64,000 nucleotides of DNA from positions 1,070,995 through 1,134,994 of the forward strand of contig NZ_RQWN01000001.1 in the NCBI RefSeq assembly GCF_003977755.1, given 5' to 3'. Position 1 is the stretch's first letter. The number at the start of each line of letters is the position of its first letter. Below the pieces are notes generated by a model. It worked only from the letters and a program-made list of their open reading frames with translations, was not told the DNA's origin and made no database searches. Shown here one piece after another: positions 1 through 64,000 of this stretch. The DNA comes from Haloterrigena salifodinae (GTDB lineage Archaea > Halobacteriota > Halobacteria > Halobacteriales > Natrialbaceae). The translations under genes were made by a program, and so were the position numbers.

Positions 1-2
1 TT

Positions 3-461
3 CTTGACGACGACATCGCGTTCTCGGAGGAGTTGTTCTACGCTCTCGTTGACGAGGTCGACGAGGATGTACTGCTCGGAGTAGCCGATTGGGAGTTCGG
101 ACTTGTCGCTGGTCGAGTGATGATTTTCTATAAATCTCTCTGGCGCGACATTGACGGCTTCAACGAACGTCTTCATAGCCACAACGGCGACACGGACTTC
201 TCGCTGCGAGCTCACAATGCGGGCTATTCGGTGAAGACGGTCCCGAGACATCTGTTCTATCACGAGGATCACGAGCGTTCGATCACGACGTGGGACCGCG
301 CGTGGCGACTCATGTATCTCTGCGGGAAACACGTCCGGTACGCGCCGTACATCCTGAGTGCGACTATCGCGTACAATCTCGGTTTAGAAGCAGGGATCAG
401 TAAAGAGCAGAACCTGCCTGCGTCGATTAGACATGCGGTCGACGAACTGGAGCCCGAGTGA
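3..461 (+). CDS. Glycosyltransferase family 2, C-terminal part (cut by window start)
   Basis: This is the 3' end of a gene whose start lies outside the window; the frame is open from base 3. The visible ~152 residues fit the C-terminal half of a GT2 (GT-A fold) transferase: a GFNERL segment followed by GDTDFSLRAHNAGYSV, the usual place for the acidic E/D-D catalytic pair and acceptor loop, and then a basic and aromatic tail (RAWRLMYLCGKHVRYAPYIL). There is no membrane anchor in the visible part. It ends one base into the next glycosyltransferase gene, so the two are probably cotranscribed. The sugar and the acceptor cannot be read from the sequence. Confidence 0.8.
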   Translation, partial: LDDDIAFSEELFYALVDEVDEDVLLGVADWEFGLVAGRVMIFYKSLWRDIDGFNERLHSHNGDTDFSLRAHNAGYSVKTVPRHLFYHEDHERSITTWDRAWRLMYLCGKHVRYAPYILSATIAYNLGLEAGISKEQNLPASIRHAVDELEPE

Positions 462-1516
462 TGAAGACCGTCGCACTCACTGGTACTTTCAACACGTCTG
501 ACACCGGACCTTCACGGGTTCTAGAGGGATTATCGGAAGCGCTTGCAGACACTGGACTCGAGGTACATGCGTTTACGCACGGCGACCGAGAAGAGCACCC
601 CCACTCTGACGTGCACGTCACTCGCTTCGAAAAGACCCCGCAGTCGATTTCTGGCTTTTTCTCCTACTTCAAGTGGGTTCGGGGTCATGTACGTGACCTC
701 GATCCGGACGTGTTTCACCCGCTTGAGGAGTATCCGTTCAAAGCAGATATCCGGATGGTTCAGTGGACATCAGACAGTTATGAACGCTGGCGACTCTGCC
801 GGGACGACTTTCGAGGATATGGCTATTTCGCGGGCGACATCCTGCTGAATATAGCGAATCGAATCGGAGCGAGTCGGACAGACATAGTCGTTGCGTCAAG
901 TCCGGAGACCAAGCGCCAAATGAAGGAGTACTGGTGGTTCCCCCCTGATACAGTTGTTCCACTTGGAATCAGTGCCGAAACCCGAACGCCGCCGTCCAAA
1001 GTTTCCGACCCACCCCGTATCCTCCTGCCTGGTCGAATCACGCCGAAGAAAGGGCAACGGGTGTTCCTAAATGGGCTTGATCCAGAGAGCGAGGACTATC
1101 AAGTCGATATTGTCGGAGGTGTTAGTGATGAAGTGTACTGGGAGTCAATGGCCGAGTGGCACGGCCATCATCATGGATTTGTCTCCCGTGAGAAATTGAC
1201 TCATCTGTATAAAAAAGCCGATATTGTAGCGGTACCAGCTGTTCATGAGAATTTTTCGATAACAGCATTAGAGGCAATTGCCAATAGCTGTGCGTTGGTG
1301 ATCACTGAATCCTGTGGATTTGCTCAACTTGACGTTGCAAGGCGATCTAGTGGAGTGGTTACAGTAGAGTCTATGGCTAAGTCGGCATCAGAAACTATTA
1401 ACCTCATTTCTGGTGGTAGGATTCAAGACAAGAAAGAGAGTTCTTACAAACTCTCTGAACAATTCACATGGAAAAATACATCTCAAGAGTACATTAAAAT
1501 ATATGAGAGATTATGA
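461..1516 (+). CDS. Glycosyltransferase family 4 (GT-B fold)
   Basis: About 351 residues. The N-terminal Rossmann half opens with MKTVALTGTFNTSDTGPSRV (the glycine-containing acceptor-side loop of GT4 enzymes). The C-terminal half has the donor-binding segment LLPGRITPKKGQR and the ENFSITALEAIANSC E-x7-E-like motif. A GTG lies just upstream at 458, but the ATG overlapping the previous stop is the simpler start. It overlaps the next glycosyltransferase by ATGA (1513-1516), indicating translational coupling. Base composition becomes AT-rich towards its 3' end. It is likely a cytosolic enzyme extending a lipid-linked glycan; donor unknown. Confidence 0.85.
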   Translation: MKTVALTGTFNTSDTGPSRVLEGLSEALADTGLEVHAFTHGDREEHPHSDVHVTRFEKTPQSISGFFSYFKWVRGHVRDLDPDVFHPLEEYPFKADIRMVQWTSDSYERWRLCRDDFRGYGYFAGDILLNIANRIGASRTDIVVASSPETKRQMKEYWWFPPDTVVPLGISAETRTPPSKVSDPPRILLPGRITPKKGQRVFLNGLDPESEDYQVDIVGGVSDEVYWESMAEWHGHHHGFVSREKLTHLYKKADIVAVPAVHENFSITALEAIANSCALVITESCGFAQLDVARRSSGVVTVESMAKSASETINLISGGRIQDKKESSYKLSEQFTWKNTSQEYIKIYERL

Positions 1517-2520
1517 CTAAAGCCAACATTTGTTCAATAAGTCCAATGGGCGAAGGAAGCATAGGGCTAGTGTCCGATAGATTATATGATTCATTAGACG
1601 GTGACCGTTTTGACATACCAGACTCTCCGTTACCGATTTTCACAGAAACAGATAGAATTCTCCGGAAGACACGTGAAGTGGTAAAAGTGGCTTCAAAAAA
1701 GCATGATGCGATCATTTTTCCCCGTGATGTACTCTTAGCTGGTGTACCTCCCCAGAAATTCAACGCAGCTATTTGCCCAATTGTTCATGACCTTGACCAT
1801 TTATCTAATCCGAATAACGATATTATTTACCAAATTACATTAAGTCTGATGAAACGCAACCTGAAAAAGGCCGACTTAGTTTTAGCCATTTCGGAAAAAA
1901 CGAAATCAGATATAGTTAATCAAATTGGAGTCCCTCAGTCATCAATTTGTGTATTCACACAAGGAGTTAGTGCGGGAAACTTTTATAAGGATTCCTCAGA
2001 TCCATCCATCGATGTCCCTGACGAATACATTCTATATGCCGGCGGACTAATGCCTAGGAAACGACCAGATATATTAATTGAAACTCTAAAACGTCTACCC
2101 GAAAAAGAACTTGTAGTTTGTGGAAACCAGTACTCAGAGGAACATACGGAAATATTTAGCCAAATGGTTGAGAAAGAGGAATTAACCGACAAAGTGCATC
2201 ATTTTGGGCGTGTACCTATAGCCGACTTACGCCGTCTATATTCGAACGCATCTGTTCTCCTCCATCCTGCTGAAAAGGAAGGATATGGACGCACGCCGAT
2301 TGAAGCAGCAGCTTGTGGAACACCTGTTGTCCTCCATGAGTCAATTCCATCAGCGGCTGATATAGGATCAGCTGCGTATACATTTTCTATCCATGATCCA
2401 AAAAAGGTTGCAAGTTTAGTACAATCAGCGTCGGGTTGTTCCACCGATTACGAACCAATTACATGGGAGGAGAGTGCAAAAGAGGTAGAGCAATTAATTG
2501 AAAAGCATGCCACCACTTGA
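1513..2520 (+). CDS. Glycosyltransferase family 4 (GT-B fold)
   Basis: A 335-residue enzyme with the GT4 layout. The N-terminal half ends in the HDLDHLSNP loop and an ADLVLAISEKTKSDI segment. The C-terminal donor domain has ILYAGGLMPRKRPDIL and the EKEGYGRTPIEAAACGTPVV motif carrying the two conserved Glu residues. Codon use is visibly AT-rich (many AAA, ATT, TTA codons), unlike most of the window, suggesting recent acquisition or exchange of this part of the cluster. It is coupled by ATGA to the preceding GT and overlaps the following methyltransferase. Substrate specificity is not predictable. Confidence 0.87.
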   Translation: MTKANICSISPMGEGSIGLVSDRLYDSLDGDRFDIPDSPLPIFTETDRILRKTREVVKVASKKHDAIIFPRDVLLAGVPPQKFNAAICPIVHDLDHLSNPNNDIIYQITLSLMKRNLKKADLVLAISEKTKSDIVNQIGVPQSSICVFTQGVSAGNFYKDSSDPSIDVPDEYILYAGGLMPRKRPDILIETLKRLPEKELVVCGNQYSEEHTEIFSQMVEKEELTDKVHHFGRVPIADLRRLYSNASVLLHPAEKEGYGRTPIEAAACGTPVVLHESIPSAADIGSAAYTFSIHDPKKVASLVQSASGCSTDYEPITWEESAKEVEQLIEKHATT

Positions 2521-3187
2521 CTCCACTCTTCAATCCCTAGTTCAATCCGCCTACAATCGGTTTCTTAGACCATTTTTGCCAAAAAAGCTAGCCGTTTACA
2601 ATGGTGTACCGATACGAGCAGTCAAACTTCTTGATCAGCAAGTAACCTTTCCTGATTATGAAAAGCCACTCATCGAGAGTGTTCGTTGTCATGCCAACAA
2701 GGGGGACACTATAGTCCAAATTGGTGGAGGACGGGGTCCAAGTACTGTTGCGGCTGTCAGAGCAGTTGAGCCATCGGGACACGTAATTGTGTACGAAGGC
2801 TCTCCCAAGTATATTAGCAAAATAAAGGAAACTCTGCATTTGAATAATGTTTCCGAATTCGTCGATATCCAACTTAAAATTGTGGGCGAGGATCGAGATG
2901 TTTGGGGAAAGACTGATAATGTGGAGATCATCGAACCAGAGAGGATTCCAAATTGTGATGTATTAGTACTTGATTGTGAAGGAGCAGAACAAGTAATTCT
3001 CCCAAGATTTAACTGTACTCCGGAAACCCTCATAGTTGAATCACACGGACAACTGGGATCCCCGACCGAAGACGTGAAGCAAAAGGTTGAGGAGAGAGGT
3101 TATATTATAAAAGATATTTCTCCTGAAGTCCCCGAGGAAGATGTTTATGTGATAACCGCTAAACGAAAGGAAGTCGATAATTCATGA
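2507..3187 (+). CDS. FkbM-family SAM-dependent methyltransferase
   Basis: About 226 residues. The class I methyltransferase motif I appears as TIVQIGGGRGPSTVAAV. It is followed by VIVYEGSPKYISKIKETL (FkbM-type motif with the acidic residue that binds the ribose hydroxyls) and CDVLVLDCEGAEQVIL (motif corresponding to the D-x-E-G-x-E core of FkbM proteins). Such enzymes commonly O-methylate sugars in surface-glycan clusters. I chose the ATG at 2507, which overlaps the upstream GT by 14 bases; a TTG nine bases earlier is possible. It shares the AT-rich composition of its neighbours and overlaps the next gene by ATGA. Confidence 0.85.
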   Translation: MPPLDSTLQSLVQSAYNRFLRPFLPKKLAVYNGVPIRAVKLLDQQVTFPDYEKPLIESVRCHANKGDTIVQIGGGRGPSTVAAVRAVEPSGHVIVYEGSPKYISKIKETLHLNNVSEFVDIQLKIVGEDRDVWGKTDNVEIIEPERIPNCDVLVLDCEGAEQVILPRFNCTPETLIVESHGQLGSPTEDVKQKVEERGYIIKDISPEVPEEDVYVITAKRKEVDNS

Positions 3188-4497
3188 CTCAAATTGCCCT
3201 AGTAGTTCTAGATACGCTCCGAAAGGATGCATTTGATAACCATTTTGACTGGCTTCCTGGTCAGCGGTTCGAGAACGCCTGGTCACCAAGTCACTGGACC
3301 GTTCCCGTACACGGTTCGTTGTTTACCGGAAAATACCCGACAGAGCATGGGAGTATAGCACACTCCAAGGCACTCTCTTGTAGAGATTCGACACTACCCG
3401 AAACGTTGGCTTCGGAAGGGTTCTCTACTAAGGGGTTTTCTGCAAATCCATTCATCACTCCAGCTTTCAATTTCGATAGAGGATTCGAGACGTTCGACGG
3501 TTCTTTCGACAATCTCCCAATGTTCGACGAGATTCTCGACTGGGGAGCGTTCCACGAGGAATACGGAGACGAAGGAATCCGCCGATTTGGGCGAGCATTA
3601 TTGAAATGTTTCCAGAAGGACGTAGACGCCGTTCAGTCACTCAAAACCGGTCTCCAAATAAAACTGCGTGAAGCTAGAGACCGTCAAGATAAAGATAGCG
3701 GCATTACCGAAGCGATTGAGTGGTTCAAGAGCCAAAAGCTCAGTGAAAATGAATTCGTATTTTTCAATCTGATGGAGGCACATGCTCCCTACGATAAGAT
3801 TCCTAAGAAGTATGTCTCTGGCTCGGCACCAAGGGAACTTGGTCTCCAGCACCACTTCGAACCACTTGATGAATCTCAAACGGCTGAGGCATACAATGCA
3901 GCAGTTTCCTACCTCTCTGACGCCTATAGGACATTGTTTGCAGATCTTACCAGACAAATGGACTATGTAATCACACTTGGAGATCACGGAGAACTACTTG
4001 GGGAGCATGAATACTACGGTCACGAATACGGTCTATTTCCTGAACTGACTCATGTTCCCTTGGTGGTATCGGGGGAGGGGTTAGAAAACAAGGAACTTGA
4101 TTCGGTGGTCAGTCTCCTTGATGTGTATCCGACTGTGCTCAAACTTGCCGGAATTCCCTCTAATCGAAGAGGAGAGCCGTTATTAGAGGACAAAATGGGG
4201 AGACGGGCGTACCTGACTGAAGGTCACGGACTTCCCAAAGATAGGGTTCTGAAGCTTTCTAACATGGGACACGATGTTGAGAGATACGATTCTGTATTCC
4301 GAGGTATCGTTACAACTGACGGCTACGAGTACGAATCCATAGATGGTTGGGAATCACATAGCTCCCATAAGTCAAATAAATTGCAGAATGAATTGAAAGA
4401 CCTTGTAGAACAACTTGAAAAACATTCTGAAACGGCGGATAGACCGGATATCTCACAAGCGGCACTCGAACGACTCAAAGCAAATGGCTACGCATGA
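3184..4497 (+). CDS. Sulfatase-like protein of the alkaline phosphatase superfamily (Thr nucleophile type)
   Basis: 437 residues with the sulfatase/alkaline-phosphatase fold. The first metal Asp is in IALVVLDTLR (D10). The nucleophile loop is SHWTVPVHGSLFTGKYP, with Thr39 at the position of the formylglycine Cys, and the distal metal site is ITLGDHGELLGEHEYYGHE near residue 265. Because the Cys is replaced by Thr, a true sulfatase is unlikely; Thr-nucleophile relatives include phosphoglycerol and phosphoethanolamine transferases and phosphatases. No signal peptide or membrane span is visible, so it should be cytosolic. It ends LKANGYA, a variant of the L-x-x-L-G-Y tail shared by all eight such proteins here. 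The closest relative in the window is the gene at 32778-34220. Confidence 0.82.
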   Translation: MTQIALVVLDTLRKDAFDNHFDWLPGQRFENAWSPSHWTVPVHGSLFTGKYPTEHGSIAHSKALSCRDSTLPETLASEGFSTKGFSANPFITPAFNFDRGFETFDGSFDNLPMFDEILDWGAFHEEYGDEGIRRFGRALLKCFQKDVDAVQSLKTGLQIKLREARDRQDKDSGITEAIEWFKSQKLSENEFVFFNLMEAHAPYDKIPKKYVSGSAPRELGLQHHFEPLDESQTAEAYNAAVSYLSDAYRTLFADLTRQMDYVITLGDHGELLGEHEYYGHEYGLFPELTHVPLVVSGEGLENKELDSVVSLLDVYPTVLKLAGIPSNRRGEPLLEDKMGRRAYLTEGHGLPKDRVLKLSNMGHDVERYDSVFRGIVTTDGYEYESIDGWESHSSHKSNKLQNELKDLVEQLEKHSETADRPDISQAALERLKANGYA

Positions 4498-4578
4498 TGT
4501 GTTCCAACGATAAGGTGAACTTCCGAAATTTCTGGCGCGAAAAATTGAAATTCCCCAGTTTTAATTTAAATATGATGG

Positions 4579-4588
4579 CTTTTAAGGT
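4579..4588 (+). promoter_or_regulatory. Probable TATA box for the 4615 gene
   Basis: A CTTTTAAGG element sits about 30 bases upstream of the ATG at 4615, the spacing expected for a leaderless haloarchaeal transcript. A second AT-rich stretch (TAATTTAAATA) lies at 4562-4572. The 117-base gap before 4615 is the only real break in the cluster so far, so a new transcript may begin here. Confidence 0.4.
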
Positions 4589-4614
4589 AGCTCTTCCAAC
4601 ACAGGTTAATTAAA

Positions 4615-5544
4615 ATGGGATTGAATGAATGGATTTACGAGTCGAAAAAAGAGGTCACTGAATTTGGTATCAGTGGTGCCCGAGGGGCTTTCTCAAAGTT
4701 GATGGTCGGCGGCGCAAAGCGACTTGGCCAATCCGTCAACTACGGAACGTCACAGTTTGAGCAGGATTGGGATGTACTCATTCTCCTCGATAGCTGTCGA
4801 CCTGACTATCTTCGGCAGGTGCACCAGGAGGCGGACCTCAACTGGGTCGAGGAAATAGACACTCAGTACTCGCCAGCGTCCTCCAGCATCGAGTGGGTGA
4901 ACAAGTGCCTCAAGACGCTTCACCCCGGAGAAAAAGAGGGTCTCTCAATCGTCTCCGGAAACGGATGGACCGAGAGAGAACTCGACGAATCGGAATTTCA
5001 CTCCGTCGAGACGCTCCTGCAGACGTACTGGGACGAAGAACGTGGCATTCTCCCGCCCGAAGTGGTTACGAATCACGCGATAAACCGTTGGCGCGATGAC
5101 AATCCAGACCGAATGCTCGTCTGGTACATGCAGCCGCACACGCCGCACCCAAGTATCAATGTCGAGTATGAGTTCGACACCGATATGCGTGGCGTGACCG
5201 ACGATTGGACAGAGACAGAGTACGCTCGCGTCGGAGTGCTGTCCGACGAGGAACTTCGAAGCGGCTACAAAGCGACACTGAAACTGGGACTGGAGGAAGT
5301 GGAGGTACTTGCAGCGAATCTCGAAGCGGAAAATGTCTATCTTTCAGCCGACCACGCGGAACTTCTCGGCGAATGGGGGCTATATGAACATCCAAGGTGG
5401 GCGCCGATTCCAAGGCTGAAGCGCGTTCCCTGGGTCAAAGTTGACGCGGAAGACAACCAAACGCGGATCCCCAAAGCCATGGACGAACACGAGAATGAAT
5501 CTGATCTGGACGACCGATTGCGGGCACTCGGATACAAGGCGTAA
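4615..5544 (+). CDS. Sulfatase-like protein, alkaline phosphatase superfamily
   Basis: 309 residues. The metal-binding Asp is in DVLILLDSCRPDYL (D59), the candidate nucleophile is a Ser in QYSPASSSIEWV (probably S86), and the second metal site is YLSADHAELLGEWGLYEHP. A PHTPHP segment fits the middle substrate-binding part of the family. It has a ~50-residue N-terminal extension that is not a signal peptide. There is no formylglycine Cys, so sulfate-ester hydrolysis by the classical mechanism is not expected. It ends LRALGYKA, matching the tail shared with the other family members in the window. Role inferred: phospho-group transfer or removal on a glycan intermediate. Confidence 0.72.
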   Translation: MGLNEWIYESKKEVTEFGISGARGAFSKLMVGGAKRLGQSVNYGTSQFEQDWDVLILLDSCRPDYLRQVHQEADLNWVEEIDTQYSPASSSIEWVNKCLKTLHPGEKEGLSIVSGNGWTERELDESEFHSVETLLQTYWDEERGILPPEVVTNHAINRWRDDNPDRMLVWYMQPHTPHPSINVEYEFDTDMRGVTDDWTETEYARVGVLSDEELRSGYKATLKLGLEEVEVLAANLEAENVYLSADHAELLGEWGLYEHPRWAPIPRLKRVPWVKVDAEDNQTRIPKAMDEHENESDLDDRLRALGYKA

Positions 5545-5631
5545 CAGGCACTCGAACGCTCGTCGAAGCCGAATCGTTTGGAGTACTACAACGGGCTTAT
5601 CTAATCGCACCCGAAACCAACGCGGAAAGCA

Positions 5632-6822
5632 ATGATACGCGTCCTTGCTGCACCGACTGAAATTGTTCTCTATTCAGGAAGTTACGCCCGAACATACCGG
5701 TTACTCCGGGAGATCGATGCGGACGATGTCAGCGTGAATGCGCACGTGAACCATCTCAGCGCGGACTCTAGCGCGTTCCCGTCAAACGTCTCTGTTCGGT
5801 CCCACGACAAGCCGAATCGACTTTTCTACTTTGCGTCGCTCTACCGAGAACTCTACGATACTGTTCGCTCCGAGAATGTTGATGTCTACCAGCACGCGAA
5901 TCTCGGGTTCCGGGAATTCAACCCCGCCGTCCTGCTTCCGCCAGATTCGGATACACCATTCCTCATCGGTCCAGCAGAGGGAGGACACGCTGTCCCGTCA
6001 GCTGAGTTCAAGCGAGTGCTTGCGCGGCAGATAGATCGGAATATTCCAGCTGTACTCGAGACGTTCGCTGCACGTGCAGCAGAACCTGTCGTGCGGAACG
6101 GCCTCGACCCGGTTCGCGAGCGGTTGTTCGGCGTGACGCTCGAGCGAGCAGACCGAATCGTTGCCGTACACTCGGACGCGAAGGAATGCTTCGAGCAGTA
6201 CACCGATACCGAGAAGATAGACGTGATTCCGTACGGCGTCGACATGCAGAAGTTCCCGTTCCAGGCTGGTCCCGGGAACCAGTCGTTCGTCACCGTCGGA
6301 AATCTCATCGAGCGAAAAGGCCACCGGTACCTGCTCGACGCGATGACGATGGTGACCGAAGAGTTCCCAGACATAGAACTCCACATCGTCGGCACCGGAC
6401 CGTTGCGTGAGGACCTCGAGACACAAGTTGCGACGGCTGGCCTCGAGGATTCGGTGATATTCCACGGGTTTGTCGAGGACGAGAAACTCCTCAGATTGCT
6501 GCACCGTGCGCGTGCGTTCGTACACTCCTCCCTCTCGGAGGGATTCTCCCATGTCCGACTGGAAGCGATGTCCGCGGGATGTCCTGTAATCGGAACGGAC
6601 GTCTCGGGCGCGCGAGACCTCACCCGCCACGGCACCGACGGCTACATCGTGCCATCCAGGGACGCGGATGCGCTGGCAGATTCAATGGTTGAACTACTCG
6701 CGGATGACAAATTGGCTGAGGAGATGGGATGGAACGCCCGAGAGAAAGTCGAGAAGGATCACGACTATGCGGAAATAGCCCAGCGGTATCTCGACATATA
6801 CCGGGAGATGGCAAATACGTAG
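5632..6822 (+). CDS. Glycosyltransferase family 4 (GT-B fold)
   Basis: 396 residues. The C-terminal GT4 domain is clear: FVTVGNLIERKGHRYLLDA, ELHIVGTGPLREDLE, VIFHGFVEDEKLLRLLHRA and the E-x7-E motif in SEGFSHVRLEAMSAGCPVIG. The N-terminal domain has the LIGPAEGGHAVPS stretch seen in a subgroup of GT4 enzymes. Composition is GC-rich again from here on, in contrast to 1.2-4.5 kb. It stands between two sulfatase-like genes, with 87 bases before and 47 after, so it belongs to the same glycan cluster. No membrane segment is visible; donor and acceptor are unknown. Confidence 0.87.
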   Translation: MIRVLAAPTEIVLYSGSYARTYRLLREIDADDVSVNAHVNHLSADSSAFPSNVSVRSHDKPNRLFYFASLYRELYDTVRSENVDVYQHANLGFREFNPAVLLPPDSDTPFLIGPAEGGHAVPSAEFKRVLARQIDRNIPAVLETFAARAAEPVVRNGLDPVRERLFGVTLERADRIVAVHSDAKECFEQYTDTEKIDVIPYGVDMQKFPFQAGPGNQSFVTVGNLIERKGHRYLLDAMTMVTEEFPDIELHIVGTGPLREDLETQVATAGLEDSVIFHGFVEDEKLLRLLHRARAFVHSSLSEGFSHVRLEAMSAGCPVIGTDVSGARDLTRHGTDGYIVPSRDADALADSMVELLADDKLAEEMGWNAREKVEKDHDYAEIAQRYLDIYREMANT

Positions 6823-6869
6823 GAGCAAAAACCGTTCATACTAAGCAATGGGAGGAACATCCGACGACA

Positions 6870-7784
6870 ATGACGATCGTTGTTTTAGCAATTGACGCGA
6901 TCGACCACGCGCTGGTCGACCATTTCGGTCTGGACGCCCTCTGCCTAGAGACCGACAGAGAGATCAAGACATTTAATTACTCCCTAGAGGTCCCGTACAC
7001 GCCGGAAGTCTGGACAACTGTCGCTACGGGACTGCCGATCGAGGAACACGACGTGAAGAACGCAGGAACGAGCGAGTGGAGCAATCCCGTCCTTGAATTC
7101 GCCTCGAAGTTCACGGGTCACCTCAGCGAACACACGCGCTACCGCCTTGGACAGCTCGTGACGACCCACACTGGCGAGGACTGGGGCTTCGGTGCGACGG
7201 ACATGGAGACGATGTTCTCGGAGGAGGGCCGATACCTTCACAACTGGCCGGGGATTGACAACTCCGACGTCGACGAGGTACATGGATTGTACAACAAGGC
7301 CATTGACGGCGAACTCGTCACCACCGAATTCGATGCGGCGGTCTACTCAATCGCGGCCCAGGAGTTTGAGTGGGTAGAGGAGCGACTTCGGTGCCGTGAT
7401 CGCGTAGGATTTGATCCATCTCTTCTTGGCGTCCATACACACATTCTGGACGCAGCAGGTCACATTTACGCTGAGGATGAAGATAAACTTAGAGAGTTTT
7501 ACCAGTGGGTCGCAGACCGGGTAAGGTCGATTCGAACGCAGCTGGATACGGACGATGAATTGCTGCTTCTCGGTGACCACGGGATGGAAGCAGAGTTCCT
7601 CGGTGACGACACGGCAGGGCAGCACTCTTGGCGACCTCATGTCGCATCCACAGCCGACTCCGTCCCGATGGACGTTGTCGACGTCCGAGAGTGGGTTGAG
7701 TCGCGGCTTGACGACATCGGTCGCCGAGGCGAGGAGATGGAGGTTCCGGAAGAGCAACTTCGCGATCTCGGATACATCTCATAA
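6870..7784 (+). CDS. Alkaline phosphatase superfamily protein (short, nucleotide-pyrophosphatase-like), copy 1
   Basis: 304 residues. It opens directly with the metal Asp (MTIVVLAIDAID, D9). The nucleophile loop is VPYTPEVWTTVATG, with Thr44 at the catalytic position as in type I phosphodiesterases/nucleotide pyrophosphatases, and the distal metal site is LLLGDHGMEAEF. A DAAGH segment (around residue 193) supplies another likely metal His. The reading frame is open upstream, but the ATG at 6870, preceded by GGGAGGA, is the likely start. It is a close tandem paralogue of the next gene (7787) and of 36375-37292. No signal peptide. It ends LRDLGYIS. Predicted cytosolic phospho-group enzyme. Confidence 0.75.
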   Translation: MTIVVLAIDAIDHALVDHFGLDALCLETDREIKTFNYSLEVPYTPEVWTTVATGLPIEEHDVKNAGTSEWSNPVLEFASKFTGHLSEHTRYRLGQLVTTHTGEDWGFGATDMETMFSEEGRYLHNWPGIDNSDVDEVHGLYNKAIDGELVTTEFDAAVYSIAAQEFEWVEERLRCRDRVGFDPSLLGVHTHILDAAGHIYAEDEDKLREFYQWVADRVRSIRTQLDTDDELLLLGDHGMEAEFLGDDTAGQHSWRPHVASTADSVPMDVVDVREWVESRLDDIGRRGEEMEVPEEQLRDLGYIS

Positions 7785-7786
7785 CG

Positions 7787-8686
7787 ATGACGCTACTTGT
7801 CGTTGCACTCGACGCACTTGACTCCGCACTCGTTGACGAGTTTGACGCTGATCGCCTGCGCTTAGAGACATCTGGGCGTATGGAAACCGTCTCTCATATG
7901 CGTGAGCAGCCGTACACGCCCGAGGCGTGGGCGTCCGCAGCCACGGGTATGCATCCGAGTGACCACGGTGTCAGCGGTGGGACGAGCAAGTGGAGTAACC
8001 CGCTCGTCGACTTTGCCTCTCGGTTCACAGGCCACCTCTCGATGTCGATGCGGTCTAATCTAGGAAACTTGATCGAGGGAGCCACCGGTGCGGAGTACAC
8101 GATTGCTGAAGTAGATTCACCCACGATGTTCGATGGTAAGGACAGGATCGTTCACAACTGGCCCGGTGTTTCGAATGGAGAGGAGTTGAAGCGTGCGTGG
8201 GACATCATGTGGCGAGAGGGTCAGACCAACGCTGAATTCGAACGCGATATCTTAGGGCTCGCTGCAGAGCAGTTCGGCTGGGTGCGCGAGATGCTGCAGC
8301 ATGACGTGTCCGTCGCAGGCGTTCACGTTCATTTGCTCGACGCAACCGGACATGCGTACACGGAAGACAGAGATCGACTGAGAACGGCATACGAGCGCGC
8401 CGGCGAGTTCGTGGGCGAACTCTGTAAGCGTCTAGATCCGAGTGACGACCTACTTCTGGTGAGCGACCATGGGATGACAGTCGACTTCTACTCTGACGAA
8501 CACGATCACGCTTCCGGCTCCGGGGCGCACTCTTGGCGAGCGTACGCAGCGAGTACGACCGACTCCGTCCCCGATACTATCCTCGACGTTAAGTCGTGGG
8601 TCAACGAGCACGCCCCACAGGTGGAAAGTGAAGACGAACGACTGGACATCGACGAGCAGCGACTCAGGGACCTCGGGTATATATGA
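7787..8686 (+). CDS. Alkaline phosphatase superfamily protein (short, nucleotide-pyrophosphatase-like), copy 2
   Basis: 299 residues, a tandem paralogue of the preceding gene. The layout is the same: MTLLVVALDALD, QPYTPEAWASAATG (Thr44 nucleophile), KWSNPLVDFASRFTGHLS, LLDATGHAYTED, LLLVSDHGMTVDF and a terminal LRDLGYI. Only two bases separate it from copy 1, and its stop overlaps the flippase start by ATGA, so the three genes form a tight translational unit. The tandem pair may act on two related linkages, or one copy may be regulatory, since the key residues of both are intact. No export signal is visible. Confidence 0.75.
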   Translation: MTLLVVALDALDSALVDEFDADRLRLETSGRMETVSHMREQPYTPEAWASAATGMHPSDHGVSGGTSKWSNPLVDFASRFTGHLSMSMRSNLGNLIEGATGAEYTIAEVDSPTMFDGKDRIVHNWPGVSNGEELKRAWDIMWREGQTNAEFERDILGLAAEQFGWVREMLQHDVSVAGVHVHLLDATGHAYTEDRDRLRTAYERAGEFVGELCKRLDPSDDLLLVSDHGMTVDFYSDEHDHASGSGAHSWRAYAASTTDSVPDTILDVKSWVNEHAPQVESEDERLDIDEQRLRDLGYI

Positions 8687-10122
8687 GTGCGGCGGAGGCG
8701 GATTTCGGCATTGAGATTTCAAAAGGCGTTCTTGCGAAGTTCTTCATGGCTGCGGTCGGGTTCGCCGGCTCAGTCGTTTTCGCCCGCGTACTCGGTCCCA
8801 CAGGGTATGGCGCATTCTATCTTCTCCTCACGCTCGTCGAAGTTCTCGACAACCCTGTAACAGGGTGGGGAGACGCCTGCAAAAAGCGAATCACGGAGGC
8901 TGGTTTTCCAATGGACGAAGCGCTCGGTGCGAGTCTCGTCGGTGCGGTGGCCGCTTCTTTAGTTGTCGTGCCGCTAGCTGTCATCTTTGGCCGGACGACC
9001 ACCGTCTACAATATCGACGGGATGGTTGTCCCGTTTGCTGTGCTCTTCATGTTTGTCTGTCTCTTTGCTTCGACGAATCGGGTGCTCTCGGCGCGCTCGA
9101 ACTTCTCGGCAGCGGATTGGTCTGATACACTCCGATCATTCCTGACGACACCGTTACAGCTTGGATTCGTGTTGCTCGGGTTCGGGGCTGCCGGTATGGC
9201 GTACGGACTCGCAGCAGCCACGGCTCTGACAGTTCCATACGTACTCTGGAAGATTCACCTGCGGCCTTCGGTTCCCTCATGGGAATCACTCGCCAGCATC
9301 AGACAGTACGCCAAGTATAGCGTCCCAAACGGATTTCTCGGAACGGCCTTGTCCCGGATGGATATCCTCCTCCTCGGCGCACTACTCTCGTCTGCAGCAG
9401 TGGGAAAGTATCAGGCGACAATGCAACTCACGATGCCAGGCACGTTCATCGGTGGCGTGGCGTCGGCGGGACTGATGGGACGCGTGAGCGAGTACAAGAG
9501 CAGGAATGACGAGACATCCATCCGAACTGATGTTGAGAACTCTCTTGGACACGCGAGTGTGATTGCGATTCCGATCTTCTTTGGCGCTGCAGCGATGCCG
9601 AACGACCTGCTCGTGACGGTGTTCGGATCCGAGTACAGCGGCGTCGGACTGGCATTCGTTGGAATCGCGCTGTTCCGGATAGTAAGTATGCAGACGAGTC
9701 AGGCCCAATCAACAATTAGTGGCATCGACCGTCCGGACATTAACACACGTGTGTCAGCAGTAGTACTTGTTCTTAATCTCGGCCTCGGTTACCTCCTTCT
9801 TCGTTGGTACGGCATTGTCGGCGTCGTTGCCGCAACGGTTGTCTCTGAGTTCGTGAAATACACTCTCACCGTGTACGCTCTCAAGCAGTATCTCCCCGAC
9901 GTCCCCGTGTTCACACAACCGTTCCGTGACCAAATTCTCGCGGGCGGAGTCATGTTCATCACCGTCGAGTTCGCTCATGGTGTTCTCGGCATTTCATGGT
10001 GGGGAGAGCTGCTGTTCCTCATCAGTCTTGGCGGTGCAATCTACTTTGCCGCACTCGTCGCTATCAGTGAGTCCTTCCGCATCACTGTCAGAGGTATCCT
10101 CTCAGACGCGTTGTCGGATTGA
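8683..10122 (+). CDS. Polysaccharide/oligosaccharide flippase (Wzx/RfbX-like, MOP superfamily)
   Basis: 479 residues with about 12-14 hydrophobic segments. The N-terminus (GVLAKFFMAAVGFAGSVVFARVLGPTGYG) is typical of Wzx/RfbX flippases of the MOP superfamily, which move lipid-linked oligosaccharides across the membrane. It shares many stretches, including GIDRPDINTRVSA and GAAGMAYGLAAAT, with the flippase at 31245-32687, so the two are paralogues. It is coupled by ATGA to the upstream AP-superfamily gene and lies just before aglB, where its product would hand dolichyl-linked glycans to the oligosaccharyltransferase. Confidence 0.88.
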   Translation: MSAAEADFGIEISKGVLAKFFMAAVGFAGSVVFARVLGPTGYGAFYLLLTLVEVLDNPVTGWGDACKKRITEAGFPMDEALGASLVGAVAASLVVVPLAVIFGRTTTVYNIDGMVVPFAVLFMFVCLFASTNRVLSARSNFSAADWSDTLRSFLTTPLQLGFVLLGFGAAGMAYGLAAATALTVPYVLWKIHLRPSVPSWESLASIRQYAKYSVPNGFLGTALSRMDILLLGALLSSAAVGKYQATMQLTMPGTFIGGVASAGLMGRVSEYKSRNDETSIRTDVENSLGHASVIAIPIFFGAAAMPNDLLVTVFGSEYSGVGLAFVGIALFRIVSMQTSQAQSTISGIDRPDINTRVSAVVLVLNLGLGYLLLRWYGIVGVVAATVVSEFVKYTLTVYALKQYLPDVPVFTQPFRDQILAGGVMFITVEFAHGVLGISWWGELLFLISLGGAIYFAALVAISESFRITVRGILSDALSD

Positions 10123-10216
10123 GCTACTTCTTCAACCAGATTGTCATAGCTATCGCTTAGAAAAATAAGCCATTCCAGTTATAGACCTAAATACCAACTT
10201 CTACAAATGAATGAAT

Positions 10217-10270
10217 AGGCTCATTCTTCGCTTGGAATTGGTGTCTCCTAACGAGTATTGGCAGCGAACA
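10217..10270 (+). repeat. Diverged copy of the aglB promoter/start region (copy A)
   Basis: These 54 bases align without gaps to 10401-10454, which spans the aglB start codon, with 40 of 54 positions identical by my count. At the place of the aglB ATG this copy has ACG, and no open frame follows. The simplest reading is a decayed duplicate of the aglB 5' end, or of a former tandem aglB gene; a duplicated regulatory element is the alternative. The rest of the 10123-10434 gap holds no gene that I can support. Confidence 0.55.
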
Positions 10271-10400
10271 AGTAAGGGCGGATACATAGATACTCCCCTC
10301 GGAATGGCCGAAATGTCTATTGGAGGTGTTCCATAGACGCCACTGTCAGTATTTCGGGCCAAACAACAACAATACATGAAAGCACCGCGAGTAGATGACA

Positions 10401-10454
10401 AGGCTTATTCTTGACTTGGGTCTGGTGCAACCTAATGAGTACGGACACCGAACA
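10401..10454 (+). repeat. aglB leader and start region (copy B of the 54-base repeat)
   Basis: This is the intact counterpart of 10217-10270. It contains AGGCTTATTCTTGACTTGG, which may include the aglB basal promoter, and the CCTAATGAG start context of aglB. Confidence 0.5.
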
Positions 10455-13431
10455 CGTCGAGGAGTCCGAGACGTCACCCTCTCTCCTCGAGACGTGGAGT
10501 AACTGGTATCACATCCCCGTACTCGGGGCTGTGATGCTGTTTATGTTCTGGGTACGGACCCAGGCGTACGATCAATTCGTTACCGACGACGGTTCGCCTG
10601 CCCTCGCGGGCGTCGACTCTTGGTACCAGTGGCGAACGATCGAATGGACGGCGGAGAACTATCCGAACACGATGCCTTACGAGGTGTGGTCCGGATTTCC
10701 TGAAGGGACCTACGTCGGGCAGTTCGGGACGCTGTTCGACCAAATAATCGTCACGGTCGCGATGATCGTCGGTCTCGGTGATCCGTCACCGGAGACCGTC
10801 TACGCCGTCGCGCTACTGATGATCCCGGCGATGGCCGCACTGGTCGCGATTCCCGTGTTCTACATGGGTCGTCGGCTCGGCGGCACGCTCGGCGGACTCG
10901 TCGCCATCGCTATACTCGCACTCGCACCGGGAACGTTTCTGACCAGATCGACGGTCGGCCAACTCGATCACCACGTCGGCGAGGTACTGTTCATGGCGAT
11001 CGCCGTCGTCGCGATGATGGCCGCCCTTCGCTCGGGCGAACAGCAAAAGCCCGTCTACGAACTGATCGTCGATCGCGACTGGAACGCGCTCCGCGCACCG
11101 ACGATGTACAGCGTCCTCGCGGGGATCGCGATGATGCTGTACATCTGGGTGTGGCCGTCAGCGATCGTTCTCGTCGGCATCTTCGGCGTCTTCTTTGCAA
11201 TTCAGCTCTGTCTGGACTACCTCCGTGGCGTTTCCCCGGATCATATCGCGTTCGTCGGCGCAGTCAGTCTCGGCGTGACCGCGCTGACGACAACGCTGCT
11301 AATCGAGCGATCCGGATTCGGTGTCACCACCTTCAGCTACCTACAACCTCTCACTGCCCTCCTCATCGCCGTCGGCTGTGTCTTCATGGCCTGGCTAGCT
11401 CGGGAGTGGAACAATCGCGGCATAGAGCGCCAATATTATCCCGTCGCGATCGGCGGTATCGCCGTCGCGATTCTGCTCGTTATGTGGCTCGCGCTGCCCG
11501 GGCTATACAATACGCTAATCGGAAACCTCACGAGCCGACTGCTCCCACTGAACCCGAGTTCAGGGACGCTCACGATTTCAGAAGCACAGCCACCAGACAA
11601 TTTCGGAAATCACGTACGTGAGGAGTTCGGCATGGCCTTCTACTCCATGCTCGTGGGACTCGCACTCCTCGTCGCCCGTCCGCTCCGCGACCGCGAATTC
11701 CGGGCTGAGTACACGCTGGTCATCGTCTGGTCGCTGTTCCTCATCAGCATGACGGCGACGCAGGTTCGTTTCACCTACTATCTCGTGCTCGCAGTCGCAG
11801 TTGTCAACGCCGTCTTCATCGCGGATGTCGTTGAGATCTTCAACCTCGATATCCGCGGTGGGATCGACTCTTTCCGCCAGATCGAAACCTACCAGGTGAT
11901 CGTGCTCTTCCTCGTCGTAATCTTGCTGTTCGCGCCGCTGCTCCCGCCGATCGCTGCCGATAGCTCGACCAGCTGGGAGCAGGCCAGCAACACCGCTCCC
12001 TCCAGCGATGCGACGATTGTCTGGGAGGGGTCGAACGAGTGGCTCGCCAACAACACGCCCGCGCCGGGCAACTGGGGCGAGCACGAAAACGCCGATCAAC
12101 TCGAGTACTTCGGAACGTATCAAGCGCCCGCCGACGGCGATTACGACTATCCGGACGGGGCCTACGGCGTGATGTCGTGGTGGGACTACGGCCACCTGAT
12201 AACGACGCAGGGTGAGCGGATCCCCCACGCGAACCCGTTCCAGCAGAACGCGCCGTCCGCCTCGTCGTTCCTGACCGCCGAGTCCGAGGAACGCGGCGAA
12301 CTGGTGCTGGATACCATCGCCGCCGGCGAGAACCCGGCCGACAAGTCCACCGAGGAACTCGAGTCGCTGTCCGAGGGCGCCACCAACGAGGAACTGCGGT
12401 ACGTGATGATCGACTACGAGATGGCGGCCGGGAAGTTCTCCGCGATCACCGCGTGGTCCGGGCCGAACTACGAACACTACGTGACGCCGGAGGGCCACGA
12501 GGACGGACAACCGGTGAACATCAACGACTACCAGAACGGCTCCATCCCGTACTACGACACGATGCAGTCCCAGCTGTACTTCGACGACGCTGACGGGCTC
12601 GAGCACTACCGGACCGTCCACGAGAACGCCGACGCCGGAACGGCGACGATCGTCGCCTACGCGCAGGTGTATACTCCCGCGATTCAGGGACAGGCCGGCC
12701 AGGAACTGCAGGAACTGGGCTACCAGGAGGGCGACGTGATCTACTACCAGGACGGCGAGCTCGCGGCTCCCGGCGAGGGTCGGCCGTCGGTGGCGATACA
12801 ACAGATGGGCTTCCAGCGGATCCAGAGCATCCAGCAGAACCCGACCCAGCAGCTGCTCGGCGCCCGAAGCGCCGCCGCGGTGAAGACGTTCGAGCGCGTC
12901 GAGGGCGCGACGCTCACCGGCACCGTCGACGACGACGCCGATGTGCTCGGGAACGAGACGACGGCCAGCGTCGAAGTCGAACTCGAGACGAACGCCGGTC
13001 GGACGTTCAACTACACCCAAGAGACCGAGGTCGCCGAGGACGGCTCGTTCGAACTGACCGTCCCCTACGCGACCAACGACGAACTCGGCGTCGAGGACGG
13101 CTACACGAACAGTTCCGTCGAAGCGACCGGTGAGTACGAGGTGACCGTCGGCGAGCCGGGCGAAACCGGCTACGCAACGGAGACGGCGGTTCCCGAGACC
13201 GAAGTGGTCAAGGGCGAGACCATCACCGTCGACGGGTTCGAGCAGACCGAACTCGAGGACCCCGACGAGTCGGACGGCAACGAGACCGACGGGAACGAAA
13301 CCGACGGCGGCTCGGCAGACGGCAACGAAACTGACGGCGGCAACGAAACTGCCGACGGAAACCAGACCGGCGACGGCAACCAGACTGACGGCAACCAAAC
13401 CGACGACGGCGCCGAAACCGAGGACAACTAA
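10435..13431 (+). CDS. aglB: Oligosaccharyltransferase AglB (STT3 family)
   Basis: 998 residues. It transfers lipid-linked glycans to Asn of N-x-S/T sequons on the outer face of the membrane. The N-terminal half has about 13 membrane segments with the external-loop acidic motifs GVDSWYQWR and STVGQLDHHVGE. The soluble C-terminal half carries the family signature WWDYG at residues ~582-586 and a DYEMAAGKFSA segment fitting the archaeal DK/DM motif. The last ~55 residues are a low-complexity Asp/Gly/Asn tail with seven N-x-T sequons. The start at 10435 (MSTDTEHVEE) removes an unlikely 8-residue extension. It stands after the flippase and before a DUF368 gene, in keeping with a complete N-glycosylation locus. 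Confidence 0.95.
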   Translation: MSTDTEHVEESETSPSLLETWSNWYHIPVLGAVMLFMFWVRTQAYDQFVTDDGSPALAGVDSWYQWRTIEWTAENYPNTMPYEVWSGFPEGTYVGQFGTLFDQIIVTVAMIVGLGDPSPETVYAVALLMIPAMAALVAIPVFYMGRRLGGTLGGLVAIAILALAPGTFLTRSTVGQLDHHVGEVLFMAIAVVAMMAALRSGEQQKPVYELIVDRDWNALRAPTMYSVLAGIAMMLYIWVWPSAIVLVGIFGVFFAIQLCLDYLRGVSPDHIAFVGAVSLGVTALTTTLLIERSGFGVTTFSYLQPLTALLIAVGCVFMAWLAREWNNRGIERQYYPVAIGGIAVAILLVMWLALPGLYNTLIGNLTSRLLPLNPSSGTLTISEAQPPDNFGNHVREEFGMAFYSMLVGLALLVARPLRDREFRAEYTLVIVWSLFLISMTATQVRFTYYLVLAVAVVNAVFIADVVEIFNLDIRGGIDSFRQIETYQVIVLFLVVILLFAPLLPPIAADSSTSWEQASNTAPSSDATIVWEGSNEWLANNTPAPGNWGEHENADQLEYFGTYQAPADGDYDYPDGAYGVMSWWDYGHLITTQGERIPHANPFQQNAPSASSFLTAESEERGELVLDTIAAGENPADKSTEELESLSEGATNEELRYVMIDYEMAAGKFSAITAWSGPNYEHYVTPEGHEDGQPVNINDYQNGSIPYYDTMQSQLYFDDADGLEHYRTVHENADAGTATIVAYAQVYTPAIQGQAGQELQELGYQEGDVIYYQDGELAAPGEGRPSVAIQQMGFQRIQSIQQNPTQQLLGARSAAAVKTFERVEGATLTGTVDDDADVLGNETTASVEVELETNAGRTFNYTQETEVAEDGSFELTVPYATNDELGVEDGYTNSSVEATGEYEVTVGEPGETGYATETAVPETEVVKGETITVDGFEQTELEDPDESDGNETDGNETDGGSADGNETDGGNETADGNQTGDGNQTDGNQTDDGAETEDN
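13270..13428 (+). repeat. Sequon-rich tandem repeat encoding the AglB C-terminal tail
   Basis: Imperfect repeats of a GACGGCAACGAAACC-type unit encode DGNET/DGNQT. I count seven N-x-T sequons (four NET, three NQT). The units vary in codon choice and spacing, so the array is older than a single slippage event, although copy number could still vary between strains. In the mature protein this tail would be extracytoplasmic, where AglB itself acts. Confidence 0.75.
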
Positions 13432-13554
13432 CGGCGACCCGAGCCCCGTCGTCGCAGTCGATTTTCGAACGGAATTCGCGTCGCAAAATCCGACCTCCTA
13501 CAGCGACCTCCGGAAGTGAGAACGCTTTTCTCCCCGTCCGAAATAGCTCCAGTA

Positions 13555-14481
13555 ATGCGGGACTTTCTCGCCGTGTATTGCAAGGGGTTCTCGATGGGCG
13601 CGGCCGACGTCGTCCCCGGCGTCTCGGGCGGGACGATCGCGCTCATCGTCGGCATCTACGACCGGTTGATCCGCGCGATCACCGCCATCGATCCCCGGGC
13701 CTTTCGCCCGGCGTTGCGGCCTCACGATCCCGAGGCTCGAGCGCAACTCCGAACGGAACTCGAGCGAATGGAGATCCCGTTTCTGCTGTCACTGGGACTC
13801 GGCGTCGGGACGGCGATTGTGCTCCTCTCGAGTCTCATGCACGAGGCGGCGACGACGTCTCCGGTGGCGACGTACGGCTTCTTCTTCGGGCTGATCGCGG
13901 CGTCGGCGGTCGTCCTCTACGGCGAGATCGACCGGTGGACGGTCGGCCGCGTGGCGATCTCGGTCGGCGCGATCGCGCTCGCGTTCGCGGTCTCGGGGAC
14001 GACCGCGGGGAACGTCCCGCACGGGCTGCCGATCATCCTCGTCGCCGGCGCGGTCGCCATCTGTGCGATGATCCTCCCCGGCGTGTCGGGCGCGTTCTTC
14101 CTCCTGATCCTCGGCCAGTACGAGTACATGACGGGGACGTTGAGCGGGTTCATCGACGCGCTCCTCGGCCTGCTCGACGGCGGCGCGCTGGCGCCCGTCC
14201 TCGAGACCGGAACGGTCGTCGTCGTCTTCGGCGTCGGCGCGGTCGTCGGCCTGTTCACGATGGCCCACGCGGTCGGCTATGCCCTCGAGCACTACCGGGC
14301 CGCGACGCTGGCCGCGCTGGTGAGCCTGATGGTGGGCGCGTTGCGACTGCCCGTCGAGCGCGTCCTGAGCAACCTCGGCGAGACGTCGCTCGGAACGCCG
14401 GGCATCGCCGTCGCGATGGCGTTCGTCGGCGCTGGCGCCGTGTTACTGGTCGACTGGTACACCGACGACCTCGAGTACTGA
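13555..14481 (+). CDS. DUF368 membrane protein, candidate polyprenyl-phosphate translocase (PopT-like)
   Basis: 308 residues, with about eight to ten hydrophobic segments. The DUF368 signature is at the N-terminus (KGFSMGAADVVPGVSGGTIAL) and repeats in the middle as MILPGVSGAFFLLILG, an internal duplication typical of the family. Bacterial DUF368 proteins have been reported as translocases recycling undecaprenyl phosphate; the archaeal carrier would be dolichyl phosphate. It lies 123 bases downstream of aglB on the same strand. The ATG at 13555, with an AAATAG element 14 bases upstream, is preferred to an upstream GTG. Function in this organism is inference. Confidence 0.82.
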   Translation: MRDFLAVYCKGFSMGAADVVPGVSGGTIALIVGIYDRLIRAITAIDPRAFRPALRPHDPEARAQLRTELERMEIPFLLSLGLGVGTAIVLLSSLMHEAATTSPVATYGFFFGLIAASAVVLYGEIDRWTVGRVAISVGAIALAFAVSGTTAGNVPHGLPIILVAGAVAICAMILPGVSGAFFLLILGQYEYMTGTLSGFIDALLGLLDGGALAPVLETGTVVVVFGVGAVVGLFTMAHAVGYALEHYRAATLAALVSLMVGALRLPVERVLSNLGETSLGTPGIAVAMAFVGAGAVLLVDWYTDDLEY

Positions 14482-14625
14482 GCGGCGACGAGAAACACGA
14501 GACGGAGCGGCACTGATTTTCGATACCGCCCGATAACTGACCGCGACGGCGAACCTGACTTCGGTGGGGAGCGTCCAATACGATAGCGAGGATTCGGTTC
14601 GACAGCGGAGACTCGAGCGGAGCGA

Positions 14626-15828
14626 TCAGGACGCGGGTGCAGTATCGTCCCCGTCCGCGGGCTCGTCGGTTTCGTTGGGGCTCGGTCCGAGCGTCCGGAA
14701 CGCGATCGTCGGGAACCGCACCGCGAGGGTGCTGGGGCGGCGGCCGCTCCCGGTCGTCGAGAGCGGGACGCGTTCGACGACGCCGTGATCGGCGAGTTCG
14801 TAGAGGAATCGTTTGACGGTGCCGGCGGTCAGCGACGATCGGTCGGCGATCTCGGTCGCGAGATCACGGATCGGGCGGTCGGCGGCGTCGATGGCGACGA
14901 GATCGAGCAGCACGCGCTGGCGGGTCTCGGACAGCGAGAGCACCCGATCGAGGTGGACGCAGTCGTCGGGAACGTCGGCTTTCGCCTGCTCGAGGTGCTC
15001 CGCGGCGACCCTGTCGCTCCCGTCCCGACTCGCGACGACGGCGGCGCCGAACAGAGCCGCGAGCGCGTCGTGGGCGTTCCCGTTGGCCCACGCCGCCAGC
15101 TCGCGGACGGACTCGTGATCGAGCGCGCCGGCGGCGAGCCCCGTCGACGCGCGATCGGAGATCACCTCGACGAGTTCGTGATCGCGGTAGGCCGGGACGG
15201 TGACGGTCGGCTGCTCGGCCGCCAGTTCGTCGGGGGCCTCCCGGCCGACGGCGACGATCGAGACGCTATCGGTGACGGGCGCGAGCAACTCGCGGGCTCG
15301 CTCGTAGGCGAGCGTCTCGGGCTCGTCGTGGTGGTCGACCGCGACGACCGCGTGGCGATCCGGCCGCGCGAGTTGCCGCTGAAGTCGGTCGCGAAGGTCG
15401 TCGGTCCCGACGCCGCTCTCGGGGACGGGTTCGCTCGAGAGCACCGAGAGGACGGTCCGGTAGAGGGCGAAGGCGCTCTCGACGCGGCGGCCGTCGACGT
15501 AGACGAACCACGTCGAGGACCCGACCCGACCCGCCCGGGTCGTCGTGCCGATCGACCGAGACGATTCGCCGAGCTGCTCGTTCAACGCGTCGAAGACGGC
15601 GGTGACGATCGCGGACGTGCCCGCGCCCGCCGGGCCGACCACGGCGATCGGTGGCGGCAACTCGCCGTCGAACACCGCCTCGAGCGCGTCGAGCAACTGT
15701 TCCAAGACGGGGCCGCGACCGATCGGGTCCGCGGGGTGGACCACCGGACTGAGATAGTCCCGGTCAACGAGGATCTCGCGGTCCTGTCGCGCCGATCGTC
15801 GTCGGGCGATGCGCTCCCGCAGCTCCAT
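14626..15828 (-). CDS. Orc1/Cdc6-like AAA protein with a degenerate P-loop and winged-helix C-terminus
   Basis: 400 residues in the Orc1/Cdc6 layout: an N-terminal LVDRDYLSPVVHPADPIGR segment, an AAA domain, and a C-terminal winged helix (LSETRQRVLLDLVAID..SSLTAGTVKRFLYELADHGVVER). The Walker A motif reads VVGPAGAGTS, so the essential Lys is Thr, and the Walker B region reads VVAVDHHDE instead of an Asp-Glu pair. ATP hydrolysis is therefore doubtful. Its ATG follows immediately after the glpC stop, so it is the last gene of the glpABC transcript. A DNA-binding regulator derived from an initiator is as likely as a replication role, and I see no origin repeats beside it. Confidence 0.75.
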   Translation of the reverse strand: MELRERIARRRSARQDREILVDRDYLSPVVHPADPIGRGPVLEQLLDALEAVFDGELPPPIAVVGPAGAGTSAIVTAVFDALNEQLGESSRSIGTTTRAGRVGSSTWFVYVDGRRVESAFALYRTVLSVLSSEPVPESGVGTDDLRDRLQRQLARPDRHAVVAVDHHDEPETLAYERARELLAPVTDSVSIVAVGREAPDELAAEQPTVTVPAYRDHELVEVISDRASTGLAAGALDHESVRELAAWANGNAHDALAALFGAAVVASRDGSDRVAAEHLEQAKADVPDDCVHLDRVLSLSETRQRVLLDLVAIDAADRPIRDLATEIADRSSLTAGTVKRFLYELADHGVVERVPLSTTGSGRRPSTLAVRFPTIAFRTLGPSPNETDEPADGDDTAPAS

Positions 15829-17184
15829 CTACCCGGCCTCCCGGCGCCCGCCCGCAGCCGAGCCGGACCCGACCAGCGCCGCCTCGAGGACCTCGAGCGT
15901 GTGTTTGATCTCGTAGCCGGTACCGTGTTCCATCTGCATCGAGCAGGTCGGACACTCGGTCAGCCCGGTCTGTGCGTCGGCCGCGTCCATGTGCTCGAAC
16001 ATCTCCTCGCCGATCTTCATCGACGTCTCGTAGTTCTCCTCCTTCCAGCCGTAGGTGCCGGAGATCCCCGAACAGGAGTCGCCGACGTCGTGGGCCTCGA
16101 TGCCGTCAATCATGCTGAGCACTTCGATCGTCTGTCCGTCGAGCCCCTGGTTACGTGAATGACACGGTGCGTGATAGGCGAAGTCGTCGAACTCGTCACC
16201 CTCGACCGAGCGCCCCTCGAGTTCGCTCTCGAGATCCTCGTGAACTCGGAGGTATTCGACGGCGTCCCAGGTGTTCTCGGCCACCGTCTCGGTGTTCTCG
16301 AAATCGAACAGTTCGGGGTACTCCTGGCGGAGCGACATCGAACAGGAGCTACAGGAGGCGACGATATCGGCGCCGTCCTCCAGTGCCGCGGCGAGTTCGC
16401 GGACGTTGGTCTCGGCGGCCCGCCGTGCGTCCTCGAGCATGCCGTTGGCGAACATCGGCGTCCCAGAACAGGACTGGTCGGGGACCATGATCTCGTAGCC
16501 GAAGTGCTCGTAGACGCGGACGAGCGCCTTCGCGACCTCGGGCGTGTTGTAGTTCGAGTAGCAGCCGTGGAAGTAGGCGATCCGCTTGTCCGGGTTTTCG
16601 ACCTTCGCGCCGCCGCGCTTCGTCCACCACTCGCGGAACGTCTCGGTCGCGAACTCGGGGAACTCCCGCTCGCTCGTGATTCCCAGGAGCTTCTCGCCCA
16701 TCCACTTCGTGACGGACAGCCCCATCACGAAGTTCGCCGTGCGGGGGAACGCCGCCGCCAGCGGCGCGAGTCGCCGGTAGTTCGCGAGGATCCGATTGCG
16801 GAGGTACTCCCGAGAGAATTTCTCCATCTGCTCCTCGACGTACTCCCCGCGGGCCGTGTTGTGCATCTGCGAGAGGGGGACCTCGGAGGGGCAGGCGCTG
16901 TCACAGCGCATGCAGTTCGAACACTTCATCACCGAGTCGTCGACGTCGTGGTCGTCCTGGCGCTTGAGCCGCCACTGCTCGGGGCCCTGGAACTTCGGGC
17001 CGGGGAACTCGTCGTCGACCTCGGCGACGGGACAGTTGGTGTCGCAGGTCGAGCACTTGTAGCAGTTGTCAGCTCCCGGCCGGAGGTCCATCTCCTCGGC
17101 CTCGGGGAACACCTGGATGGGTTCGAACTCCTCCTCTTCGGCTCCCGGTACGTGATCGTCGGTCGGTTGCTCTGCGTCGCTCAT
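15829..17184 (-). CDS. glpC: Anaerobic glycerol-3-phosphate dehydrogenase subunit C
   Basis: 451 residues. This is the iron-sulfur subunit that passes electrons from GlpAB to the membrane quinone pool. Two ferredoxin-type motifs are visible, CYKCSTCDTNCP and CSNCMRCDSACP. They are followed by two CCG (cysteine-rich) domains: HGCYSNYNTPEVA with a SCSGTPMF segment, and HAPCHSRNQG with SCSGISGTYG. The frame is open far upstream, but the ATG at 17184 (MSDAEQPTDD) is the first convincing start. It lies 76 bases after glpB and directly abuts the Orc1-like gene. Confidence 0.9.
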   Translation of the reverse strand: MSDAEQPTDDHVPGAEEEEFEPIQVFPEAEEMDLRPGADNCYKCSTCDTNCPVAEVDDEFPGPKFQGPEQWRLKRQDDHDVDDSVMKCSNCMRCDSACPSEVPLSQMHNTARGEYVEEQMEKFSREYLRNRILANYRRLAPLAAAFPRTANFVMGLSVTKWMGEKLLGITSEREFPEFATETFREWWTKRGGAKVENPDKRIAYFHGCYSNYNTPEVAKALVRVYEHFGYEIMVPDQSCSGTPMFANGMLEDARRAAETNVRELAAALEDGADIVASCSSCSMSLRQEYPELFDFENTETVAENTWDAVEYLRVHEDLESELEGRSVEGDEFDDFAYHAPCHSRNQGLDGQTIEVLSMIDGIEAHDVGDSCSGISGTYGWKEENYETSMKIGEEMFEHMDAADAQTGLTECPTCSMQMEHGTGYEIKHTLEVLEAALVGSGSAAGGRREAG

Positions 17185-17260
17185 GAGTGTAGTCGTGGTC
17201 GTCGTGTCTCGCTCGCTCTCGAGTCGCTCGGCCGGTCGTCGGTTCTCCAGTTGGTCATCG

Positions 17261-18580
17261 TTATTCACCCACCTCCTCTCCGGCTCGCGTCCCGGCGACG
17301 TAGCCCGTCGCGAGCGAGACGCCCGCGCCGGACTTCTCGGCGGCGAAGTCGTAGCCGCCGAGCACTGCGCCCGCGGCCCGCAGGTTCGCGAACTCCGGTT
17401 CGTCGCCGGCGTCAAGCGGACGGAGGTCGCGGTCGGACGCGAGGCCGAACCGCGCGTAGGGCTGGTCGCCGAAGACGTTGTCGACGAACCAGTCGTAACG
17501 GTCGGCGGCGTGGGGGACGTGGCAGTCGAAGATCGGCTCGAACACCCGCTCGCGCTCCGAGCGGACGCCCTTGCCGACCAGCCCGCCCGTCGCCAGGACG
17601 TACTGGTCGGCGCGGTGGGGGATCTCGGTGCCGTTGCGGTCGACGACGACGCGATCGATGCGGTCGGCGCCGCTGCCGCCGTCTGCCGCCACCGCGTCCG
17701 CCTCGGTGGCCGTCTCGTAATCGATCACCGGCACGCCCGACGTGACGCGAACGCCCGCGTCCTCGAGCGCGTCGTACAGCAGGTCCTCGAGTCGCATGCC
17801 GGGGAGGCTGGGCGGCCCCATGGGGACCTCGAAGACGTCGGCGCCGAGTGCATCCGCGAGGTCGGCGCGGACCTCGGCCGCGTGCTCGTCACCCAACACG
17901 GCGGGGAAGCCGACGCGGGATTCGTCCGCGAGGCGTTCGGCGACCGTCGTCGCGAGCGCCTCGCGCGCGCCGGTCGTCACGGTCTCGTCCTGATCCAGCA
18001 GGTGTGCGTAGCGGGTCACCTTCGCGTCGTCCCGAACGATTCCGGGGAACGGAATCGTCGCGCCGCGGGCCGAGAACGGCGCGCCCGCGGCCTCGAGGTG
18101 GGCGGCGGCCAGCGGCGCCTCGAAGTCCGGCAAGGTCTCGAAGCCGACCAGTAGCGCGTCGCGGTCGTCGCTGGCCAGGCCGTCGGCCGTCGAGACGGGA
18201 TACCGCGCGGTCGGTTTGACGGTGCCGCCGTGGGTCGGGACCAGCGCGTTCGCGTCGGTGTGGTCGCCCGCGTAGGCGTTGCCCGCGACGTCGTCGAAGA
18301 AGGCCAGCGCCTCGCGGACGGCCTCGCTCCCGACGCGCTCGTAAGGATGGCCCTCGGGGAGGTCGGAAAGCGCGTCGAAGGGATCGACGAGCGGTCCCTC
18401 CTCGGGCGAGCCAGGCGCGTAGCCGAGGATATCGATCAGTCCACTGGCGTGGCGGAGCGTGCTCTGTTTGTACGTCACTAGTCGGACGCGGACGTCGGGC
18501 GCGGCATCTGCGGCCGCAAGCGCCGCGGTGGCGCCCGCGAGGCCGCCGCCGATCACGAGAACGTCGTCTTCGATGGCCAT
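17261..18580 (-). CDS. glpB: Anaerobic glycerol-3-phosphate dehydrogenase subunit B
   Basis: 439 residues. The N-terminal FAD/NAD-binding motif is DVLVIGGGLAGATAALAA. The rest matches the GlpB flavoprotein family: an early HASGLIDILGYAP segment, VLATGGLVGKGVRSER near residue 330, and a C-terminal GYDFAAEKSGAGVSLATGY. It couples the GlpA dehydrogenase to GlpC. A single base separates its ATG from the glpA stop, so the two are co-translated. Confidence 0.9.
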   Translation of the reverse strand: MAIEDDVLVIGGGLAGATAALAAADAAPDVRVRLVTYKQSTLRHASGLIDILGYAPGSPEEGPLVDPFDALSDLPEGHPYERVGSEAVREALAFFDDVAGNAYAGDHTDANALVPTHGGTVKPTARYPVSTADGLASDDRDALLVGFETLPDFEAPLAAAHLEAAGAPFSARGATIPFPGIVRDDAKVTRYAHLLDQDETVTTGAREALATTVAERLADESRVGFPAVLGDEHAAEVRADLADALGADVFEVPMGPPSLPGMRLEDLLYDALEDAGVRVTSGVPVIDYETATEADAVAADGGSGADRIDRVVVDRNGTEIPHRADQYVLATGGLVGKGVRSERERVFEPIFDCHVPHAADRYDWFVDNVFGDQPYARFGLASDRDLRPLDAGDEPEFANLRAAGAVLGGYDFAAEKSGAGVSLATGYVAGTRAGEEVGE

Positions 18581-18581
18581 C

Positions 18582-20252
18582 TCAGGCCCCTCCGTCGAAG
18601 TCGGCGAACTCGATTGCCGTCGGTTCGCCCGCGGGATCCCGATCCCGGTTCATCGTCGTCGCGTGGAGGGCGTAGTTGAGCATGGCCTGTGAGAGCTGTT
18701 CACCCCACAGCGCGTGGCGCTCGCCCTTCCAGCGTTCCTGAAAGAGTTCGTCCAGCGCTGCGCGGACCGTCTCCTCGTCGTACTCGGGGTGGAGTTCGTT
18801 GGCCATGTTCTGACAGCAGAAACCGCCCTGACAGTTGCCCATCGAGGCCCGCGTACGGATGCGGACCGCGTTCAGGTCCGTCCCCGACTGGTCGACCGCG
18901 TCGCGGATCTCCGCGCGCGTGACGCCCTCGCACTGACAGACCACGGGGTTTGCCTCGTCGGTCTCGAGGACCTCGCTCGCCCGACTCCCCAGGCGCTGTT
19001 TGCTCCGGCGCGCGACCGGCGACCGGAGGCCGAAATCGTCCATGCCGGCTTCGAGGGTCTCGATGTTCTCGCTCCCAGGCAGCGGTTCGTCGGCGGTAGC
19101 ACAGGACGCGTTCACGCCCAACTTCTCGCAGACGTGGTCGGAGATCTCTTCAGCCATCGCGCGGTACGTGGTGAACTTGCCGCCGACGATGCTCGAGATG
19201 CCGGAGACGCCGTCGCGGTCGGCGTGGTCGAGCAGGAAGAAGTCCCGCGTGATGTCCGTCGGGTCCTGCGTGCCGGTCCCCGGCGGTTCGTACAGCGGGC
19301 GCACGCCCCAGAAGGAGCGGATCGTCCGCGCCTCCTCGAGGATCGGAACGAGCTCCGAGAGGGTGTCGATCATCTGGTCGACCTCCCACTGGTCCTCGGG
19401 GAAGTCGTCCGGATCGGAGACCTCCTCGTCGGTCGTCCCGAGGATGGCCGTCGTCTCGTGGGGGACGACGATGTCGGCGTCGCCCTTCGGCCGGCAGCGG
19501 TTGATGACGGTGTCGACCTGCCGGACGTTCATGATGGTCATGACGCCCTTGGAGGGGCGAACTTCGATCTCGAGGTCGGCCATCGCGCCGATCTCCCCCG
19601 CCCACGCGCCCGTCGCGTTGACGACGTACTCGGCGGTGATCTCCTCGGTCGTGCCGGCCGCCGCGTGCGTCCGCTTGCCGGGCCCCGACTCGTGGCGCAC
19701 CTCGACGCCGTAGACGTCGTCGCCGTCTCGTAAGAGGTCCACCACCTCCGCGTGGGTCTCGACGCGCGCGCCGTGGGCCTCGGCGTCGATCGCGTTCGCG
19801 ACGCAGAGCCGGAACGGATCGACCGCGCCGTCGGGGACCTCGATGGCTCGTTTCACGTCTTCCGCGAGGTAGGGTTCGACCTCGCGGGCCTCCCGCCCCG
19901 AGAGGACGCGCGCAGGGATCCCGCAGTCCCGACAGCCCTCGAGTTTTTCCTGAAAGTAGTCGTCCGAGTCCTCGGGGCGCTGGACGAACAGGCCGCCGGT
20001 CTCCTCGACGCAGTGGCCGGCGATTTCCCGGAGGATCTCGTTTTCTTCGATACACTCCGTCGCGCTGGCGCGATCAGAGACGGCGTAGCGGCCGCCGCTG
20101 TGGAGCAGGCCGTGCATACGGCCGGTCGTGCCGTCGGTCAAATTGCCTCGCTCGACGAGGGTCACCTCGAGGCCGCGCATCGCCAGATCCCGCGCGATGC
20201 CACAGCCCGTCGACCCGCCTCCGAGAACGAGGACCTCGGTGTCCGTTGCCAT
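18582..20252 (-). CDS. glpA: Anaerobic glycerol-3-phosphate dehydrogenase subunit A
   Basis: 556 residues. It is an FAD enzyme oxidising sn-glycerol-3-phosphate to dihydroxyacetone phosphate. The dinucleotide motif is [18 protein letters not shown] and the substrate-domain markers include [15 protein letters not shown]. The C-terminal ~100 residues carry a BFD-like [2Fe-2S] domain with [11 protein letters not shown] and [12 protein letters not shown]. The ATG at 20252 is preferred to a TTG four codons upstream. First gene of the glpABC-orc1-like operon, diverging from glpK. Together they turn glycerol, abundant in hypersaline waters from Dunaliella, into a triose phosphate. Confidence 0.93.
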
Positions 20253-20264
20253 GCCTTCGTTCAA

Positions 20265-20559
20265 CCCTCTCTCTCCCGGACCTTTATTTTATCGACGGTT
20301 CCGGAACGTCCGTAACGAGTCGGTTGCCTCGAGATTGCCGCTCGAACGACGTGACGCCGACTGACCATCCGAAACGGTCGAGAAGCCTGAAAATAGCCGA
20401 AACGGACGATTACCAGGGGTAATTGGCCAGGTGGTATCAGATAGTATATGAAATACAATTTAGGAGTTCAACAAATTTTATAATGATAGTAGGTATTGTT
20501 TACCAGTATCGTGCGATCGTCGGTAAAGACATCGCGCGGAGCAACGAGGGAGATCACCA
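20265..20559. promoter_or_regulatory. Divergent glpA/glpK control region
   Basis: This 295-base gap separates the minus-strand glpABC from plus-strand glpK. It is AT-rich in its middle (20430-20500), with TATA-like elements on both sides (AGTATATGAAATAC at ~20443 and AAATTTTATAATG at ~20473). A short inverted repeat GGTA-TTGTT-TACC lies at 20492-20504 and could be a regulator site. I infer shared glycerol-responsive control, as known for glp genes of other haloarchaea, but cannot assign the regulator. Confidence 0.45.
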
Positions 20560-22101
<1,542 letters not shown>

Positions 22102-22104
22102 GCT

Positions 22105-23178
22105 ATGTTCGGAACCATACTCCAGATTCCGATTATCGGCATGGAGACCGAAGCGTTCGCCGTCCTGCTCATCGCCGCGCTCGCCGGCGGGGCGTTCGGC
22201 GCGGCTCTCGGCGCGCTTCCCTCCTTCGTCTTCACCGGCTTCGTCGTCTTCCTCGGTGAAGGGCTCGCCGTCCTCGAGGGCGAAATCGGCGCCGCCGAGG
22301 CGATCGGCGCCGGCGACATTGCAACGGGCATCACTGACGTAATCGGCTTCGGTGCGGTCACCGGGCCGCACATCGCCTTCGCCGGCGGCGTCGCCGCGAC
22401 GGCCTACGCTGGGAAGAAGTATCCCGAAATGGATCCCGCCGACTGGGACTACCACTTCGGGAAGAACATCCTCTACGCCTTCGGGACCAAACCCGACATC
22501 CTCGCGGTCGGGGCGCTCTTCGGCGTGCTCGGGATGCTCATCACCCAGGTGATGGGCGGGCTCGGCTTCCCGACGGACAACATCGCGCTCTCGGTCGTGG
22601 CGACGGCGTTCCTCGCTCGACTCGCCTTCGGCTATCCGATAGTCGGCCGGGTCGGCGGCTCGAGCGTCCTCGACATGTCCCCGTTCGAGCGCGAGGAGAA
22701 GCGCATGGCCACTGACGGCGGGACCCAGACCGACCGGCTGGCGACCGAGCCCTGGCTGCCACACCAGTACGAGTGGTCCGGCGTCACCGCCATCGGCATC
22801 GTCGGCGGGATCCTCGGCGGCTTCATCTGGCTCGAGACCGGTAGCATCTTCCTCGGTTACGGCATCTCGGCGATGAGCCTGCTCTTCCTCAACCTCGGGG
22901 TCGAGAAGATTCCGGTCACCCACCACATCACGCTGCTGGGCGCCGTCGGCGCGGTGATCGCGATGCCCGCGATCGGGAGCGAACCGATCGCCCTGCTCGT
23001 TGCCGGCGCGTTCGGCGCGATCAGCGGCCTCATCGGCGAGGTGTCCCAGCGCGTGTTCTACTCGCACTCCGGGACCCACGTCGACCCGCCAGCGATGGCT
23101 ATCGCGGCGTTCATGTTCGTCCTCGGCCTCCTGTATCTGGCTGGGCTACTCCCCAACTCGGGCTATCTCGGGCTCTGA
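22105..23178 (+). CDS. Polytopic membrane protein linked to glpK (putative glycerol facilitator, haloarchaeal GlpX-type)
   Basis: 357 residues with about ten hydrophobic segments, many built of Gly/Ala helices (AALAGGAFGAALGALPSFVFTGFVVFL split over two spans). A charged internal loop of ~40 residues follows the fifth or sixth span (MSPFEREEKRM). It is not related by visible motif to the aquaporin GlpF (no paired NPA). A gene in the same place in Haloferax, cotranscribed with glpK, has been annotated as a putative glycerol facilitator. The operon position is the main evidence; an energy-coupled uptake or export role is also possible. Confidence 0.7.
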   Translation: MFGTILQIPIIGMETEAFAVLLIAALAGGAFGAALGALPSFVFTGFVVFLGEGLAVLEGEIGAAEAIGAGDIATGITDVIGFGAVTGPHIAFAGGVAATAYAGKKYPEMDPADWDYHFGKNILYAFGTKPDILAVGALFGVLGMLITQVMGGLGFPTDNIALSVVATAFLARLAFGYPIVGRVGGSSVLDMSPFEREEKRMATDGGTQTDRLATEPWLPHQYEWSGVTAIGIVGGILGGFIWLETGSIFLGYGISAMSLLFLNLGVEKIPVTHHITLLGAVGAVIAMPAIGSEPIALLVAGAFGAISGLIGEVSQRVFYSHSGTHVDPPAMAIAAFMFVLGLLYLAGLLPNSGYLGL

Positions 23179-23381
23179 GGGAATCCGAAATTCGACTGCG
23201 GTCTGCCTTTCAACTCTGCTGGATACTATTTGGGTTCCGGTACCATTGACGCTCAACGGGAGCGAGGCTGTTTTCTGAGCGGCGCGTATCGGACGGCCAA
23301 CTCGGCGCTTTCATCGGGTGGGCTAGTTTCACTAGATAGCTTTATCGTGGCACTTGCTGCCGTATAACACGGTGTTCAGCA

Positions 23382-23993
23382 ATGGCAAACGAGTGGATCA
23401 TCAAGGGAGACTACGTCGAAGCCTGCAACTGTGACGTCGCGTGTCAGTGCGTGTGGATGGAACCACCGGACGACGACGTCTGTACCGTCTCGCTGGCGTG
23501 GCACATCGAGGAAGGGAGCTACGGCGATGTCGACTTGAGCGGGGTGGATGTCGGCATGCTCATTTCGACCGATGAGGGCGTCATGTTCGCCCCCGAGACG
23601 GAGTGGGATATCGTGTTACTCGTCGACGAAACGGCCGATGACGACCAGCGCGAGGCCATCGAAGACATCTATTCCGGCCGCGCCGGTGGGATCTGGGCAC
23701 CCGTCGCCGATACGCACGTCCGGTCCGCCGACGTTGCGACCGTTCCGATCAGCTTCTCGCGGGACGGATCGGACTTCTCCGTCGAGATCGGGGACGCCGT
23801 CGAGATGGACGCGAGCGGCGCGGTCGGATTCAACGAGGAGGTCGGGACGGTCTCTCCCCACCCGCTGACGGAGAGCCTCGAGGTGCAGACCGGCAAGTCG
23901 GCCACGGCCACCGTCTCCTACGACGATCAGTTTACGTGGGACGTTTCCGGGAACAACGCCTACCTCGGGGACTTCGAACTGGCGAACTCCTGA
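23382..23993 (+). CDS. DUF1326 protein
   Basis: 203 residues. The family signature is at the N-terminus: an IKGDYVEACNCDVACQC segment with four cysteines in a CNC-x4-CQC arrangement, a plausible metal or Fe-S binding site. The rest is a beta-rich acidic domain. It is soluble, without a signal peptide. DUF1326 genes commonly sit beside DUF2182 membrane protein genes, as here (32 bases apart). The biochemical role is unknown; metal handling is a guess from the Cys cluster. AT-rich elements around 23340-23345 (AGCTTTATCG) may be the promoter. Confidence 0.8.
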   Translation: MANEWIIKGDYVEACNCDVACQCVWMEPPDDDVCTVSLAWHIEEGSYGDVDLSGVDVGMLISTDEGVMFAPETEWDIVLLVDETADDDQREAIEDIYSGRAGGIWAPVADTHVRSADVATVPISFSRDGSDFSVEIGDAVEMDASGAVGFNEEVGTVSPHPLTESLEVQTGKSATATVSYDDQFTWDVSGNNAYLGDFELANS

Positions 23994-24025
23994 GAACGGA
24001 ACGACGGCGATACGGACGATCTACC

Positions 24026-24817
24026 ATGGGAAGACACGACTCGTTTCGAAACCGGTTCACCCGTCGACGCGTTCCGATCGTCGCGCTCGTCACGTACGTA
24101 CTCGCGTTACTCGCCTGGGCGGCGGTCGTGGGTCGGTGGCTCCCGATGTCCGGCGGACGGATGGGGCTGCAGATGTCCGACCCGGGAGCACCGGAAGCGA
24201 TGGCCGTCTCGAACGGGCTGACCGGTATCAGCCTCTACCTGCTCATGTGGGGTGTGATGATGATCGCCATGATGTACCCCTCGTCGGTCCCGCTCTTCCG
24301 GCTGTACGCCGAGACGCTCGAGGGGACGACGATAGCGGGGAAAGGAGCACGGGTCGGGGCGTTTCTCGGAACGTACGCGCTCGTGTGGACACTGACAGGA
24401 ATCGTCCCGCTCGTCGTTAACGCGGTGGTACCGATCGTCACCCTCGCGAACGCCCACGGCGGGCTCCTGATGGGTGGGTCGTTGCTCCTCTTGTCGGGGT
24501 ACCAGCTCTCGCCGTACAAATACCGGTGTCTGCGGTATTGCCGGTCGCCGCTCGGATTCCTCATGAGTCATCACCAACCGGGAGTGCGCGGCGCCGTTCG
24601 GATGAGCTGGCAGTTCAGCGTCTTCTGCGTCGGGTGTTGTTGGGCGCTGTTCGCATTCATGGTGATCGTGGGCTCGATGAATATCGTCTGGATGGCGCTC
24701 ATCGCGGTCGTGCTCTCGCTCGAGCGAACGGTCGCGTGGGGTGAGCAACTAGCACGAGTAGTCGGAGTTCTCGCCGGCGCCGCCGGAAGTACCGTCATCG
24801 TGATCGCACTGGTCTAG
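24026..24817 (+). CDS. DUF2182 membrane protein
   Basis: 263 residues with about seven hydrophobic spans. Family motifs are the Met-rich LLMWGVMMIAMMYPSSVPLF and YKYRCLRYCRSPLGFLMSHH, followed by CVGCCWALFAFM. The dense Met, Cys and His residues in and near the membrane suggest a soft-metal (copper-like) ligand set. The ATG at 24026 (MGRHDSFRNR) is preferred over longer upstream extensions that would overlap the DUF1326 gene. It probably works with DUF1326 as a two-part system; function not established. Confidence 0.8.
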   Translation: MGRHDSFRNRFTRRRVPIVALVTYVLALLAWAAVVGRWLPMSGGRMGLQMSDPGAPEAMAVSNGLTGISLYLLMWGVMMIAMMYPSSVPLFRLYAETLEGTTIAGKGARVGAFLGTYALVWTLTGIVPLVVNAVVPIVTLANAHGGLLMGGSLLLLSGYQLSPYKYRCLRYCRSPLGFLMSHHQPGVRGAVRMSWQFSVFCVGCCWALFAFMVIVGSMNIVWMALIAVVLSLERTVAWGEQLARVVGVLAGAAGSTVIVIALV

Positions 24818-24917
24818 CAGTAGTGTTACGGTGTATTTTGAAGCGCGTGAGGGAGCGGACACCTACTCATCCCGGGGAATTCAGTAGGTGTTCTGATAGT
24901 ACAGGACCGACAAAATA

Positions 24918-24960
24918 GATTTAGGCTCCCCAAAAGTATTCAGTACCTGAAAGGTATATG
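24918..24960 (+). promoter_or_regulatory. dpsA upstream control region, possible DtxR-family site
   Basis: TTTAGGCTCCCCAAAA at 24920-24935 is an imperfect palindrome with one TTAGGC half-site like those bound by haloarchaeal iron regulators of the DtxR family. GGTATATGAAG at 24953 is a likely TATA element, about 30 bases before the ATG at 24986. The rest of the 24818-24985 gap shows no gene. Confidence 0.35.
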
Positions 24961-24985
24961 AAGGTCGAGCGATTACATCCATGCA

Positions 24986-25534
24986 ATGAGTTCCCAAGAG
25001 ACAACCGTCCGTCAACAGGCAGGCACCGTCGATGAAAACGCTCTCCGACTCGATCAAGACAAAGCCGAGCAGGTCGTCGAGGCGCTAAACTCCGAACTGG
25101 CGAACTCGTACGTCCTCTACCACCAACTCAAGAAACACCACTGGGTCGTCGAAGGCGCAGAGTTCCTCCCGCTTCACGAGTTCCTCGAGGACGCCTACGA
25201 ACACGTCGAAGAGGGGGCCGACGAAATCGCCGAGCGTGCGCAGGCGCTGGGCGGCGTCCCCGTCTCGGGCCCAACAAACCTCGAGGACCGCGCCACCGTC
25301 GAGTTCGAGGGAGAAGACGTCTACGACGTCCGCACGATGTTCGAGAATGATCTTGAAATGTACGGCGACATCATCGAGTCGATGCGCGACAGCATCGAAC
25401 TCGCCGAGAACCTCGGTGACCCTGCGACCGGCGAGATGTTACGTGAGATCCTCGTCCACCTCGAGGAAGACGGTCACCACTTCGAGCACTACCTCGAAGA
25501 CGACACGCTGGTCCTCGAGAGTGCCACTCACTGA
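24986..25534 (+). CDS. dpsA: DNA protection/ferritin-like protein DpsA
   Basis: 182 residues, the size of haloarchaeal DpsA. It stores iron in a dodecamer and protects DNA from peroxide. All four inter-subunit ferroxidase ligands of the Halobacterium protein are in place, at the same numbering: His52 (KKHHW), His64 (LPLHEF), Asp79 and Glu83 (ADEIAER). The C-terminus (EEDGHHFEHYLEDDTLV) is acidic. The likely start is the ATG at 24986; an ATG five bases earlier is out of frame. First of three tandem family members. Confidence 0.95.
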   Translation: MSSQETTVRQQAGTVDENALRLDQDKAEQVVEALNSELANSYVLYHQLKKHHWVVEGAEFLPLHEFLEDAYEHVEEGADEIAERAQALGGVPVSGPTNLEDRATVEFEGEDVYDVRTMFENDLEMYGDIIESMRDSIELAENLGDPATGEMLREILVHLEEDGHHFEHYLEDDTLVLESATH

Positions 25535-25547
25535 ATAGGTGACCGAA

Positions 25548-26129
25548 ATGGCACAAAAACAAGGCCGACTCGTTCGGGAACCCGATACGGGCGAGCGCCG
25601 TCAAGAGTGGGGCACTATCGCCGAAAACGAACTCCGGATCCACCCCGCCGATGCCGAGGTGATCATCGACGCCTTGAGCATCGACCATGCGGGATCGTTC
25701 AACCTGTTCTACCTGCTTCGCAAGCATTACTGGACTGCTGCAGGTGCCGAACACGAGGCGGTTGCTACCTTCCTCGAGGACGCGTACAAGCGCGTGCGCG
25801 AGGTTAACGACGAGGTCGCGATTCGGATCGTTGAACTGGGCGGGATTCCCCCGAACACACCGCCGACACTGCAGGAACGGGCCGAAGTCCACCTCGAGGC
25901 CGAGGATCTCTACGACCTTCGTGCCTCTTTGAAGGGCGATCTCGAGGGATATTCGACCCTGATCGTCAGCATGCGTGAACACGTCGCTCTTGCGGAAGAG
26001 AAAGCCGACCCGGGCACGGCCGAACTGCTCCGTGACCGCCTCGAAGGCCTCGAAGAGGACGCTCACATCATCGAGCAATTACTCGAAGATGACACGCTCG
26101 TTCGAGCTGAGGTGCTGAAGGAACGATGA
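25548..26129 (+). CDS. Dps-like paralogue lacking most ferroxidase ligands, copy 2
   Basis: 193 residues, a four-helix ferritin-like protein clearly related to DpsA. Aligned to DpsA, three of four ferroxidase ligands are changed: His52 is Tyr (RKHYW), His64 is Ala (EAVATF) and Glu83 is Ile (NDEVAIR); only the Asp remains. It has an N-terminal extension with RRQEWGTIAENELRI, shared with copy 3. Start chosen at the ATG at 25548, with AGGTGA six bases upstream; a GTG at 25539 is possible. Expected to form cages or mixed cages but not to oxidise iron by the usual centre. Confidence 0.85.
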   Translation: MAQKQGRLVREPDTGERRQEWGTIAENELRIHPADAEVIIDALSIDHAGSFNLFYLLRKHYWTAAGAEHEAVATFLEDAYKRVREVNDEVAIRIVELGGIPPNTPPTLQERAEVHLEAEDLYDLRASLKGDLEGYSTLIVSMREHVALAEEKADPGTAELLRDRLEGLEEDAHIIEQLLEDDTLVRAEVLKER

Positions 26130-26695
26130 TGAGAACACCCCATCTCTGGAGCCCCGACTCGTCTCACATCCGTCAGGAATGGGACACGGTAGCTGACAAC
26201 GGGCTCCGACTCGAACAGAACGTTGCCGAAGAGTTGGTCAGGGCCTTGAACAGCGAAGTATCGGGACTGTATATCCTCTTCAACCAGGTGCGCAAGCATT
26301 ACTGGCTCGTCGAGGGGACCGAATCGAAGCCGATCAGTGACTTCCTCGAGGATGCTGCCAACCGTCTCACGGAGATGACCGACGACATCGCCATTCGGAT
26401 CACCGCGCTCGGCGGTGTCCCAGCCTGCGGGCCGATGGGTATCCGCCAACACGCGCCGATATACATCGAGGACGCCCATCACTACGATATCCGGTCGTCG
26501 CTCGAGCGTGACCTCGATGGGTACGCGACGCTCGCAGTGCAGTGGCGCGAACACATCGAACTGGCGGACCGACTCGGGGATACGGCGACGAGCGAACTCC
26601 TGCGCCGCCATCTCGAGACGCTCGAAGCGGACGCTCACGTCCTCGATCGGTACCTCGCTGACGATACGCTCGTTCGTCACGACGCAACGAGGTGA
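26126..26695 (+). CDS. Dps-like paralogue lacking most ferroxidase ligands, copy 3
   Basis: 189 residues. It overlaps copy 2 by ATGA, so the two are co-translated. The DpsA ligand positions read Tyr (RKHYW), Ser (KPISDF), Asp (kept) and Ile (TDDIAIR): the same kind of loss as in copy 2. The N-terminal IRQEWDTVADNGLRL block matches the extension of copy 2, showing that these two form their own subfamily. The acidic C-terminus LADDTLVRHDATR resembles that of DpsA. Possibly a structural partner of DpsA or a DNA-binding cage. Confidence 0.85.
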   Translation: MMRTPHLWSPDSSHIRQEWDTVADNGLRLEQNVAEELVRALNSEVSGLYILFNQVRKHYWLVEGTESKPISDFLEDAANRLTEMTDDIAIRITALGGVPACGPMGIRQHAPIYIEDAHHYDIRSSLERDLDGYATLAVQWREHIELADRLGDTATSELLRRHLETLEADAHVLDRYLADDTLVRHDATR

Positions 26696-26774
26696 ATTGC
26701 CTCGGGGGACACCCCTGTAGGATTCGATTCATCAAGATTTTACCGATACTCGGGATCGAAGTCACCGGCAGTTG

Positions 26775-26849
26775 GTTCGATGTGCGAAAAAGCACGTCCC
26801 GATCGAGACAGTACTGTGTGACCGCGGGTTCGACTCGATGAGCGTCGTT
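26775..26849 (+). pseudogene. Transposase fragment (scar)
   Basis: A 25-codon open stretch reads AKKHVPIETVLCDRGFDSM, which resembles the second catalytic Asp region of haloarchaeal IS4/ISH-type DDE transposases (hydrophobic, C-D-R-x-F-x-x-M). It is closed by a stop on the downstream side and no terminal repeats are recognisable. The rest of the 26696-27168 gap contains no convincing gene, though traces of other transposase parts in other frames cannot be excluded. Confidence 0.4.
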
Positions 26850-27168
26850 TAGACGGTTTCGATCCTTCATATGAGCCTCCTGACCAGAGAACGGATTCAC
26901 AGCTCGGAGCGTGAAGCCGTCGAGTAGATGGGTGCGGACTGCCACGATGTCGCCGTTGCGTCCGCATCAGTCAGCGTATACACGTACTTAGCGAACCGCC
27001 CCGATTCAGTTTCAGACAGGGCTATGAATAACGAAACCACGCTCCGATCTACTGCTCGGGCAGGCGTTCGGATGAGACCGGGTGACCGGACGTCGTCACT
27101 GACCGATCTCTCGGTCTCGAGCGCACTGAACCGACTCCTTTAGGTCGCCCAGCCCTCGAGTGACGGCC

Positions 27169-27855
27169 ATGACGGACGATCCGCCGCTGGTTCTCGACAT
27201 CGACGGCACGCTCACCCGCCCGGAGGGGTGGGGCATCGATCCGCGCGTCTTCGACCCCCTCCGCGACTGGGACGCGCCCGTCGTGATCGCCACCGGGAAA
27301 GCCTTCCCCTACCCCGTCGCCCTCTGTCACTTCGTGGGCATCCCCGAACTCGTCGTCGCCGAGAATGGCGGCGTCGTCTACACCGGCGACGACGTCTTCT
27401 TCACCGCCGACCGCGCGGCCGCCCAGGCCGTCCTCGAGGACTACCGCGCGGCCGGCTACGAGACGGGCTGGGGGCCGGAGAACACCGTCAATCGGTGGCG
27501 CGAGACCGAGATCGCCGTGAACCTCGACCAGCCCGTCGAACCCCTGCGCGAGATCGCCGCGGACTACGGCCTCGAGGTGATCGACACCGGCTACGCCTAC
27601 CACGTCAAGGACGCCGCGCCGAACAAGGGCGACGGCCTCGAGACGATCGCCGAGCACGCCGGTATCGACCTCGAGCGAACCGTCGCGGTGGGCGACTCGA
27701 TCAACGACGTCTCGACGTTCGAGGCCGTCGGCCGGAGCTTCGCCGTCGCCAACGCCGACGACCTGGCGCGGGACGCGGCCGACGAGGTGCTCGAGGACGT
27801 TCACGCCGATGGCACGCTGGCCGTGCTCGAGCGAGTTCGCGGGTCGGTCGACTAA
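27169..27855 (+). CDS. pgp: Phosphoglycolate phosphatase (HAD-IIB family)
   Basis: 228 residues, the usual length of the archaeal enzyme. It dephosphorylates 2-phosphoglycolate. HAD motif I is LVLDIDGTLT, motif II is VVIATGKAFPYP, motif III Lys is in APNKGDGL and motif IV is VAVGDSINDVSTFEAVG. The cap-domain context AENGGVVYTGDDVFF is typical. The ATG at 27169 (MTDDPPLVLDID) is the standard start for haloarchaeal homologues; a GTG three codons upstream is unlikely. CTTTAGG at ~27138 may be its TATA box. Confidence 0.9.
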   Translation: MTDDPPLVLDIDGTLTRPEGWGIDPRVFDPLRDWDAPVVIATGKAFPYPVALCHFVGIPELVVAENGGVVYTGDDVFFTADRAAAQAVLEDYRAAGYETGWGPENTVNRWRETEIAVNLDQPVEPLREIAADYGLEVIDTGYAYHVKDAAPNKGDGLETIAEHAGIDLERTVAVGDSINDVSTFEAVGRSFAVANADDLARDAADEVLEDVHADGTLAVLERVRGSVD

Positions 27856-27891
27856 CTCATCTCGGAGCGATCGAATCATGTGCAGTGGATC

Positions 27892-28087
27892 GGATCACGG
27901 TGAGCGAATCGGCTGAGGGGAATGTGGAACTCCTTGCTTCCAGAGATCGAATACAGCAATAACACAACGTCACGCTGGCAACGGTGAGTGCCACGCCCTC
28001 CCCAGCCGATTCGTTCGCTCCCATCGGTCACTCACTCATCCCTCGCACGGCTTCGGATCACGGTTCCCTCGCCGGTCACCGTGATCC
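27892..28087. repeat. Possible MITE-like element bounded by a 12-base inverted repeat
   Basis: GGATCACGGTGA at 27892-27903 recurs exactly inverted at 28076-28087. Ten bases of the same word occur again directly at 28055-28064, making an inner hairpin with 28078-28087. The interior has no coding potential and contains the dispersed repeat at 27989-28041. No target-site duplication is evident, so a mobile origin is only a suggestion. It fills most of the 27856-28205 gap, where I see no gene. Confidence 0.35.
27989..28041 (+). repeat. Dispersed intergenic repeat, copy 1
   Basis: 53 bases beginning TGCCACGCCCTCCCCAGCCG and ending CATCC align without gaps to 36042-36094, with roughly nine differences. 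The shared core CAGCCGATTCGTTCGCTC is exact. It lies in a gap without genes, like copy 2. Confidence 0.6.
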
Positions 28088-28205
28088 AGCGTGCGCCACC
28101 GCAGAGAGATACCTCGAGCGGAGCGAGTAGACGAACAATTGATTCGAGCGGGGCCAACCACGAGCCACTCAGAACGCTTTTCTTTCGGCCGACGAAGGCT
28201 CACGT

Positions 28206-28493
28206 ATGGTAGTCGACACCCTCGTCGCCGTCGTCGGCGTGGTGGGGACGATCGGGCTCTTCGCCTGGACCTACCGGGACGCCACGGCCAACGGGGTCTC
28301 GAGGCCCCTGCTGTGGGCCGCCTTCTCCGGGGGCGCCGTCGCGGTCGGCGCGGGGCTGTTCCTGTTCACGTCCGCTCCGACGACCGGCACGATCATGACC
28401 GCCAACACCGGGCTGGTGCTGTACGGCTTCGAACGCGAGGTCACGCTCGAGGACGACGAGCCGGCCGAACCGGGCAAGTTACCACACAAATAG
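28206..28493 (+). CDS. Small conserved membrane protein
   Basis: 95 residues with three hydrophobic spans (VDTLVAVVGVVGTIGLFAW, LLWAAFSGGAVAVGAGLFLF, and a shorter TIMTANTGLVLYGF) and a charged C-terminal tail ending LPHK. No catalytic motif is visible. A leaderless start at the ATG fits the CTTTTCTTTCGG stretch ~30 bases upstream. It precedes twy1 by 120 bases on the same strand, but nothing links the two in function. Confidence 0.7.
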   Translation: MVVDTLVAVVGVVGTIGLFAWTYRDATANGVSRPLLWAAFSGGAVAVGAGLFLFTSAPTTGTIMTANTGLVLYGFEREVTLEDDEPAEPGKLPHK

Positions 28494-28613
28494 GCGCCGC
28501 TCGAGACGGCCAATACGTAGACGCCGTTCGAGTTAGTCCCGCGAGCGAAATCAGCCACGTTCGACGCGCGACACCACACGCCTTTTGGTCGACCCCGTCC
28601 AAGCGGGGGCAAC

Positions 28614-29651
28614 ATGAGCGACTCCGCCGACACCGGCGTCGAGGGCGGGACCGACACCGACGCCGACCGCGAGGAGGGTGCAGACGGCGGCGCGATGCAG
28701 GTCTCGAGTCCGGACTACCACAGCGAGAACCACACCGCCGCCCAGACCTGCGGCTGGACGGCCAACGCCGTCCGGGGCGAGGGGAAGTGTTACAAGTACA
28801 TCTACTACGGGATCGAGTCCCACCGCTGCATCCAGATGACGCCGGTCGTCCGGTGTAACGAGCGCTGCGTCTTCTGCTGGCGCGACCACCAGGGCCACAC
28901 CTACGAGATGGACGACGTCGAGTGGGACGACCCCGAAGCGGTCGTCGACGCCTCGATCCGGCTCCAGAAGAAGTTGCTCTCGGGCTTCGGCGGCAACGAC
29001 GAGGTGCCCCGCGAGGTCTTCGAGCAGGCGATGGAGCCCCGACACGTCGCCATCTCGCTGGACGGTGAACCGACGCTCTACCCCTATCTGCCCGAACTCA
29101 TCGAGGCCTTCCGCGACCGCGATATCACCACCTTCCTCGTCTCCAACGGTACCCGGCCCGAGATGCTCCGTGAGTGCGATCCGACGCAACTGTACGTCAG
29201 CGTTGACGCCCCCGAGCGCCACACCTTCGATCAGGTCGTCGGCGCGACGGAAGAGGACGCCTGGGAACGGCTGCTCGAGACGATGGACGTTCTCGCCGAA
29301 AAGGACGAAACCCGCACCGTCCTCCGGACGACCCTCGTCAAGGGCGAGAACATGCACCACCCCGACTGGTACGCCGGCTTCTACCAGCAGGCCGACCCCG
29401 ACTTCGTCGAGTTGAAGGCGTACATGCACGTCGGCCACTCGCAGGGCCGGCTCGACCGCTCGGCGATGCCCGACCACGAGGAGGTCATGGCGTTCGCCGA
29501 CGAGGTCAAGGCGTACATGCCCGAGTTCACCGAGTCTCAAGGGGTGCCAGAGTCCCGCGTCGCGCTCCTCGCGAAGCAAAAGGACACCTGGGTTCCCAAA
29601 CTCAAGAAGGGCAGCGAGTTCTGGGAGCGTGATCCGGTCGTCGGCGACTGA
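28614..29651 (+). CDS. twy1: tRNA 4-demethylwyosine synthase (Twy1/TYW1)
   Basis: 345 residues. This radical SAM enzyme makes the tricyclic base of wyosine at G37 of tRNA-Phe from m1G and pyruvate. The radical SAM motif is CNERCVFCW (Cys81, 85, 88). Three more Cys at 46, 59 and 72, spaced 13 and 13, reproduce the second [4Fe-4S] cluster ligands of the Methanocaldococcus enzyme. ISLDGEPTLYPYL and LVSNGTRP are further family blocks. The first ~28 residues are an acidic halophilic extension. Monocistronic as far as I can see. Confidence 0.93.
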   Translation: MSDSADTGVEGGTDTDADREEGADGGAMQVSSPDYHSENHTAAQTCGWTANAVRGEGKCYKYIYYGIESHRCIQMTPVVRCNERCVFCWRDHQGHTYEMDDVEWDDPEAVVDASIRLQKKLLSGFGGNDEVPREVFEQAMEPRHVAISLDGEPTLYPYLPELIEAFRDRDITTFLVSNGTRPEMLRECDPTQLYVSVDAPERHTFDQVVGATEEDAWERLLETMDVLAEKDETRTVLRTTLVKGENMHHPDWYAGFYQQADPDFVELKAYMHVGHSQGRLDRSAMPDHEEVMAFADEVKAYMPEFTESQGVPESRVALLAKQKDTWVPKLKKGSEFWERDPVVGD

Positions 29652-29762
29652 GCGCGCGGTCGATCGGTCGCGTCGCCGACGCGATTGTATCGACCGGAGC
29701 TCGAGCCGTCGGAGCTATTGTTGTGCTGACTATCGCTCCAGTTATTGGACCTGCCACAGCGC

Positions 29763-30929
29763 TCAGTCGCTGTGCATCGGCTTCGCCCGCCGCACGTCCC
29801 GCTCAAGTCGCTCGGCGTACTCGAGCCGAAGTTCTCGCGCTGCGTCGGGTCCGACGTGTCTCCGGCCGCCGATCTCGTGGGAGAGCGGCGCGTAGGCGTC
29901 GACGTCGAACCCCATCCGCTCGAGGTACGATCGAACGGCGTCGGACTCGAGCCCCGACCGAATCGCGGAGTCGGTGTACTCGAGGACGGCGTCGAACTCG
30001 GGGAGCGTGATCGTCTCGTCCGTGACGCGGCCCTCCTGGCCGTCGATGCGTACGTCGGTGTTCTCGAGGTCCCCGACGAGGTCGGCCAGACGGTTCGCCA
30101 GGCTGACGACCTGGCTCGGCAGCGCGGTGTCCGGCGAGCGCCACTCGACGGTGGAAAACGACGAGCGAAACTGGACGGGCGTCCAGACCGCGCTCTCGGG
30201 ATCGAAGTTCGACTCGAGGGTCCGCCGCGAGACCCCCGCGTCGGTCGCTACGGTCACGAACTCCTCGTGCCGTCGCTCGAGTCGTCGCGTCCACTCCGCG
30301 CGATCCGAGACGTAGCGCCACAGCCAGCCCTGGTGGGGAACGTCGTCGTACGCCAGCCAGCGGTAGCACTTCGACCGGGCGCCGGCCGCCATCGGACGCC
30401 CGCGGTAGTACGGTGACGAGTTGACCAGCGCGAGCGCGGGGTCGAGCGCGACGAGGGCGTTCAGCTGATCGATCTCGCGTCCGGGCTGCTGCTCGACGTG
30501 GACGTGGGTCCCCGCGCAGTGGCGCACGTACTCGAAGTCCTCGCCGACGACCGTGTTCTGGATCCGCGTCCGATCGCTCGGCAGTTCGCGAATCCGCTCG
30601 TCTCCCACCGGCGTCGCCAGCGGCACGAGACCCTTCTCGAGCTCATCGGCCTGCTCGAGGACGGCGCCGATCCGGTCGAACAGCTCCGCGCGCAGTTCGG
30701 ACGCCGTCTCGCAGGGCGTGGTCTTGATCTCGAGCACCGGTTCGACGAACTCCCGTTCGGCGCCCGGCGACGCCGCGACAAGTTCCCCCGGCTCGGTCAG
30801 CCGACCCTCGTCGTCGATTACCCAGTACTCGACCTCGATGCTTCGGCGTCGCGGGTCTGGACGAGCTACGGACACGGTTGTCTTCGTGGATCGTCGGTGC
30901 GTCCCTGCTGCGGCGTGTCTCGATTCCAC
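29763..30929 (-). CDS. gshA: Glutamate-cysteine ligase family protein (GCS2/YbdK-like)
   Basis: 388 residues from the GTG at 30929. The ATP-grasp-like GCS2 fold is indicated by SIEVEYWVIDDEG near the N-terminus, VLEIKTTPCETASELRAEL, the CAGTHVHVEQQPGREI block with the catalytic-region His, and NSSPYYRG. Haloarchaea use gamma-glutamylcysteine as their main thiol, and this family supplies the ligase, so the assignment is likely but is made from family knowledge. The first ~30 residues are Arg-rich and unlike a folded start; a GTG at 30875 is an alternative. It is a single-gene unit. Confidence 0.72.
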   Translation of the reverse strand: MESRHAAAGTHRRSTKTTVSVARPDPRRRSIEVEYWVIDDEGRLTEPGELVAASPGAEREFVEPVLEIKTTPCETASELRAELFDRIGAVLEQADELEKGLVPLATPVGDERIRELPSDRTRIQNTVVGEDFEYVRHCAGTHVHVEQQPGREIDQLNALVALDPALALVNSSPYYRGRPMAAGARSKCYRWLAYDDVPHQGWLWRYVSDRAEWTRRLERRHEEFVTVATDAGVSRRTLESNFDPESAVWTPVQFRSSFSTVEWRSPDTALPSQVVSLANRLADLVGDLENTDVRIDGQEGRVTDETITLPEFDAVLEYTDSAIRSGLESDAVRSYLERMGFDVDAYAPLSHEIGGRRHVGPDAARELRLEYAERLERDVRRAKPMHSD

Positions 30930-31016
30930 TGGGAAAAGATTAGTGGTAGCATATCACATGGAAATGTCCATCGAACACATTCAAGAGCGTTTCGCCTATG
31001 GAGACATTAGCCGTAA

Positions 31017-31241
31017 CAACCACGTATACGAGTCGAGAGTATCCCCGACTCCGTCGACAGTCGTTCCGAAGACGCCACCCTGCTGACGGGAGAACGCCGC
31101 TCGAGCACCGCCGCGCTCGTCTGCCTCGAGACCGAGCCGCGCGTCTGGGACGGGTTCTGGACGGCGGATCCGAACCGGGTTGCAGCGATCGGCGAGTTGA
31201 TCGCCGATTGGCTGTCGGGACGTCCGCTGGGCATGCCCTGA
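31017..31241 (+). pseudogene. Remnant C-terminal coding fragment, unknown family
   Basis: A frame open from 31017 to a TGA at 31239-31241 reads ESIPDSVDSRSEDATLLTG, then TEPRVWDGFWTADPNRVAAIGELIADWLSGRP, given here in two parts. It has an acidic, protein-like composition but no start codon upstream before a stop at 31014. It looks like the tail of a larger haloarchaeal protein, perhaps a regulator, left after loss of its front. I cannot name the family. It fills most of the gap between the ligase gene and the flippase. Confidence 0.35.
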
Positions 31242-31244
31242 AGA

Positions 31245-32687
31245 CTAGATCTCGAAGCGGGAGCTGTGGACAACGCCCCTGATCGTGATGCGAAGCTTTC
31301 GGCTGATCGCCGCCAGCGTGACGGCGTAGACGACCGCGCCAAGCGCGACGATCGCGAGGAGCTGGTACCAGTGGTCGACGGCGACGGCGCGTTCGACCGG
31401 GACGATCACGGCGAACATCGCGAGTCCGGCGACGAACTGCTCGCCGAGCGTCCGCGGGAAGAGGACGACCGACGGGAGCTGCCGTTTGATGACGACCGCC
31501 GAACAGACGTACCGGAGCGTCTCGGCGATCGCCGTCGCGACCACGACGCCAATCGCGCCGTAGACGAGCGTCAGCGCGACGCCGAGGACGATGTTGATCC
31601 CCAGCGTCAGCGCCGAGACGCGCGTGTTGATGTCCGGCCGATCGATCCCGTCGATCACGCTCGTGAGCACGCCGGCCTGGGTCTTCGCGATCTGGTAGAG
31701 CGCGAGTCCGACGAGGAGCACGGCGGCCTCGGCGTACTCCGGGCCGAAGAAGGTCACGACGAGCTGTTCCGGCATCGCGACGGCGCCGAAGAACATCGGG
31801 ATCGCGACGATGCTCGTAAACGCCAGCGTGTTCGAGACGTCCGTCCCCAGCTCCTCGCCCTTGCTGTGTCTGTGGCTGACGCGAGCCATGAGGCTGCTCG
31901 AGGCGGCCATCGTCACGAACGTCGCCGGCACCGTGAGTTTGAGCGCGACCTCGTAGTGGCCGGCGGCGGCGGGCGCTAACAGGTAGCCCAGCAGGATGAT
32001 GTCGAACCGGTCGTAGGCCTGACTGAGCAGCGAGTTCGGAATGCTGAACCTCGCGTACGACCAGAGGTTTTCGACGGTCTCGCGACCCGGCGCGACCGGC
32101 CGCACGCGGACGAAGTACCAGAGGATCGGCACCGTCAGGAACGTCGCCGCGGCCAGCCCGTAGGCCATGCCAGCGGCGCCGAGCCCGAGCAGGATCAGCC
32201 CCAACTGGAGCGGGAAGGTCAGCAGCGACCGGAGCGCGTCGGTCCACATCGACGCCCCGACGCGGCCCCGCGCCTGCACCATCAGATCCAGCGGCTCAAA
32301 GAGGGTGACGGCGAACAGCAGGACGACGAACAACACCGGCGCCTCGGGGAGCCCCGTGTAGTCGACCAGCTGGTTCGACACGACGAGCGTCACCGCACAG
32401 ACGAACACCATCCAGACGATCGTGAACAGGGCCTGGCTGCCGACCAGTTCGCCCGCCTCGGTATCCGACTCCGAGAACCGCTTCTTGACCGCGGTTCCCC
32501 ACCCGTTGACCGCCCGGTCGGCGATCTTCACCAGCGAGAAGAGGAGGTAGTAACCGCCGAATCCGGTCGGACCGAGCACCCGCGCGAAGACGATCGTTCC
32601 GAGGAACCCGATCGCGGCCATCGAGAACTTCGCGGCCGTCGCTTTGAGCGTCTCGCCGCCGAGACTGACGGAGGTCGCGTCACTCAT
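31245..32687 (-). CDS. Polysaccharide/oligosaccharide flippase (Wzx/RfbX-like), second copy
   Basis: 480 residues, about 12-14 hydrophobic spans, and the same N-terminal pattern as the flippase at 8683 (AAKFSMAAIGFLGTIVFARVLGPTGFGG). Shared stretches GLGAAGMAYGLAAAT and GIDRPDINTRVSA show that they are paralogues. It would flip the lipid-linked glycan made by the second cluster. It is the last gene of that cluster in the direction of transcription, mirroring the position of copy 1, but here no aglB follows. Confidence 0.87.
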   Translation of the reverse strand: MSDATSVSLGGETLKATAAKFSMAAIGFLGTIVFARVLGPTGFGGYYLLFSLVKIADRAVNGWGTAVKKRFSESDTEAGELVGSQALFTIVWMVFVCAVTLVVSNQLVDYTGLPEAPVLFVVLLFAVTLFEPLDLMVQARGRVGASMWTDALRSLLTFPLQLGLILLGLGAAGMAYGLAAATFLTVPILWYFVRVRPVAPGRETVENLWSYARFSIPNSLLSQAYDRFDIILLGYLLAPAAAGHYEVALKLTVPATFVTMAASSSLMARVSHRHSKGEELGTDVSNTLAFTSIVAIPMFFGAVAMPEQLVVTFFGPEYAEAAVLLVGLALYQIAKTQAGVLTSVIDGIDRPDINTRVSALTLGINIVLGVALTLVYGAIGVVVATAIAETLRYVCSAVVIKRQLPSVVLFPRTLGEQFVAGLAMFAVIVPVERAVAVDHWYQLLAIVALGAVVYAVTLAAISRKLRITIRGVVHSSRFEI

Positions 32688-32777
32688 GGTGGCGGAAACA
32701 GGCAGAATCGAACGCTTCGATCGCGTCGGGAACCGACGTCGGTCGATCGATCGCTACCGCTCGCATCGCGACCACCG

Positions 32778-34220
32778 TCACAGATATCCCAGCTCCTCGA
32801 GCTGGGATTCCAGACCGTCCATATCCGCCTCGGAGAGCCCCTCGCGGCGCTCGAGGTCGTCGATCAGCCGGTCGAGCGTCGACTCGAGGGTTGCTGGATC
32901 GCAGTCGCCGAGCAGCTCGGTCCCGGACAGCCCCTCGAAGTAGTAACAGTCGGTCGTCGCGACGCCGTGGCGTTCGCGGTCGACGGGGCCGATATCGTAG
33001 CCGTCCTCCTCGAGCGCGAGCGCGCGTCGCTTCGAGATGCCGTGGAACTCGAGCAGCGCGCTCGACCGCGGCTCAGTGATGACGGTGTCGCTCGAGTGTG
33101 ACTCGGTGTCGATCGGGTCGCTCGAGCACAGCGGCCGGAACGACTCGCCGCGGCGGTGGGCAGCGTCGACGCCGGCGAGGTCGAGCACCGTCGCGTAGAC
33201 GTCCAGCAGGTTCACAAGGGCGTCCCGCGTCGGTCGCTCCGCGCCGTCCGCGTTGGGGGTTCGGTCGTCGGCGTTCGGTCCGGGTGCGGAGACGACGAGC
33301 GGAACGCGGGTCACCGGCGGATGGAGGCCGCCGCCGTGTTGCCACGCGCCGTACTCGCCGAGCGCTTCGCCGTGGTCGGCGACCGTCACGACGTAGTCGA
33401 ATTCGGTGGCGAGTTCCGCGTAGATGTCGCGGTAGATGTCCGACAGGTACCGCACGGCGTCGTCGTACGCGGTCCTGATCCGCTCCGGATCGGCCGACGG
33501 CTCCCCGAGCGTGGCCTTCACGCTGTCGAAGTGCGGCGACTCCTCGTCCGGATAGGTCTTGTACTCGTCGGGCGGGTCGTACGGCAGGTGCGCCTCCATG
33601 AGATTCGCGAAGAGGAACTCGCCGTCCCGGGCCCACGACTCGTCGCGGACGTACTCGAGGAACTCCGCCGCGCCGTCGTCGGGGTGGCGCCCCTTGAGGC
33701 CCATATCCCGGAGCTTCATCAGGGCGCCCTGTTTCAGCGACTGGGTCGTATCGCAGTCGCCGTCGACGCACCGCCAGAGCGCCCGGAGATACCGTTCGGG
33801 GCCGTCAGCTTGGTGTTCGGCGATGAACTCGTCCCAATCGAAGACGTCCTCGCCGAGGCCGCTGAGCCGCCAGCCGCCGTCGAACTCGTCGAAGCCGTGG
33901 TGCCAGCCCAGCTGCTCCGAGATGTTGACGTTGCAGCTGAACGCCCGCGTCCGGTAGCCACGACCCTGGAGGAGTTCGGGGAGGCGAGTCGCCTCCCGAT
34001 CGAAATCCTGGGATTTGATCGTCACGCCGGCCTCGCTCGCGTACCGGCCGGTGAACAGCGAGGCGTGGGCCGGAGCCGTCCAGTGGCTCGTGCTCCACGC
34101 GTTCGCGAACTGCACGCCAGGCAGCCAGTCGAAGTGCTCGTCGAAGGAATCCGCCCGCAGGGTATCGAGCACGACGAGGGCGATGGATGGCTCGTCTCCC
34201 ATGGTTGCGTGTCCGTTCAT
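32778..34220 (-). CDS. Sulfatase-like protein of the alkaline phosphatase superfamily (Thr nucleophile type)
   Basis: 480 residues, the closest relative in the window of the gene at 3184. The blocks match one for one: SIALVVLDTLRADSFDEHFDWLPG versus IALVVLDTLRKDAFDNHFDWLPG (given in part), SHWTAPAHASLFTGRY with Thr at the formylglycine-Cys position, LFANLMEAHLPYDP, and VTVADHGEALGEYGAWQHGG. It is somewhat longer because of an inserted acidic stretch (~residues 310-400). No signal peptide is visible. It ends LEELGYL. The ATG at 34220 has GGAGGG upstream; an ATG six codons later is possible. Transcribed towards the flippase. Confidence 0.82.
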   Translation of the reverse strand: MNGHATMGDEPSIALVVLDTLRADSFDEHFDWLPGVQFANAWSTSHWTAPAHASLFTGRYASEAGVTIKSQDFDREATRLPELLQGRGYRTRAFSCNVNISEQLGWHHGFDEFDGGWRLSGLGEDVFDWDEFIAEHQADGPERYLRALWRCVDGDCDTTQSLKQGALMKLRDMGLKGRHPDDGAAEFLEYVRDESWARDGEFLFANLMEAHLPYDPPDEYKTYPDEESPHFDSVKATLGEPSADPERIRTAYDDAVRYLSDIYRDIYAELATEFDYVVTVADHGEALGEYGAWQHGGGLHPPVTRVPLVVSAPGPNADDRTPNADGAERPTRDALVNLLDVYATVLDLAGVDAAHRRGESFRPLCSSDPIDTESHSSDTVITEPRSSALLEFHGISKRRALALEEDGYDIGPVDRERHGVATTDCYYFEGLSGTELLGDCDPATLESTLDRLIDDLERREGLSEADMDGLESQLEELGYL

Positions 34221-34314
34221 CCTACCAGCCCTCCGCCAAAGAACCTAGTCCCGGCAATGGACTCGACTGCGGGATCGTCAGCCGTCCGTCCGCCGGTCGT
34301 CGGAATGGTCACGC

Positions 34315-35325
34315 TCACAGAACCGTCGTGACCCCTTCCTCGAGGGCCTCGACCTGTGCGTCCTTCTCGCGCTCGAGTTCGTCCATGTCGAACCGGACCG
34401 GCTCGCTCGTGACGTCGCCGTCGATTGGAACCCGATCGAAGAGGTTCGCCCGCGGCGTGTCGAAGTAGAACTGCGCCCGGTTGCCGTAGGTCAGGGCGGG
34501 CAGGCAGGCGTGGATCCGGTCCGATCGCACCACGTCGGCGTTGGCGTAGAGGAAGAGATAGTCGGTCACCATATCGGAGATGAAGACGTTCTCCGCCTCG
34601 AACAGCGGCGTCTCGAGGCCGAGCAGCTCTCGCGCTCGCTCGCCGACCGGGAAGTGGTACGGTTCGTCGAAGGGCGCGTGATCGGGCCTGATGATCGTCG
34701 ACGACGCGCCGTCGATATCGGGCTCCCCACCCTTATCGAACGTGTGGACGTCGAACTGCCGGTTCGCCTCGGGCGGCTGGTGAGCGTCGCCCAAGAATAG
34801 CGAACAGTCGATGCCGTCGTACAGGTACTCGACGAGGTCGCCGTACTCCTCGTAGGCAGTTCGATCCCGCGTGAGCAGGACCTCGATGTCGAGCGCGTCG
34901 AAGACGGCCTCGACGTCCTTGCGCTCGGCCTCGTCGTACTCCTCGCCGCCCCCGCCGACGATAACGATCGGAATATCTCGCTCCCTGAGGCGAGTGAGCG
35001 TATCGAAGTACTTCCGGAACGTCGGCCGGGAGAGCACGCAGCCCGGCAGGACCGCCAGATCGGCGTCGATCAGTTCGCTGACGTTCACCACGTTTTGCCG
35101 AATCTGGTGGGTCGGCGACTCGTAGTCTGCCCCGTGGCCAGCCATCCGTTCGAACTTTCGGGTCCCGCGCCACAGCGCCGCGGTGTCCGCCGCGTGGTTC
35201 GGGTAGCCGCCCGTCTCGACGATTTCGGCGTCGGGAAACGCCCGCTCGAGCATCGCCTTCGCCCCGTAGTCGATGAATCCGTTCCCGATGTTCGTCGTCC
35301 ACGTCCGCAAAAGCAGGATTCTCAT
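34315..35325 (-). CDS. Polysaccharide pyruvyl transferase family protein
   Basis: 336 residues. It begins MRILLLRTWTTNIGNGFIDYGA, the G-N loop of this GT-B-like family (shown here up to the Ala). It contains VVNVSELIDADLAVLPGC, IPIVIVGGGGEEY and SDRIHACLPALTYGNRAQFY, the R-x-H-A region conserved in CsaB/WcaK-type ketalpyruvyl transferases. These enzymes add pyruvate from PEP to sugars of surface glycans, giving them negative charge. It precedes a sulfatase-like gene and a flippase on the same strand. Confidence 0.82.
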   Translation of the reverse strand: MRILLLRTWTTNIGNGFIDYGAKAMLERAFPDAEIVETGGYPNHAADTAALWRGTRKFERMAGHGADYESPTHQIRQNVVNVSELIDADLAVLPGCVLSRPTFRKYFDTLTRLRERDIPIVIVGGGGEEYDEAERKDVEAVFDALDIEVLLTRDRTAYEEYGDLVEYLYDGIDCSLFLGDAHQPPEANRQFDVHTFDKGGEPDIDGASSTIIRPDHAPFDEPYHFPVGERARELLGLETPLFEAENVFISDMVTDYLFLYANADVVRSDRIHACLPALTYGNRAQFYFDTPRANLFDRVPIDGDVTSEPVRFDMDELEREKDAQVEALEEGVTTVL

Positions 35326-35580
35326 TGCGCCCGTCTCCACCGGAATAGGGCATAATTATGGGGAGACTACGGTCATACAACAGTCCGATTCGGCGCCGGA
35401 TGGCGGATTGGAGATGCCGATCTCGAGTCGAATTGCATCGAGCGGAACGGTCCGTGGGAGATTGCAGACGGTAATCCGTTGCTGACGTCTCCGTACTGGG
35501 CCACGCGACGAGTGTCAGCTAATCGTCTCGAGACAGGACGAATACCAAGCCTTAATCGTGACCAGCAGAGAGGGATAGAT

Positions 35581-35655
35581 AGCGGGATGGGATAGCCAGG
35601 AGATTCCGGCGGGCTCATAACCCGCAGACCGGTAGTTCAAATCTACCTCCCGCTA
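35581..35655 (+). tRNA. Initiator tRNA-Met (CAT)
   Basis: The 75-base gene folds as a cloverleaf. The acceptor arm AGCGGGA pairs with TCCCGCT, followed by discriminator A. The anticodon arm is GCGGG-CTCATAA-CCCGC with anticodon CAT, and the T arm is GGTAG-TTCAAAT-CTACC. Three consecutive G-C pairs next to the anticodon loop and the A1-U72 pair mark it as the initiator rather than an elongator. There is no intron and CCA is not encoded. Its 3' end is repeated twice downstream. Confidence 0.93.
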
Positions 35656-35744
35656 TGTTTTGGCGCGAACAAACTCGTGAGCGCCATCCATAGCACGGTG
35701 GCCGTTTGAACCAGACAGCGCTCGAGCAAAGCGAAAGTGCTGGC

Positions 35745-35768
35745 GTGGTTCAAATCTACCTCTCGCTA
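35745..35768 (+). repeat. Partial repeat of the tRNA-Met 3' end (attachment-site-like), copy 1
   Basis: GGTTCAAATCTACCTCTCGCTA at 35747-35768 copies the T arm and acceptor 3' strand of the tRNA-Met at 35581-35655, with two changes. Such 3'-end copies are left at att sites when integrative elements recombine with a tRNA gene. No integrase gene is present here now. Confidence 0.6.
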
Positions 35769-35769
35769 C

Positions 35770-35831
35770 TTTTCAGGGATTCAACGACGAACGACGAGCG
35801 AAGCGAGGAATGAGTCCTGACTCCCTGAAAA
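35770..35831. repeat. Inverted repeat with 10-base arms
   Basis: TTTTCAGGGA at 35770-35779 and TCCCTGAAAA at 35822-35831 are exact inverted copies around a 42-base non-coding loop. It follows directly on the first tRNA-end repeat. It may be an element end or a terminator-like structure. Confidence 0.5.
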
Positions 35832-35884
35832 TTCGACGAGTGGATTTGAGGTAGACGACGAGGGAGCAACGCGACCGAAGTCGG

Positions 35885-35909
35885 CGTAGTTCAAATCTAC
35901 CTCCCACTG
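35885..35909 (+). repeat. Partial repeat of the tRNA-Met 3' end (attachment-site-like), copy 2
   Basis: GTAGTTCAAATCTACCTCCCA (20 bases from 35887, the T arm and start of the acceptor strand) again matches the tRNA-Met 3' half before diverging. With the intact tRNA and copy 1 this makes three tandem partial copies within 330 bases. Confidence 0.55.
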
Positions 35910-36041
35910 GTTCTCGAGGCGAACAGTAACTCGTGGTATCGCACAGAAACGATGAACTCGAGGGAGTAACGACGCGGAACGGCGAAGCAGTACCGTGCAA
36001 ACCGTGACGAGGAACACCCTGCTATCGTGGCGGCGGGGAAT

Positions 36042-36094
36042 TGCCACGGCCTCCTCAGCCGATTCGTTCGCTCCTGACAGTCGCTCACGCATCC
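36042..36094 (+). repeat. Dispersed intergenic repeat, copy 2
   Basis: 53 bases that align without gaps to 27989-28041. It runs straight into the hairpin array that begins at 36096. I see no gene in 35656-36374. Confidence 0.6.
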
Positions 36095-36095
36095 A

Positions 36096-36254
36096 TTGGA
36101 AGACGCTTCGCGTCTTCCAAGCCATTCGCTCGTACTATCTGCACATGGGCGCTTCGCGCCCGTTCGCATATATGCGGGACCGGAGGTCCCGCACTACTCG
36201 CAAAGATCTCGCACAGTATCGACGGCTGTCCTCGCTCGCGCTCGGTCAGCCGTC
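36096..36254. repeat. Array of short perfect inverted repeats
   Basis: Five palindromic units lie in 160 bases. They are an 11-base stem with a TTC loop (36096-36120), a 6-base stem with a TTC loop (36147-36161), the loopless palindrome CGCATATATGCG (36165-36176), an 8-base stem with a GGA loop (36174-36192, overlapping the previous one), and 8-base arms GACGGCTG/CAGCCGTC (36221-36228, 36247-36254). There is no coding potential. It lies just downstream of the 3' end of the minus-strand gene at 36375. Confidence 0.7.
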
Positions 36255-36374
36255 AGCGCGCGCTACCGTAGGTTGGATGGTCGATCCGGGGGGAGACGAC
36301 ACCCGTCCATACCGAGTGGAATTCGTCGATTGCACGAATCGCGACGATGAGCACTATGCGGTGCGATGTAGCAA

Positions 36375-37292
36375 TCAGTCGAGATAGCCAAGTTCACGCA
36401 GGCGTTCGGTCGGCATGTCGATCCCCTCGTCGCTGTCGGACGCACCAGCACCGGATTCTGCCGCGCGTTCTTCGACCCACCGGCGCACGTCGTAGACCGA
36501 TTTCGGATACGTGTCCGCCGTGGAGCTCGCGTACGCGCGCCAGGAGTGGCTCGCCGGCTTCTCGCCGGCGTCGGGCGGGTAGAACTCGGTTCGCATGCCG
36601 TGATCGCTGACAACGAGGAGTTCGTCGTCCTCGCCGAGGGCGGCGACGATCTCCTGGACGAACTCGCCGACGCGTTCGTAAGCGCGGCCCAGCGCGGCCT
36701 CGTCGTCGGCGTAGGCGTGGCCCGCCGCGTCCAGCGTGTGGACGTGGACGCCGGCGATCGAGACCGGGTGTGCGAGCATCTCGCGAGCCCAGCCGAACTG
36801 CTGGGCGCAGAGCCCGAACAGCTCGCGCTCGAACTCGCTTCGGGGCATCCCCTCCGCGACGGCGTTCATCAGGTCCCAGGCCCGCTGGAGGGGTGTCCCG
36901 TCGTGGACGCCCGGCCAGTTGTGGACGACGGCGTCGTCGGCGTCGAACATCGACTCGCGATCCGTCTCACCGATGCGCTCGCGCGTGCCGGTTCGAGAAC
37001 GGACCAGTTTGCCGAGCGTCCCCCGCGTCGACTCGTCGAGGTGACCGGTGACCGTCGAGGCGAGATCGAGTGCGGGGTTTTGCCACTCGCTCGTGCCGCC
37101 GCCCGTAATTCCGTGTTCGGACGGCTCGAGCCCGGTCGCGACGGTCGCCCAGACCTCCGGCGTGTACGGGACGTCTTGCGTGTTCGCGAACGTCTCGATC
37201 TCGCCGCCCGACTCGAGGCGGAACGAGTCGAGATCGAAGTGGTCGATCAGTCCGGCATCGAGCGCGTCGAGCGCCAGTACGACGACGGTCAT
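36375..37292 (-). CDS. Alkaline phosphatase superfamily protein (short, nucleotide-pyrophosphatase-like), copy 3
   Basis: 305 residues, a clear paralogue of 6870-7784 and 7787-8686. It has MTVVVLALDALD (metal Asp9), VPYTPEVWATVATG (Thr44 nucleophile), TSEWQNPALDLASTVTGHL, HTLDAAGHAYADD and LLVVSDHGMRTEF, and ends LRELGYLD. It overlaps the upstream sulfatase-like gene by ATGA, so they are coupled. No signal peptide. Presence of this subtype in both clusters suggests a core step of the pathway. Confidence 0.77.
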   Translation of the reverse strand: MTVVVLALDALDAGLIDHFDLDSFRLESGGEIETFANTQDVPYTPEVWATVATGLEPSEHGITGGGTSEWQNPALDLASTVTGHLDESTRGTLGKLVRSRTGTRERIGETDRESMFDADDAVVHNWPGVHDGTPLQRAWDLMNAVAEGMPRSEFERELFGLCAQQFGWAREMLAHPVSIAGVHVHTLDAAGHAYADDEAALGRAYERVGEFVQEIVAALGEDDELLVVSDHGMRTEFYPPDAGEKPASHSWRAYASSTADTYPKSVYDVRRWVEERAAESGAGASDSDEGIDMPTERLRELGYLD

Positions 37293-38398
37293 GCGTATCC
37301 CAGGTCCTCCAGGTCTTCCTGCAGCGCCTCTTCCTTGACGACGTAGGCGGGATCGAACCGCTCGAGTTCCCGCTCGAGTCCGGGGTCGTCGACCGGTTCG
37401 CCGTTGTCGAGTCGGTACGTGCCGTCCGCCGTCGCGATGTGTTCGGCGGTCATCGCGGCCTTTTGGTCCCCGTAGGCGGCGAAGGCGGTGTCGCGGTCGA
37501 ACGTGCCCTGGCGGTGTTCGCTACCGGTCAGGACCGTCGGCACGTCAATCAGGGAGACGACCTCGCCGACGTCGGGGGCGTTCCGCGTGCCGAACGGGAC
37601 GTTTAGCAGTTCGGGGCGCATCTCGCCGGGGTGGCCCCACAGCCCGTCCTCGCCGAGCAACTCGCCGTGGTCCCCACAGAAGACGACCCGAGTCTCGTCG
37701 GGGATCGCGTTCCAGAGGGGCTCGAGAGCCGCGTCGAGTTCGGCGATCTCCTGCCGGTAGAGATTTCGGACGAGGGCCTCGTCCTCCTCGGAGCCACGTT
37801 CCGAGAGGACGCGGCGGGTGACCCGCTGGGCCGTCGCGCGGTCGACGTTCGCACCATCGGGGTCGTACGGATGATGGGGCTCCATGAAGTGCAGCCAACC
37901 AAACCACTCCTCGCGGCCGTCGACTGCGTGCAGAAACTGGTCCACGACGTCCGCAGCGGGGCGGAACGACTTCTCGGTCTCCTCGATGTAGCTCCGGAGC
38001 TGCTGGTAGCGGTTGTAGCCCCAGCTGGCGACCTTGTAGGGAAGCGAGCCGCGCTCGAGGAGGATCGCGCCCTTGTCCTTCAGCGACTCGCCGCCACCCT
38101 TCGGCGACGTGAACGAGTCGAAGCCGGCCGCGTAGCCGTACTCCTGAGAGAGCAAGTGGTTCGTCGTGACCCCGACGCTGGGGGCGTCGAACTCGTGGGC
38201 GACGCTGGCCTCGGACTCGAGGCCGTTGCCGGCCGGATACTCCCCGCCGATGATCGCCGGGAAGCTGCCGGGCGTCGCGGTGCTCGTGGCGAACGCGGCG
38301 TCGTGGGTGTCGTCCAGAAACGCCAGGGTCTCCGGCATGTACTGGACGTGATCGGTTCTGAGCGAATCGACCGTAACTAGCAGGGTGGTTTCCGTCAT
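37289..38398 (-). CDS. Sulfatase-like protein, alkaline phosphatase superfamily
   Basis: 369 residues. It starts at the metal site (MTETTLLVTVDSLRTDHV, D11). The nucleophile loop reads TATPGSFPAIIGGEYPAGNG; by spacing to the Gly-Gly/Tyr-Pro end, Thr42 takes the catalytic place. The middle block is WLHFMEPHHPYDP and the distal metal site is VVFCGDHGELLGEDGLWGH. The frame is open 43 codons upstream, but that part is Arg-rich and overlaps the neighbouring gene; the ATG at 38398 is preferred. No signal peptide. It ends LEDLGYA. Confidence 0.8.
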   Translation of the reverse strand: MTETTLLVTVDSLRTDHVQYMPETLAFLDDTHDAAFATSTATPGSFPAIIGGEYPAGNGLESEASVAHEFDAPSVGVTTNHLLSQEYGYAAGFDSFTSPKGGGESLKDKGAILLERGSLPYKVASWGYNRYQQLRSYIEETEKSFRPAADVVDQFLHAVDGREEWFGWLHFMEPHHPYDPDGANVDRATAQRVTRRVLSERGSEEDEALVRNLYRQEIAELDAALEPLWNAIPDETRVVFCGDHGELLGEDGLWGHPGEMRPELLNVPFGTRNAPDVGEVVSLIDVPTVLTGSEHRQGTFDRDTAFAAYGDQKAAMTAEHIATADGTYRLDNGEPVDDPGLERELERFDPAYVVKEEALQEDLEDLGYA

Positions 38399-38444
38399 GT
38401 GCGTGGTTCGTAGCCTCCGTCTGTAGCGCGAAGCGATCGGCTGC

Positions 38445-39899
38445 TCATAGGTATCCGAGATCCTCCAGTCGGGCGCGACTCGCCGCGTCGACCGCCTCGG
38501 CGTGGTCCCGACCGTCCCGCGTCTCATCGGTAACCCAGTCGCCGAAGGCGGACTCGAAGAGCCCGTCCGGCACCGTCTCGTCAGGCAGTTCGACCTGTTT
38601 CGACGGCGGTCCGGAGACGTCGTAGACGGCCTCGTCGCCGAGCTGATCGCGGTAGTATTTCCGGTCGCCCTCGTAGACGACCCGCTGGCCCCGATCCCAG
38701 TAGGACTCGTCCCCGCCCTCCGGGATGCCGGAACCGGAGCCGACGATCTCGGCGCGAGCGCGCTTGCGCTCGAGGGCGAACGGATCGAACGGCTCCTCGC
38801 CCGCGAGCGACCGGACCGCGTCGCTGAGATCGGCGTGGGAGGCGAGCCCGTCGACGTCGACGGGACGGAAAGTATCGTCGACCGCGAGCTCGAGGGCGCT
38901 GTCGTCGGTGGCCACGACGTCGAACGGAACGTGTAACAGCCCCTCCGAGAGGCTGCTCATGTGGTTCATGAGGTAGCCGTCCGACTCGTAGCCGAGGTTC
39001 TCGCCGTGGTCGGCCGTCACGATCAGGATCGACTCGCGGTCGTCCTCGCGCGCTAACGCGTCCAGGAGGTCGGTAACGACCCGATCGAGGTAGTCGACCG
39101 TCGCGGCGTAGAGTCGACGGACGCGCTCGACGTCCGAGGCGTATTCGCCAAGGCCGTCCGCGACGTTGACGTCCGAGTCCCGGAACGAACTCGAGTGGAA
39201 GTCCGCGGAGACGCCGTGAATTGACTCCTCGAGCCCGCGAAAGGCGGTGTGGGGACCGTGGGCGTCCATGACGTTGGCGAAGGCGACGACCGGCCCGTCG
39301 GGCTCGGCGACCTCCCGCTCGAGGGTGCGGGCGATCGCCCGGCCGCCGAAGTCAGTCGGCTTCTCGATCGGCAGCTTCCGGCTCACGTCGTCGAGTTTGA
39401 GCAGGACGCCGTTGGCCAGCGAGCGCAGCGGGTGGTCGTGGGCGAGGGCCTCGCGGACGAAGTCGGCGTAGGCCTCGACGCCGTCGGTCGACCGGTCGGA
39501 GATGTGTTCCTGGACGTCCATCCCCGCCGGCAGCCGACGGCTCGGCGAGATGGGGACCGTCCGGTCGAAGAACCGGTCGAAGCCGAAGACGGGGCTGGCG
39601 TAGATGTTCGACGTGACGCAGACCGACTCGTACCCCTGTCGCTCGAGGGGCGCGATCCAGGTGTCTTCGGCGTCGATCCGATCGAACCGACGTTGGTGAG
39701 CGTGGACGCCGGTCTCCGATGCGACCGAGCCGGTCAGGAGGCCGGCGTGGCTCGGGACGCTCCAGCCGCCGAGCGCGCGCATTCCCTCGAAGCGGACGGC
39801 CGCCCGCTCCCGAAGACGGGTCGCGAATCGGTCGTAGACATCCTTTCTGACGGTGTCCAGACAGAGGACGACGATATTCGGTTGGCGATTGCCGGTCAT
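38445..39899 (-). CDS. Sulfatase-like protein, alkaline phosphatase superfamily (Ser at catalytic position)
   Basis: 484 residues. Metal Asp in NIVVLCLDTVRKDVYD (D15), nucleophile loop GGWSVPSHAGLLTGSVASE with Ser47 in the Cys position, middle block FANVMDAHGPH, and distal site ILIVTADHGENLGYESDG. A Ser-type sulfatase would need the radical-SAM maturase AtsB, which is not in this window, so a phospho-enzyme is at least as likely. It starts at the ATG at 39899, overlapping the upstream GT by ATGA. It ends LEDLGYL. No export signal is visible. Confidence 0.8.
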   Translation of the reverse strand: MTGNRQPNIVVLCLDTVRKDVYDRFATRLRERAAVRFEGMRALGGWSVPSHAGLLTGSVASETGVHAHQRRFDRIDAEDTWIAPLERQGYESVCVTSNIYASPVFGFDRFFDRTVPISPSRRLPAGMDVQEHISDRSTDGVEAYADFVREALAHDHPLRSLANGVLLKLDDVSRKLPIEKPTDFGGRAIARTLEREVAEPDGPVVAFANVMDAHGPHTAFRGLEESIHGVSADFHSSSFRDSDVNVADGLGEYASDVERVRRLYAATVDYLDRVVTDLLDALAREDDRESILIVTADHGENLGYESDGYLMNHMSSLSEGLLHVPFDVVATDDSALELAVDDTFRPVDVDGLASHADLSDAVRSLAGEEPFDPFALERKRARAEIVGSGSGIPEGGDESYWDRGQRVVYEGDRKYYRDQLGDEAVYDVSGPPSKQVELPDETVPDGLFESAFGDWVTDETRDGRDHAEAVDAASRARLEDLGYL

Positions 39900-40990
39900 G
39901 CGAACCCCTCGAGTGCAGCGCTGAAGCGGTCGCCCTGATTCGATTCGGTCAGGTCGGCGACGAGGTCTCGCTGCTCGCTCGCGACCGCCCGTCGCTCGTG
40001 CGGCGGTCGCTCGAAGACGTCCCACAGTCCCTCGAACAGACCCGCCTCAGTCGACGGGACGACCTGCCGCGGCGGCAGGAGCTCCCGGACGCCGGTCGCC
40101 TCGGTGACCAGCGTCGGCGTGCCCGAGAGGAGCCCCTCGAGCGCGGCGACGGGGAAGGCGTCGCCCCGGGAGGACTGGACGTAGACGCTCGCGCGGTCGA
40201 ACCAGTCGGCGAAGGTATCGAGGTCGACGAAGCCGGGCGTGAGGACGTGGGACCTGTCCGCGTAGCCTTCGGCCTCGTGGCCCTCGCCGAGGATGACCAG
40301 TCGCACGTCGGCGTCGACGGTTCGGGCGAATCTGCCGACCGCTCGAGCCAGTCGGTCGTAGCCGTTGGCCGGTTTGGCCTCGCCGGCGGAAAGGATCGTG
40401 AACGGCTCCCGTGGCGAGTTCGGCGAGAGAGACGCGAGGCGCTCGTACTTCGCATCACTGATCGGCGGCCGGACGTAGGCGACCGGAGGATCGCCGAGGT
40501 ACGGTTGCGCCCAGCGGTAGGCGTCCCTGCCGACCGCGATCACGCCGTCCAGCAGCCGCCTCGAGAGCGGCTCGAGCCCGCGCCAGAGGTAGCGCGTCGG
40601 CCGTTCGGAGAGGGTGTAGAAGGTCTCGTCCGCGGCGAGGTAGACGAGGGTCGCGTCCGGCCGGCGGAGTTTGTACGCGAGCCCGGTCTGGAGCGGCGCG
40701 CTCCCCTCCGCGATGACGGTGTCGTACGCGGGAAGCGTCACGCCGGTCCGAATCCGGTCGACGATCCGCTCGGTGTTGCCGTTCGATTCGGACGGACGGA
40801 CGCCGGTCTCGAAGTGGCGACGGTCGGCGCCGACGGCGTCGGCGAACACGCGGTGTGCGGGGTGGGCGTCGCTGTTCTGGTAGAGGAGACAACAGTCGCC
40901 GGGTTTCGTTCCCCGCGAACGTGTGGATTCGGCGTCCGTTCGCATCCTCGAGTCGCCGCCCCGATCGCGAGCGGTCGCGCTCGCCGTCAC
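39896..40990 (-). CDS. Glycosyltransferase family 4 (GT-B fold)
   Basis: 364 residues from a GTG that overlaps the preceding stop as GTGA, which supports that start; an ATG at residue 16 is an alternative. The C-terminal GT4 domain shows FTILSAGEAKPANGYDRLA, VRLVILGEGHEAEGY and SRGDAFPVAALEGLLSGTPTLV (E-x7-E region). The N-terminal domain includes LLDGVIAVGRDAYRW. Second GT4 of this cluster, coupled on both sides. Donor unknown. Confidence 0.85.
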   Translation of the reverse strand: MTASATARDRGGDSRMRTDAESTRSRGTKPGDCCLLYQNSDAHPAHRVFADAVGADRRHFETGVRPSESNGNTERIVDRIRTGVTLPAYDTVIAEGSAPLQTGLAYKLRRPDATLVYLAADETFYTLSERPTRYLWRGLEPLSRRLLDGVIAVGRDAYRWAQPYLGDPPVAYVRPPISDAKYERLASLSPNSPREPFTILSAGEAKPANGYDRLARAVGRFARTVDADVRLVILGEGHEAEGYADRSHVLTPGFVDLDTFADWFDRASVYVQSSRGDAFPVAALEGLLSGTPTLVTEATGVRELLPPRQVVPSTEAGLFEGLWDVFERPPHERRAVASEQRDLVADLTESNQGDRFSAALEGFA

Positions 40991-42252
40991 TGATCGGCCA
41001 CCCCCTCGGCGCGCTCATCGTCGCGTTGCTGTTCGACTCGTCGAGTGTCATCCGTGCGTCCGGCCCCAGATTCGGATCCGGGAACGGACCTTGACACTGG
41101 TTCCGACGCTGGTTCCGGCACGTCGATCTCGGCCGCCGCCGTCTCCGCGACGACCTCGCGCAGCCCGGCCGCGAAGCGGTCGTACTCGTATCGTCGGGCC
41201 TCCGCGCGGATCTCGGCCGAGTCGAAGTCGTCGGGATCGAACCGGCGAACCGTCTCGCGGATCGACTCGACGGTCGGCTCGAAGAGCAGCCCCGTCCGGG
41301 CGCCCTGCACCTGATAGCGCGTGAACCCCTCGTTGACACCGAGAAGGGGTTTGCCGGCCATCATGGCCTCGGCCCCGACGAGGCCGAAGTCCTCCTGCTT
41401 GGGGGCGTAGACGACCGCGGTGGCCCGGGCGACAAGCGACTCGATGTCCTCGACGTAGCCCCGAACCTCGATGTTGTCGTAGTTCGCCGCGAAGGACTCG
41501 AGTTGCTCACGTTGCTCGCCGTCGCCGGCGATCACGAGCCGTTCGTCCAGCCCCGCGAAGGCCTTCGCGATCGTGTCGATCCGCTTCTCGGGGGCGAGCC
41601 GGGACCAGGTGACGAAGTAGCCGTCGTCGCCCTCGTTGCGCCAGTCGCCGGTCACCGGCGGGTAGACGACCGTCGCGTCGCGGTCGTAGAACCGCCGGAT
41701 CCGGTCGCGGACGAGTTCGCTGTTCGCGACGAACTGATCGACGTAGTCGTTGGCCTCTTTGTCCAGCGCCCGCCAGCCCTTGGCGTAGGCCTTGAGCCCG
41801 GTCTGGACGAACGGGGCGTCGAACCCGGAGAGCCGGTCCCGATAGAGGTCGTACAGCCACCGCGGCGGGCTGTGGGGGTAGTGGACGATCCGCTGGCCCA
41901 CCTCGGGGACGTAGTACTTCGAGAGCGGCGCGCTCTCGAGGATCACGTCGTACTCCGTCAACGCGGGGTGGGCGTCGGTCATGTCCAGCGCCACGTTGAG
42001 CGTCTCGAGGGGGTTCATCCCCTCGTTCTTCCACTCGAGGAACGGGCGCCACGGCAGCGAGGTGTACTTCGCCTGCTGGAACGGGATCACCTCGACGTCG
42101 TCGGGGATCTCGGTTCCCTCGGCGACGTAGGTCGTGTAGATTGGTGCCTCGAGGACGCGGGCGGCCTCGATGGCGAACTCCTCGCCGCCGCCGATGCCGG
42201 GGAACCGGTCGTGGAGAATCGCGACGTTCGCGTCGGTGCCAGCGTCGGTCAC
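40987..42252 (-). CDS. Glycosyltransferase family 4 (GT-B fold)
   Basis: 421 residues from a GTG overlapping the upstream stop as GTGA. N-terminal acceptor loop: VAILHDRFPGIGGGEEFAI. The middle has RIVHYPHSPPRWLYDLY, which is characteristic of a GT4 subgroup with the H-x-P motif. Donor domain: VTWSRLAPEKRIDTIAKAF and KQEDFGLVGAEAMMAGKPLLG. The C-terminal ~35 residues are a disordered-looking Glu/Asp/Arg-rich tail. A longer upstream open frame is antisense noise inside the GT2 gene. Confidence 0.88.
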   Translation of the reverse strand: MTDAGTDANVAILHDRFPGIGGGEEFAIEAARVLEAPIYTTYVAEGTEIPDDVEVIPFQQAKYTSLPWRPFLEWKNEGMNPLETLNVALDMTDAHPALTEYDVILESAPLSKYYVPEVGQRIVHYPHSPPRWLYDLYRDRLSGFDAPFVQTGLKAYAKGWRALDKEANDYVDQFVANSELVRDRIRRFYDRDATVVYPPVTGDWRNEGDDGYFVTWSRLAPEKRIDTIAKAFAGLDERLVIAGDGEQREQLESFAANYDNIEVRGYVEDIESLVARATAVVYAPKQEDFGLVGAEAMMAGKPLLGVNEGFTRYQVQGARTGLLFEPTVESIRETVRRFDPDDFDSAEIRAEARRYEYDRFAAGLREVVAETAAAEIDVPEPASEPVSRSVPGSESGAGRTDDTRRVEQQRDDERAEGVADQ

Positions 42253-43412
42253 TGTAACACCTCCCGGAGTTCGTCGTCGGGCGACCAGGTGCCGTCGTGG
42301 GTTTCCTCGTCCCCGTCGGCGCGGGCGCGGATGAGAGAGACGCTGGCGCGCAGCAGCGAGATCTGGGTGTCGAACAGCGAGTACAGTGGCTGGACCGGCC
42401 CGAGGGCGTCCCGCGACCCCAGCGCCGTAAAGGCGAGGACGCCGGCCGGCGTGAGCAGCCCGGCGGGGCCGAGGACCGCCAGCGAGCCGAGTGTCGCCAG
42501 CGCGAGGCCGGCGCCGACGAGCCACGGCGAGACGATCATGAACCACCAGTTGAAGGGCAAGACGACGCGGCCGTAATTACCGTGGCGACCGAGCGCGTCG
42601 CGCTGGCGCCAGAGCAGGCGTAACAGGCCCATCGCGCGGCGGTCCTTCTGCTCGCGGCGCTTCCCGAACTCGGAGTGGGCGGCCTCCTTGTAGTGGATCT
42701 CTGGATCGAAGACGGCGCGGCCGCCGTTACGTCGGATCTTCAGGGCGAGTTCGCTGTCGTCGGCGATCGAATCCTCGTCGATCGGGACGATGGCGTCGCG
42801 CTCGAACGCCGAGAACGGTCCGTGGAAGATCAGCGTCGAGTCGATGTGGGACTCGAGGATCTGGATCATCGTCTGGATATCCCGGTAGCTCTGTTCGACC
42901 TCGCTGCCGCCGATGACGTCGGCGTTGCGTCCGGTCACCGCCTCGACGTCGGGATCGGCGAGGTTCGCGACCGCCTTCCGGACGGCGTCGGGCGCCAGCC
43001 GGGAATCGCAGTCGGTCTTGACGACGACTTCGTTCTCCGCGGCGGCGTAGGCTTCGTTCAGCGCGGTCGCGAGCCCGCGCCGCTCGTCCTCGCGGATGAG
43101 CGTCAGTTCCGGCTCCGGACGGCCCGCGAAGAAGGTCTCGACTAATTCGGCCGTTCCGTCGTCGCTCGAGTCGACGACGACGATTTCAACCTTCTCCATC
43201 GGGTAGTCGAGTTCGACCAGTTCCTCGAGTTTCGATTCGACGATGGCGGCCTCGTTGTACGTCGGCAGCACGATGCTAACCGACGGTTCGCGGGGCCGCG
43301 TGTTCGCCGGCGTGCCAGACGGCCGCCGGAGATAGTACGCTCCCAGGTAGATCAGGTACGGGAGGCCCGTCAGTGCGACCAGTCCGAACAGGGCCTCGAC
43401 GAAACGCTTCAT
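42249..43412 (-). CDS. Membrane-bound glycosyltransferase family 2
   Basis: 387 residues. An N-terminal membrane span ([20 protein letters not shown]) leads into a GT2 catalytic domain with [34 protein letters not shown], the DxD-like [23 protein letters not shown] (ED-like acceptor motif) and REQKDRR in place of Q-x-x-R-W. Two or three C-terminal spans follow ([20 protein letters not shown]). This architecture fits a processive or dolichyl-phosphate-charging transferase that begins the second cluster. It is the first gene of the cluster in its direction of transcription. Confidence 0.87.
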
Positions 43413-43457
43413 GCAAGTACGCCTAAACGCTCAACAGACCGCGGTAAAACCAGACGG

Positions 43458-43472
43458 CTTGCATTGTGCAAG
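43458..43472. promoter_or_regulatory. 15-base palindrome upstream of the GT2 gene
   Basis: CTTGCA-TTG-TGCAAG is a perfect inverted repeat, 46-60 bases before the minus-strand GT2 start at 43412. Its position suits an operator for the second glycan cluster, but a TATA element beside it is not clear. Confidence 0.35.
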
Positions 43473-43630
43473 GAATGCCGTCGAGATGTCGAACGCCACG
43501 AATTTCGGCGGTGCGAGTCGAGCAGGGAAATCAGTCCGAAAACCTCGGGGGGACCGGTGGCTTTTTGCGCCGGGCGCGGAATTACAGGACACGCGATAAA
43601 CGCTCGACAACGCCATCACAGTTTTGGTAC

Positions 43631-43650
43631 GCATACCATATTCGGTATGC
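43631..43650 (+). promoter_or_regulatory. Candidate RbkR operator (20-base palindrome)
   Basis: GCATACC-ATATTC-GGTATGC has perfect 7-base arms and lies 30-49 bases before the rbkR ATG, just upstream of and abutting a CTTTTAGG TATA-like element. RbkR is known in archaea as an autoregulating activator/repressor of riboflavin genes that binds such palindromes near the promoter. The specific assignment here is inferred from position. Confidence 0.6.
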
Positions 43651-43679
43651 TTTTAGGGAATCCGCCCATAGGATCGGGT

Positions 43680-44387
43680 ATGTCAGTCTCAGCTGAGTCC
43701 GCCGTCGGGCACGACGAACTCGCCGTGCTCAAACTACTCGCGCTCGAGGGCGGTCTCGAGGGCGACGTGAAGATCTCCTGTTCTCACCTCGCGGATCGAC
43801 TGGACGCGTCGAACCAGACCGCCTCGCGCCGGCTCCAGCGCCTCGAGAGCGCGGAGTTGCTCGAGCGCGATACGGTCAGCGACGGCCAATGGGTGGCGAT
43901 CACCGACGATGGCGAACACGCGCTCCACGCCGAGTACGAGGACTACCGCCGCATCTTCGAGACGGACTCGGAGATCGAACTCGACGGCACCGTCACCAGC
44001 GGCATGGGCGAGGGCCGCCACTACATCTCCCTGCCGGGCTACCAGCGCCAGTTCGAGGACCGACTCGGCTACGAGCCGTTCCCCGGCACGCTGAACGTCG
44101 ACCTGCGCGACGACAGCGTCCGCCGGCGCGGCGCCATGTCGTCGCTCGAGCCCGTGCCGATCGACGGTTGGGAGGACGACGACCGCACCTATGGTCCCGC
44201 GGTCTGCCATCCCGCGACGATCGAGACGGCCGACGGCCGCCAGTACGAGACCGCACACATCATCGCGCCCGAGCGGACCCACCACGACGAGGACCAGCTC
44301 GAGGTCATCGCCCCGCACAAGCTCCGCGAGGAACTCGGCCTCGAGGACGACGATCATGTCGTCGTCTACGTGGGTGGTCGCGAATGA
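43680..44387 (+). CDS. rbkR: RbkR: CTP-dependent riboflavin kinase with N-terminal DNA-binding domain
   Basis: 235 residues. An N-terminal winged helix (residues ~10-80, [20 protein letters not shown] recognition region) is fused to the archaeal riboflavin kinase domain. The latter has [20 protein letters not shown] and the [14 protein letters not shown] block that binds riboflavin and CTP. It makes FMN and regulates the pathway. Upstream in-frame codons exist, but the ATG at 43680 follows the palindrome and TATA element at leaderless distance. It overlaps ribB by ATGA. Confidence 0.93.
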
Positions 44388-45115
44388 CCGGTCACCACGC
44401 CGGGCCGCGATCGACCGCGGACGGCGAGCCGAACGCGAGCGCCGACGGCGGTGCCAGTCGGACCGCGCGGGCCGACGCCGTCGACGACGCCCTCGAGTCG
44501 CTGCGGGCCGGCGAGCCGGTGTTGGTCCACGACGCGGCCGATCGCGAGGGCGAGACGGACCTGATCTACCACGCCGATTACGTCACGCCCGAGGCCGTCG
44601 CCCGCCTGCGCAACGACGCGGGCGGCCTCGTCTGCGTCGCGCTGGGCCACGAGGTCGCCGAGGCGTTCGACCTGCCCTTCTACGCCGAGGAAGTCGACCA
44701 CCCCGCGACGGGCGACCACGAACTCGGCTACGACGAGCGCTCGTCGTTCTCGCTGACGGTCAACCACCGCGACACCTACACCGGGATCACGGACGACGAC
44801 CGCTCGACGACGATCCGCGCGCTGGGCGAGGCCGCCACCGCGCCCGCGGAGACCGATTTCGCCGCCGAGTTCCGCGTCCCCGGCCACGTCCACCTGCTGA
44901 AGGCTGCGCCCGACCTGCTCGCACAGCGGGAGGGTCACACCGAACTCGGCCTGGCGCTGGCCGAGGCCGCCGACCTTCCGTCGGCCGTCGTCGTCTGCGA
45001 GATGCTCGACGACGAGACCGGCGCGGCGCTCTCGCCCGCCGACGCCCGCGCCTACGCCAACCGACACGACTTCGCCTACCTCGAAGGCAGCGCAGTCCTC
45101 GAGCGACTGGGGTAG
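44384..45115 (+). CDS. ribB: 3,4-dihydroxy-2-butanone-4-phosphate synthase
   Basis: 243 residues. It converts ribulose 5-phosphate to the four-carbon unit of riboflavin. Conserved parts: [20 protein letters not shown] (the metal-binding acidic loop), [45 protein letters not shown] and [13 protein letters not shown]. The N-terminal ~30 residues are an acidic, low-homology extension. It is translationally coupled to rbkR, giving a two-gene riboflavin operon. Confidence 0.95.
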
Positions 45116-45260
45116 GGTTTCGGTAACCAACCGGTCCCACTTCTCGGGAGCGAATTCGTCGCCTTGACCGCTCACTCGAGGGAGAACGCGGTAGCCTTCC
45201 ACATAGTAGCGTCCCCGCCGGAGACAAAACCATATGTATATAACTGGTAAACTTGGGGAC

Positions 45261-45527
45261 ATGAACAGGGGACAGCTCTATCACGTCTCGATGGGAATCG
45301 TCGGCCTGAGTGTTGGATTCGCCGAATTCATCCATATTCTCACACAGGGAGTTCACCTCGGAGCGTCGCTGATGGCTGTCGGTGCTCTCGTTCTTCTTGT
45401 ACACGCTGGCTACTCCCTTGTTGTCGCGGAGTCCGCAGAACTCAAATCTGGTCAAAACGTTGTGATTGCTGTTGGTAGTGCAATCCTGTGTTCGTCCGGA
45501 GCGGTACTCCAGTTCGTCGTCTACTGA
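45261..45527 (+). CDS. Small membrane protein
   Basis: 88 residues with three hydrophobic spans (VSMGIVGLSVGFAEFIHIL, ASLMAVGALVLLVHAGYSLVV, VVIAVGSAILCSSGAVLQFVV in part). The ATG at 45261 follows GGGGAC; an ATG nine codons upstream lies within the TATA-like ATATGTATATAA stretch and is unlikely. Lower GC than its neighbours. I recognise no family. Confidence 0.6.
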   Translation: MNRGQLYHVSMGIVGLSVGFAEFIHILTQGVHLGASLMAVGALVLLVHAGYSLVVAESAELKSGQNVVIAVGSAILCSSGAVLQFVVY

Positions 45528-45579
45528 CACAGCAGTGTTCTAGACGTGTTCTCTCCTGAACGTCGGAGAAGGAGCCCTC

Positions 45580-46377
45580 TCACGAGGTGATATCGGTCCG
45601 TTCGAACCAGCGCTGGCTGGCGACGACGAGGACGAGGGTCATCGCGACCAGAATTCCGGCGTGGACGGGATCGACCGAACTCTCGAGCAACACGGCGTTG
45701 GGATCGAAGTACCGCATGGGGGCGATGGCGCCGATTGCCTCGTAGTCGGTGCCGGTCAGGAGGGACTCGAGCATGAACAGCCCAAAGGTGATCCCGAGGG
45801 CGAGCCGCTGGGCGATGCCGACGCGGTCGACGACGACGGAAACGACCAGCCCGATGGCCCCGCAGGCGAAGAGGTATGGAACCGAGAGGGCGTGGAGGGC
45901 AACCAGGTCCGCGGCCGAAATCGGCTCGTCGACCAGCGTCGCGGCGACGAAGACGACGATCGGGGTGACGACGTTGACGACGACGATCGGAACGGCCAGC
46001 GAGGCGAACTTTTCCGCAACGGTCCGGGCCCGCGAGATCGGCATCGACAGCAGGACGTCCATCCGCCCGCGCTCGACGTCGTCGGCGATCGTTCCGGCCC
46101 CCAGATAGGCCAGGTAGAGCCCCAGCAGGATCGTCCAGCCGAAGACGTAGAGTTCGAAGGCGAGAAACCCCTCGAGGGAGGCCATCGTCCGGATGTCGAA
46201 CAGTTGGATGACGCCCTCGGGATAGGCCTGCAGGAACTCCTCGTCGACGTCGTCGAACGAGCCGCTGAAGGAGGGGTAGATCCAGACGACGGTGACCGCC
46301 AACAGCGACATGGCGACCGAGAGATAGAGGCTCCCCTTGAGTCGCTGGCGGCCGTCGTACCGAGCGATTTCGAGCAT
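45580..46377 (-). CDS. ABC-2 type transporter permease
   Basis: 265 residues with six hydrophobic spans and an N-terminal MLEIARYDGRQRLKGSLYLS typical of ABC-2 permeases of the NatB/ABC-2 kind. A large external loop follows span 1 (SGSFDDVDEEFLQAYPEGV). The short cytoplasmic block ERGRMDVLLSMPISRARTVAEKF is the conserved coupling region of this family. The ATG at 46377 is one base after the stop of the ATPase gene upstream. The pair should form an exporter; substrate unknown. Confidence 0.85.
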   Translation of the reverse strand: MLEIARYDGRQRLKGSLYLSVAMSLLAVTVVWIYPSFSGSFDDVDEEFLQAYPEGVIQLFDIRTMASLEGFLAFELYVFGWTILLGLYLAYLGAGTIADDVERGRMDVLLSMPISRARTVAEKFASLAVPIVVVNVVTPIVVFVAATLVDEPISAADLVALHALSVPYLFACGAIGLVVSVVVDRVGIAQRLALGITFGLFMLESLLTGTDYEAIGAIAPMRYFDPNAVLLESSVDPVHAGILVAMTLVLVVASQRWFERTDITS

Positions 46378-46378
46378 C

Positions 46379-47362
46379 TCAACCGCCCCCCGGCCGCTCG
46401 GACAACTCCGGTTGCGACGCGGATTCGGCGGCTTCTTCGCTGTCGCCATAGAACCGCATAAAGACGTCCTCGAGGGGCGCCTCCTCGATCGATAGGTCGA
46501 GTAAGCGGTACTCACGCAGGTGGGCGAGCAAGGCGTTGACGTCGCCGGTGAAGGTGAACGCGCACTCGGTGACCGCCGTCGTCGCGTCGTCGGCATCGTC
46601 GGCGTCGCCGCCGCGAACGACGCTCGTCTCGAGGTCGTGGACGCCGTCGATCGCGAGCGCCTCGCGGGGGATCGAGGCCGCGGCGCGCAGTCGGACGACC
46701 TTCCCACTGCGGTCGAGCAGCGATTCGACGGGTTCGACCGTCACGAGGCGTCCGTTCCGGATGATCCCCACGCGGTCGCAAAGTCGCCGGACCTCGCTCA
46801 ACACGTGCGAGGAAAAGAACACCGTGACGCCGCGCTCGCGTTCCTCGCGGAGGAACTCGGCGAAGCGGTGCTGAATCAGCGGGTCGAGGCCGCTCGTCGG
46901 CTCGTCCAAGATCACCAGCTCCGGGTCGTGCATGAACGTCGTCACGAGGCCGAGTTTGCGGACGTTGCCGTGGGAATAATCCCGAACCGGCCGGTCCAGC
47001 GGCGGTTCGAACAACTCGAGCAACGCCTCGCTGCGCTCGTCGCCCTTGATCGCGGCGTGGAGGTCGAGAACCTCTCGACCCGTCGCGGTCTCGTCGAACG
47101 CAGGGGTGTCCGGCAGGTAGCCCAACTTCCGTTTGGCCTCGAGCAGTGCGTCCTCGTCGGTAACGTCGCGGCCGAGCACGCGGGCGGTTCCCGCCGTCGG
47201 CGCGAGCAGACCGAGCAGCGTCCGGATCGTCGTGGTCTTGCCGGCGCCGTTGGGCCCGAGGTAGCCGAAGATCTCGCCGCGCTCGACGGAAAACGTGACG
47301 CCGTCGTTGGCCAGCACCTCGCCGTAGTCCTTGGTGAGCCCCTCGAGTTCGATCGCAGCCAT
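46379..47362 (-). CDS. ABC transporter ATP-binding protein
   Basis: 327 residues. Walker A GYLGPNGAGKTTTIRTLLG, Q-loop region LGYLPDTPAFDE, Walker B LVILDEPTSGLDP and H-loop FFSSHVLSEVRRL are intact. The signature motif reads YSHGNVRKLG rather than LSGGQ; the family tolerates YSxGxxQ forms, but His at the second Gly position is unusual. The C-terminal ~100 residues form the DUF4162-like domain of NatA/CcmA-type exporters. Forms a unit with the downstream permease. Confidence 0.9.
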   Translation of the reverse strand: MAAIELEGLTKDYGEVLANDGVTFSVERGEIFGYLGPNGAGKTTTIRTLLGLLAPTAGTARVLGRDVTDEDALLEAKRKLGYLPDTPAFDETATGREVLDLHAAIKGDERSEALLELFEPPLDRPVRDYSHGNVRKLGLVTTFMHDPELVILDEPTSGLDPLIQHRFAEFLREERERGVTVFFSSHVLSEVRRLCDRVGIIRNGRLVTVEPVESLLDRSGKVVRLRAAASIPREALAIDGVHDLETSVVRGGDADDADDATTAVTECAFTFTGDVNALLAHLREYRLLDLSIEEAPLEDVFMRFYGDSEEAAESASQPELSERPGGG

Positions 47363-47478
47363 GACGAACTGTTGGTGCCGCGTTCACATGTAACCCGCCA
47401 CCGGTCGCGGTCCGAGCCGAGGCGCTTCGAGTGAGGAGGAACCGAACTCATTTCTGATGGGACGTAGGCCGGACACGT

Positions 47479-47724
47479 ATGAGCGAGATCTTCGCACGAG
47501 ATCTGGGCGGAAAACGCGTCGTCGGAACGGACGGGAAAATCTTCGGTCGACTCCACACCGTGACCATGGACCCCGATTCCGGCGCGCTGCTCGACCTCGT
47601 CGTCGAACCCGGCGACGGCTCCCCGAGGCCGGCGTCCGAGCGATCCGACGACGACCGACTGTGGGTTCCCGTCGATCGCATCGAGACGGTAAAGGATCAG
47701 ATCATCGTTCGATCGTCCCGCTAA
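47479..47724 (+). CDS. PRC-barrel domain protein
   Basis: 81 residues, a single PRC-barrel: FARDLGGKRVVGTDGKIFGRL, then TMDPDSGALLDLVVEPGD and LWVPVDRIETVKDQIIV. In archaea such stand-alone PRC-barrel proteins are widespread; one family member (CdpB) takes part in cell division, but this cannot be claimed from sequence alone. It is divergent from the ABC genes, with 116 bases between. Confidence 0.85.
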   Translation: MSEIFARDLGGKRVVGTDGKIFGRLHTVTMDPDSGALLDLVVEPGDGSPRPASERSDDDRLWVPVDRIETVKDQIIVRSSR

Positions 47725-47778
47725 GGGCGGCCGGTACGGACGGGACAATCGGGCGGTACCATCCGTTCTCGAGATCTA

Positions 47779-48591
47779 TCAAGGGACTCGACCGACGGTG
47801 ACGAAAAACGGCACCGCCTCCTCGCGGTGGTACTCCCGCGCTTCCATCTGTTCAATTACGTCCCGGCCCATCTCGCGCCACGCGCCCCGGAGGTCGTCGT
47901 ACGCCGACTCGGTGAGTTCCCCCGAGAGCATCGTCTCGCGGTCGTCAGCCAGCCCCGCGCCGGTCGCCTTCCGCCGGGCCGCGACCAGCGCCATCTCGCT
48001 GTAGGGCGGCTCGACCGTCCGGACGTGATCGTACCGGCGCGTCTCGCACACCTCGAGGCCGGTGTCCTCGAACGGCGCGCGGGCGTCGGCGCCGAGTGCG
48101 ACATCGGTCGCGACGCCGTCGAGGTAGGCGGTGCGGGCCCGCCGCTCGAGGCGGCCCTCGCGCTCGACGCTCGAGTCGATCTCGACGGTGGCGTTGTTCG
48201 GCTCGACGGCCGCGACGAGATCCGTCGAGACGCGGGCGAACTCCGCGACGGCGGCCGCGGGATTGGGCAGGTTGATCAACAGCGCCTGACAGACCACGAG
48301 GTCGAAGCTGTCGTCCGGGAACGGGAGGCGCAGGGCGTCGCCGGCGACGACGGGGACGGGGTCGTCGTGGTCGGCCGCAATCTCGAGCAACTCGCGGTCG
48401 GCGTCACAGCCAACGATGGTGGCGTCGTCGGGCGCCTCCTCGCGCAGAACGCGGCTCAGCTCACCGGTCCCGCAGCCGACGTCGAGGACGCGCTCGCGGG
48501 ACTCGAGGGCGAGGGGCTCGAGGGCCTCGCGGGAGTCGTCCCACATCCCCTCGCGGGTCCGGCTGAGGTAGGATTCGGAGAACTCGCGCAC
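47779..48591 (-). CDS. Class I SAM-dependent methyltransferase
   Basis: 270 residues. SAM-binding motifs: RVLDVGCGTGELSRVL (motif I), VGCDADRELLEIA (motif II, acidic residue), GDALRLPFPDDSFDLVVCQA (motifs III-IV). The C-terminal part (residues ~150-270) is family-specific and helical. The methyl acceptor cannot be told; small-molecule or quinone-type methylation is common for this layout. Monocistronic. Confidence 0.87.
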   Translation of the reverse strand: MREFSESYLSRTREGMWDDSREALEPLALESRERVLDVGCGTGELSRVLREEAPDDATIVGCDADRELLEIAADHDDPVPVVAGDALRLPFPDDSFDLVVCQALLINLPNPAAAVAEFARVSTDLVAAVEPNNATVEIDSSVEREGRLERRARTAYLDGVATDVALGADARAPFEDTGLEVCETRRYDHVRTVEPPYSEMALVAARRKATGAGLADDRETMLSGELTESAYDDLRGAWREMGRDVIEQMEAREYHREEAVPFFVTVGRVP

Positions 48592-48647
48592 GACCGACGG
48601 TACGAACGGTCCGAGTAAAAACGGGTCGATCTTCGATTACCTCACAC

Positions 48648-48956
48648 TCACGCGATCGTCATGCCGATCACAGCAACGACGAACCCGAGCGTGGCAACAG
48701 CGGCGATCACGCACAGGGATGTCGGAGCGGGCTCCATCCCGCGAGGAACCCGTCGTGGCTCGAGGGAGACGAGTACACCGGCCCCGACCCCGAACAGTCC
48801 GAATACGAGTCCGCCGAGTTCAGCGCTCGAGACGCCGGCCGTGAGTGCGACCGTCGCCTCGACAACGAACAGCAGTCCGACTAAGAGGAGAAGATACCCG
48901 TGGAGAGTCGCCCGACGCAACGAAATAGCGCTAACACTCGCGTTACCGCGGCCCAT
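48648..48956 (-). CDS. Small membrane protein
   Basis: 102 residues with three to four hydrophobic spans (GYLLLLVGLLFVVEATVAL, LGGLVFGLFGVGAGVLVSL, LCVIAAVATLGFVVAVIGM). It starts MGRGNASVSAISLRR. No recognised domain. Confidence 0.6.
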   Translation of the reverse strand: MGRGNASVSAISLRRATLHGYLLLLVGLLFVVEATVALTAGVSSAELGGLVFGLFGVGAGVLVSLEPRRVPRGMEPAPTSLCVIAAVATLGFVVAVIGMTIA

Positions 48957-49027
48957 ATCCGATTGACCGCGGTCATTTGTCTTATTATTTTGGGGCTGGA
49001 ATGGTGAAATTACTTCCCGCGTAGCTC

Positions 49028-49093
49028 ACGGCTCGCTTCGCTCGCCGTTCGCATTTTCGCGGTTCTCGCTCACTTCGTTCGCTCCGAACCGCG
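49028..49093. repeat. Hairpin-rich non-coding segment
   Basis: Between the small membrane protein and nfo there is a CTCGCTTCG-type low-complexity run with two stems: ACGGC/GCCGT (49028-49032, 49044-49048) and CGCGGTTC/GAACCGCG (49058-49065, 49086-49093). It resembles the array at 36.1 kb in style. No gene is visible in 48957-49153. Confidence 0.5.
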
Positions 49094-49145
49094 CTCACTC
49101 CGAGTCGCGCAGCTCGCGGGTCACTCCGTTCCCCGCTCGCAACCT

Positions 49146-49165
49146 CGAGACGCTTACGCGTCTCG
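49146..49165 (-). terminator. Hairpin over the nfo stop codon
   Basis: CGAGACGC-TTAC-GCGTCTCG is a perfect 8-base stem; the nfo stop codon (TAA on the minus strand, 49154-49156) lies in its four-base loop. It could be a transcript end or 3'-end stability structure. No T run follows closely. Confidence 0.4.
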
Positions 49166-50023
49166 CAGTTCCTTGACCTTCTCGATGTTCCAGGCGAAGC
49201 CTTTCCCGTCTTCCGTCGGCGTCTCGAGCGCGAAGGGCAGATCCCGCAGATCCGGATGGTTCACGATGGCTTTCATGCCGTCCTCGCCGATGTAACCCTC
49301 GCCGATGAGCGCGTGTTCGTCCTTGTGGGTGCCGACGTCGTGTTTCGAGTCGTTGAGGTGGATGTACTCAAGGTACTCGAGGCCGACCTCGTCGTCGAAC
49401 CGTCCGACTGTCTCATCGACCGCTTCGGGCGTCGTGAGGTCGTTGCCGGCGACCAGCGTGTGGGCGGTGTCGATGCAGATGCCGATGTCGGTTTCGGTGC
49501 GGTCGATGATCCCCGCGAGGTGCTCGAACTCGCCGCCGAGCTTGGTCCCGCTGCCGGCGTCGGACTCGATGAGAATCTGAACGTCCTCGGGAACGTCGAG
49601 TTCGTCGATGAGACTCGCCGCGTTGTCGAGGCCGCCCTCGACGCCGGCGCCCGTGTGTGCGCCGAGGTGGACGTTGACGTACGGAATGCCCAGTTTCTCG
49701 GCGGCGTCGAGCTCCGCCTGCATGCTCTCTTTGGACTTGCGCCGGAGGTCGTCCTTCGGGGTACAGAGGTTGACCAGATAGGCCGAGTGGATCACCCACG
49801 GCCCCTCGAGTCGTTCGTCCGATTCCTCGCGGAAGCCGTCGGCGGCGTCGTCGCTGATCTCGGGCTGGGCCCAGACCTGCGGCGAGGTTGTGAAGATCTG
49901 TCCGCAGTTCCCGCCGAACGCGCGCTGGCGGTGGACCGCGTTGCGGAGATCGTCGTACGGCGGCGTTTCGTCGTCGGAAGAGACGCGCGAGCCGGAGATG
50001 GATACGTGTGCGCCGACCTTCAT
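49154..50023 (-). CDS. nfo: Endonuclease IV (AP endonuclease)
   Basis: 289 residues, the standard length. It cleaves 5' of abasic sites in base-excision repair. The TIM-barrel metal ligands are recognisable: [35 protein letters not shown] (Glu), [13 protein letters not shown] (Asp, His), [19 protein letters not shown] and [11 protein letters not shown]. It starts [11 protein letters not shown] as usual. It is a single-gene unit. Confidence 0.95.
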
Positions 50024-50405
50024 GGACGCTCGTCAGTACCGGTCGGTGATAGGTATACTGATTTCGGAAACTGATCGCGGGAATCGCGGCCGACGAACCG
50101 AAAACCCGGAGAACGAACCCGATAGGCATCGATTCGACGCCCTATCACGGCCGATCGTCGTCAGTTATCTCCACCGCACAAAAGGTCAGTAATGCGGTGT
50201 GTGTCGTCGATTCGTCTCACCTGGCGACTCGTTGCGGACGTGGAAACCGAACCCCCGGACGAATTCGACACGTTCGAAGAGCCGCAATATATCATGTACA
50301 TATCATGAACTTATCCTTTAAACTTAAAACTGACAGTCAACCGGCCCCAATAAAAACAAACAACAATTAAGGTTATTCGCCCCCCTCGAATTGGGTAGAG
50401 GTACC
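50024..50405 (+). promoter_or_regulatory. cstA upstream region
   Basis: A 382-base gap. The distal half is ordinary GC-rich sequence without an open frame. The last ~110 bases (50290-50385) are strongly AT-rich, with several TATA-like words (TTTAAACTTAAAAC, AATAAAAACAAAC) and the palindromic word CATGTACATATCATG nearby at ~50295. A starvation-type regulated promoter is plausible for cstA. Confidence 0.45.
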
Positions 50406-52241
50406 ATGACCCAAGTCATATGGATCATCGCGGCAGTACTAGTGACGTTCACCGCCGGCTATGTGGGGTACTCGAGGTACCTCACGCAGTTCGTCGAACT
50501 CGATGCGGAGGCGAAGACACCGGCACACAAGTACGAGGACGGACAGGAGTACGTACCAGCGAAGAAACCGGTCTTACTGGGGCACCACTACTCGAGTATC
50601 GCAGGTGGGGCCCCGATCGTGGGGCCAATCACGGCCGGCGCCGTCTGGGGTTGGATGCCGGCATTACTGTGGATCGCGATCGGTAACCCGCTGATGGGTG
50701 CGGTACACGACTTCGTCTCGCTGTCGGGGAGTCTCCGCCACGAGGGGAAGTCGGTCGGGTACATCATCGGCGAGTACGTCGGTAAGACCGGCAAGAATAT
50801 GCTGCTGTGGTTCGCGTTCATTACGATCATACTCGTCGTCGCAGTGTTCGCGCTGGTCGTCGGGATTGTCTTCAACGCGTATCCGCAGGTCGTCACGGCG
50901 TCGTTCATCTACATCCTTCTGGCGCTGGTGTTCGGCGTCTACCTGTACCAGTTCAACGGCCCGTTCATCCCTGGGACGGTCCTCTTCGTCGCTGGGGTCT
51001 TCGCGGCCGTCTGGGTGGGGCTCCAGTACCCGCTGGCGCTGTTCGCCGGCGACTACCCGGCCGAAACGATCGTGCTGCTGGGTGGTGACGGCAGTTGGGT
51101 GCCGGGTGCGGGCACACTCGGCGGTAACACTGCGGCGTGGATTCCGGTCGTGCTCGTCTACGCCGCGGTCGCGAGCGCACTCCCCGTGTGGGTGTTGCTC
51201 CAGCCGCGAGACTACCTGTCGTCGTTCCTGCTGTACAGCGGCGTCGGCGGGGCGATCGTCGCGATCATCGTCGGGACGTTCCTTGGGACGTCATCCCAAC
51301 CGCTCGTCATCGACGAGACGATCGGCGCGTTCCAGGGCTTCTGGGGCGTCGAGGCCGTCTTCTTGCCCTTGTTTCCGCTGCTGTTCATCACGATCGCCTG
51401 CGGGACGATCAGCGGCTTCCACTCGCTGGTTTCCTCGGGCACGACCGCCAAACAACTCGACAAGGAGACCGACGCCAGACTGATCGGCTACGGCGGGATG
51501 CTCGGCGAGGGGCTGCTCGCCGCGGTCGCACTGTCGACGCTCGCGGTGTGGGGCTTTGCCGATCCCGCGGGCGGGATCGGTGCCGCGCTGCCGAACTTCG
51601 CGTCCGGTGGCGGCGTCATCCTCACGAGTCTCGGTATTCCGGAGACGGCCGGGGCCGTCTTCATGGCACTCGTCCTCTGTAGCTTCCTCCTCACCTCGAC
51701 CGACACGGCCGCTCGTCTCGGTCGATACATGATGGAAGAGATCATTGGGACGCCCGCGGGGCGGACCGATACGGGGCTCAATCTCAACGTGCGTTCGATC
51801 GCACGCGGTCGGTACACGAATCCGGCCATTCAGATCGGTCTCGCTTACCTACTCGTCGTCTCCGGTCAGTGGGTCACGCTGTGGGCGCTGTTCGGGGGCG
51901 CGAACCAGCTGCTCGCCGCGCTGGCGCTGCTCACTGCGACCGTCTGGCTGGCTAACTGGGACGACAACAAACAACTCGTCTCCACCGGCGTCCCGATGGC
52001 GATCATGGTGACGATCACCGTGCTCGGCCTCTCGTGGCTGGTGTTCTACGAGAACCTGTACGCGAACCTGATTCAGGGCGGAGCGGAATCGACCAGCGCG
52101 ATGATCTCCTCGGGCGTCCAGATGATTCTCGGGCTCGTCCTCATCGGCCTGGCGCTCGCACTCGTCAGACTCGGATACAAGAACATCAGCCGCGTCCGTC
52201 GCGGCCCCGAGACGCCTGCGGCAGAACCGGGCGACGACTAA
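50406..52241 (+). CDS. cstA: Carbon starvation protein CstA family transporter
   Basis: 611 residues with about 16 hydrophobic spans. CstA motifs: FVELDAEAKTPAHKYEDGQEY (partly), LLGHHYSSIAGGAPIVGPI, FISLSGSLRH-type VHDFVSLSGSLRHEGKS, ISGFHSLVSSGTTAKQLDKE and LWALFGGANQLLAALAL near the end. In bacteria the family imports peptides or pyruvate on carbon starvation; the substrate here is open. The start at ATG 50406 gives MTQVIWIIAAVLV. Single gene. Confidence 0.92.
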   Translation: MTQVIWIIAAVLVTFTAGYVGYSRYLTQFVELDAEAKTPAHKYEDGQEYVPAKKPVLLGHHYSSIAGGAPIVGPITAGAVWGWMPALLWIAIGNPLMGAVHDFVSLSGSLRHEGKSVGYIIGEYVGKTGKNMLLWFAFITIILVVAVFALVVGIVFNAYPQVVTASFIYILLALVFGVYLYQFNGPFIPGTVLFVAGVFAAVWVGLQYPLALFAGDYPAETIVLLGGDGSWVPGAGTLGGNTAAWIPVVLVYAAVASALPVWVLLQPRDYLSSFLLYSGVGGAIVAIIVGTFLGTSSQPLVIDETIGAFQGFWGVEAVFLPLFPLLFITIACGTISGFHSLVSSGTTAKQLDKETDARLIGYGGMLGEGLLAAVALSTLAVWGFADPAGGIGAALPNFASGGGVILTSLGIPETAGAVFMALVLCSFLLTSTDTAARLGRYMMEEIIGTPAGRTDTGLNLNVRSIARGRYTNPAIQIGLAYLLVVSGQWVTLWALFGGANQLLAALALLTATVWLANWDDNKQLVSTGVPMAIMVTITVLGLSWLVFYENLYANLIQGGAESTSAMISSGVQMILGLVLIGLALALVRLGYKNISRVRRGPETPAAEPGDD

Positions 52242-52354
52242 CAACACGCTGTCCGTTTCCTTTTTCGCCGCGAACTCCGATCTCAGACGGGTCTGTCACC
52301 TCTTTCCGAAATTGAAGACCGACTTCTCCGCCGGACGGTCTGGAATCCCGCTTC

Positions 52355-52963
52355 CTACCGCCAGAACCGTTTCGCGAACCGCGACAGGAGCCCTTCGTCG
52401 GGCGTGTTCACGTTGTCCCAGAGGGTAAACGCCTCCGCGACGTCGGCTTCCTCGCTGGCGACGTGGTCCTCGAGATCGGGGACGACGACTACGAGATTGA
52501 TATCGTAGTGCCCGTGATAGCCGAACTTCAGTAACGTCCGATCGCGGAAGCCAGCGACGAACTCGCGAACGTCGTCGGACATCCCGTTGGCGACGAGCAC
52601 GAACGTGAAGTCCGTCCCAAAGTGCTCCTCGTCAGGGACGACGCGCTCGTCCGCGAGTTCGTGGCCGAGATCGACGAGTCGCTCGAGTTCAGCGATCGTC
52701 GGACGCGGCTCGCGGCGGGCGAAGAGATACTCCTCGGTCTCGTGATCGGCGTAACTCAGCGCCGGGTGAAAGAACTGCTTCTGACTCAGCACGCGCAGTT
52801 CCCCGTAGAGATCCCACCGCTCGCCGTCGACGCGGTGGTTCTTCTCGAGGTCGTAGTTGTACATCAACCGATCGGAGACCCGGTCGAGGTACTCGTCGTC
52901 CCAGTCGGGTACCGCCTCGCGGATCTCGGCCGGCAGTTCCTCCGGTCGTACTTTCTCGCTCAT
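52355..52963 (-). CDS. Conserved haloarchaeal protein of unknown function
   Basis: 202 residues, soluble and acidic. It begins MSEKVRPEELPAEIREAVPD and ends FAKRFWR. Visible blocks are DRVSDRLMYNYDLEKNH, FFHPALSYADHETEEYLFAR and HFGTDFTFVLVANGMSDD. I recognise no catalytic motif. It converges with cstA (113 bases between the stops), where TTTCCTTTTTCG at ~52257 may serve as a cstA terminator. Confidence 0.7.
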   Translation of the reverse strand: MSEKVRPEELPAEIREAVPDWDDEYLDRVSDRLMYNYDLEKNHRVDGERWDLYGELRVLSQKQFFHPALSYADHETEEYLFARREPRPTIAELERLVDLGHELADERVVPDEEHFGTDFTFVLVANGMSDDVREFVAGFRDRTLLKFGYHGHYDINLVVVVPDLEDHVASEEADVAEAFTLWDNVNTPDEGLLSRFAKRFWR

Positions 52964-53181
52964 CGTGTATCTGTGGAGAGCGATCGCGGTCGCGTCCGGC
53001 GAAGCGTCGGTCCGGTCTCGGGGCGATCCGTGGTCCGAAATCTCATACCATCGGTTACCGTCGGGGTATCAAATAATCGTCGGTGGGAACGACGCCGGCG
53101 ACGCGCCGTTTTCGACGGCGCTCGCGGACCCGGGCGGCAGCTTTTAGCCATCGGAGACGTAGTATCCTGCAAGGGATTCTC

Positions 53182-53418
53182 ATGGAAGGCAAGAAAACCG
53201 AAGCCTGCGGTCGGTGCTCGATGTCGACGGTCGTCGACGTCGCCTCGTCCGACGACGGTGACGGCGAGAGCGAGGCCGAATCGACTCGCGACCCGTTCGG
53301 CGAGAACGCCATCGAGATCGACGAGGAGTCGCTCCGACGCGTCTCGCCGGGAGCCTGGGCAGGACGGGTCGCCGAGCGGCTCGACGATCTCGGACGACGA
53401 CTCATTTACGGGCGGTAG
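53182..53418 (+). CDS. Small acidic protein with a Cys pair
   Basis: 78 residues: MEGKKTEACGRCSMSTVVDV, then an Asp/Glu/Ser-rich linker and a basic helix (AWAGRVAERLDDLGRRLIYG). A C-x-x-C pair near the N-terminus could bind zinc or act as a redox pair. Coding is supported by codon pattern and by a start preceded by AAGGGA; the family is unknown to me. Confidence 0.55.
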   Translation: MEGKKTEACGRCSMSTVVDVASSDDGDGESEAESTRDPFGENAIEIDEESLRRVSPGAWAGRVAERLDDLGRRLIYGR

Positions 53419-53478
53419 AGCGGTCGAGGATTGAGCTCGGGAGCGTAATCGTGGCCGGAACTGGCACCGAAGCGGGAC

Positions 53479-53703
53479 TCAGTTCATCGTCACGAGATAC
53501 GTTATCGCGAACAGCACGACCGCGGCCGTGGCGACGTTGATAAGGCCGAATTCGACGGCACCCAGAAACGACAGTCCCCAGACGATCGTCCACGCGAACA
53601 GCGTCGACAGGATCGCGTTCATCGCGATCAGAACGCGGGGATCGCCCTGCGACCCCGCCGTCCCCGCCTCGAATCCGTCCCGCTCGGAGTCGCTATCGCT
53701 CAT
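53479..53703 (-). CDS. Small membrane protein
   Basis: 74 residues. An acidic N-terminus (MSDSDSERDGFEAG) is followed by two hydrophobic spans (VLIAMNAILSTLFAWTIVWG and FGLINVATAAVVLFAITYLV). The ATG at 53703 is preferred over an upstream GTG. No known domain. Confidence 0.6.
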   Translation of the reverse strand: MSDSDSERDGFEAGTAGSQGDPRVLIAMNAILSTLFAWTIVWGLSFLGAVEFGLINVATAAVVLFAITYLVTMN

Positions 53704-53834
53704 ACAGGGAGAGGACGGTACCGTCACTTATATTTTCGCCGTCCAGAACGATCGATGGACTCGACGGCGCCGCGGCCACGCCGCCAGCAAACCAAGTTGT
53801 ATAGCTCTTTGTCGATCGAGGTCGAACGCACCGT

Positions 53835-54155
53835 ATGCGACTTCGTAACCGCCACGGCTCGCGCGTCGATCCGGTGCCGTTCGTCGTAGTCGTCGGTCTC
53901 ACTTTCATGGTCCTGCTCTCGTTCGGGCCGCTGTACGGACAGGCACTGGGGCTGTCGCTCGAGGCGGCGATCGCCGTCTCGGTCGCCCTGTTCGCCGTCG
54001 CCACCGTCGCCGCCTATCACCGCCAGATCTGGACCGCGCGGCCGGAGCTTCGGGGCCACGTGTCGGCCGCGGTCCGCGCCGAGCGCCTGTTCTACCTGAT
54101 TCCGATACTGGCGGCGCTGATCGTCGCGCTCGCCGTACCGTTAGTCGCCCGATAG
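53835..54155 (+). CDS. Small membrane protein
   Basis: 106 residues with three spans (FVVVVGLTFMVLLSFGPLYG, LSLEAAIAVSVALFAVATVA, FYLIPILAALIVALAVPLVA) and a basic N-terminus MRLRNRHGSR. Diverges from the preceding small membrane protein. No family recognised. Confidence 0.65.
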   Translation: MRLRNRHGSRVDPVPFVVVVGLTFMVLLSFGPLYGQALGLSLEAAIAVSVALFAVATVAAYHRQIWTARPELRGHVSAAVRAERLFYLIPILAALIVALAVPLVAR

Positions 54156-54269
54156 GTCGAATATCGCCGCTGGAGCGACGCCGCTTCGAGTCCGCGACGG
54201 GCGTGCCGATCGCTTATCCGTGATACATATTCGCACAGTATTATTTGCCTCCCCGGCGAATGGACGAGT

Positions 54270-54473
54270 ATGGGTCTCGTCGATTCACTAAAAGACGCGT
54301 TCACGTCGCCAGCCCCGAATCGCCGGCCCACGGACGGCTCCGCGGGCGCGTACTGGTGTGACGATTGCTGCGTTCGGATCAGGGACGTCGAACTCGAGGG
54401 GGAGCCCGTCTGCCCCAACTGCGGCGCCGAGATGCGCTTCGAGCGCGCTACCGGCGGCGACTGCGCGTGCTGA
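54270..54473 (+). CDS. Small zinc-ribbon protein
   Basis: 67 residues. Two C-x-x-C pairs, YWCDDCCVRI and PVCPNCGAEM, form a rubredoxin-like zinc ribbon; the tail has two more Cys (GGDCAC). ATG at 54270, after TATTATTTGCC, suggests a leaderless transcript. It converges with the COG0523 metallochaperone gene, a suggestive but unproven zinc link. Confidence 0.75.
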   Translation: MGLVDSLKDAFTSPAPNRRPTDGSAGAYWCDDCCVRIRDVELEGEPVCPNCGAEMRFERATGGDCAC

Positions 54474-54490
54474 CGGTCCGGTGAGCGGAA

Positions 54491-55747
54491 TCAGGGCTTG
54501 CGGATGACCGTCTCAGTGGCCTGCTCCACGGGGAACGGGCCGTCGTGGCCGGTCTCCCACTCCGCGTCGGTAACGAGCGCGTCCTCGAGCGCGGCCCGCA
54601 GCGCCGACTCGTCGTAGTCGGTGCCGATGAAGACGAGTTCGGTCCGCCGGTCGCCGTGCTCGTCGTGCCACTCGAGGTCGGGGCGGTTCGATCGATACAT
54701 GTCGCGCTCGATCTCGGGCAGACTCGCGATCCAGGGGCCCTGCGCGGTGGCCCTGATCGAGGGGCCGGCCTGAGCGATTGCAACGCGCATCTCGTTGTCG
54801 GCGATCCAGGCGGTTCCCTTCGCGCGGACGATCGACTGCGGCAGGTCCCGGAGGACGGCGACGAACCGCTCGGGGTGGAACGGGCGACGCCGTCGGTAGA
54901 CGAACGACGAGACGCCGTAGACCTCGTCGGGATGGTGGTGGCTGCCGTGGTCGTCGCCGTGCTGTTCGCTCTCCTCGTGCTCGCGGTCGGTGCCGCCCTC
55001 GGCGGCCTCCAGCGCGCGCTTCCAGCCCGGGAGGTCGTTCACCCGGTCGGGTTCGAACCGATCCGCGCCGAGCAGCCGATCGGGATCGACCGCGGAGAAC
55101 TCGGTGTGGATCGTCTCGGCGTCGGGCTGGAGCGCGGCGACGAGGTCCGCGGCCTCCTCGAGTTCCGCCTCGCTACACAGGTCGGCCTTGTTGAGCAGGA
55201 CCACGTTCGAGACCTCGACCTGCTCGACGAGCAGGTCCGACAGCGGCCGGTCGTCCTCGTCGCCGCGCCGTTCGGGCGTCCCCTCACCGGCGAACGCCTC
55301 GAGGAATGCGGGCGTGTCGAGGACGGTCACGAGCGTATCGACGTCGTAGCGAGCGGCGACCCGGGACTCGATCGTGAACAGCCGCGCCACCGGCGCGGGC
55401 TCGGAGATGCCCGAGGACTCGACGACGAGGTGGTCGAACGAGCGGTCGCGAGCCAGCCTGACCACGGCGGTCTCGAGGTCGTCCTGGAGCTCACAGCAGA
55501 TACAGCCGTTCGAGAGCTCCGCGACGCCGTCGTCGAGTTCGAGTTCCGAGCCCTCGGCGACGAGTTCGGCGTCGACGTTGACCTCGCCCATGTCGTTAAC
55601 CAGTACCGCCAGCGTCCGCTCGCCGGCGTTCGAGAGCAGGTGGTTGAGCAGGGTCGTCTTGCCGGCGCCGAGGCTTCCGGAGAGGATGGTTACGGAAATC
55701 CGATCGTCGGCGTCCGCGGCCGCGTCCGTCTCCGTGTTCCGCTTCAT
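54491..55747 (-). CDS. COG0523 (CobW/P47K) family GTP-binding metallochaperone
   Basis: 418 residues. Walker A is VTILSGSLGAGKTTLLNHLL; the family hallmark C-x-C-C is in SNGCICCELQDDL; the guanine specificity block is VLLNKADLCSE. A His/Asp/Glu-rich loop (EQHGDDHGSHHHPDE, residues ~265-280) is the metal-handling insertion, and a CobW C-terminal domain follows. COG0523 proteins deliver zinc or other metals with GTP. The start is the ATG at 55747 (MKRNTETDA); an ATG eight codons upstream is possible. Confidence 0.88.
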   Translation of the reverse strand: MKRNTETDAAADADDRISVTILSGSLGAGKTTLLNHLLSNAGERTLAVLVNDMGEVNVDAELVAEGSELELDDGVAELSNGCICCELQDDLETAVVRLARDRSFDHLVVESSGISEPAPVARLFTIESRVAARYDVDTLVTVLDTPAFLEAFAGEGTPERRGDEDDRPLSDLLVEQVEVSNVVLLNKADLCSEAELEEAADLVAALQPDAETIHTEFSAVDPDRLLGADRFEPDRVNDLPGWKRALEAAEGGTDREHEESEQHGDDHGSHHHPDEVYGVSSFVYRRRRPFHPERFVAVLRDLPQSIVRAKGTAWIADNEMRVAIAQAGPSIRATAQGPWIASLPEIERDMYRSNRPDLEWHDEHGDRRTELVFIGTDYDESALRAALEDALVTDAEWETGHDGPFPVEQATETVIRKP

Positions 55748-55821
55748 ATCCGAATACTGGGAGCGGAGCATCTTGAAAGCGAGCCACGACAGTTTTCACC
55801 GTTCGATACGGACGTACGCGC

Positions 55822-56118
55822 ATGGACCTGGCCGATCGGATCGAATCGTTCCGGGAGACGCTCGAGGAGTGGCTGCGAGGGCTCTATCACGGGATGATCA
55901 CGCATCCGGCCTACGAGAAGATCGAAAAGGAAGCCGAAGACGCCGAGGACGCGTTCATGCTGGCGTGTTTCCCGGACGCCTTCGGCATCCCGTCGCCGGT
56001 CTCGTACTACACCGCCGAACTGCTTCCCTACCTCGAGGACGAGTTCGAGGGGTGGGAACGGCGACTGTGGGACCGCGGAACGTACCTCGAACGCAAGGGT
56101 CAGCAGTACCACTTCTAA
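55822..56118 (+). CDS. Conserved archaeal protein upstream of ArsA/Get3-like ATPase
   Basis: 98 residues, soluble: DLADRIESFRETLEEWLRG, then HPAYEKIEKEAEDAEDAFML and YYTAELLPYLEDEFEGWERR. It is mostly helical and acidic. Its stop shares one base with the start of the ATPase gene, so the two are translationally coupled and may work together. Function unknown. Confidence 0.72.
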   Translation: MDLADRIESFRETLEEWLRGLYHGMITHPAYEKIEKEAEDAEDAFMLACFPDAFGIPSPVSYYTAELLPYLEDEFEGWERRLWDRGTYLERKGQQYHF

Positions 56119-57092
56119 TGGAACCGTTCGTCTTCTTCGGCGGCAAGGGCGGCGTCGGCAAAACGACCGTCTCCTGTGCCTACGGGCTCGAGTGCGCCCG
56201 CGACGGCCACCGGACGCTGGTCGTCTCGACCGACCCGGCCCACTCCGTTACGGACGTCTTCGACCAGTCCTTCGACGACTCCCCGCGGCCGGTCGAGGGG
56301 ATCGACGGCCTCGACGCGATGCAGATCGACCCCGAGGACGAGGTGACCCGTCATCTGGACGAGATCCGCCAGAACCTCTCGGAACAGGTATCGGCGTCGA
56401 TGGTCAACGAAATCAACCGCCAACTCGAGATGGCCCACGGGACGCCGGGGGCCTATGAGTCGGCGCTGTTCGACCGGTTCGTCGACGTGATGCGCAACGC
56501 GGAGGCGTACGACCGAGTCGTCTTCGACACCGCGCCCTCGGGGAGTACGCTACGGCTGCTCGGGCTTCCCGACCTGCTCGAGGGGTGGATCGACCGCCTG
56601 ATGTACAAACGCCGGACGAGCATCGACCTCTTCGAGAAAGCCGCCGTCGGTAACAACGAACCGCGGCGCGTGATGGACGGCGACCCGGTTCTCGAGCGAC
56701 TGCAGGAGCGCAAGCAGTTCTTCGAGTTCGCCGGCTCCGCGCTCCACGACGACGCCGCGTTCTTCCTCGTCATGAACCCGGACGAACTGTCACTGAACGA
56801 GACCCGCAGATCGATCGACGACCTCCGGGAGAAGGGGTTCGACGTCCGCGGACTGGTCGCTAACAAACTCACGCCGTCGCCCGACCCCGACGAGAACGGT
56901 CGCGGCGCGCGCTACCTCCGCGAGCGCGTCGCGACCGAACGAGAGCGCCTCGAGACGATCCGCTCCGAGTTCGAACCGCCGCTGGTCGCCGAAATCGGCT
57001 GGCGGAGCGCGGAGGTCAAGGGCGACCTGCTAGCGGACGTCGCCGCCGAACTCGACGTCGAGACGGCGGTCGAGCCGCCGACGCACGTGTAG
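56118..57092 (+). CDS. ArsA/Get3-type ATPase (single domain)
   Basis: 324 residues with one ATPase unit. It has the deviant P-loop FFGGKGGVGKTTVSCA, switch I VSTDPAHSVTDVF, switch II VVFDTAPSGSTLRLLGLPDLL and VANKLTPSPD. There is no C-x-x-C dimerisation pair and no tandem second half as in bacterial ArsA. Roles known for the family are arsenite-pump energising and tail-anchored protein targeting; without an ars operon around, Get3-like targeting is the better guess. It follows the 98-residue gene with a one-base overlap. Confidence 0.87.
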   Translation: MEPFVFFGGKGGVGKTTVSCAYGLECARDGHRTLVVSTDPAHSVTDVFDQSFDDSPRPVEGIDGLDAMQIDPEDEVTRHLDEIRQNLSEQVSASMVNEINRQLEMAHGTPGAYESALFDRFVDVMRNAEAYDRVVFDTAPSGSTLRLLGLPDLLEGWIDRLMYKRRTSIDLFEKAAVGNNEPRRVMDGDPVLERLQERKQFFEFAGSALHDDAAFFLVMNPDELSLNETRRSIDDLREKGFDVRGLVANKLTPSPDPDENGRGARYLRERVATERERLETIRSEFEPPLVAEIGWRSAEVKGDLLADVAAELDVETAVEPPTHV

Positions 57093-57235
57093 CGGAGTCG
57101 AGCGGGGCACGGGCTCGGTTCGATCGGGCGAGCCGAATCGATGCGCTCATCTGTACCACGGACTTGCTACGTCCACGCATACCACTTCGCCCTCGGACAG
57201 AAACCCGTTTAGGCGGGCCGCTCCACGGACGGATA

Positions 57236-58435
57236 ATGAGTACGAGTTACCGGATCGGACTCGTCGGCAAACCCTCCGTCGGCAAGTCCTCCTTCTTCAA
57301 TGCAGCCACGATGAACGACGTGCCCGAGGGCGCGTACCCGTTCACGACCATCGACCCCAGCGTGGGCGAGGCCTACGTCCGCGTCGACTGTGCGGCTCCC
57401 GAGTTCGACGAGACGTGTACCCCCAACGTCGGCTACTGCGGCCACGGGACCCGGTTCGTCCCGACGAAACTCGTCGACGTCGCCGGCCTCATCCCCGGCG
57501 CCCACGAGGGCGCGGGGCTGGGCAACCAGTTCCTCAGCGACCTGAACGAAACCGACGTGCTCGTCCACGTCGTCGACTTCTCGGGGCAGACCGACCTCGA
57601 GGGCGAACCCACCGAAGACCACGATCCCCGGAAGGACATCGCCTTCCTCGAGGAGGAACTCGACCAGTGGTATCTCGACGTCTTGGAGAAGGGAATCAAT
57701 CGGTACGAGTCGGGCTACACGACCGAGGACGACGCCATCGAAGAGGAGCTCGCCGAGCAGATGAGCGCGTTCAAGACCAACGAGGACGAGATCAAGCGCC
57801 TGATTCGGCGGACGGACGTCGGCTTCGATCCCGAGGAGTGGGACGACGAGGACAGACTCGAGCTCGCCCGCGAGATCCGCACGGAGACCAAGCCGATGGT
57901 CATCGCGGCGAACAAGATGGACACGCCCGAGGCACAGGAAAACTACGAGGAGATCGCGAACGACCCCGAGTACGAACACCTGACGATCGTCCCCTGCAGC
58001 GCCCACGCCGAGAAGGCCCTGAAATCGGCCGACAAGGCCGACGTCGTCGATTACCGTCCCGGCGACGCCGACTTCGAGATCACGGGCGATATTTCGGGCG
58101 ACCAGGAGCAGGGCTTAGAGCAGATCCGAGACTTCCTCTCCGAGTACGGCGCGACGGGCGTCCAGGCGGCCCTCGAGACCGCGCTGTTCGACGTGCTCGG
58201 CGTCGTGCCGGTGTTCCCCGGCGGCGCGAACGGGCTGGGCAACGAGCGCGGCGAGGTGCTGCCCGACTGCTACCTGATCCCGCCGAACTCGACGGCCGAG
58301 GACTTCGCGTACAGCCTCCACTCCGACATCGGCGACGGCTTCCTGCACGCCATCGACTGCCGGACGAACCGCCAGCTCGGCAAGGACTACGAAGTCGAGT
58401 CCCGCGACGTGATCGAGGTCATCACGACGAACTGA
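57236..58435 (+). CDS. ychF: OBG-family GTPase/ATPase (YchF type)
   Basis: 399 residues, the archaeal length. G1 is IGLVGKPSVGKSSFFNAAT, G3 is LVDVAGLIPGAHEGAGLG, and the G4-equivalent VIAANKMD is NKxD. The C-terminal TGS-like region shows VVPVFPGGANGLGNERGEVL and ENFAYSLHSDIG-type residues (AEDFAYSLHSDIGDGF). It is a ribosome-associated translation factor. ATG at 57236 preferred; the frame is open 24 codons earlier. Confidence 0.93.
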   Translation: MSTSYRIGLVGKPSVGKSSFFNAATMNDVPEGAYPFTTIDPSVGEAYVRVDCAAPEFDETCTPNVGYCGHGTRFVPTKLVDVAGLIPGAHEGAGLGNQFLSDLNETDVLVHVVDFSGQTDLEGEPTEDHDPRKDIAFLEEELDQWYLDVLEKGINRYESGYTTEDDAIEEELAEQMSAFKTNEDEIKRLIRRTDVGFDPEEWDDEDRLELAREIRTETKPMVIAANKMDTPEAQENYEEIANDPEYEHLTIVPCSAHAEKALKSADKADVVDYRPGDADFEITGDISGDQEQGLEQIRDFLSEYGATGVQAALETALFDVLGVVPVFPGGANGLGNERGEVLPDCYLIPPNSTAEDFAYSLHSDIGDGFLHAIDCRTNRQLGKDYEVESRDVIEVITTN

Positions 58436-58757
58436 GCGCCCGGTCGGCGCCTCGAAACGATGCGGTCCGCTTTTTGCTGTGAGACGAACGGTACGCCGAT
58501 GATTCGTGACGAGGGCCGTCTCCGTTCGGCGGCTCGCCGCGATCCGTTCGCGTCCGTCGCCAGCGGCCGGTAGCCCGGGACTGCGACACGATACCTATCT
58601 TTACATTCGTTTTTACACTACTATATAGTTGCGAAGAATACAGTTCTGCCCGTCGTGCATCGGATAGTTTCACTACTCGATTGCTGATTGGAAAGCGTAC
58701 CGTTGTATTTTGGGGAAAATATGATCCCAAGGTGCGAGTACTGCAAAATCGTGATTT
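58436..58757. other. Non-coding gap with a promoter-like AT-rich segment
   Basis: No gene is visible. An AT-rich stretch (58598-58640, CTACTATATAGTTGCG) and TTGTATTTTGGGGAAAATATG near 58700 could hold the promoter of the Lrp-type regulator at 58758. Confidence 0.5.
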
Positions 58758-59231
58758 ATGGAGTTAGATGACGTGAGCAAGGGGGTTCTGTACGTACTGC
58801 AACATAACTCTCGGCAAATCACGACGCGCGAGATGGCGGATCAAATCGGCGTGTCGGCTAGCACGGTTCGGAATCGCATCGAGCGGCTGGAAGACGAGGG
58901 CGTCATCAGGGGCTACTATCCGGAAATCGACTACGATAACGCGGGGCTCCAGTTACACGTGCTCTTCGTCTGCGGCGCTCCCGGCGTCGAACGGAACGCG
59001 CTCGCCGAAACAGCCAGAAACGTAAGCGGCGTCGTGAGCGTTCAGGAAGTCCTCGACGGAGCGGAGAACGTTCGGATCGAAGCCGTCGGGACGGATACCG
59101 ACGACATCGCTCGCGTCGGCGACGAGTTGAGCGCGATCGGCCTCTCGATCGCCAACTCGAAGGTGTTCAAGAGTTCGCACAGACAGCCGTTCGATCACTT
59201 CGGCGAACAACTCGTCGACGAACCGGAATGA
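58758..59231 (+). CDS. Lrp/AsnC-family transcriptional regulator
   Basis: 157 residues. N-terminal HTH: ITTREMADQIGVSASTVRNR, then IERLEDEGVIRGYYPEIDYD. The C-terminal RAM-like sensor domain (LQLHVLFVCGAPGVERNAL; SGVVSVQEVLDGAENVRIEA) is complete. The ligand is unknown. It overlaps the following HalOD1 gene by ATGA, so it probably responds together with that signalling protein. Confidence 0.87.
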   Translation: MELDDVSKGVLYVLQHNSRQITTREMADQIGVSASTVRNRIERLEDEGVIRGYYPEIDYDNAGLQLHVLFVCGAPGVERNALAETARNVSGVVSVQEVLDGAENVRIEAVGTDTDDIARVGDELSAIGLSIANSKVFKSSHRQPFDHFGEQLVDEPE

Positions 59232-59563
59232 CGGGGGGAACGCCTGACGCCATCGAGACGCTCGAGTACGAGCCGAAAACGGACACCTATCGGATCGCCT
59301 ACGACGCGCGGACGACGCCGCCGAGCCTCGCCGTCGTCTCGGCGCTCGACTCCCTCTCCGACGGCGGATTCGACGCGCCGCTGTACGACGTGATCGATCC
59401 CGATGCGCTCGACCGGCTCCTGTCGCCGTCCGAGTCCGCCGAGACCACGGATCGGCGCTCGGTTTCGTTCGCCGCTCGCGGGTTTCGAATCACCCTTTCC
59501 AGTCGCGGGTACCTCGAGGTGCGATCGGACCACGACGGGGACGGGGCGGAGGGATCCGAATGA
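59228..59563 (+). CDS. HalOD1 output-domain protein
   Basis: 111 residues, a stand-alone HalOD1 domain: YRIAYDARTTPPSLAVVSAL, then PLYDVIDPDALDRLL and RGFRITLSSRGYLEV. HalOD1 is a small haloarchaeal domain found at the ends of signalling proteins and alone. Coupled to the upstream Lrp-type regulator by ATGA. Confidence 0.82.
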   Translation: MTGGTPDAIETLEYEPKTDTYRIAYDARTTPPSLAVVSALDSLSDGGFDAPLYDVIDPDALDRLLSPSESAETTDRRSVSFAARGFRITLSSRGYLEVRSDHDGDGAEGSE

Positions 59564-59854
59564 CCACCGACCGGTGGATGCGACGTCGATCCGCGACGAC
59601 GCACTCCGTTCGAGTCGGGTGCCGACGCCGGTGGAGCGGACGTCCCGACCGTCTGAGAGACGGCGCGTGGCGTAGCGGAATCTCGTAGCGGATCGGGGCC
59701 GGATGCCACGGGTTCGTGAATCGTCGCGTTCCGTCGGACGGTCGATTCGATCACCCCGACGGGAGAACGCCGCGAGAGATATCGTTATTGTCCCAACACT
59801 AACCTAATACAATAAAGTTTAGGTCAGTCCGATTCGGCTACTCGAGTGAGCAGT

Positions 59855-60436
59855 ATGTCAGTTACAGACCGCCCCGTTCATCCGCCGAACGCCTCCGCCA
59901 GCGATCCCGGTGAATCGGACGCCGAAGCGTCCGCAGCCCTCTCCCCCGACGAAACGTTCCACATCCTCCAGACCTTCCGACGGCGGGAGTCGATCCGATA
60001 CCTGCTGCGAGAGGACGGTCCCGTCAAGATGCGCGACGTCGCCGAACATGTCGCCGCGCGGGAACACGAGACGACCGTGGCCGAGCTCACCTCCGCGCAA
60101 CGCCAGCGCGTCTACATCCCGCTCTACCAGTCACACCTGCCGAAACTCGACACGGCCGGCGTCATCGAGTACGACAAGCCGCGCGGAATCGTGCGGCCGA
60201 CCGAGCGACTCGAGTCGTTTCGCCCGTATCTCGAGGCGGCAGCGGCCCCGACGAACGCAGAGCCCGATCGAGCGGACCGCGAGGCGTCCCCGAACGGACA
60301 GCGTCGGTCCGTCGCAGCGCTCGGAGCGATCGTCGCCCTTCTGCTCGCGATCGCGGCGGAAGCGCTGCAGATCTCCGGAGTGGTCTTCGGAGCGGCGATC
60401 GTCGCGCTCGTCCTCGTTGCGGTGGCGGTGTTCTGA
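59855..60436 (+). CDS. DUF7344 winged-helix protein with two C-terminal membrane spans
   Basis: 193 residues. The N-terminal DUF7344-type HTH is clear: DETFHILQTFRRRESIRYLL, MRDVAEHVAAREHETTVAEL and the YIPLYQSHLPKLDTAGVIEY block. The C-terminus has two hydrophobic stretches (SVAALGAIVALLLAIAAEAL, VVFGAAIVALVLVAVAVF), so it is probably a membrane-tethered regulator. TATA-like AATACAATAAAG at ~59805 lies upstream. The ATG at 59855 is preferred to a GTG three codons earlier. Confidence 0.85.
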   Translation: MSVTDRPVHPPNASASDPGESDAEASAALSPDETFHILQTFRRRESIRYLLREDGPVKMRDVAEHVAAREHETTVAELTSAQRQRVYIPLYQSHLPKLDTAGVIEYDKPRGIVRPTERLESFRPYLEAAAAPTNAEPDRADREASPNGQRRSVAALGAIVALLLAIAAEALQISGVVFGAAIVALVLVAVAVF

Positions 60437-60941
60437 ACCGACCGCGAATCGACCGCTCTGCTACGAACCGTTTGCCGCCGTCAGGCGAGACGCTGGACCG
60501 CGTCGCGAGGAAACTCGAGAGGCGCTCACTCCGGCCGTCCAGCGAGCGGGTTCACAACGGTCGTGGCCGTGCTGGTGCGCCGACGACTTCGACAGTTGAA
60601 TGGCTGCCCAACAGTTACGGGCGTCGATGTGAAACGACAGGGCGCGCGCTTCCAGCGCCGGTCTGCGGTCCCACCCGCTCAGACGGAGTCACGGCTCACC
60701 GGCGTCGTTGTGCCGTGAAAACGGGAGCGGGTGGTGTGTCTTGCTGCGACGCAGCTCCCGTGGTGGACGGTCGCCACTGGACGCTAATAATGGCATCGGC
60801 TCGAGACGAACGGGCGAGTCTGGACGGCGCCGATCCGACGGCTCTCGGCCCTCGACCTCGGGTCACACCACGCCTCGGCACTTCGACTCGGGCGACACTC
60901 CGCCGCCGCCGGAGACTCGATCGGACGACTGCGCCCGCGAC
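60437..60941. other. Non-coding region of about 500 bases
   Basis: I see no supportable gene: the open frames here are Arg/Ser/Pro-rich and lack haloarchaeal codon pattern. A stem TCACGGC/GCCGTGA at ~60690-60719 is the only clear structure. Confidence 0.5.
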
Positions 60942-61349
60942 TCACTCGAATGCGTCTGCGAGTTCCTCGAGCAGCCGCGAGCACTCGCCCTTGCGCTTCC
61001 AGGCGGCGATCCGGTCGCCGAAGGGCAGCGGGGCCGACAGCGAGACCGACGAGCGGATCGCGACCCGAGTGCCGCCGGCGGCGTCCTCGAGTTCGATCCA
61101 CGTTTCCATGTGGGAGAACGGGCCCTGCTCGCCCTCCTGCGTGTAGTAGATCGCGCCGTCTCGGTCCTCGAACCGCAGCGGGAGGGCCATCCCGGGGCCG
61201 CTGGCGAGGACGATCACCGCGTCGTCCCGGTCCTCGACCGCCTTGACGTCGAAACTTCCCTCGGCGCGAACGATCGTCGGCGGATCGAGCCACTCCGAGA
61301 GCTCCGCGGGCGTCGCGTCGACGACTCGAGACACCGTCACCTCGCGCAT
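60942..61349 (-). CDS. SRPBCC-family (START-like) small protein
   Basis: 135 residues: MREVTVSRVVDATPAELSEW, VRAEGSFDVKAVEDRDDAV, FSHMETWIELEDAAGGTRVA and the C-terminal helix RIAAWKRKGECSRLLEELAD. This is the polyketide-cyclase/START helix-grip layout that binds hydrophobic ligands. The ATG at 61349 is preferred to one nine codons upstream. It diverges from the spermidine-synthase-like gene. Confidence 0.82.
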   Translation of the reverse strand: MREVTVSRVVDATPAELSEWLDPPTIVRAEGSFDVKAVEDRDDAVIVLASGPGMALPLRFEDRDGAIYYTQEGEQGPFSHMETWIELEDAAGGTRVAIRSSVSLSAPLPFGDRIAAWKRKGECSRLLEELADAFE

Positions 61350-61488
61350 ACCCGCCACGTTCGCGTCGACCGGCATAAATTCCGGTGACGACGGCGGCGT
61401 TCCGATGCGGCCCTGAGACAGCCTCGACGACCCCGGGGTCGTCGTCGAGGCGACAAGTTCTCGTCATCGGGCCCCAATATTGAAACGA

Positions 61489-63144
61489 ATGACTGCGCGG
61501 ACCGCGCTCTCTTATCGACCCGCGAACCCCGAACTCGCCGTCTTCGTCTCGGGAATCACGAGCATGGGGATCGAAGTTCTCGCCCTCCGGATCGTCGCGC
61601 CGCAGTTCGGGAGCCACATCTACACCGTCGGCGGCATCATGACGGTCTGTCTCGCGGCCCTGAGCCTGGGCTACTGGCAGGGCGGCAAGCGAGCGACCGA
61701 CGCGACCAACCGGGAGATGACCTGGCTGTTGCTCGGGACGGCGGTCTACATGGCGGTCGTCATCTACGCCAGCGACATACTGTTGAGCCAGACCGCCGCG
61801 CTGGCGTTGCCGGCGCGGTACGCCGCCCTCCCGTCCTCGATCATCCTGTTCGGCCCGCCGACTTACCTACTCGGTTTCATCAGCCCCTACGCGGCCGAAC
61901 TCTCCAGAAAGGAGGGCACCGGCGAAGCATCGGGGCACGTCTACGCGCTAGGGACGATCGGCAGCATCCTCGGCTCGGCCGCGACGACGTTCGTCCTCAT
62001 CCCCGCGCTGACCGTCGACACCATCGGTCTCGTCTTCGGCATCACCCTCGTCGCGACGGCGGTGGCTATCGAGGCGCCGTCGCTGCCCCAGAAGCCGACC
62101 TTCGCGAGCGTCGGCATCGCGGTCCTGCTCGTCGTCGCGACCGGCGCCGGGCCGGTCGCGTTCGACCACCGCGGCGACGTCGTCTACCACACTCAGACCG
62201 CCTACCAGGAACTCGAGGTCGTCGACGACGGCGACGTTCGGACGATGTACTTAGACGGCGCCCTCCACAGCGCGATGGACCTAGAGGAACCCAAGCGCCA
62301 CGTCTTCGAGTACACGAAGTACTTCCACCTGCCGATGCTGCTGACCGATGACGTCGAGGACGTCGATAACGTGCTGTTCATCGGCGGGGGCGGGTACACC
62401 GGGCCGAAGGACTTCGAGCAGCGCTACGACGTCGACGTGGACGTCGTCGAGATCGACCCACAGGTGACCGATGCCGCCGAGGAGTACTTCGGCCTCGAGC
62501 ACGGCGAGAACATGACGAGCCACACCATCGACGGCAAGCAGTACCTCCAGAACACCGACGAGACCTACGACGTGATCGTCCTTGACGCCTACAAAAAGGA
62601 TCAGGTCCCCTTCCACCTGACCACCGTCGAGTTCATGGAACTCGCCTCCGACCGGCTGGCCGACGACGGAGTCTTCCACGCCAACGTCATCGCCGCGCCG
62701 AGCGGCGCCGCTGGAGAGTTCTACCGCGCCCAGTGGAAGACGATGGACGAGGCCTTCGGCGGCACGTACGCGTTCCGGACCTCGAACACGAACGAGATCC
62801 AGAACATCGAAATCGCGGCGACCAACGCCGAGACCGACTTCTCTGAGTCGGACCTCGCCGAGCGAAACGACGAACGCGACCTCGGCATCGATCTCGCCGA
62901 CGAGGTCGACAACTACATGGGCGAGCCGGACACCTCGGACGCACCCGTCCTCCGGGACGACCGCGGCGAGGTCGACAGCCTGCTCGATCCGATGCTCGGC
63001 CAGCGCTACGTCATCGAGGAAACCGAGGACAACTCGAGCGCCAGCGGCGACGGCGGTGACCCGGCCGCCCCCGCGGTCGCGCTCGGTACGGCCCCGCTCG
63101 TGATCGCGGCCGCTCCGAAGAAGCGAACGCCGGTCGAACGGTAA
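61489..63144 (+). CDS. Spermidine-synthase-like protein with N-terminal membrane domain
   Basis: 551 residues. The first ~220 residues have six or seven hydrophobic spans (ELAVFVSGITSMGIEVLALR, IMTVCLAALSLGYWQG, FGPPTYLLGFISPYAAELSR). The rest is a methyltransferase-fold spermidine-synthase domain: VLFIGGGGYTGPKDF, VVEIDPQVTDAAEEYF, YDVIVLDAYKKDQVPFHLTT. A ~100-residue acidic tail follows. Such fusions are common in archaea and bacteria; aminopropyl transfer is not proved. TTG start at 61480 is also possible. Confidence 0.85.
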   Translation: MTARTALSYRPANPELAVFVSGITSMGIEVLALRIVAPQFGSHIYTVGGIMTVCLAALSLGYWQGGKRATDATNREMTWLLLGTAVYMAVVIYASDILLSQTAALALPARYAALPSSIILFGPPTYLLGFISPYAAELSRKEGTGEASGHVYALGTIGSILGSAATTFVLIPALTVDTIGLVFGITLVATAVAIEAPSLPQKPTFASVGIAVLLVVATGAGPVAFDHRGDVVYHTQTAYQELEVVDDGDVRTMYLDGALHSAMDLEEPKRHVFEYTKYFHLPMLLTDDVEDVDNVLFIGGGGYTGPKDFEQRYDVDVDVVEIDPQVTDAAEEYFGLEHGENMTSHTIDGKQYLQNTDETYDVIVLDAYKKDQVPFHLTTVEFMELASDRLADDGVFHANVIAAPSGAAGEFYRAQWKTMDEAFGGTYAFRTSNTNEIQNIEIAATNAETDFSESDLAERNDERDLGIDLADEVDNYMGEPDTSDAPVLRDDRGEVDSLLDPMLGQRYVIEETEDNSSASGDGGDPAAPAVALGTAPLVIAAAPKKRTPVER

Positions 63145-63155
63145 CTACCTGTTCC

Positions 63156-63998
63156 TCACTCCGGCCGCTGATAGTCCGGATCGAACAGCTGCGCCGAGCC
63201 AGGCTCCGGGTCGCCCTCGGTGAGGTTGTACCGCGAGAAGTCCTCGATCCCCGCTTCGTACAGCAATTCTTCGTCGTAGACGGCGTTCCCGGTGAACGAG
63301 GCCGGATCCCGGGAGAGGATCTCGAGGACCGTATCGGCGACGATCTCCGGACTGCGCCAGTCGTCTTCGGTCCCCATCCCGAAGTGTCGGGTCGCGCGCG
63401 TATCGATCGCCGTGACGGGCCAGAAGGTGTTACAGCCGACGTCGTCGGCCGCGAGTTCGCTCGCCATCGAGAGCGTGAGGAAGGTCATACCGAGTTTCGA
63501 CCACGCGTAGGGCGCCAGGTCCGGCGCGCGATCGATCGTCACCGGCGGCGCGTTCGTGAGCAGCCACGAGTCGTCGGCCTCCCGGAGGTGGTCCGCGAAC
63601 GCCCGCGAGACGAGATACGTCCCGCGCGCGTTGACGTCGGTCAGGAGGTCGAACCGCTTCGGCGGGAGCTCCGCGACGGCCGCGAACTGGATCGCGCTCG
63701 CGTTGTTGACGACGATCTCGACGGTTCCGAACTCGTCGATGGCCCGCTCCGCGGCCGCCTCGACGGCCGCCTCGTTGCGGACGTCCAATCGGATCGGCAG
63801 CGCCTCGACGCCGCGCTCCCGCACCTCGCGGGCCGTCCGTTCGATCGTTCCCTCGAGGTCGCTGTCCGCGTAGTCGTCGTCCTCCTCGCTCGTTTTGCCG
63901 GTCGAGACGATGTTACAGCCCTGCTCGGCCAGTGCGAGCGCGATCGCCTTGCCGATGCCGCGGGTCGTGCCCGTGATGAACGCCGTCTTGCCGGAGAG
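63156..63998 (-). CDS. SDR-family oxidoreductase (HSDL2-like), cut by window end
   Basis: About 281 residues visible; the 5' end lies beyond the window. The cofactor motif is FITGTTRGIGKAIALALAE, followed by VNNASAIQ (NNAG-like) and the active-site Y-x-x-x-K as YAWSK. The usual catalytic Ser 13-14 residues before Tyr appears as Ala in LTNAPPVTID, where HSDL2-type proteins have a Ser-Pro-Pro. NAD(P)-dependent oxidation or reduction of an unknown substrate. Confidence 0.87.
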   Translation of the reverse strand, partial: LSGKTAFITGTTRGIGKAIALALAEQGCNIVSTGKTSEEDDDYADSDLEGTIERTAREVRERGVEALPIRLDVRNEAAVEAAAERAIDEFGTVEIVVNNASAIQFAAVAELPPKRFDLLTDVNARGTYLVSRAFADHLREADDSWLLTNAPPVTIDRAPDLAPYAWSKLGMTFLTLSMASELAADDVGCNTFWPVTAIDTRATRHFGMGTEDDWRSPEIVADTVLEILSRDPASFTGNAVYDEELLYEAGIEDFSRYNLTEGDPEPGSAQLFDPDYQRPE

Positions 63999-64000
63999 AT

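What the first reader, a model, noticed from the sequence alone, without database searches (positions are those of the whole stretch)
3184..40025. Eight alkaline-phosphatase-superfamily proteins with Thr or Ser in place of the formylglycine Cys, and no signal peptides
Genes at 3184, 4615, 6870, 7787, 32778, 36375, 37289 and 38445 all keep the metal-binding Asp near the N-terminus and the D-H/D-x-x-x-x site later. The catalytic loop has Thr (six clear or probable cases) or Ser (two), never Cys. None begins with an export signal, whereas sulfatases and LtaS-type enzymes normally act outside. No formylglycine-generating enzyme is in the window. I infer cytosolic phospho-group enzymes (phosphodiester transferases or phosphatases) acting on lipid-linked glycans, possibly an undescribed class of glycan-modifying enzymes in haloarchaea.
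Basis: partly seen in the sequence, partly recalled or inferred. Interest (0 to 1): 0.85.

Follow-up and report, generated by a model that had tools for sequence, protein, structure and literature searches.

The report
Cytosolic sulfatase-fold glycan sulfotransferases in haloarchaea
A salt-loving archaeon carries eight intracellular enzymes that look like sulfate-removing sulfatases but have a different catalytic residue and share an unusual tail, and their nearest tested relatives add sulfate to surface sugars rather than remove it.

Summary
All eight genes are alkaline-phosphatase (AP) superfamily proteins beside aglB, flippases and glycosyltransferases. The nucleophile is Thr or Ser, never Cys. 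None has a visible signal peptide, and no FGE is found in the whole genome. Of 237 relatives, the nucleophile column was Thr/Ser in 227 of 227 scored (3 gaps, 7 not scored).

(1) In 2025 two AP-superfamily proteins of the Halobacterium salinarum aglB cluster, Agl30 and Agl31, were shown genetically to sulfate the N-glycan (PMC11980604). Peptides encoded by that paper's primers place Agl30 and its neighbour VNG1063H in the P0002 family, and less surely Agl31 with P0001/P0005. (2) All eight proteins end in L-x-x-[LN]-G-Y. In the window exactly these eight ORFs do. A DNA pattern for this tail finds 8 sites in the 5 Mb genome: 7 are AP-superfamily C-termini; the reversed control finds none.

Best reading: cytosolic AP-fold sulfotransferases acting on lipid-linked glycan before flipping. 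Thr/Ser would hold sulfate covalently, as FGly cannot. The donor is unknown: canonical ATP-sulfurylase, CysN and APS-kinase genes were not found, only a divergent CysD carrying the same tail. Phosphotransfer remains the main rival.

The parts
3184..4497 (+). P0001, PF00884-fold, subfamily A (putative Agl31-like), nucleophile Thr (WTVPVH), tail LKANGYA at 4474-4497
4615..5544 (+). P0002, subfamily B = Agl30/VNG1063H family, nucleophile Ser86 or Ser91, tail LRALGYKA at 5518-5544; model pLDDT 91.5
6870..7784 (+). P0003, PF01663-type, subfamily C, Thr (YTPEVW), D-x-x-G-H, D-H, H; tail LRDLGYIS
7787..8686 (+). P0004, PF01663-type, subfamily C, Thr (YTPEAW), tail LRDLGYI
8683..10122 (+). flippase-like polysaccharide transporter (PF13440)
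10411..13431 (+). AglB oligosaccharyltransferase (PF02516, AglB_L1)
32778..34220 (-). P0005, PF00884-fold, subfamily A, Thr (WTAPAH), tail LEELGYL; model pLDDT 84.6, S1 sulfatase fold over model residues ~2-454 plus a C-terminal helix 457-470 (model residue = protein residue minus 7)
36375..37292 (-). P0006, PF01663-type, subfamily C, Thr (YTPEVW), tail LRELGYLD
37289..38398 (-). P0007, PF00884-type, subfamily D, Thr (TATPGSF), tail LEDLGYA
38445..39899 (-). P0008, PF00884-type, subfamily E, Ser (WSVPSH), tail LEDLGYL
31245..32687 (-). second flippase-like transporter (PF13440) beside P0005

Best explanation
The eight proteins are cytosolic (or peripherally membrane-bound) AP-fold sulfotransferases that decorate lipid-linked glycans before two flippases and AglB export and attach them. 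Inferred mechanism: a divalent metal held by the N-terminal Asp, the D-H pair and a later His activates Thr/Ser; this takes the sulfuryl group from a donor as a sulfo-Thr/Ser ester. A formylglycine sulfatase can expel sulfate through its gem-diol; a Thr/Ser ester cannot, so sulfate waits for a sugar hydroxyl and the sulfatase fold becomes a transferase. Different subfamilies would serve different sugars or positions. The conserved C-terminal tail marks the class; its role (fold-back element or docking site) is unknown. Shown in another species, by others: Agl30 and Agl31 are needed for N-glycan sulfation. Shown here by sequence: P0002 is in Agl30's family. Inferred: activity, donor and acceptors in this organism, and that P0003, P0004, P0006, P0007 and P0008 do the same chemistry.
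For: Deleting VNG1056C (Agl30) or VNG1057C (Agl31) lowers N-glycan sulfation, and expressing either in Hfx. volcanii adds what is read as sulfate (PMC11980604: abstract, sections 17 and 23, and passages). Read in the one frame that fits, primers printed there encode DFGHLDM, ITDRTV and C-terminus HLEDLGYL for VNG1056C; P0002 relatives L142, L108, L119 hold close variants of the first two 23 residues apart and end DHLEDLGYL or DHLQDLGYL. VNG1063H's primer encodes VHYFQPH: median score 39 of 45 in the P0002 family (128), at most 29 in any other group, at most 24 in 300 control ORFs. VNG1057C is PF00884-like by the paper; its primer peptides fit subfamily A best, weakly. Tail: exactly 8 window ORFs of 40 aa or more; 218 of 237 relatives; 7 of 8 genome-wide pattern hits, control 0. 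Context: AglB, flippases, glycosyltransferases.
Against: VNG1063H, a P0002-family member, had no sulfation phenotype. P0002 is only about 28-30% identical to the Agl30-like proteins L142, L108 and L116. I found no tested relative for subfamilies C, D or E. The nearest solved folds to P0002 are phosphoethanolamine transferases (4kav Z 15.6) level with a sulfatase (6hhm Z 15.4). Sulfate and phosphate differ by about 0.01 Da (general knowledge), so +80 Da in Hfx. volcanii does not by itself name the group. No standard sulfate-activation genes were found. An alternative frame of the VNG1056C reverse primer (NHRQNG) scores up to 29 of 36 in subfamily G (control at most 24), so single peptides can mislead. 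Thr/Ser proteins without the tail exist in subfamily F, and 20 of 30 viral P0002 relatives lack it. The tail also ends two unrelated protein kinds.
Confidence: 0.6

Rival explanations
1. Phosphodiester or phosphate transferases (like EptA, LtaS, OpgB but cytosolic) that add phosphoethanolamine, phosphoglycerol or phosphate to lipid-linked glycans; the first reader's reading.
For: Thr nucleophile and metal ligands resemble EptA/MCR; the P0002-family profile's best PDB sequence hits are EptA-like, E 0.003, and structure hits lead with EptA. P0003/4/6 are PF01663 with a full two-metal NPP-type site.
Against: Tested members of the same families change sulfation (PMC11980604). No transmembrane anchor. 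By title, P0005's 50 listed structural neighbours are sulfatases, sulfamidase and phosphonate monoester hydrolases (an unlisted family is not excluded). NCBIfam transferase models stay far below cut-off.
Confidence: 0.2
2. Hydrolases: phosphatases, phosphodiesterases or sulfatases that edit or recycle lipid-linked glycans, nucleotide sugars or a spent sulfate donor. Most plausible for P0003, P0004 and P0006 (PF01663).
For: PF01663 with Thr, D-x-x-G-H, D-H and H at 95-100% in 21 relatives.
Against: Same tail as the Agl30/31 families and same loci. Hydrolysis is not what was reported for Agl30/31.
Confidence: 0.12
3. Ordinary type I sulfatases in which Ser (or Cys) is matured to formylglycine.
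For: Sulfatase fold of P0005; Ser-type maturation exists (passage of PMC6189696).
Against: Thr gives no FGly by the routes I know of; in P0005 the C/S-x-P/A-x-R motif has His for Arg; no FGE in the genome (anaerobic maturase not searched); no export signal seen. The genome's two PF00884 proteins seen with Cys lack the tail.
Confidence: 0.03
4. Mixed set: Agl30/Agl31-like members (P0001, P0002, P0005) are sulfotransferases, while C, D and E subfamilies do other group transfers on the same glycans.
For: Only A and B have tested relatives that I could place; subfamilies differ in metal sites.
Against: Common tail at 96-100% in A-E and G (92% at the second Leu in A) suggests a common partner or role.
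Confidence: 0.35

Closest known systems
Agl30 (VNG1056C) and VNG1063H of Halobacterium salinarum
   Same: P0002 family by primer-encoded peptides, tail (Agl30) and lack of a Pfam/InterPro family; aglB cluster
   Different: P0002 about 28-30% identical to Agl30-like proteins; Agl30 membrane-associated with a predicted TM, none seen in P0002; VNG1063H has no known role
Agl31 (VNG1057C) of Halobacterium salinarum
   Same: PF00884-type, soluble, tail LEELGYT; subfamily A (P0001, P0005) fits its primer peptides best
   Different: Subfamily assignment weak; full sequence not available here
Type I (S1) sulfatases, e.g. 6hhm, 5g2t/5g2u (uronate 2-O-sulfatase)
   Same: Fold of P0005 (Z about 32); 5g2u and 6hhm are also what the 2025 paper found for its proteins
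   Different: Thr/Ser for FGly Cys, His for the motif Arg (P0005), no FGE, no export signal, conserved C-terminal tail
EptA/MCR phosphoethanolamine transferases
   Same: Thr/Ser nucleophile, transferase logic, fold of P0002 (Z about 15)
   Different: No membrane domain, cytosolic, tested relatives transfer sulfate
NPP / PF01663 phosphodiesterases
   Same: P0003, P0004, P0006 keep Thr and the two-metal ligands
   Different: No export signal, glycan loci, tail
PAPS-dependent carbohydrate sulfotransferases
   Same: Presumed reaction
   Different: Unrelated fold (general knowledge); no such domain matched in these proteins

Membership tests
Agl30 family (P0002) | Shares Agl30's sequence blocks and C-terminus | tested here: met
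   Primer peptides DFGHLDM, ITDRTV, HLEDLGYL match P0002 relatives in order and spacing; P0002 aligns to them at about 28-30%
Agl30 family (P0002) | Sulfates a lipid-linked or N-linked glycan | not testable with these tools
   needs genetics or biochemistry
Agl30 family (P0002) | Membrane association | tested here: inconclusive
   No hydrophobic TM segment (KD at most 0.64); N-terminal helices 3-17 and 19-40 predicted, possibly peripheral
Agl31 family (P0001, P0005) | PF00884-like, no TM, tail; best PDB match 6hhm (P0005 only) | tested here: met
Agl31 family (P0001, P0005) | Sequence orthology to VNG1057C | tested here: inconclusive
   Primer peptides fit subfamily A best (median 26 against 18-23 elsewhere), weak
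Type I formylglycine sulfatase | Cys (or Ser)-x-Pro-x-Arg matured to FGly | tested here: not met
   Thr/Ser, His or other residue for the motif Arg
Type I formylglycine sulfatase | FGE in the genome | tested here: not met
   PF03781 in 0 of 1 genome; anaerobic maturase not searched
Type I formylglycine sulfatase | Sulfatase fold | tested here: met
   P0005 model
EptA/LtaS-type transferases | N-terminal membrane domain | tested here: not met
EptA/LtaS-type transferases | Thr nucleophile with Asp, D-H and His metal ligands | tested here: met
   (by sequence; Ser in P0002 and P0008)
NPP / PF01663 (P0003, P0004, P0006) | Pfam model above cut-off and two-metal ligands | tested here: met
PAPS-dependent P-loop sulfotransferase | Sulfotransferase domain | tested here: not met
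   No such Pfam match in any of the 8 at E 0.01

The most novel reading that the evidence does not exclude
A class of two-step (ping-pong) sulfotransferases built on the alkaline-phosphatase fold, with a sulfo-threonine/serine intermediate and a donor other than PAPS (perhaps APS made by a divergent CysD that carries the same L-x-x-L-G-Y tail), the tail being the part that couples enzyme and donor supply; sulfatase-like genes marked by this tail would then be mis-annotated sulfate-adding enzymes.
Probability: 0.2. Interest if true: 0.88.

Novelty: new variant of a known kind. Interest (0 to 1): 0.64.

Why it matters
Many haloarchaeal genes annotated 'sulfatase' or 'alkaline phosphatase family' would be enzymes that add sulfate, not remove it. 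That gives a concrete chemical reason (Thr/Ser for formylglycine) for turning a hydrolase fold into a transferase, a short sequence signature that finds them genome-wide (it also found one that the Pfam searches of this genome did not list), and an open, testable question: where the activated sulfate comes from in haloarchaea that seem to lack the standard ATP-sulfurylase and APS-kinase genes.

Tried and rejected
Primer search for VNG1057C (1 mismatch allowed) in 392 Halobacteriales genomes and exact in genome contigs: no match. Halobacterium salinarum DSM 3754 (G392) was reached through L131, but in L131 and the G392 loci fetched the only primer match with up to 3 mismatches was an 18-base primer at 3 mismatches in L131, taken as chance; likewise one in L068. 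Its cluster therefore seems to differ from that of the published strain, at least in the parts I held, and the placement of Agl30/31 rests on primer-encoded peptides, not full sequences.

APS kinase: PF01583 rings in 8 of 8 genomes, but the single hits in G000 (L184) and G392 (L233) look like SRP receptor (name by recall) and are matched over model positions 2-54 and 2-50, and two of the ~200-aa hits in other genomes (L231, L232; others not read) look like generic P-loop kinases. PF01507 hits include NcsA (tRNA thiolation), set aside. CysN: the best hits (286-292 bits, cut-off 336) are probably EF1A (inferred from length and score; sequence not read).

A protein-docking role versus an intramolecular role for the tail could not be decided: model coordinates are not readable here. 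The 11 tail-bearing ORFs that are not AP relatives were looked at: 8 are one small ribbon-helix-helix protein (CdrS-like by recall; only a search listing seen), 3 appear to be frame artefacts or unclear. Tail-less AP relatives: 19 of 237 fail the strict pattern, of which 5 have a variant or extended tail and some are fragments. An earlier count said 11 of 30 viral relatives have the tail; recounted it is 10 of 30.
Full report
Observation. The eight reading frames exist. Pfam puts four in PF00884 (P0001, P0005, P0007, P0008), three in PF01663 (P0003, P0004, P0006) and gives nothing for P0002. P0005 aligns with solved sulfatase 6hhm so that Thr stands where Cys is and His where the motif Arg is. 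In relatives collected from haloarchaeal loci the nucleophile column is Thr or Ser in 227 of 227 rows with a letter in subfamilies A to F, Cys in none; 3 rows have a gap and the 7 rows of subfamily G were not scored one by one. For P0002 two candidate columns exist, Ser86 (Ser121/Thr3 of 128) and Ser91 (Ser107/Thr19 of 128); the count uses the second. No export signal is seen: in seven proteins the metal Asp is at residue 9-19, and P0002 begins with two predicted helices and no hydrophobic segment. Among relatives a hydrophobic segment before the first core strand was found in 0 of 115 B, 0 of 13 A, 1 of 16 C, 0 of 14 D, 0 of 11 E and 1 of 39 F proteins in which the strand was recognised (simple hydropathy cut-offs). 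FGE is absent from the whole genome.

Setting. P0001 and P0002 lie side by side, followed by a glycosyltransferase, P0003, P0004, a flippase and AglB; the second group (P0005-P0008) lies beside a second flippase, a weak pyruvyl-transferase match (below Pfam's cut-off) and glycosyltransferases. Among 87 loci with such genes, 64 hold two or more.

What it is. The decisive lead is a 2025 mBio paper (PMC11980604; I saw the abstract, sections 17 and 23, and passages). [quoted passage not shown] a third, VNG1063H, had no detected role. I had no full sequence of these proteins, but the printed primers encode short peptides. VNG1056C: DFGHLDM, ITDRTV, and C-terminus HLEDLGYL. P0002 relatives L108, L119 and L142 carry DFGHLDL or DFGQLDM, 23 residues later VTDRTV or ITDRTV, and end DHLQDLGYL or DHLEDLGYL. 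VNG1063H: VHYFQPH, the P0002-family block HYMQPH. Each primer was read in three frames; the other frames fit no better, except that NHRQNG (another frame of the VNG1056C reverse primer) scores up to 29 of 36 in subfamily G against at most 24 in controls. The order and spacing of three peptides make the P0002 placement firm in my view. VNG1057C is PF00884-like by the paper and ends LEELGYT; its peptides fit subfamily A (P0001, P0005) best but weakly. P0001-P0002 in this window may thus mirror the Agl31-Agl30 pair (adjacent by gene number).

The tail. All eight proteins end in L-x-x-[LN]-G-Y plus 1-2 residues, and no other ORF of 40 aa or more in the window does. In 13 aglB loci of one genus (Halobacterium, judged), 14 of 14 tail-bearing ORFs of 150 aa or more are relatives of the eight. 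In 94 stretches (1.87 Mb, 7743 distinct ORFs of 100 aa or more) 237 AP relatives were found; 218 carry the strict tail, and of 229 tail-bearing ORFs 218 are AP relatives. Its Leu, Leu, Gly and Tyr are conserved at 92-100% in subfamilies A, B, C, D, E and G, as strongly as the catalytic residues; subfamily F is mixed (by my count of the lists, 30 of 43 with the strict tail). In the own genome 10 of 12 PF00884 matches have the tail; the two without are the two seen with Cys (L003, L004) (for L001 the tail was seen but not the nucleophile). Among PF01663 matches L014-L016 have it, while L013 and L021 (iPGM-like, by recall) lack it. A DNA pattern for one form of the tail hits 8 places in the 4.96 Mb genome with 0 for the reversed pattern: 7 are C-termini of AP proteins, including a P0002-type gene at C2:290196 not listed by the Pfam searches, and one is a non-gene frame. 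The pattern is not sensitive: it finds 4 of the window's 8. Two other protein kinds share the tail: a small ribbon-helix-helix protein (10 loci) and a CysD-like protein (below). So the tail is a strong marker of this class in these genomes but not exclusive to it.

Structure. The P0002 model (pLDDT 91.5) resembles EptA (4kav Z 15.6, 205 residues, 3.1 A) and sulfatase 6hhm (Z 15.4, 205 residues, 3.7 A) equally. The P0005 model (84.6) is a sulfatase S1 fold (4upl Z 33.6; 6hhm 32.3; 5g2t 32.0); most of the 50 listed rows end by model residue 457, before or at the start of the tail helix (457-470), while four phosphonate monoester hydrolase rows run on to 460-470 at higher rmsd.

Mechanism. By sequence each subfamily keeps the N-terminal Asp, Thr/Ser, D-H and a later His. 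Substituting formylglycine in sulfatases is known to trap the sulfated enzyme (title of Recksiek et al. 1998, seen in the reference list of PMC6189696; paper not read; that the substitution was Ser is recalled). I infer that Thr/Ser holds sulfate until a sugar hydroxyl takes it. In Hbt. salinarum sulfation is thought to follow assembly of the complete DolP-tetrasaccharide (PMC11980604 section 23; passages of PMC8674786), consistent with a cytosolic site.

Donor. In 8 genomes including G000 and Hbt. salinarum DSM 3754 (G392), homomeric ATP sulfurylase was found in 0 of 8 and CysN above cut-off in 0 of 5; APS-kinase hits exist in 8 of 8, but the only ones in G000 and G392 look like SRP receptor. 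A divergent CysD-like protein was seen in all 8 (loci L170-L177; NCBIfam CysD 81 bits against a cut-off of 195 for the own copy) and ends MERLRDLGYM, the same tail; E. coli CysD ends MELKKRQGYF. This is a lead, not proof, that tail and sulfate activation are linked.

Limits. VNG1063H shows that membership in P0002's family does not guarantee a sulfation role. Mass spectrometry of +80 Da cannot alone separate sulfate from phosphate; for Hbt. salinarum itself sulfation also rests on older chemistry and NMR cited there. For PF01663-type P0003, P0004 and P0006, and for P0007 and P0008, I found no tested relative. Viral contigs hold 30 P0002 relatives, 10 with the tail, so the fold exists without it and the tail is not confined to haloarchaeal chromosomes.

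Verdict. A real and coherent set. The activity class became known in 2025 for two proteins; the Thr/Ser rule over six subfamilies, the signature tail, its reach into PF01663-type proteins and the missing donor pathway are what this work adds. I did not see the tail or the Thr/Ser rule for these proteins in the listings of searches, nor in the parts of papers that I read; most of the listed papers were not opened, so this is a weak claim of novelty.

Noticed in passing
G000:C1 about 188.8-189.8 kb (L185:3797-4777, minus): CysD-like (PF01507) protein whose C-terminus MERLRDLGYM matches the tail of the eight enzymes; no CysN, ATP sulfurylase or clear APS kinase found in this genome.
   Followed up: partly
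L074, L079, L083, L086, L095, L098, L099, L116, L132, L133: A small ribbon-helix-helix protein (MTEYTTVSIPK..., CdrS-like by recall) also ends in L-x-x-L-G-Y and recurs in these loci.
   Followed up: partly
L003 (CTSAR) and L004 (CSPSR), own genome: Two Cys-type sulfatase-like genes, by eye without an export signal, in a genome with no FGE match; how they would be matured is unclear.
   Followed up: no
L193-L222 (IMG/VR viral contigs): Thirty viral loci encode P0002 relatives; 10 keep the tail, many of the others are shorter and end soon after the V-P-W strand.
   Followed up: partly
G392 (Hbt. salinarum DSM 3754), L158: The type strain has three AP genes with the tail on one contig, but no fetched part matches the published strain's primers well, suggesting strain-specific glycan clusters.
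   Followed up: partly
L075: Five Thr-type AP reading frames without the tail on one contig.
   Followed up: no
window 15829-22101: Glycerol-3-phosphate dehydrogenase-like genes and a glycerol kinase-like gene lie between the two glycan gene groups (by reading the translations only).
   Followed up: no

What the first reader, a model, noticed from the sequence alone, without database searches (positions are those of the whole stretch)
24986..26695. Three tandem dps genes, two of which lost three of four ferroxidase ligands
DpsA keeps His52, His64, Asp79 and Glu83. In both downstream paralogues these are Tyr, Ala or Ser, Asp, Ile. The two share an N-terminal block (QEW-x-T-x-A-x-N) absent from DpsA. 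Parallel loss with fold kept suggests a new role: structural subunits of mixed cages, DNA binding, or metal-free stress proteins.
Basis: partly seen in the sequence, partly recalled or inferred. Interest (0 to 1): 0.72.

Follow-up and report, generated by a model that had tools for sequence, protein, structure and literature searches.

The report
Paired Dps proteins without ferroxidase sites
Some salt-loving archaea carry a pair of iron-cage (Dps) proteins that lost the iron-oxidising site once, have stayed together ever since and are fused in two species, so they probably build a two-component cage with a job other than iron oxidation.

Summary
The window is haloarchaeal (96% identity to Haloterrigena salina for the middle protein). 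It holds dpsA, dps2 and dps3 in one tight run. The ligand observation is right for this genome: DpsA has H52/H64/D79/E83, Dps2 has Y/A/D/I, Dps3 has Y/S/D/I. Two details are wrong. The N-terminal block is not absent from DpsA (RQQAGTVDEN aligns with RQEWGTIAEN; the marker is Trp12). The loss was not parallel: Dps2 and Dps3 are sister clades (100% SH-aLRT), so both His ligands most simply went once, before they split. Glu83 went later, and 10 of 47 Dps2 sequences keep it. The conserved unit is the dps2-dps3 pair, not the trio. It occurs in 37 of 392 sampled Halobacteriales genomes, always with both genes adjacent and, in 47 distinct loci, in the same order. dpsA sits directly upstream in 28 of the 47. 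No other neighbour is conserved across genera. In two Halogranum species dps2 and dps3 form one reading frame. The best reading is an obligate 1:1 Dps2:Dps3 heteromer with the Dps fold, no ferroxidase centre and a role that complements DpsA. Assembly, DNA binding and iron chemistry are untested.

The parts
24840..24985 (+). presumed promoter region of the trio: conserved TTTAGG..CCC.AAAA and CTGAAAGGTATA (BRE/TATA-like) blocks just upstream of dpsA
   Evidence: conserved across nine Natrialbaceae trio loci; function inferred
24986..25534 (+). dpsA: canonical DpsA with H52, H64, D79, E83
   Evidence: NF041388 294 bits; 1MOJ/1TJO E 6e-65; ligands 100% in 41 DpsA sequences
25548..26129 (+). dps2: ferroxidase-silent Dps paralogue (Y52, A64, D79, I83; R75 replaces E75); ATG start favoured over the GTG at 25539
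   Evidence: PF00210 67 bits; fold model; 47 orthologues
26126..26695 (+). dps3: ferroxidase-silent Dps paralogue (Y52, S64, D79, I83; position 72 is Asp in 95% of the family, Asn here; conserved GGVP-C/N-GPMGIRQHAP loop), overlapping dps2 by 4 bp
   Evidence: PF00210 66 bits; 47 orthologues always downstream of dps2 on the same strand

Best explanation
Dps2 and Dps3 are two halves of an obligate 1:1 heteromer with the Dps (mini-ferritin) fold, most likely a 6+6 dodecameric cage, that has no di-iron ferroxidase centre. They arose from one haloarchaeal DpsA copy that lost the two His ligands. That copy then duplicated in tandem; Dps3, and later most Dps2 lineages, also lost Glu83, and the old metal site was rebuilt without metal ligands (E75 to Arg in Dps2, Asp at 72 in nearly all Dps3, mostly a hydrophobic residue at 83). 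The pair probably works as a ferroxidase-free shell that complements DpsA, the enzyme that oxidises iron. Shown: sequence states, sister relation of Dps2 and Dps3, obligate pairing, fused forms, purifying selection, predicted monomer fold. Inferred: heteromeric assembly, 6+6 stoichiometry, cage formation and the physiological role.
For: Pair adjacent in 37 of 37 genomes (37 of 392 with Dps3; 35 with Dps2 at the same cut-off; the other two have dps2 next door, one more divergent at 180 bits and one broken by a frameshift). Same strand and order in 47 of 47 distinct loci, usually overlapping or within 11 nt. Fused in frame in two Halogranum species whose proteins are 65% identical, with different linkers. 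No other neighbour conserved across genera. Dps2 and Dps3 each monophyletic and sisters, with matching basal branches. dN/dS 0.17 and 0.20. Ligand columns. Fold. Sites fixed differently in Dps2 and Dps3 lie mostly in helices A/B and the BC loop, which from knowledge of Dps structures form the two-fold interface (6 of 7 sites, Fisher p 0.018, small numbers and my own cut-offs).
Against: No biochemical data. The AlphaFold model of the fused protein does not fix the placement of the two halves (pTM 0.45), so the heterodimer itself is not shown. Tandem pairing and fusion can also arise from co-regulation alone. The interface argument rests on seven sites.
Confidence: 0.6

Rival explanations
1. Dps2 and Dps3 are L-type subunits that mix with DpsA in one three-component cage. 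DpsA oxidises iron, the other two dilute the active sites or tune the cavity, as L-ferritin and Bfr2 do in mixed ferritin cages.
For: dpsA lies directly upstream in 28 of 47 loci, usually within 16 nt. The dpsA copies beside the pair are not one clade (AU p 0.018), so a dpsA seems to have been joined to the pair more than once. Heteromeric bacterioferritins with one ferroxidase-dead subunit are known (PMC6529640; PMC12120770).
Against: About 19 of 47 loci show no directly adjacent dpsA (one of them is cut at the contig end), and the fusions join only Dps2 and Dps3. The several-origins result could reflect gene conversion and thin sampling of lone copies (14 rows).
Confidence: 0.25
2. The pair is a DNA- or nucleoid-binding protein that keeps the Dps shell and has dropped iron chemistry.
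For: Deinococcus geothermalis Dgeo_0257 is a multimeric Dps-like protein without ferroxidase ligands that binds DNA well (PMC9820295). Dps3 and Dps2 are much less acidic than DpsA (mean net charge -14, -22 and -33).
Against: Both proteins are still acidic and their N-terminal tails are not Lys-rich (net -3 and -1 over 35 residues). Dgeo_0257 shares only 11.5% identity with its paralogue, so it is a weak analogue.
Confidence: 0.15
3. A new metal site elsewhere restores iron or copper chemistry, for example at the conserved Cys94/Met97/His102 loop of Dps3 or His106 of Dps2.
For: Dps3 positions 94-104 are strongly conserved (C 76%, M 95%, H 93%) and Dps2 H106 is 89%.
Against: Cys94 is Asn in 21% of Dps3 sequences; no full di-metal ligand set appears at the old interface; the same loop conservation is expected for a subunit interface.
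Confidence: 0.1
4. Decaying duplicates with no function.
For: One genome has a frameshifted dps2 (L103/L106), and two loci have an insertion between the genes.
Against: dN/dS 0.17-0.20, 100% retention of the pair, and spread over 18 genera.
Confidence: 0.02

Closest known systems
HsDpsA of Halobacterium salinarum (PDB 1MOJ/1TJO)
   Same: Same family, fold and residue numbering; closest solved relative by sequence of Dps2 (E 1e-35) and of the trio's DpsA (E 6e-65).
   Different: HsDpsA keeps all four ferroxidase ligands and is a single gene product; its mineral-nucleating Glu154 (PMC12532284) is mostly Asp/Glu in Dps2 but variable in Dps3, Arg in the window.
Heteromeric bacterioferritins (Magnetospirillum Bfr1/Bfr2, Shewanella SoBfr12)
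   Same: Tandem duplicates of a cage ferritin in which one partner lost ferroxidase ligands; shown to co-assemble (PMC6529640, PMC12120770).
   Different: 24-mer haem ferritins in bacteria; there one subunit stays catalytic. Here both members of the pair lost the site, the fold is Dps, and the catalytic DpsA is an optional third gene.
Deinococcus geothermalis Dgeo_0257
   Same: Dps-like protein without ferroxidase ligands next to a normal Dps in the same genome (PMC9820295).
   Different: Single protein, 11.5% identity to its paralogue, not reported as part of a pair, different phylum.
His-type ferroxidase Dps of cyanobacteria (NpDps4, TeDpsA)
   Same: Dps subclass with a non-standard site (PMC6675082); NpDps4 matches the Dps2 model at Z 24.5.
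   Different: Those keep an altered but active metal centre; Dps2 and Dps3 have lost the His ligands.
Listeria innocua Dps H31G/H43G mutant (PDB 2BJY)
   Same: The same two His positions removed; the crystal structure exists (listed).
   Different: An engineered mutant; here the loss is natural and ancient. That 31/43 match 52/64 is from memory.

Membership tests
Dps family (PF00210, Dps branch) | Ferritin-like four-helix bundle with BC helix | tested here: met
   PF00210 67 and 66 bits against a cut-off of 24.5; Dps2 model Z 24.1 to 1MOJ
Dps family (PF00210, Dps branch) | Inter-subunit ferroxidase ligands His, His, Asp, Glu | tested here: not met
   Dps2 and Dps3 keep only Asp79 in this genome
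Dps family (PF00210, Dps branch) | Dodecameric cage | not testable with these tools
   no multimer prediction on hand; fused-chain model left the domain placement open
Haloarchaeal DpsA (NCBIfam NF041388, equivalog) | Score above the curated cut-off (170 bits) | tested here: met
   294, 176.4 and 191.9 bits
Haloarchaeal DpsA (NCBIfam NF041388, equivalog) | Ferroxidase site of DpsA | tested here: not met
   ligands absent in Dps2 and Dps3; separate sister clades, so the equivalog label is doubtful for them
DNA-binding Dps (E. coli type) | Lys-rich N-terminal tail | tested here: not met
   N-terminal 35 residues net -1 and -3; this does not exclude other modes of DNA binding
Heteromeric ferritin (tandem-duplicate type) | Tandem duplicate genes, conserved as a pair | tested here: met
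   47 of 47 loci; sister clades
Heteromeric ferritin (tandem-duplicate type) | Physical co-assembly of the two subunits | not testable with these tools
   supported indirectly by two natural fusions
Heteromeric bacterioferritin | Bfr-type family membership | tested here: not met
   Dps2 and Dps3 score as DpsA-type and not as TIGR00754 Bfr and nest with haloarchaeal DpsA
Heteromeric bacterioferritin | Haem-ligand Met at the subunit interface | not tested
   not examined

The most novel reading that the evidence does not exclude
A naturally obligate heteromeric Dps: two sister subunits, both without a ferroxidase centre, form a 6+6 mini-ferritin shell, in some species as one fused chain, whose role is not iron oxidation.
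Probability: 0.45. Interest if true: 0.75.

Novelty: new variant of a known kind. Interest (0 to 1): 0.6.

Why it matters
[quoted passage not shown] A conserved pair that lost the site once and never separates makes a clean natural test of what the Dps shell does without iron oxidation, and gives a two-component or single-chain cage for engineering. It also shows that three different proteins are being annotated as DpsA in haloarchaeal genomes.

Tried and rejected
Fused-chain AlphaFold model (A4): both halves fold as helical bundles but pTM is 0.45, so domain placement is not informative. A mixed alignment of Dps2 and Dps3 rows with the fusions stacked all rows on one half and was not used. 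No conserved partner gene outside the Dps genes was found within about 6 kb across genera; the DUF1326/PpoB2 genes upstream in the window are therefore not counted as part of the system. Phylum-wide sampling found orthologues only in the same order (6 of 393). The H. salinarum DpsA structure paper is not in the library. Literature searches found no report of this pair or of a heteromeric Dps, but subscription journals are not covered. Decay was rejected by dN/dS and retention.

Full report
Setting. The window lies in a 4.96 Mb haloarchaeal genome. Its Dps2 is 96% identical to that of Haloterrigena salina. Three Dps ORFs follow each other: dpsA 24986-25534, dps2 25548-26129 and dps3 26126-26695, the last two overlapping by 4 bp. 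The genome holds two more DpsA-like genes elsewhere.

Checking the observation. All three proteins hit the ferritin-like domain PF00210 and the NCBI DpsA model NF041388 above its cut-off. In HsDpsA numbering the ligand positions 52/64/79/83 read H/H/D/E in DpsA, Y/A/D/I in Dps2 and Y/S/D/I in Dps3. Across relatives, DpsA keeps all four in 41 of 41 sequences. H64 is never present in 47 Dps2 or 47 Dps3 sequences; position 52 is mostly Tyr (43 of 47 and 35 of 47); E83 is kept in 10 of 47 Dps2 and in none of the Dps3. So 'three of four lost' holds for this genome but not for every Dps2. The N-terminal block is alignable in DpsA and differs mainly by Trp12.

One loss, not two. A tree of 100 sequences puts Dps2 and Dps3 each in one clade (98 and 99% SH-aLRT) and joins them as sisters (100%), away from DpsA. 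The root outgroup is very long, so only the relation Dps2+Dps3 against DpsA is used. With this tree the simplest history is loss of both His ligands in the common ancestor, a tandem duplication, loss of E83 in Dps3, and later loss in most Dps2 lineages.

The unit is the pair. In 392 sampled genomes of the order, 37 have Dps3 and 35 have Dps2 at the same strict cut-off. The two odd genomes have a dps2 directly upstream of dps3, one divergent (180 bits) and one broken by a frameshift. In 47 distinct loci the pair is always on one strand in the order dps2-dps3, mostly overlapping or within 11 nt. dpsA is directly upstream in 28 of them. No other gene is conserved nearby across genera. The trio also occurs on a 603 kb Halarchaeum plasmid, where all three genes are annotated dpsA. 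Phylum-wide sampling found it only in this order.

Fusion. In Halogranum amylolyticum (L013) and H. rubrum (L026) dps2 and dps3 are one open reading frame joined by hydrophilic linkers of different length; the two fused proteins are 65% identical. Two species with different linkers make an assembly artefact unlikely. A fused form implies equal amounts of the two and is the strongest sign that they act in one complex.

State of the old metal site. Next to the lost ligands, E75 (100% in DpsA) is Arg in 97% of Dps2 and Ser/Thr/Ala in Dps3; E72 is Lys/Arg/Gln in most Dps2 and Asp in 95% of Dps3 (Asn in the window); D79 stays. An Arg four residues before Asp79 on the same helix could neutralise it (inference). 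No alternative set of ligands is visible there. Glu154, which nucleates the iron cluster in HsDpsA (PMC12532284), is mostly acidic in Dps2 and variable in Dps3, Arg in the window.

Fold and selection. Dps2 is predicted with mean pLDDT 81.9 and pTM 0.77 and matches HsDpsA at Z 24.1 and 1.9 A over 167 residues. Dps3 was not modelled alone; in the fused-chain model its half also forms the helical bundle, and the best PDB match of that model is HsDpsA. Median dN/dS among nine close relatives is 0.10 for DpsA, 0.17 for Dps2 and 0.20 for Dps3: the proteins are kept. Mean net charge goes from -33 (DpsA) to -22 (Dps2) and -14 (Dps3); tails are not Lys-rich.

Link with DpsA. The dpsA copies next to the pair are not one clade (AU p 0.018): the Natrialbaceae copies group with ordinary Natrialbaceae DpsA. 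Recruitment of a local dpsA more than once, or gene conversion, would both explain this. Sampling of lone copies is thin, so this is only a hint that DpsA and the pair work in the same process.

Mechanism. The best reading is a Dps2:Dps3 heteromer with the Dps shell and no ferroxidase centre, complementing DpsA. Co-assembly with DpsA into a mixed cage is the main rival; DNA binding and a new metal site are weaker. Precedents for ferroxidase-dead partners exist in heteromeric bacterioferritins (PMC6529640; PMC12120770) and for a ligand-less Dps-like protein in Deinococcus (PMC9820295); the held literature showed no heteromeric Dps pair. Assembly and function remain untested.

Noticed in passing
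24986-26695 and related loci: NCBIfam equivalog NF041388 (DpsA) catches Dps2 and Dps3 just above its cut-off, and a plasmid trio has all three genes labelled DpsA.
   Followed up: yes
24900-24985: Upstream of dpsA a TTTAGG..CCC.AAAA block and a CTGAAAGGTATA block are conserved across nine Natrialbaceae trio loci; the first resembles an iron-repressor (DtxR-type) site, from memory.
   Followed up: partly
L010 6580-6946 and L049 2080-2701: Insertions between dps2 and dps3 are bounded by CCCACGACT..AGTCGTGGG hairpins and look like small IS200/IS605-type elements; both genes stay open.
   Followed up: no
L106 (G237) 1040-1728: dps2 is split over two frames in this genome, next to intact dpsA and dps3.
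   Followed up: no
23382-24817: DUF1326 (PF07040) and PpoB2-type copper chaperone (PF09948) genes lie just upstream of dpsA on the same strand; not conserved with the pair across genera.
   Followed up: partly
Dps2, Dps3 and DpsA families: Net charge differs consistently between the three families (-22, -14 and -33 on average), although all work in the same high-salt cytoplasm.
   Followed up: no
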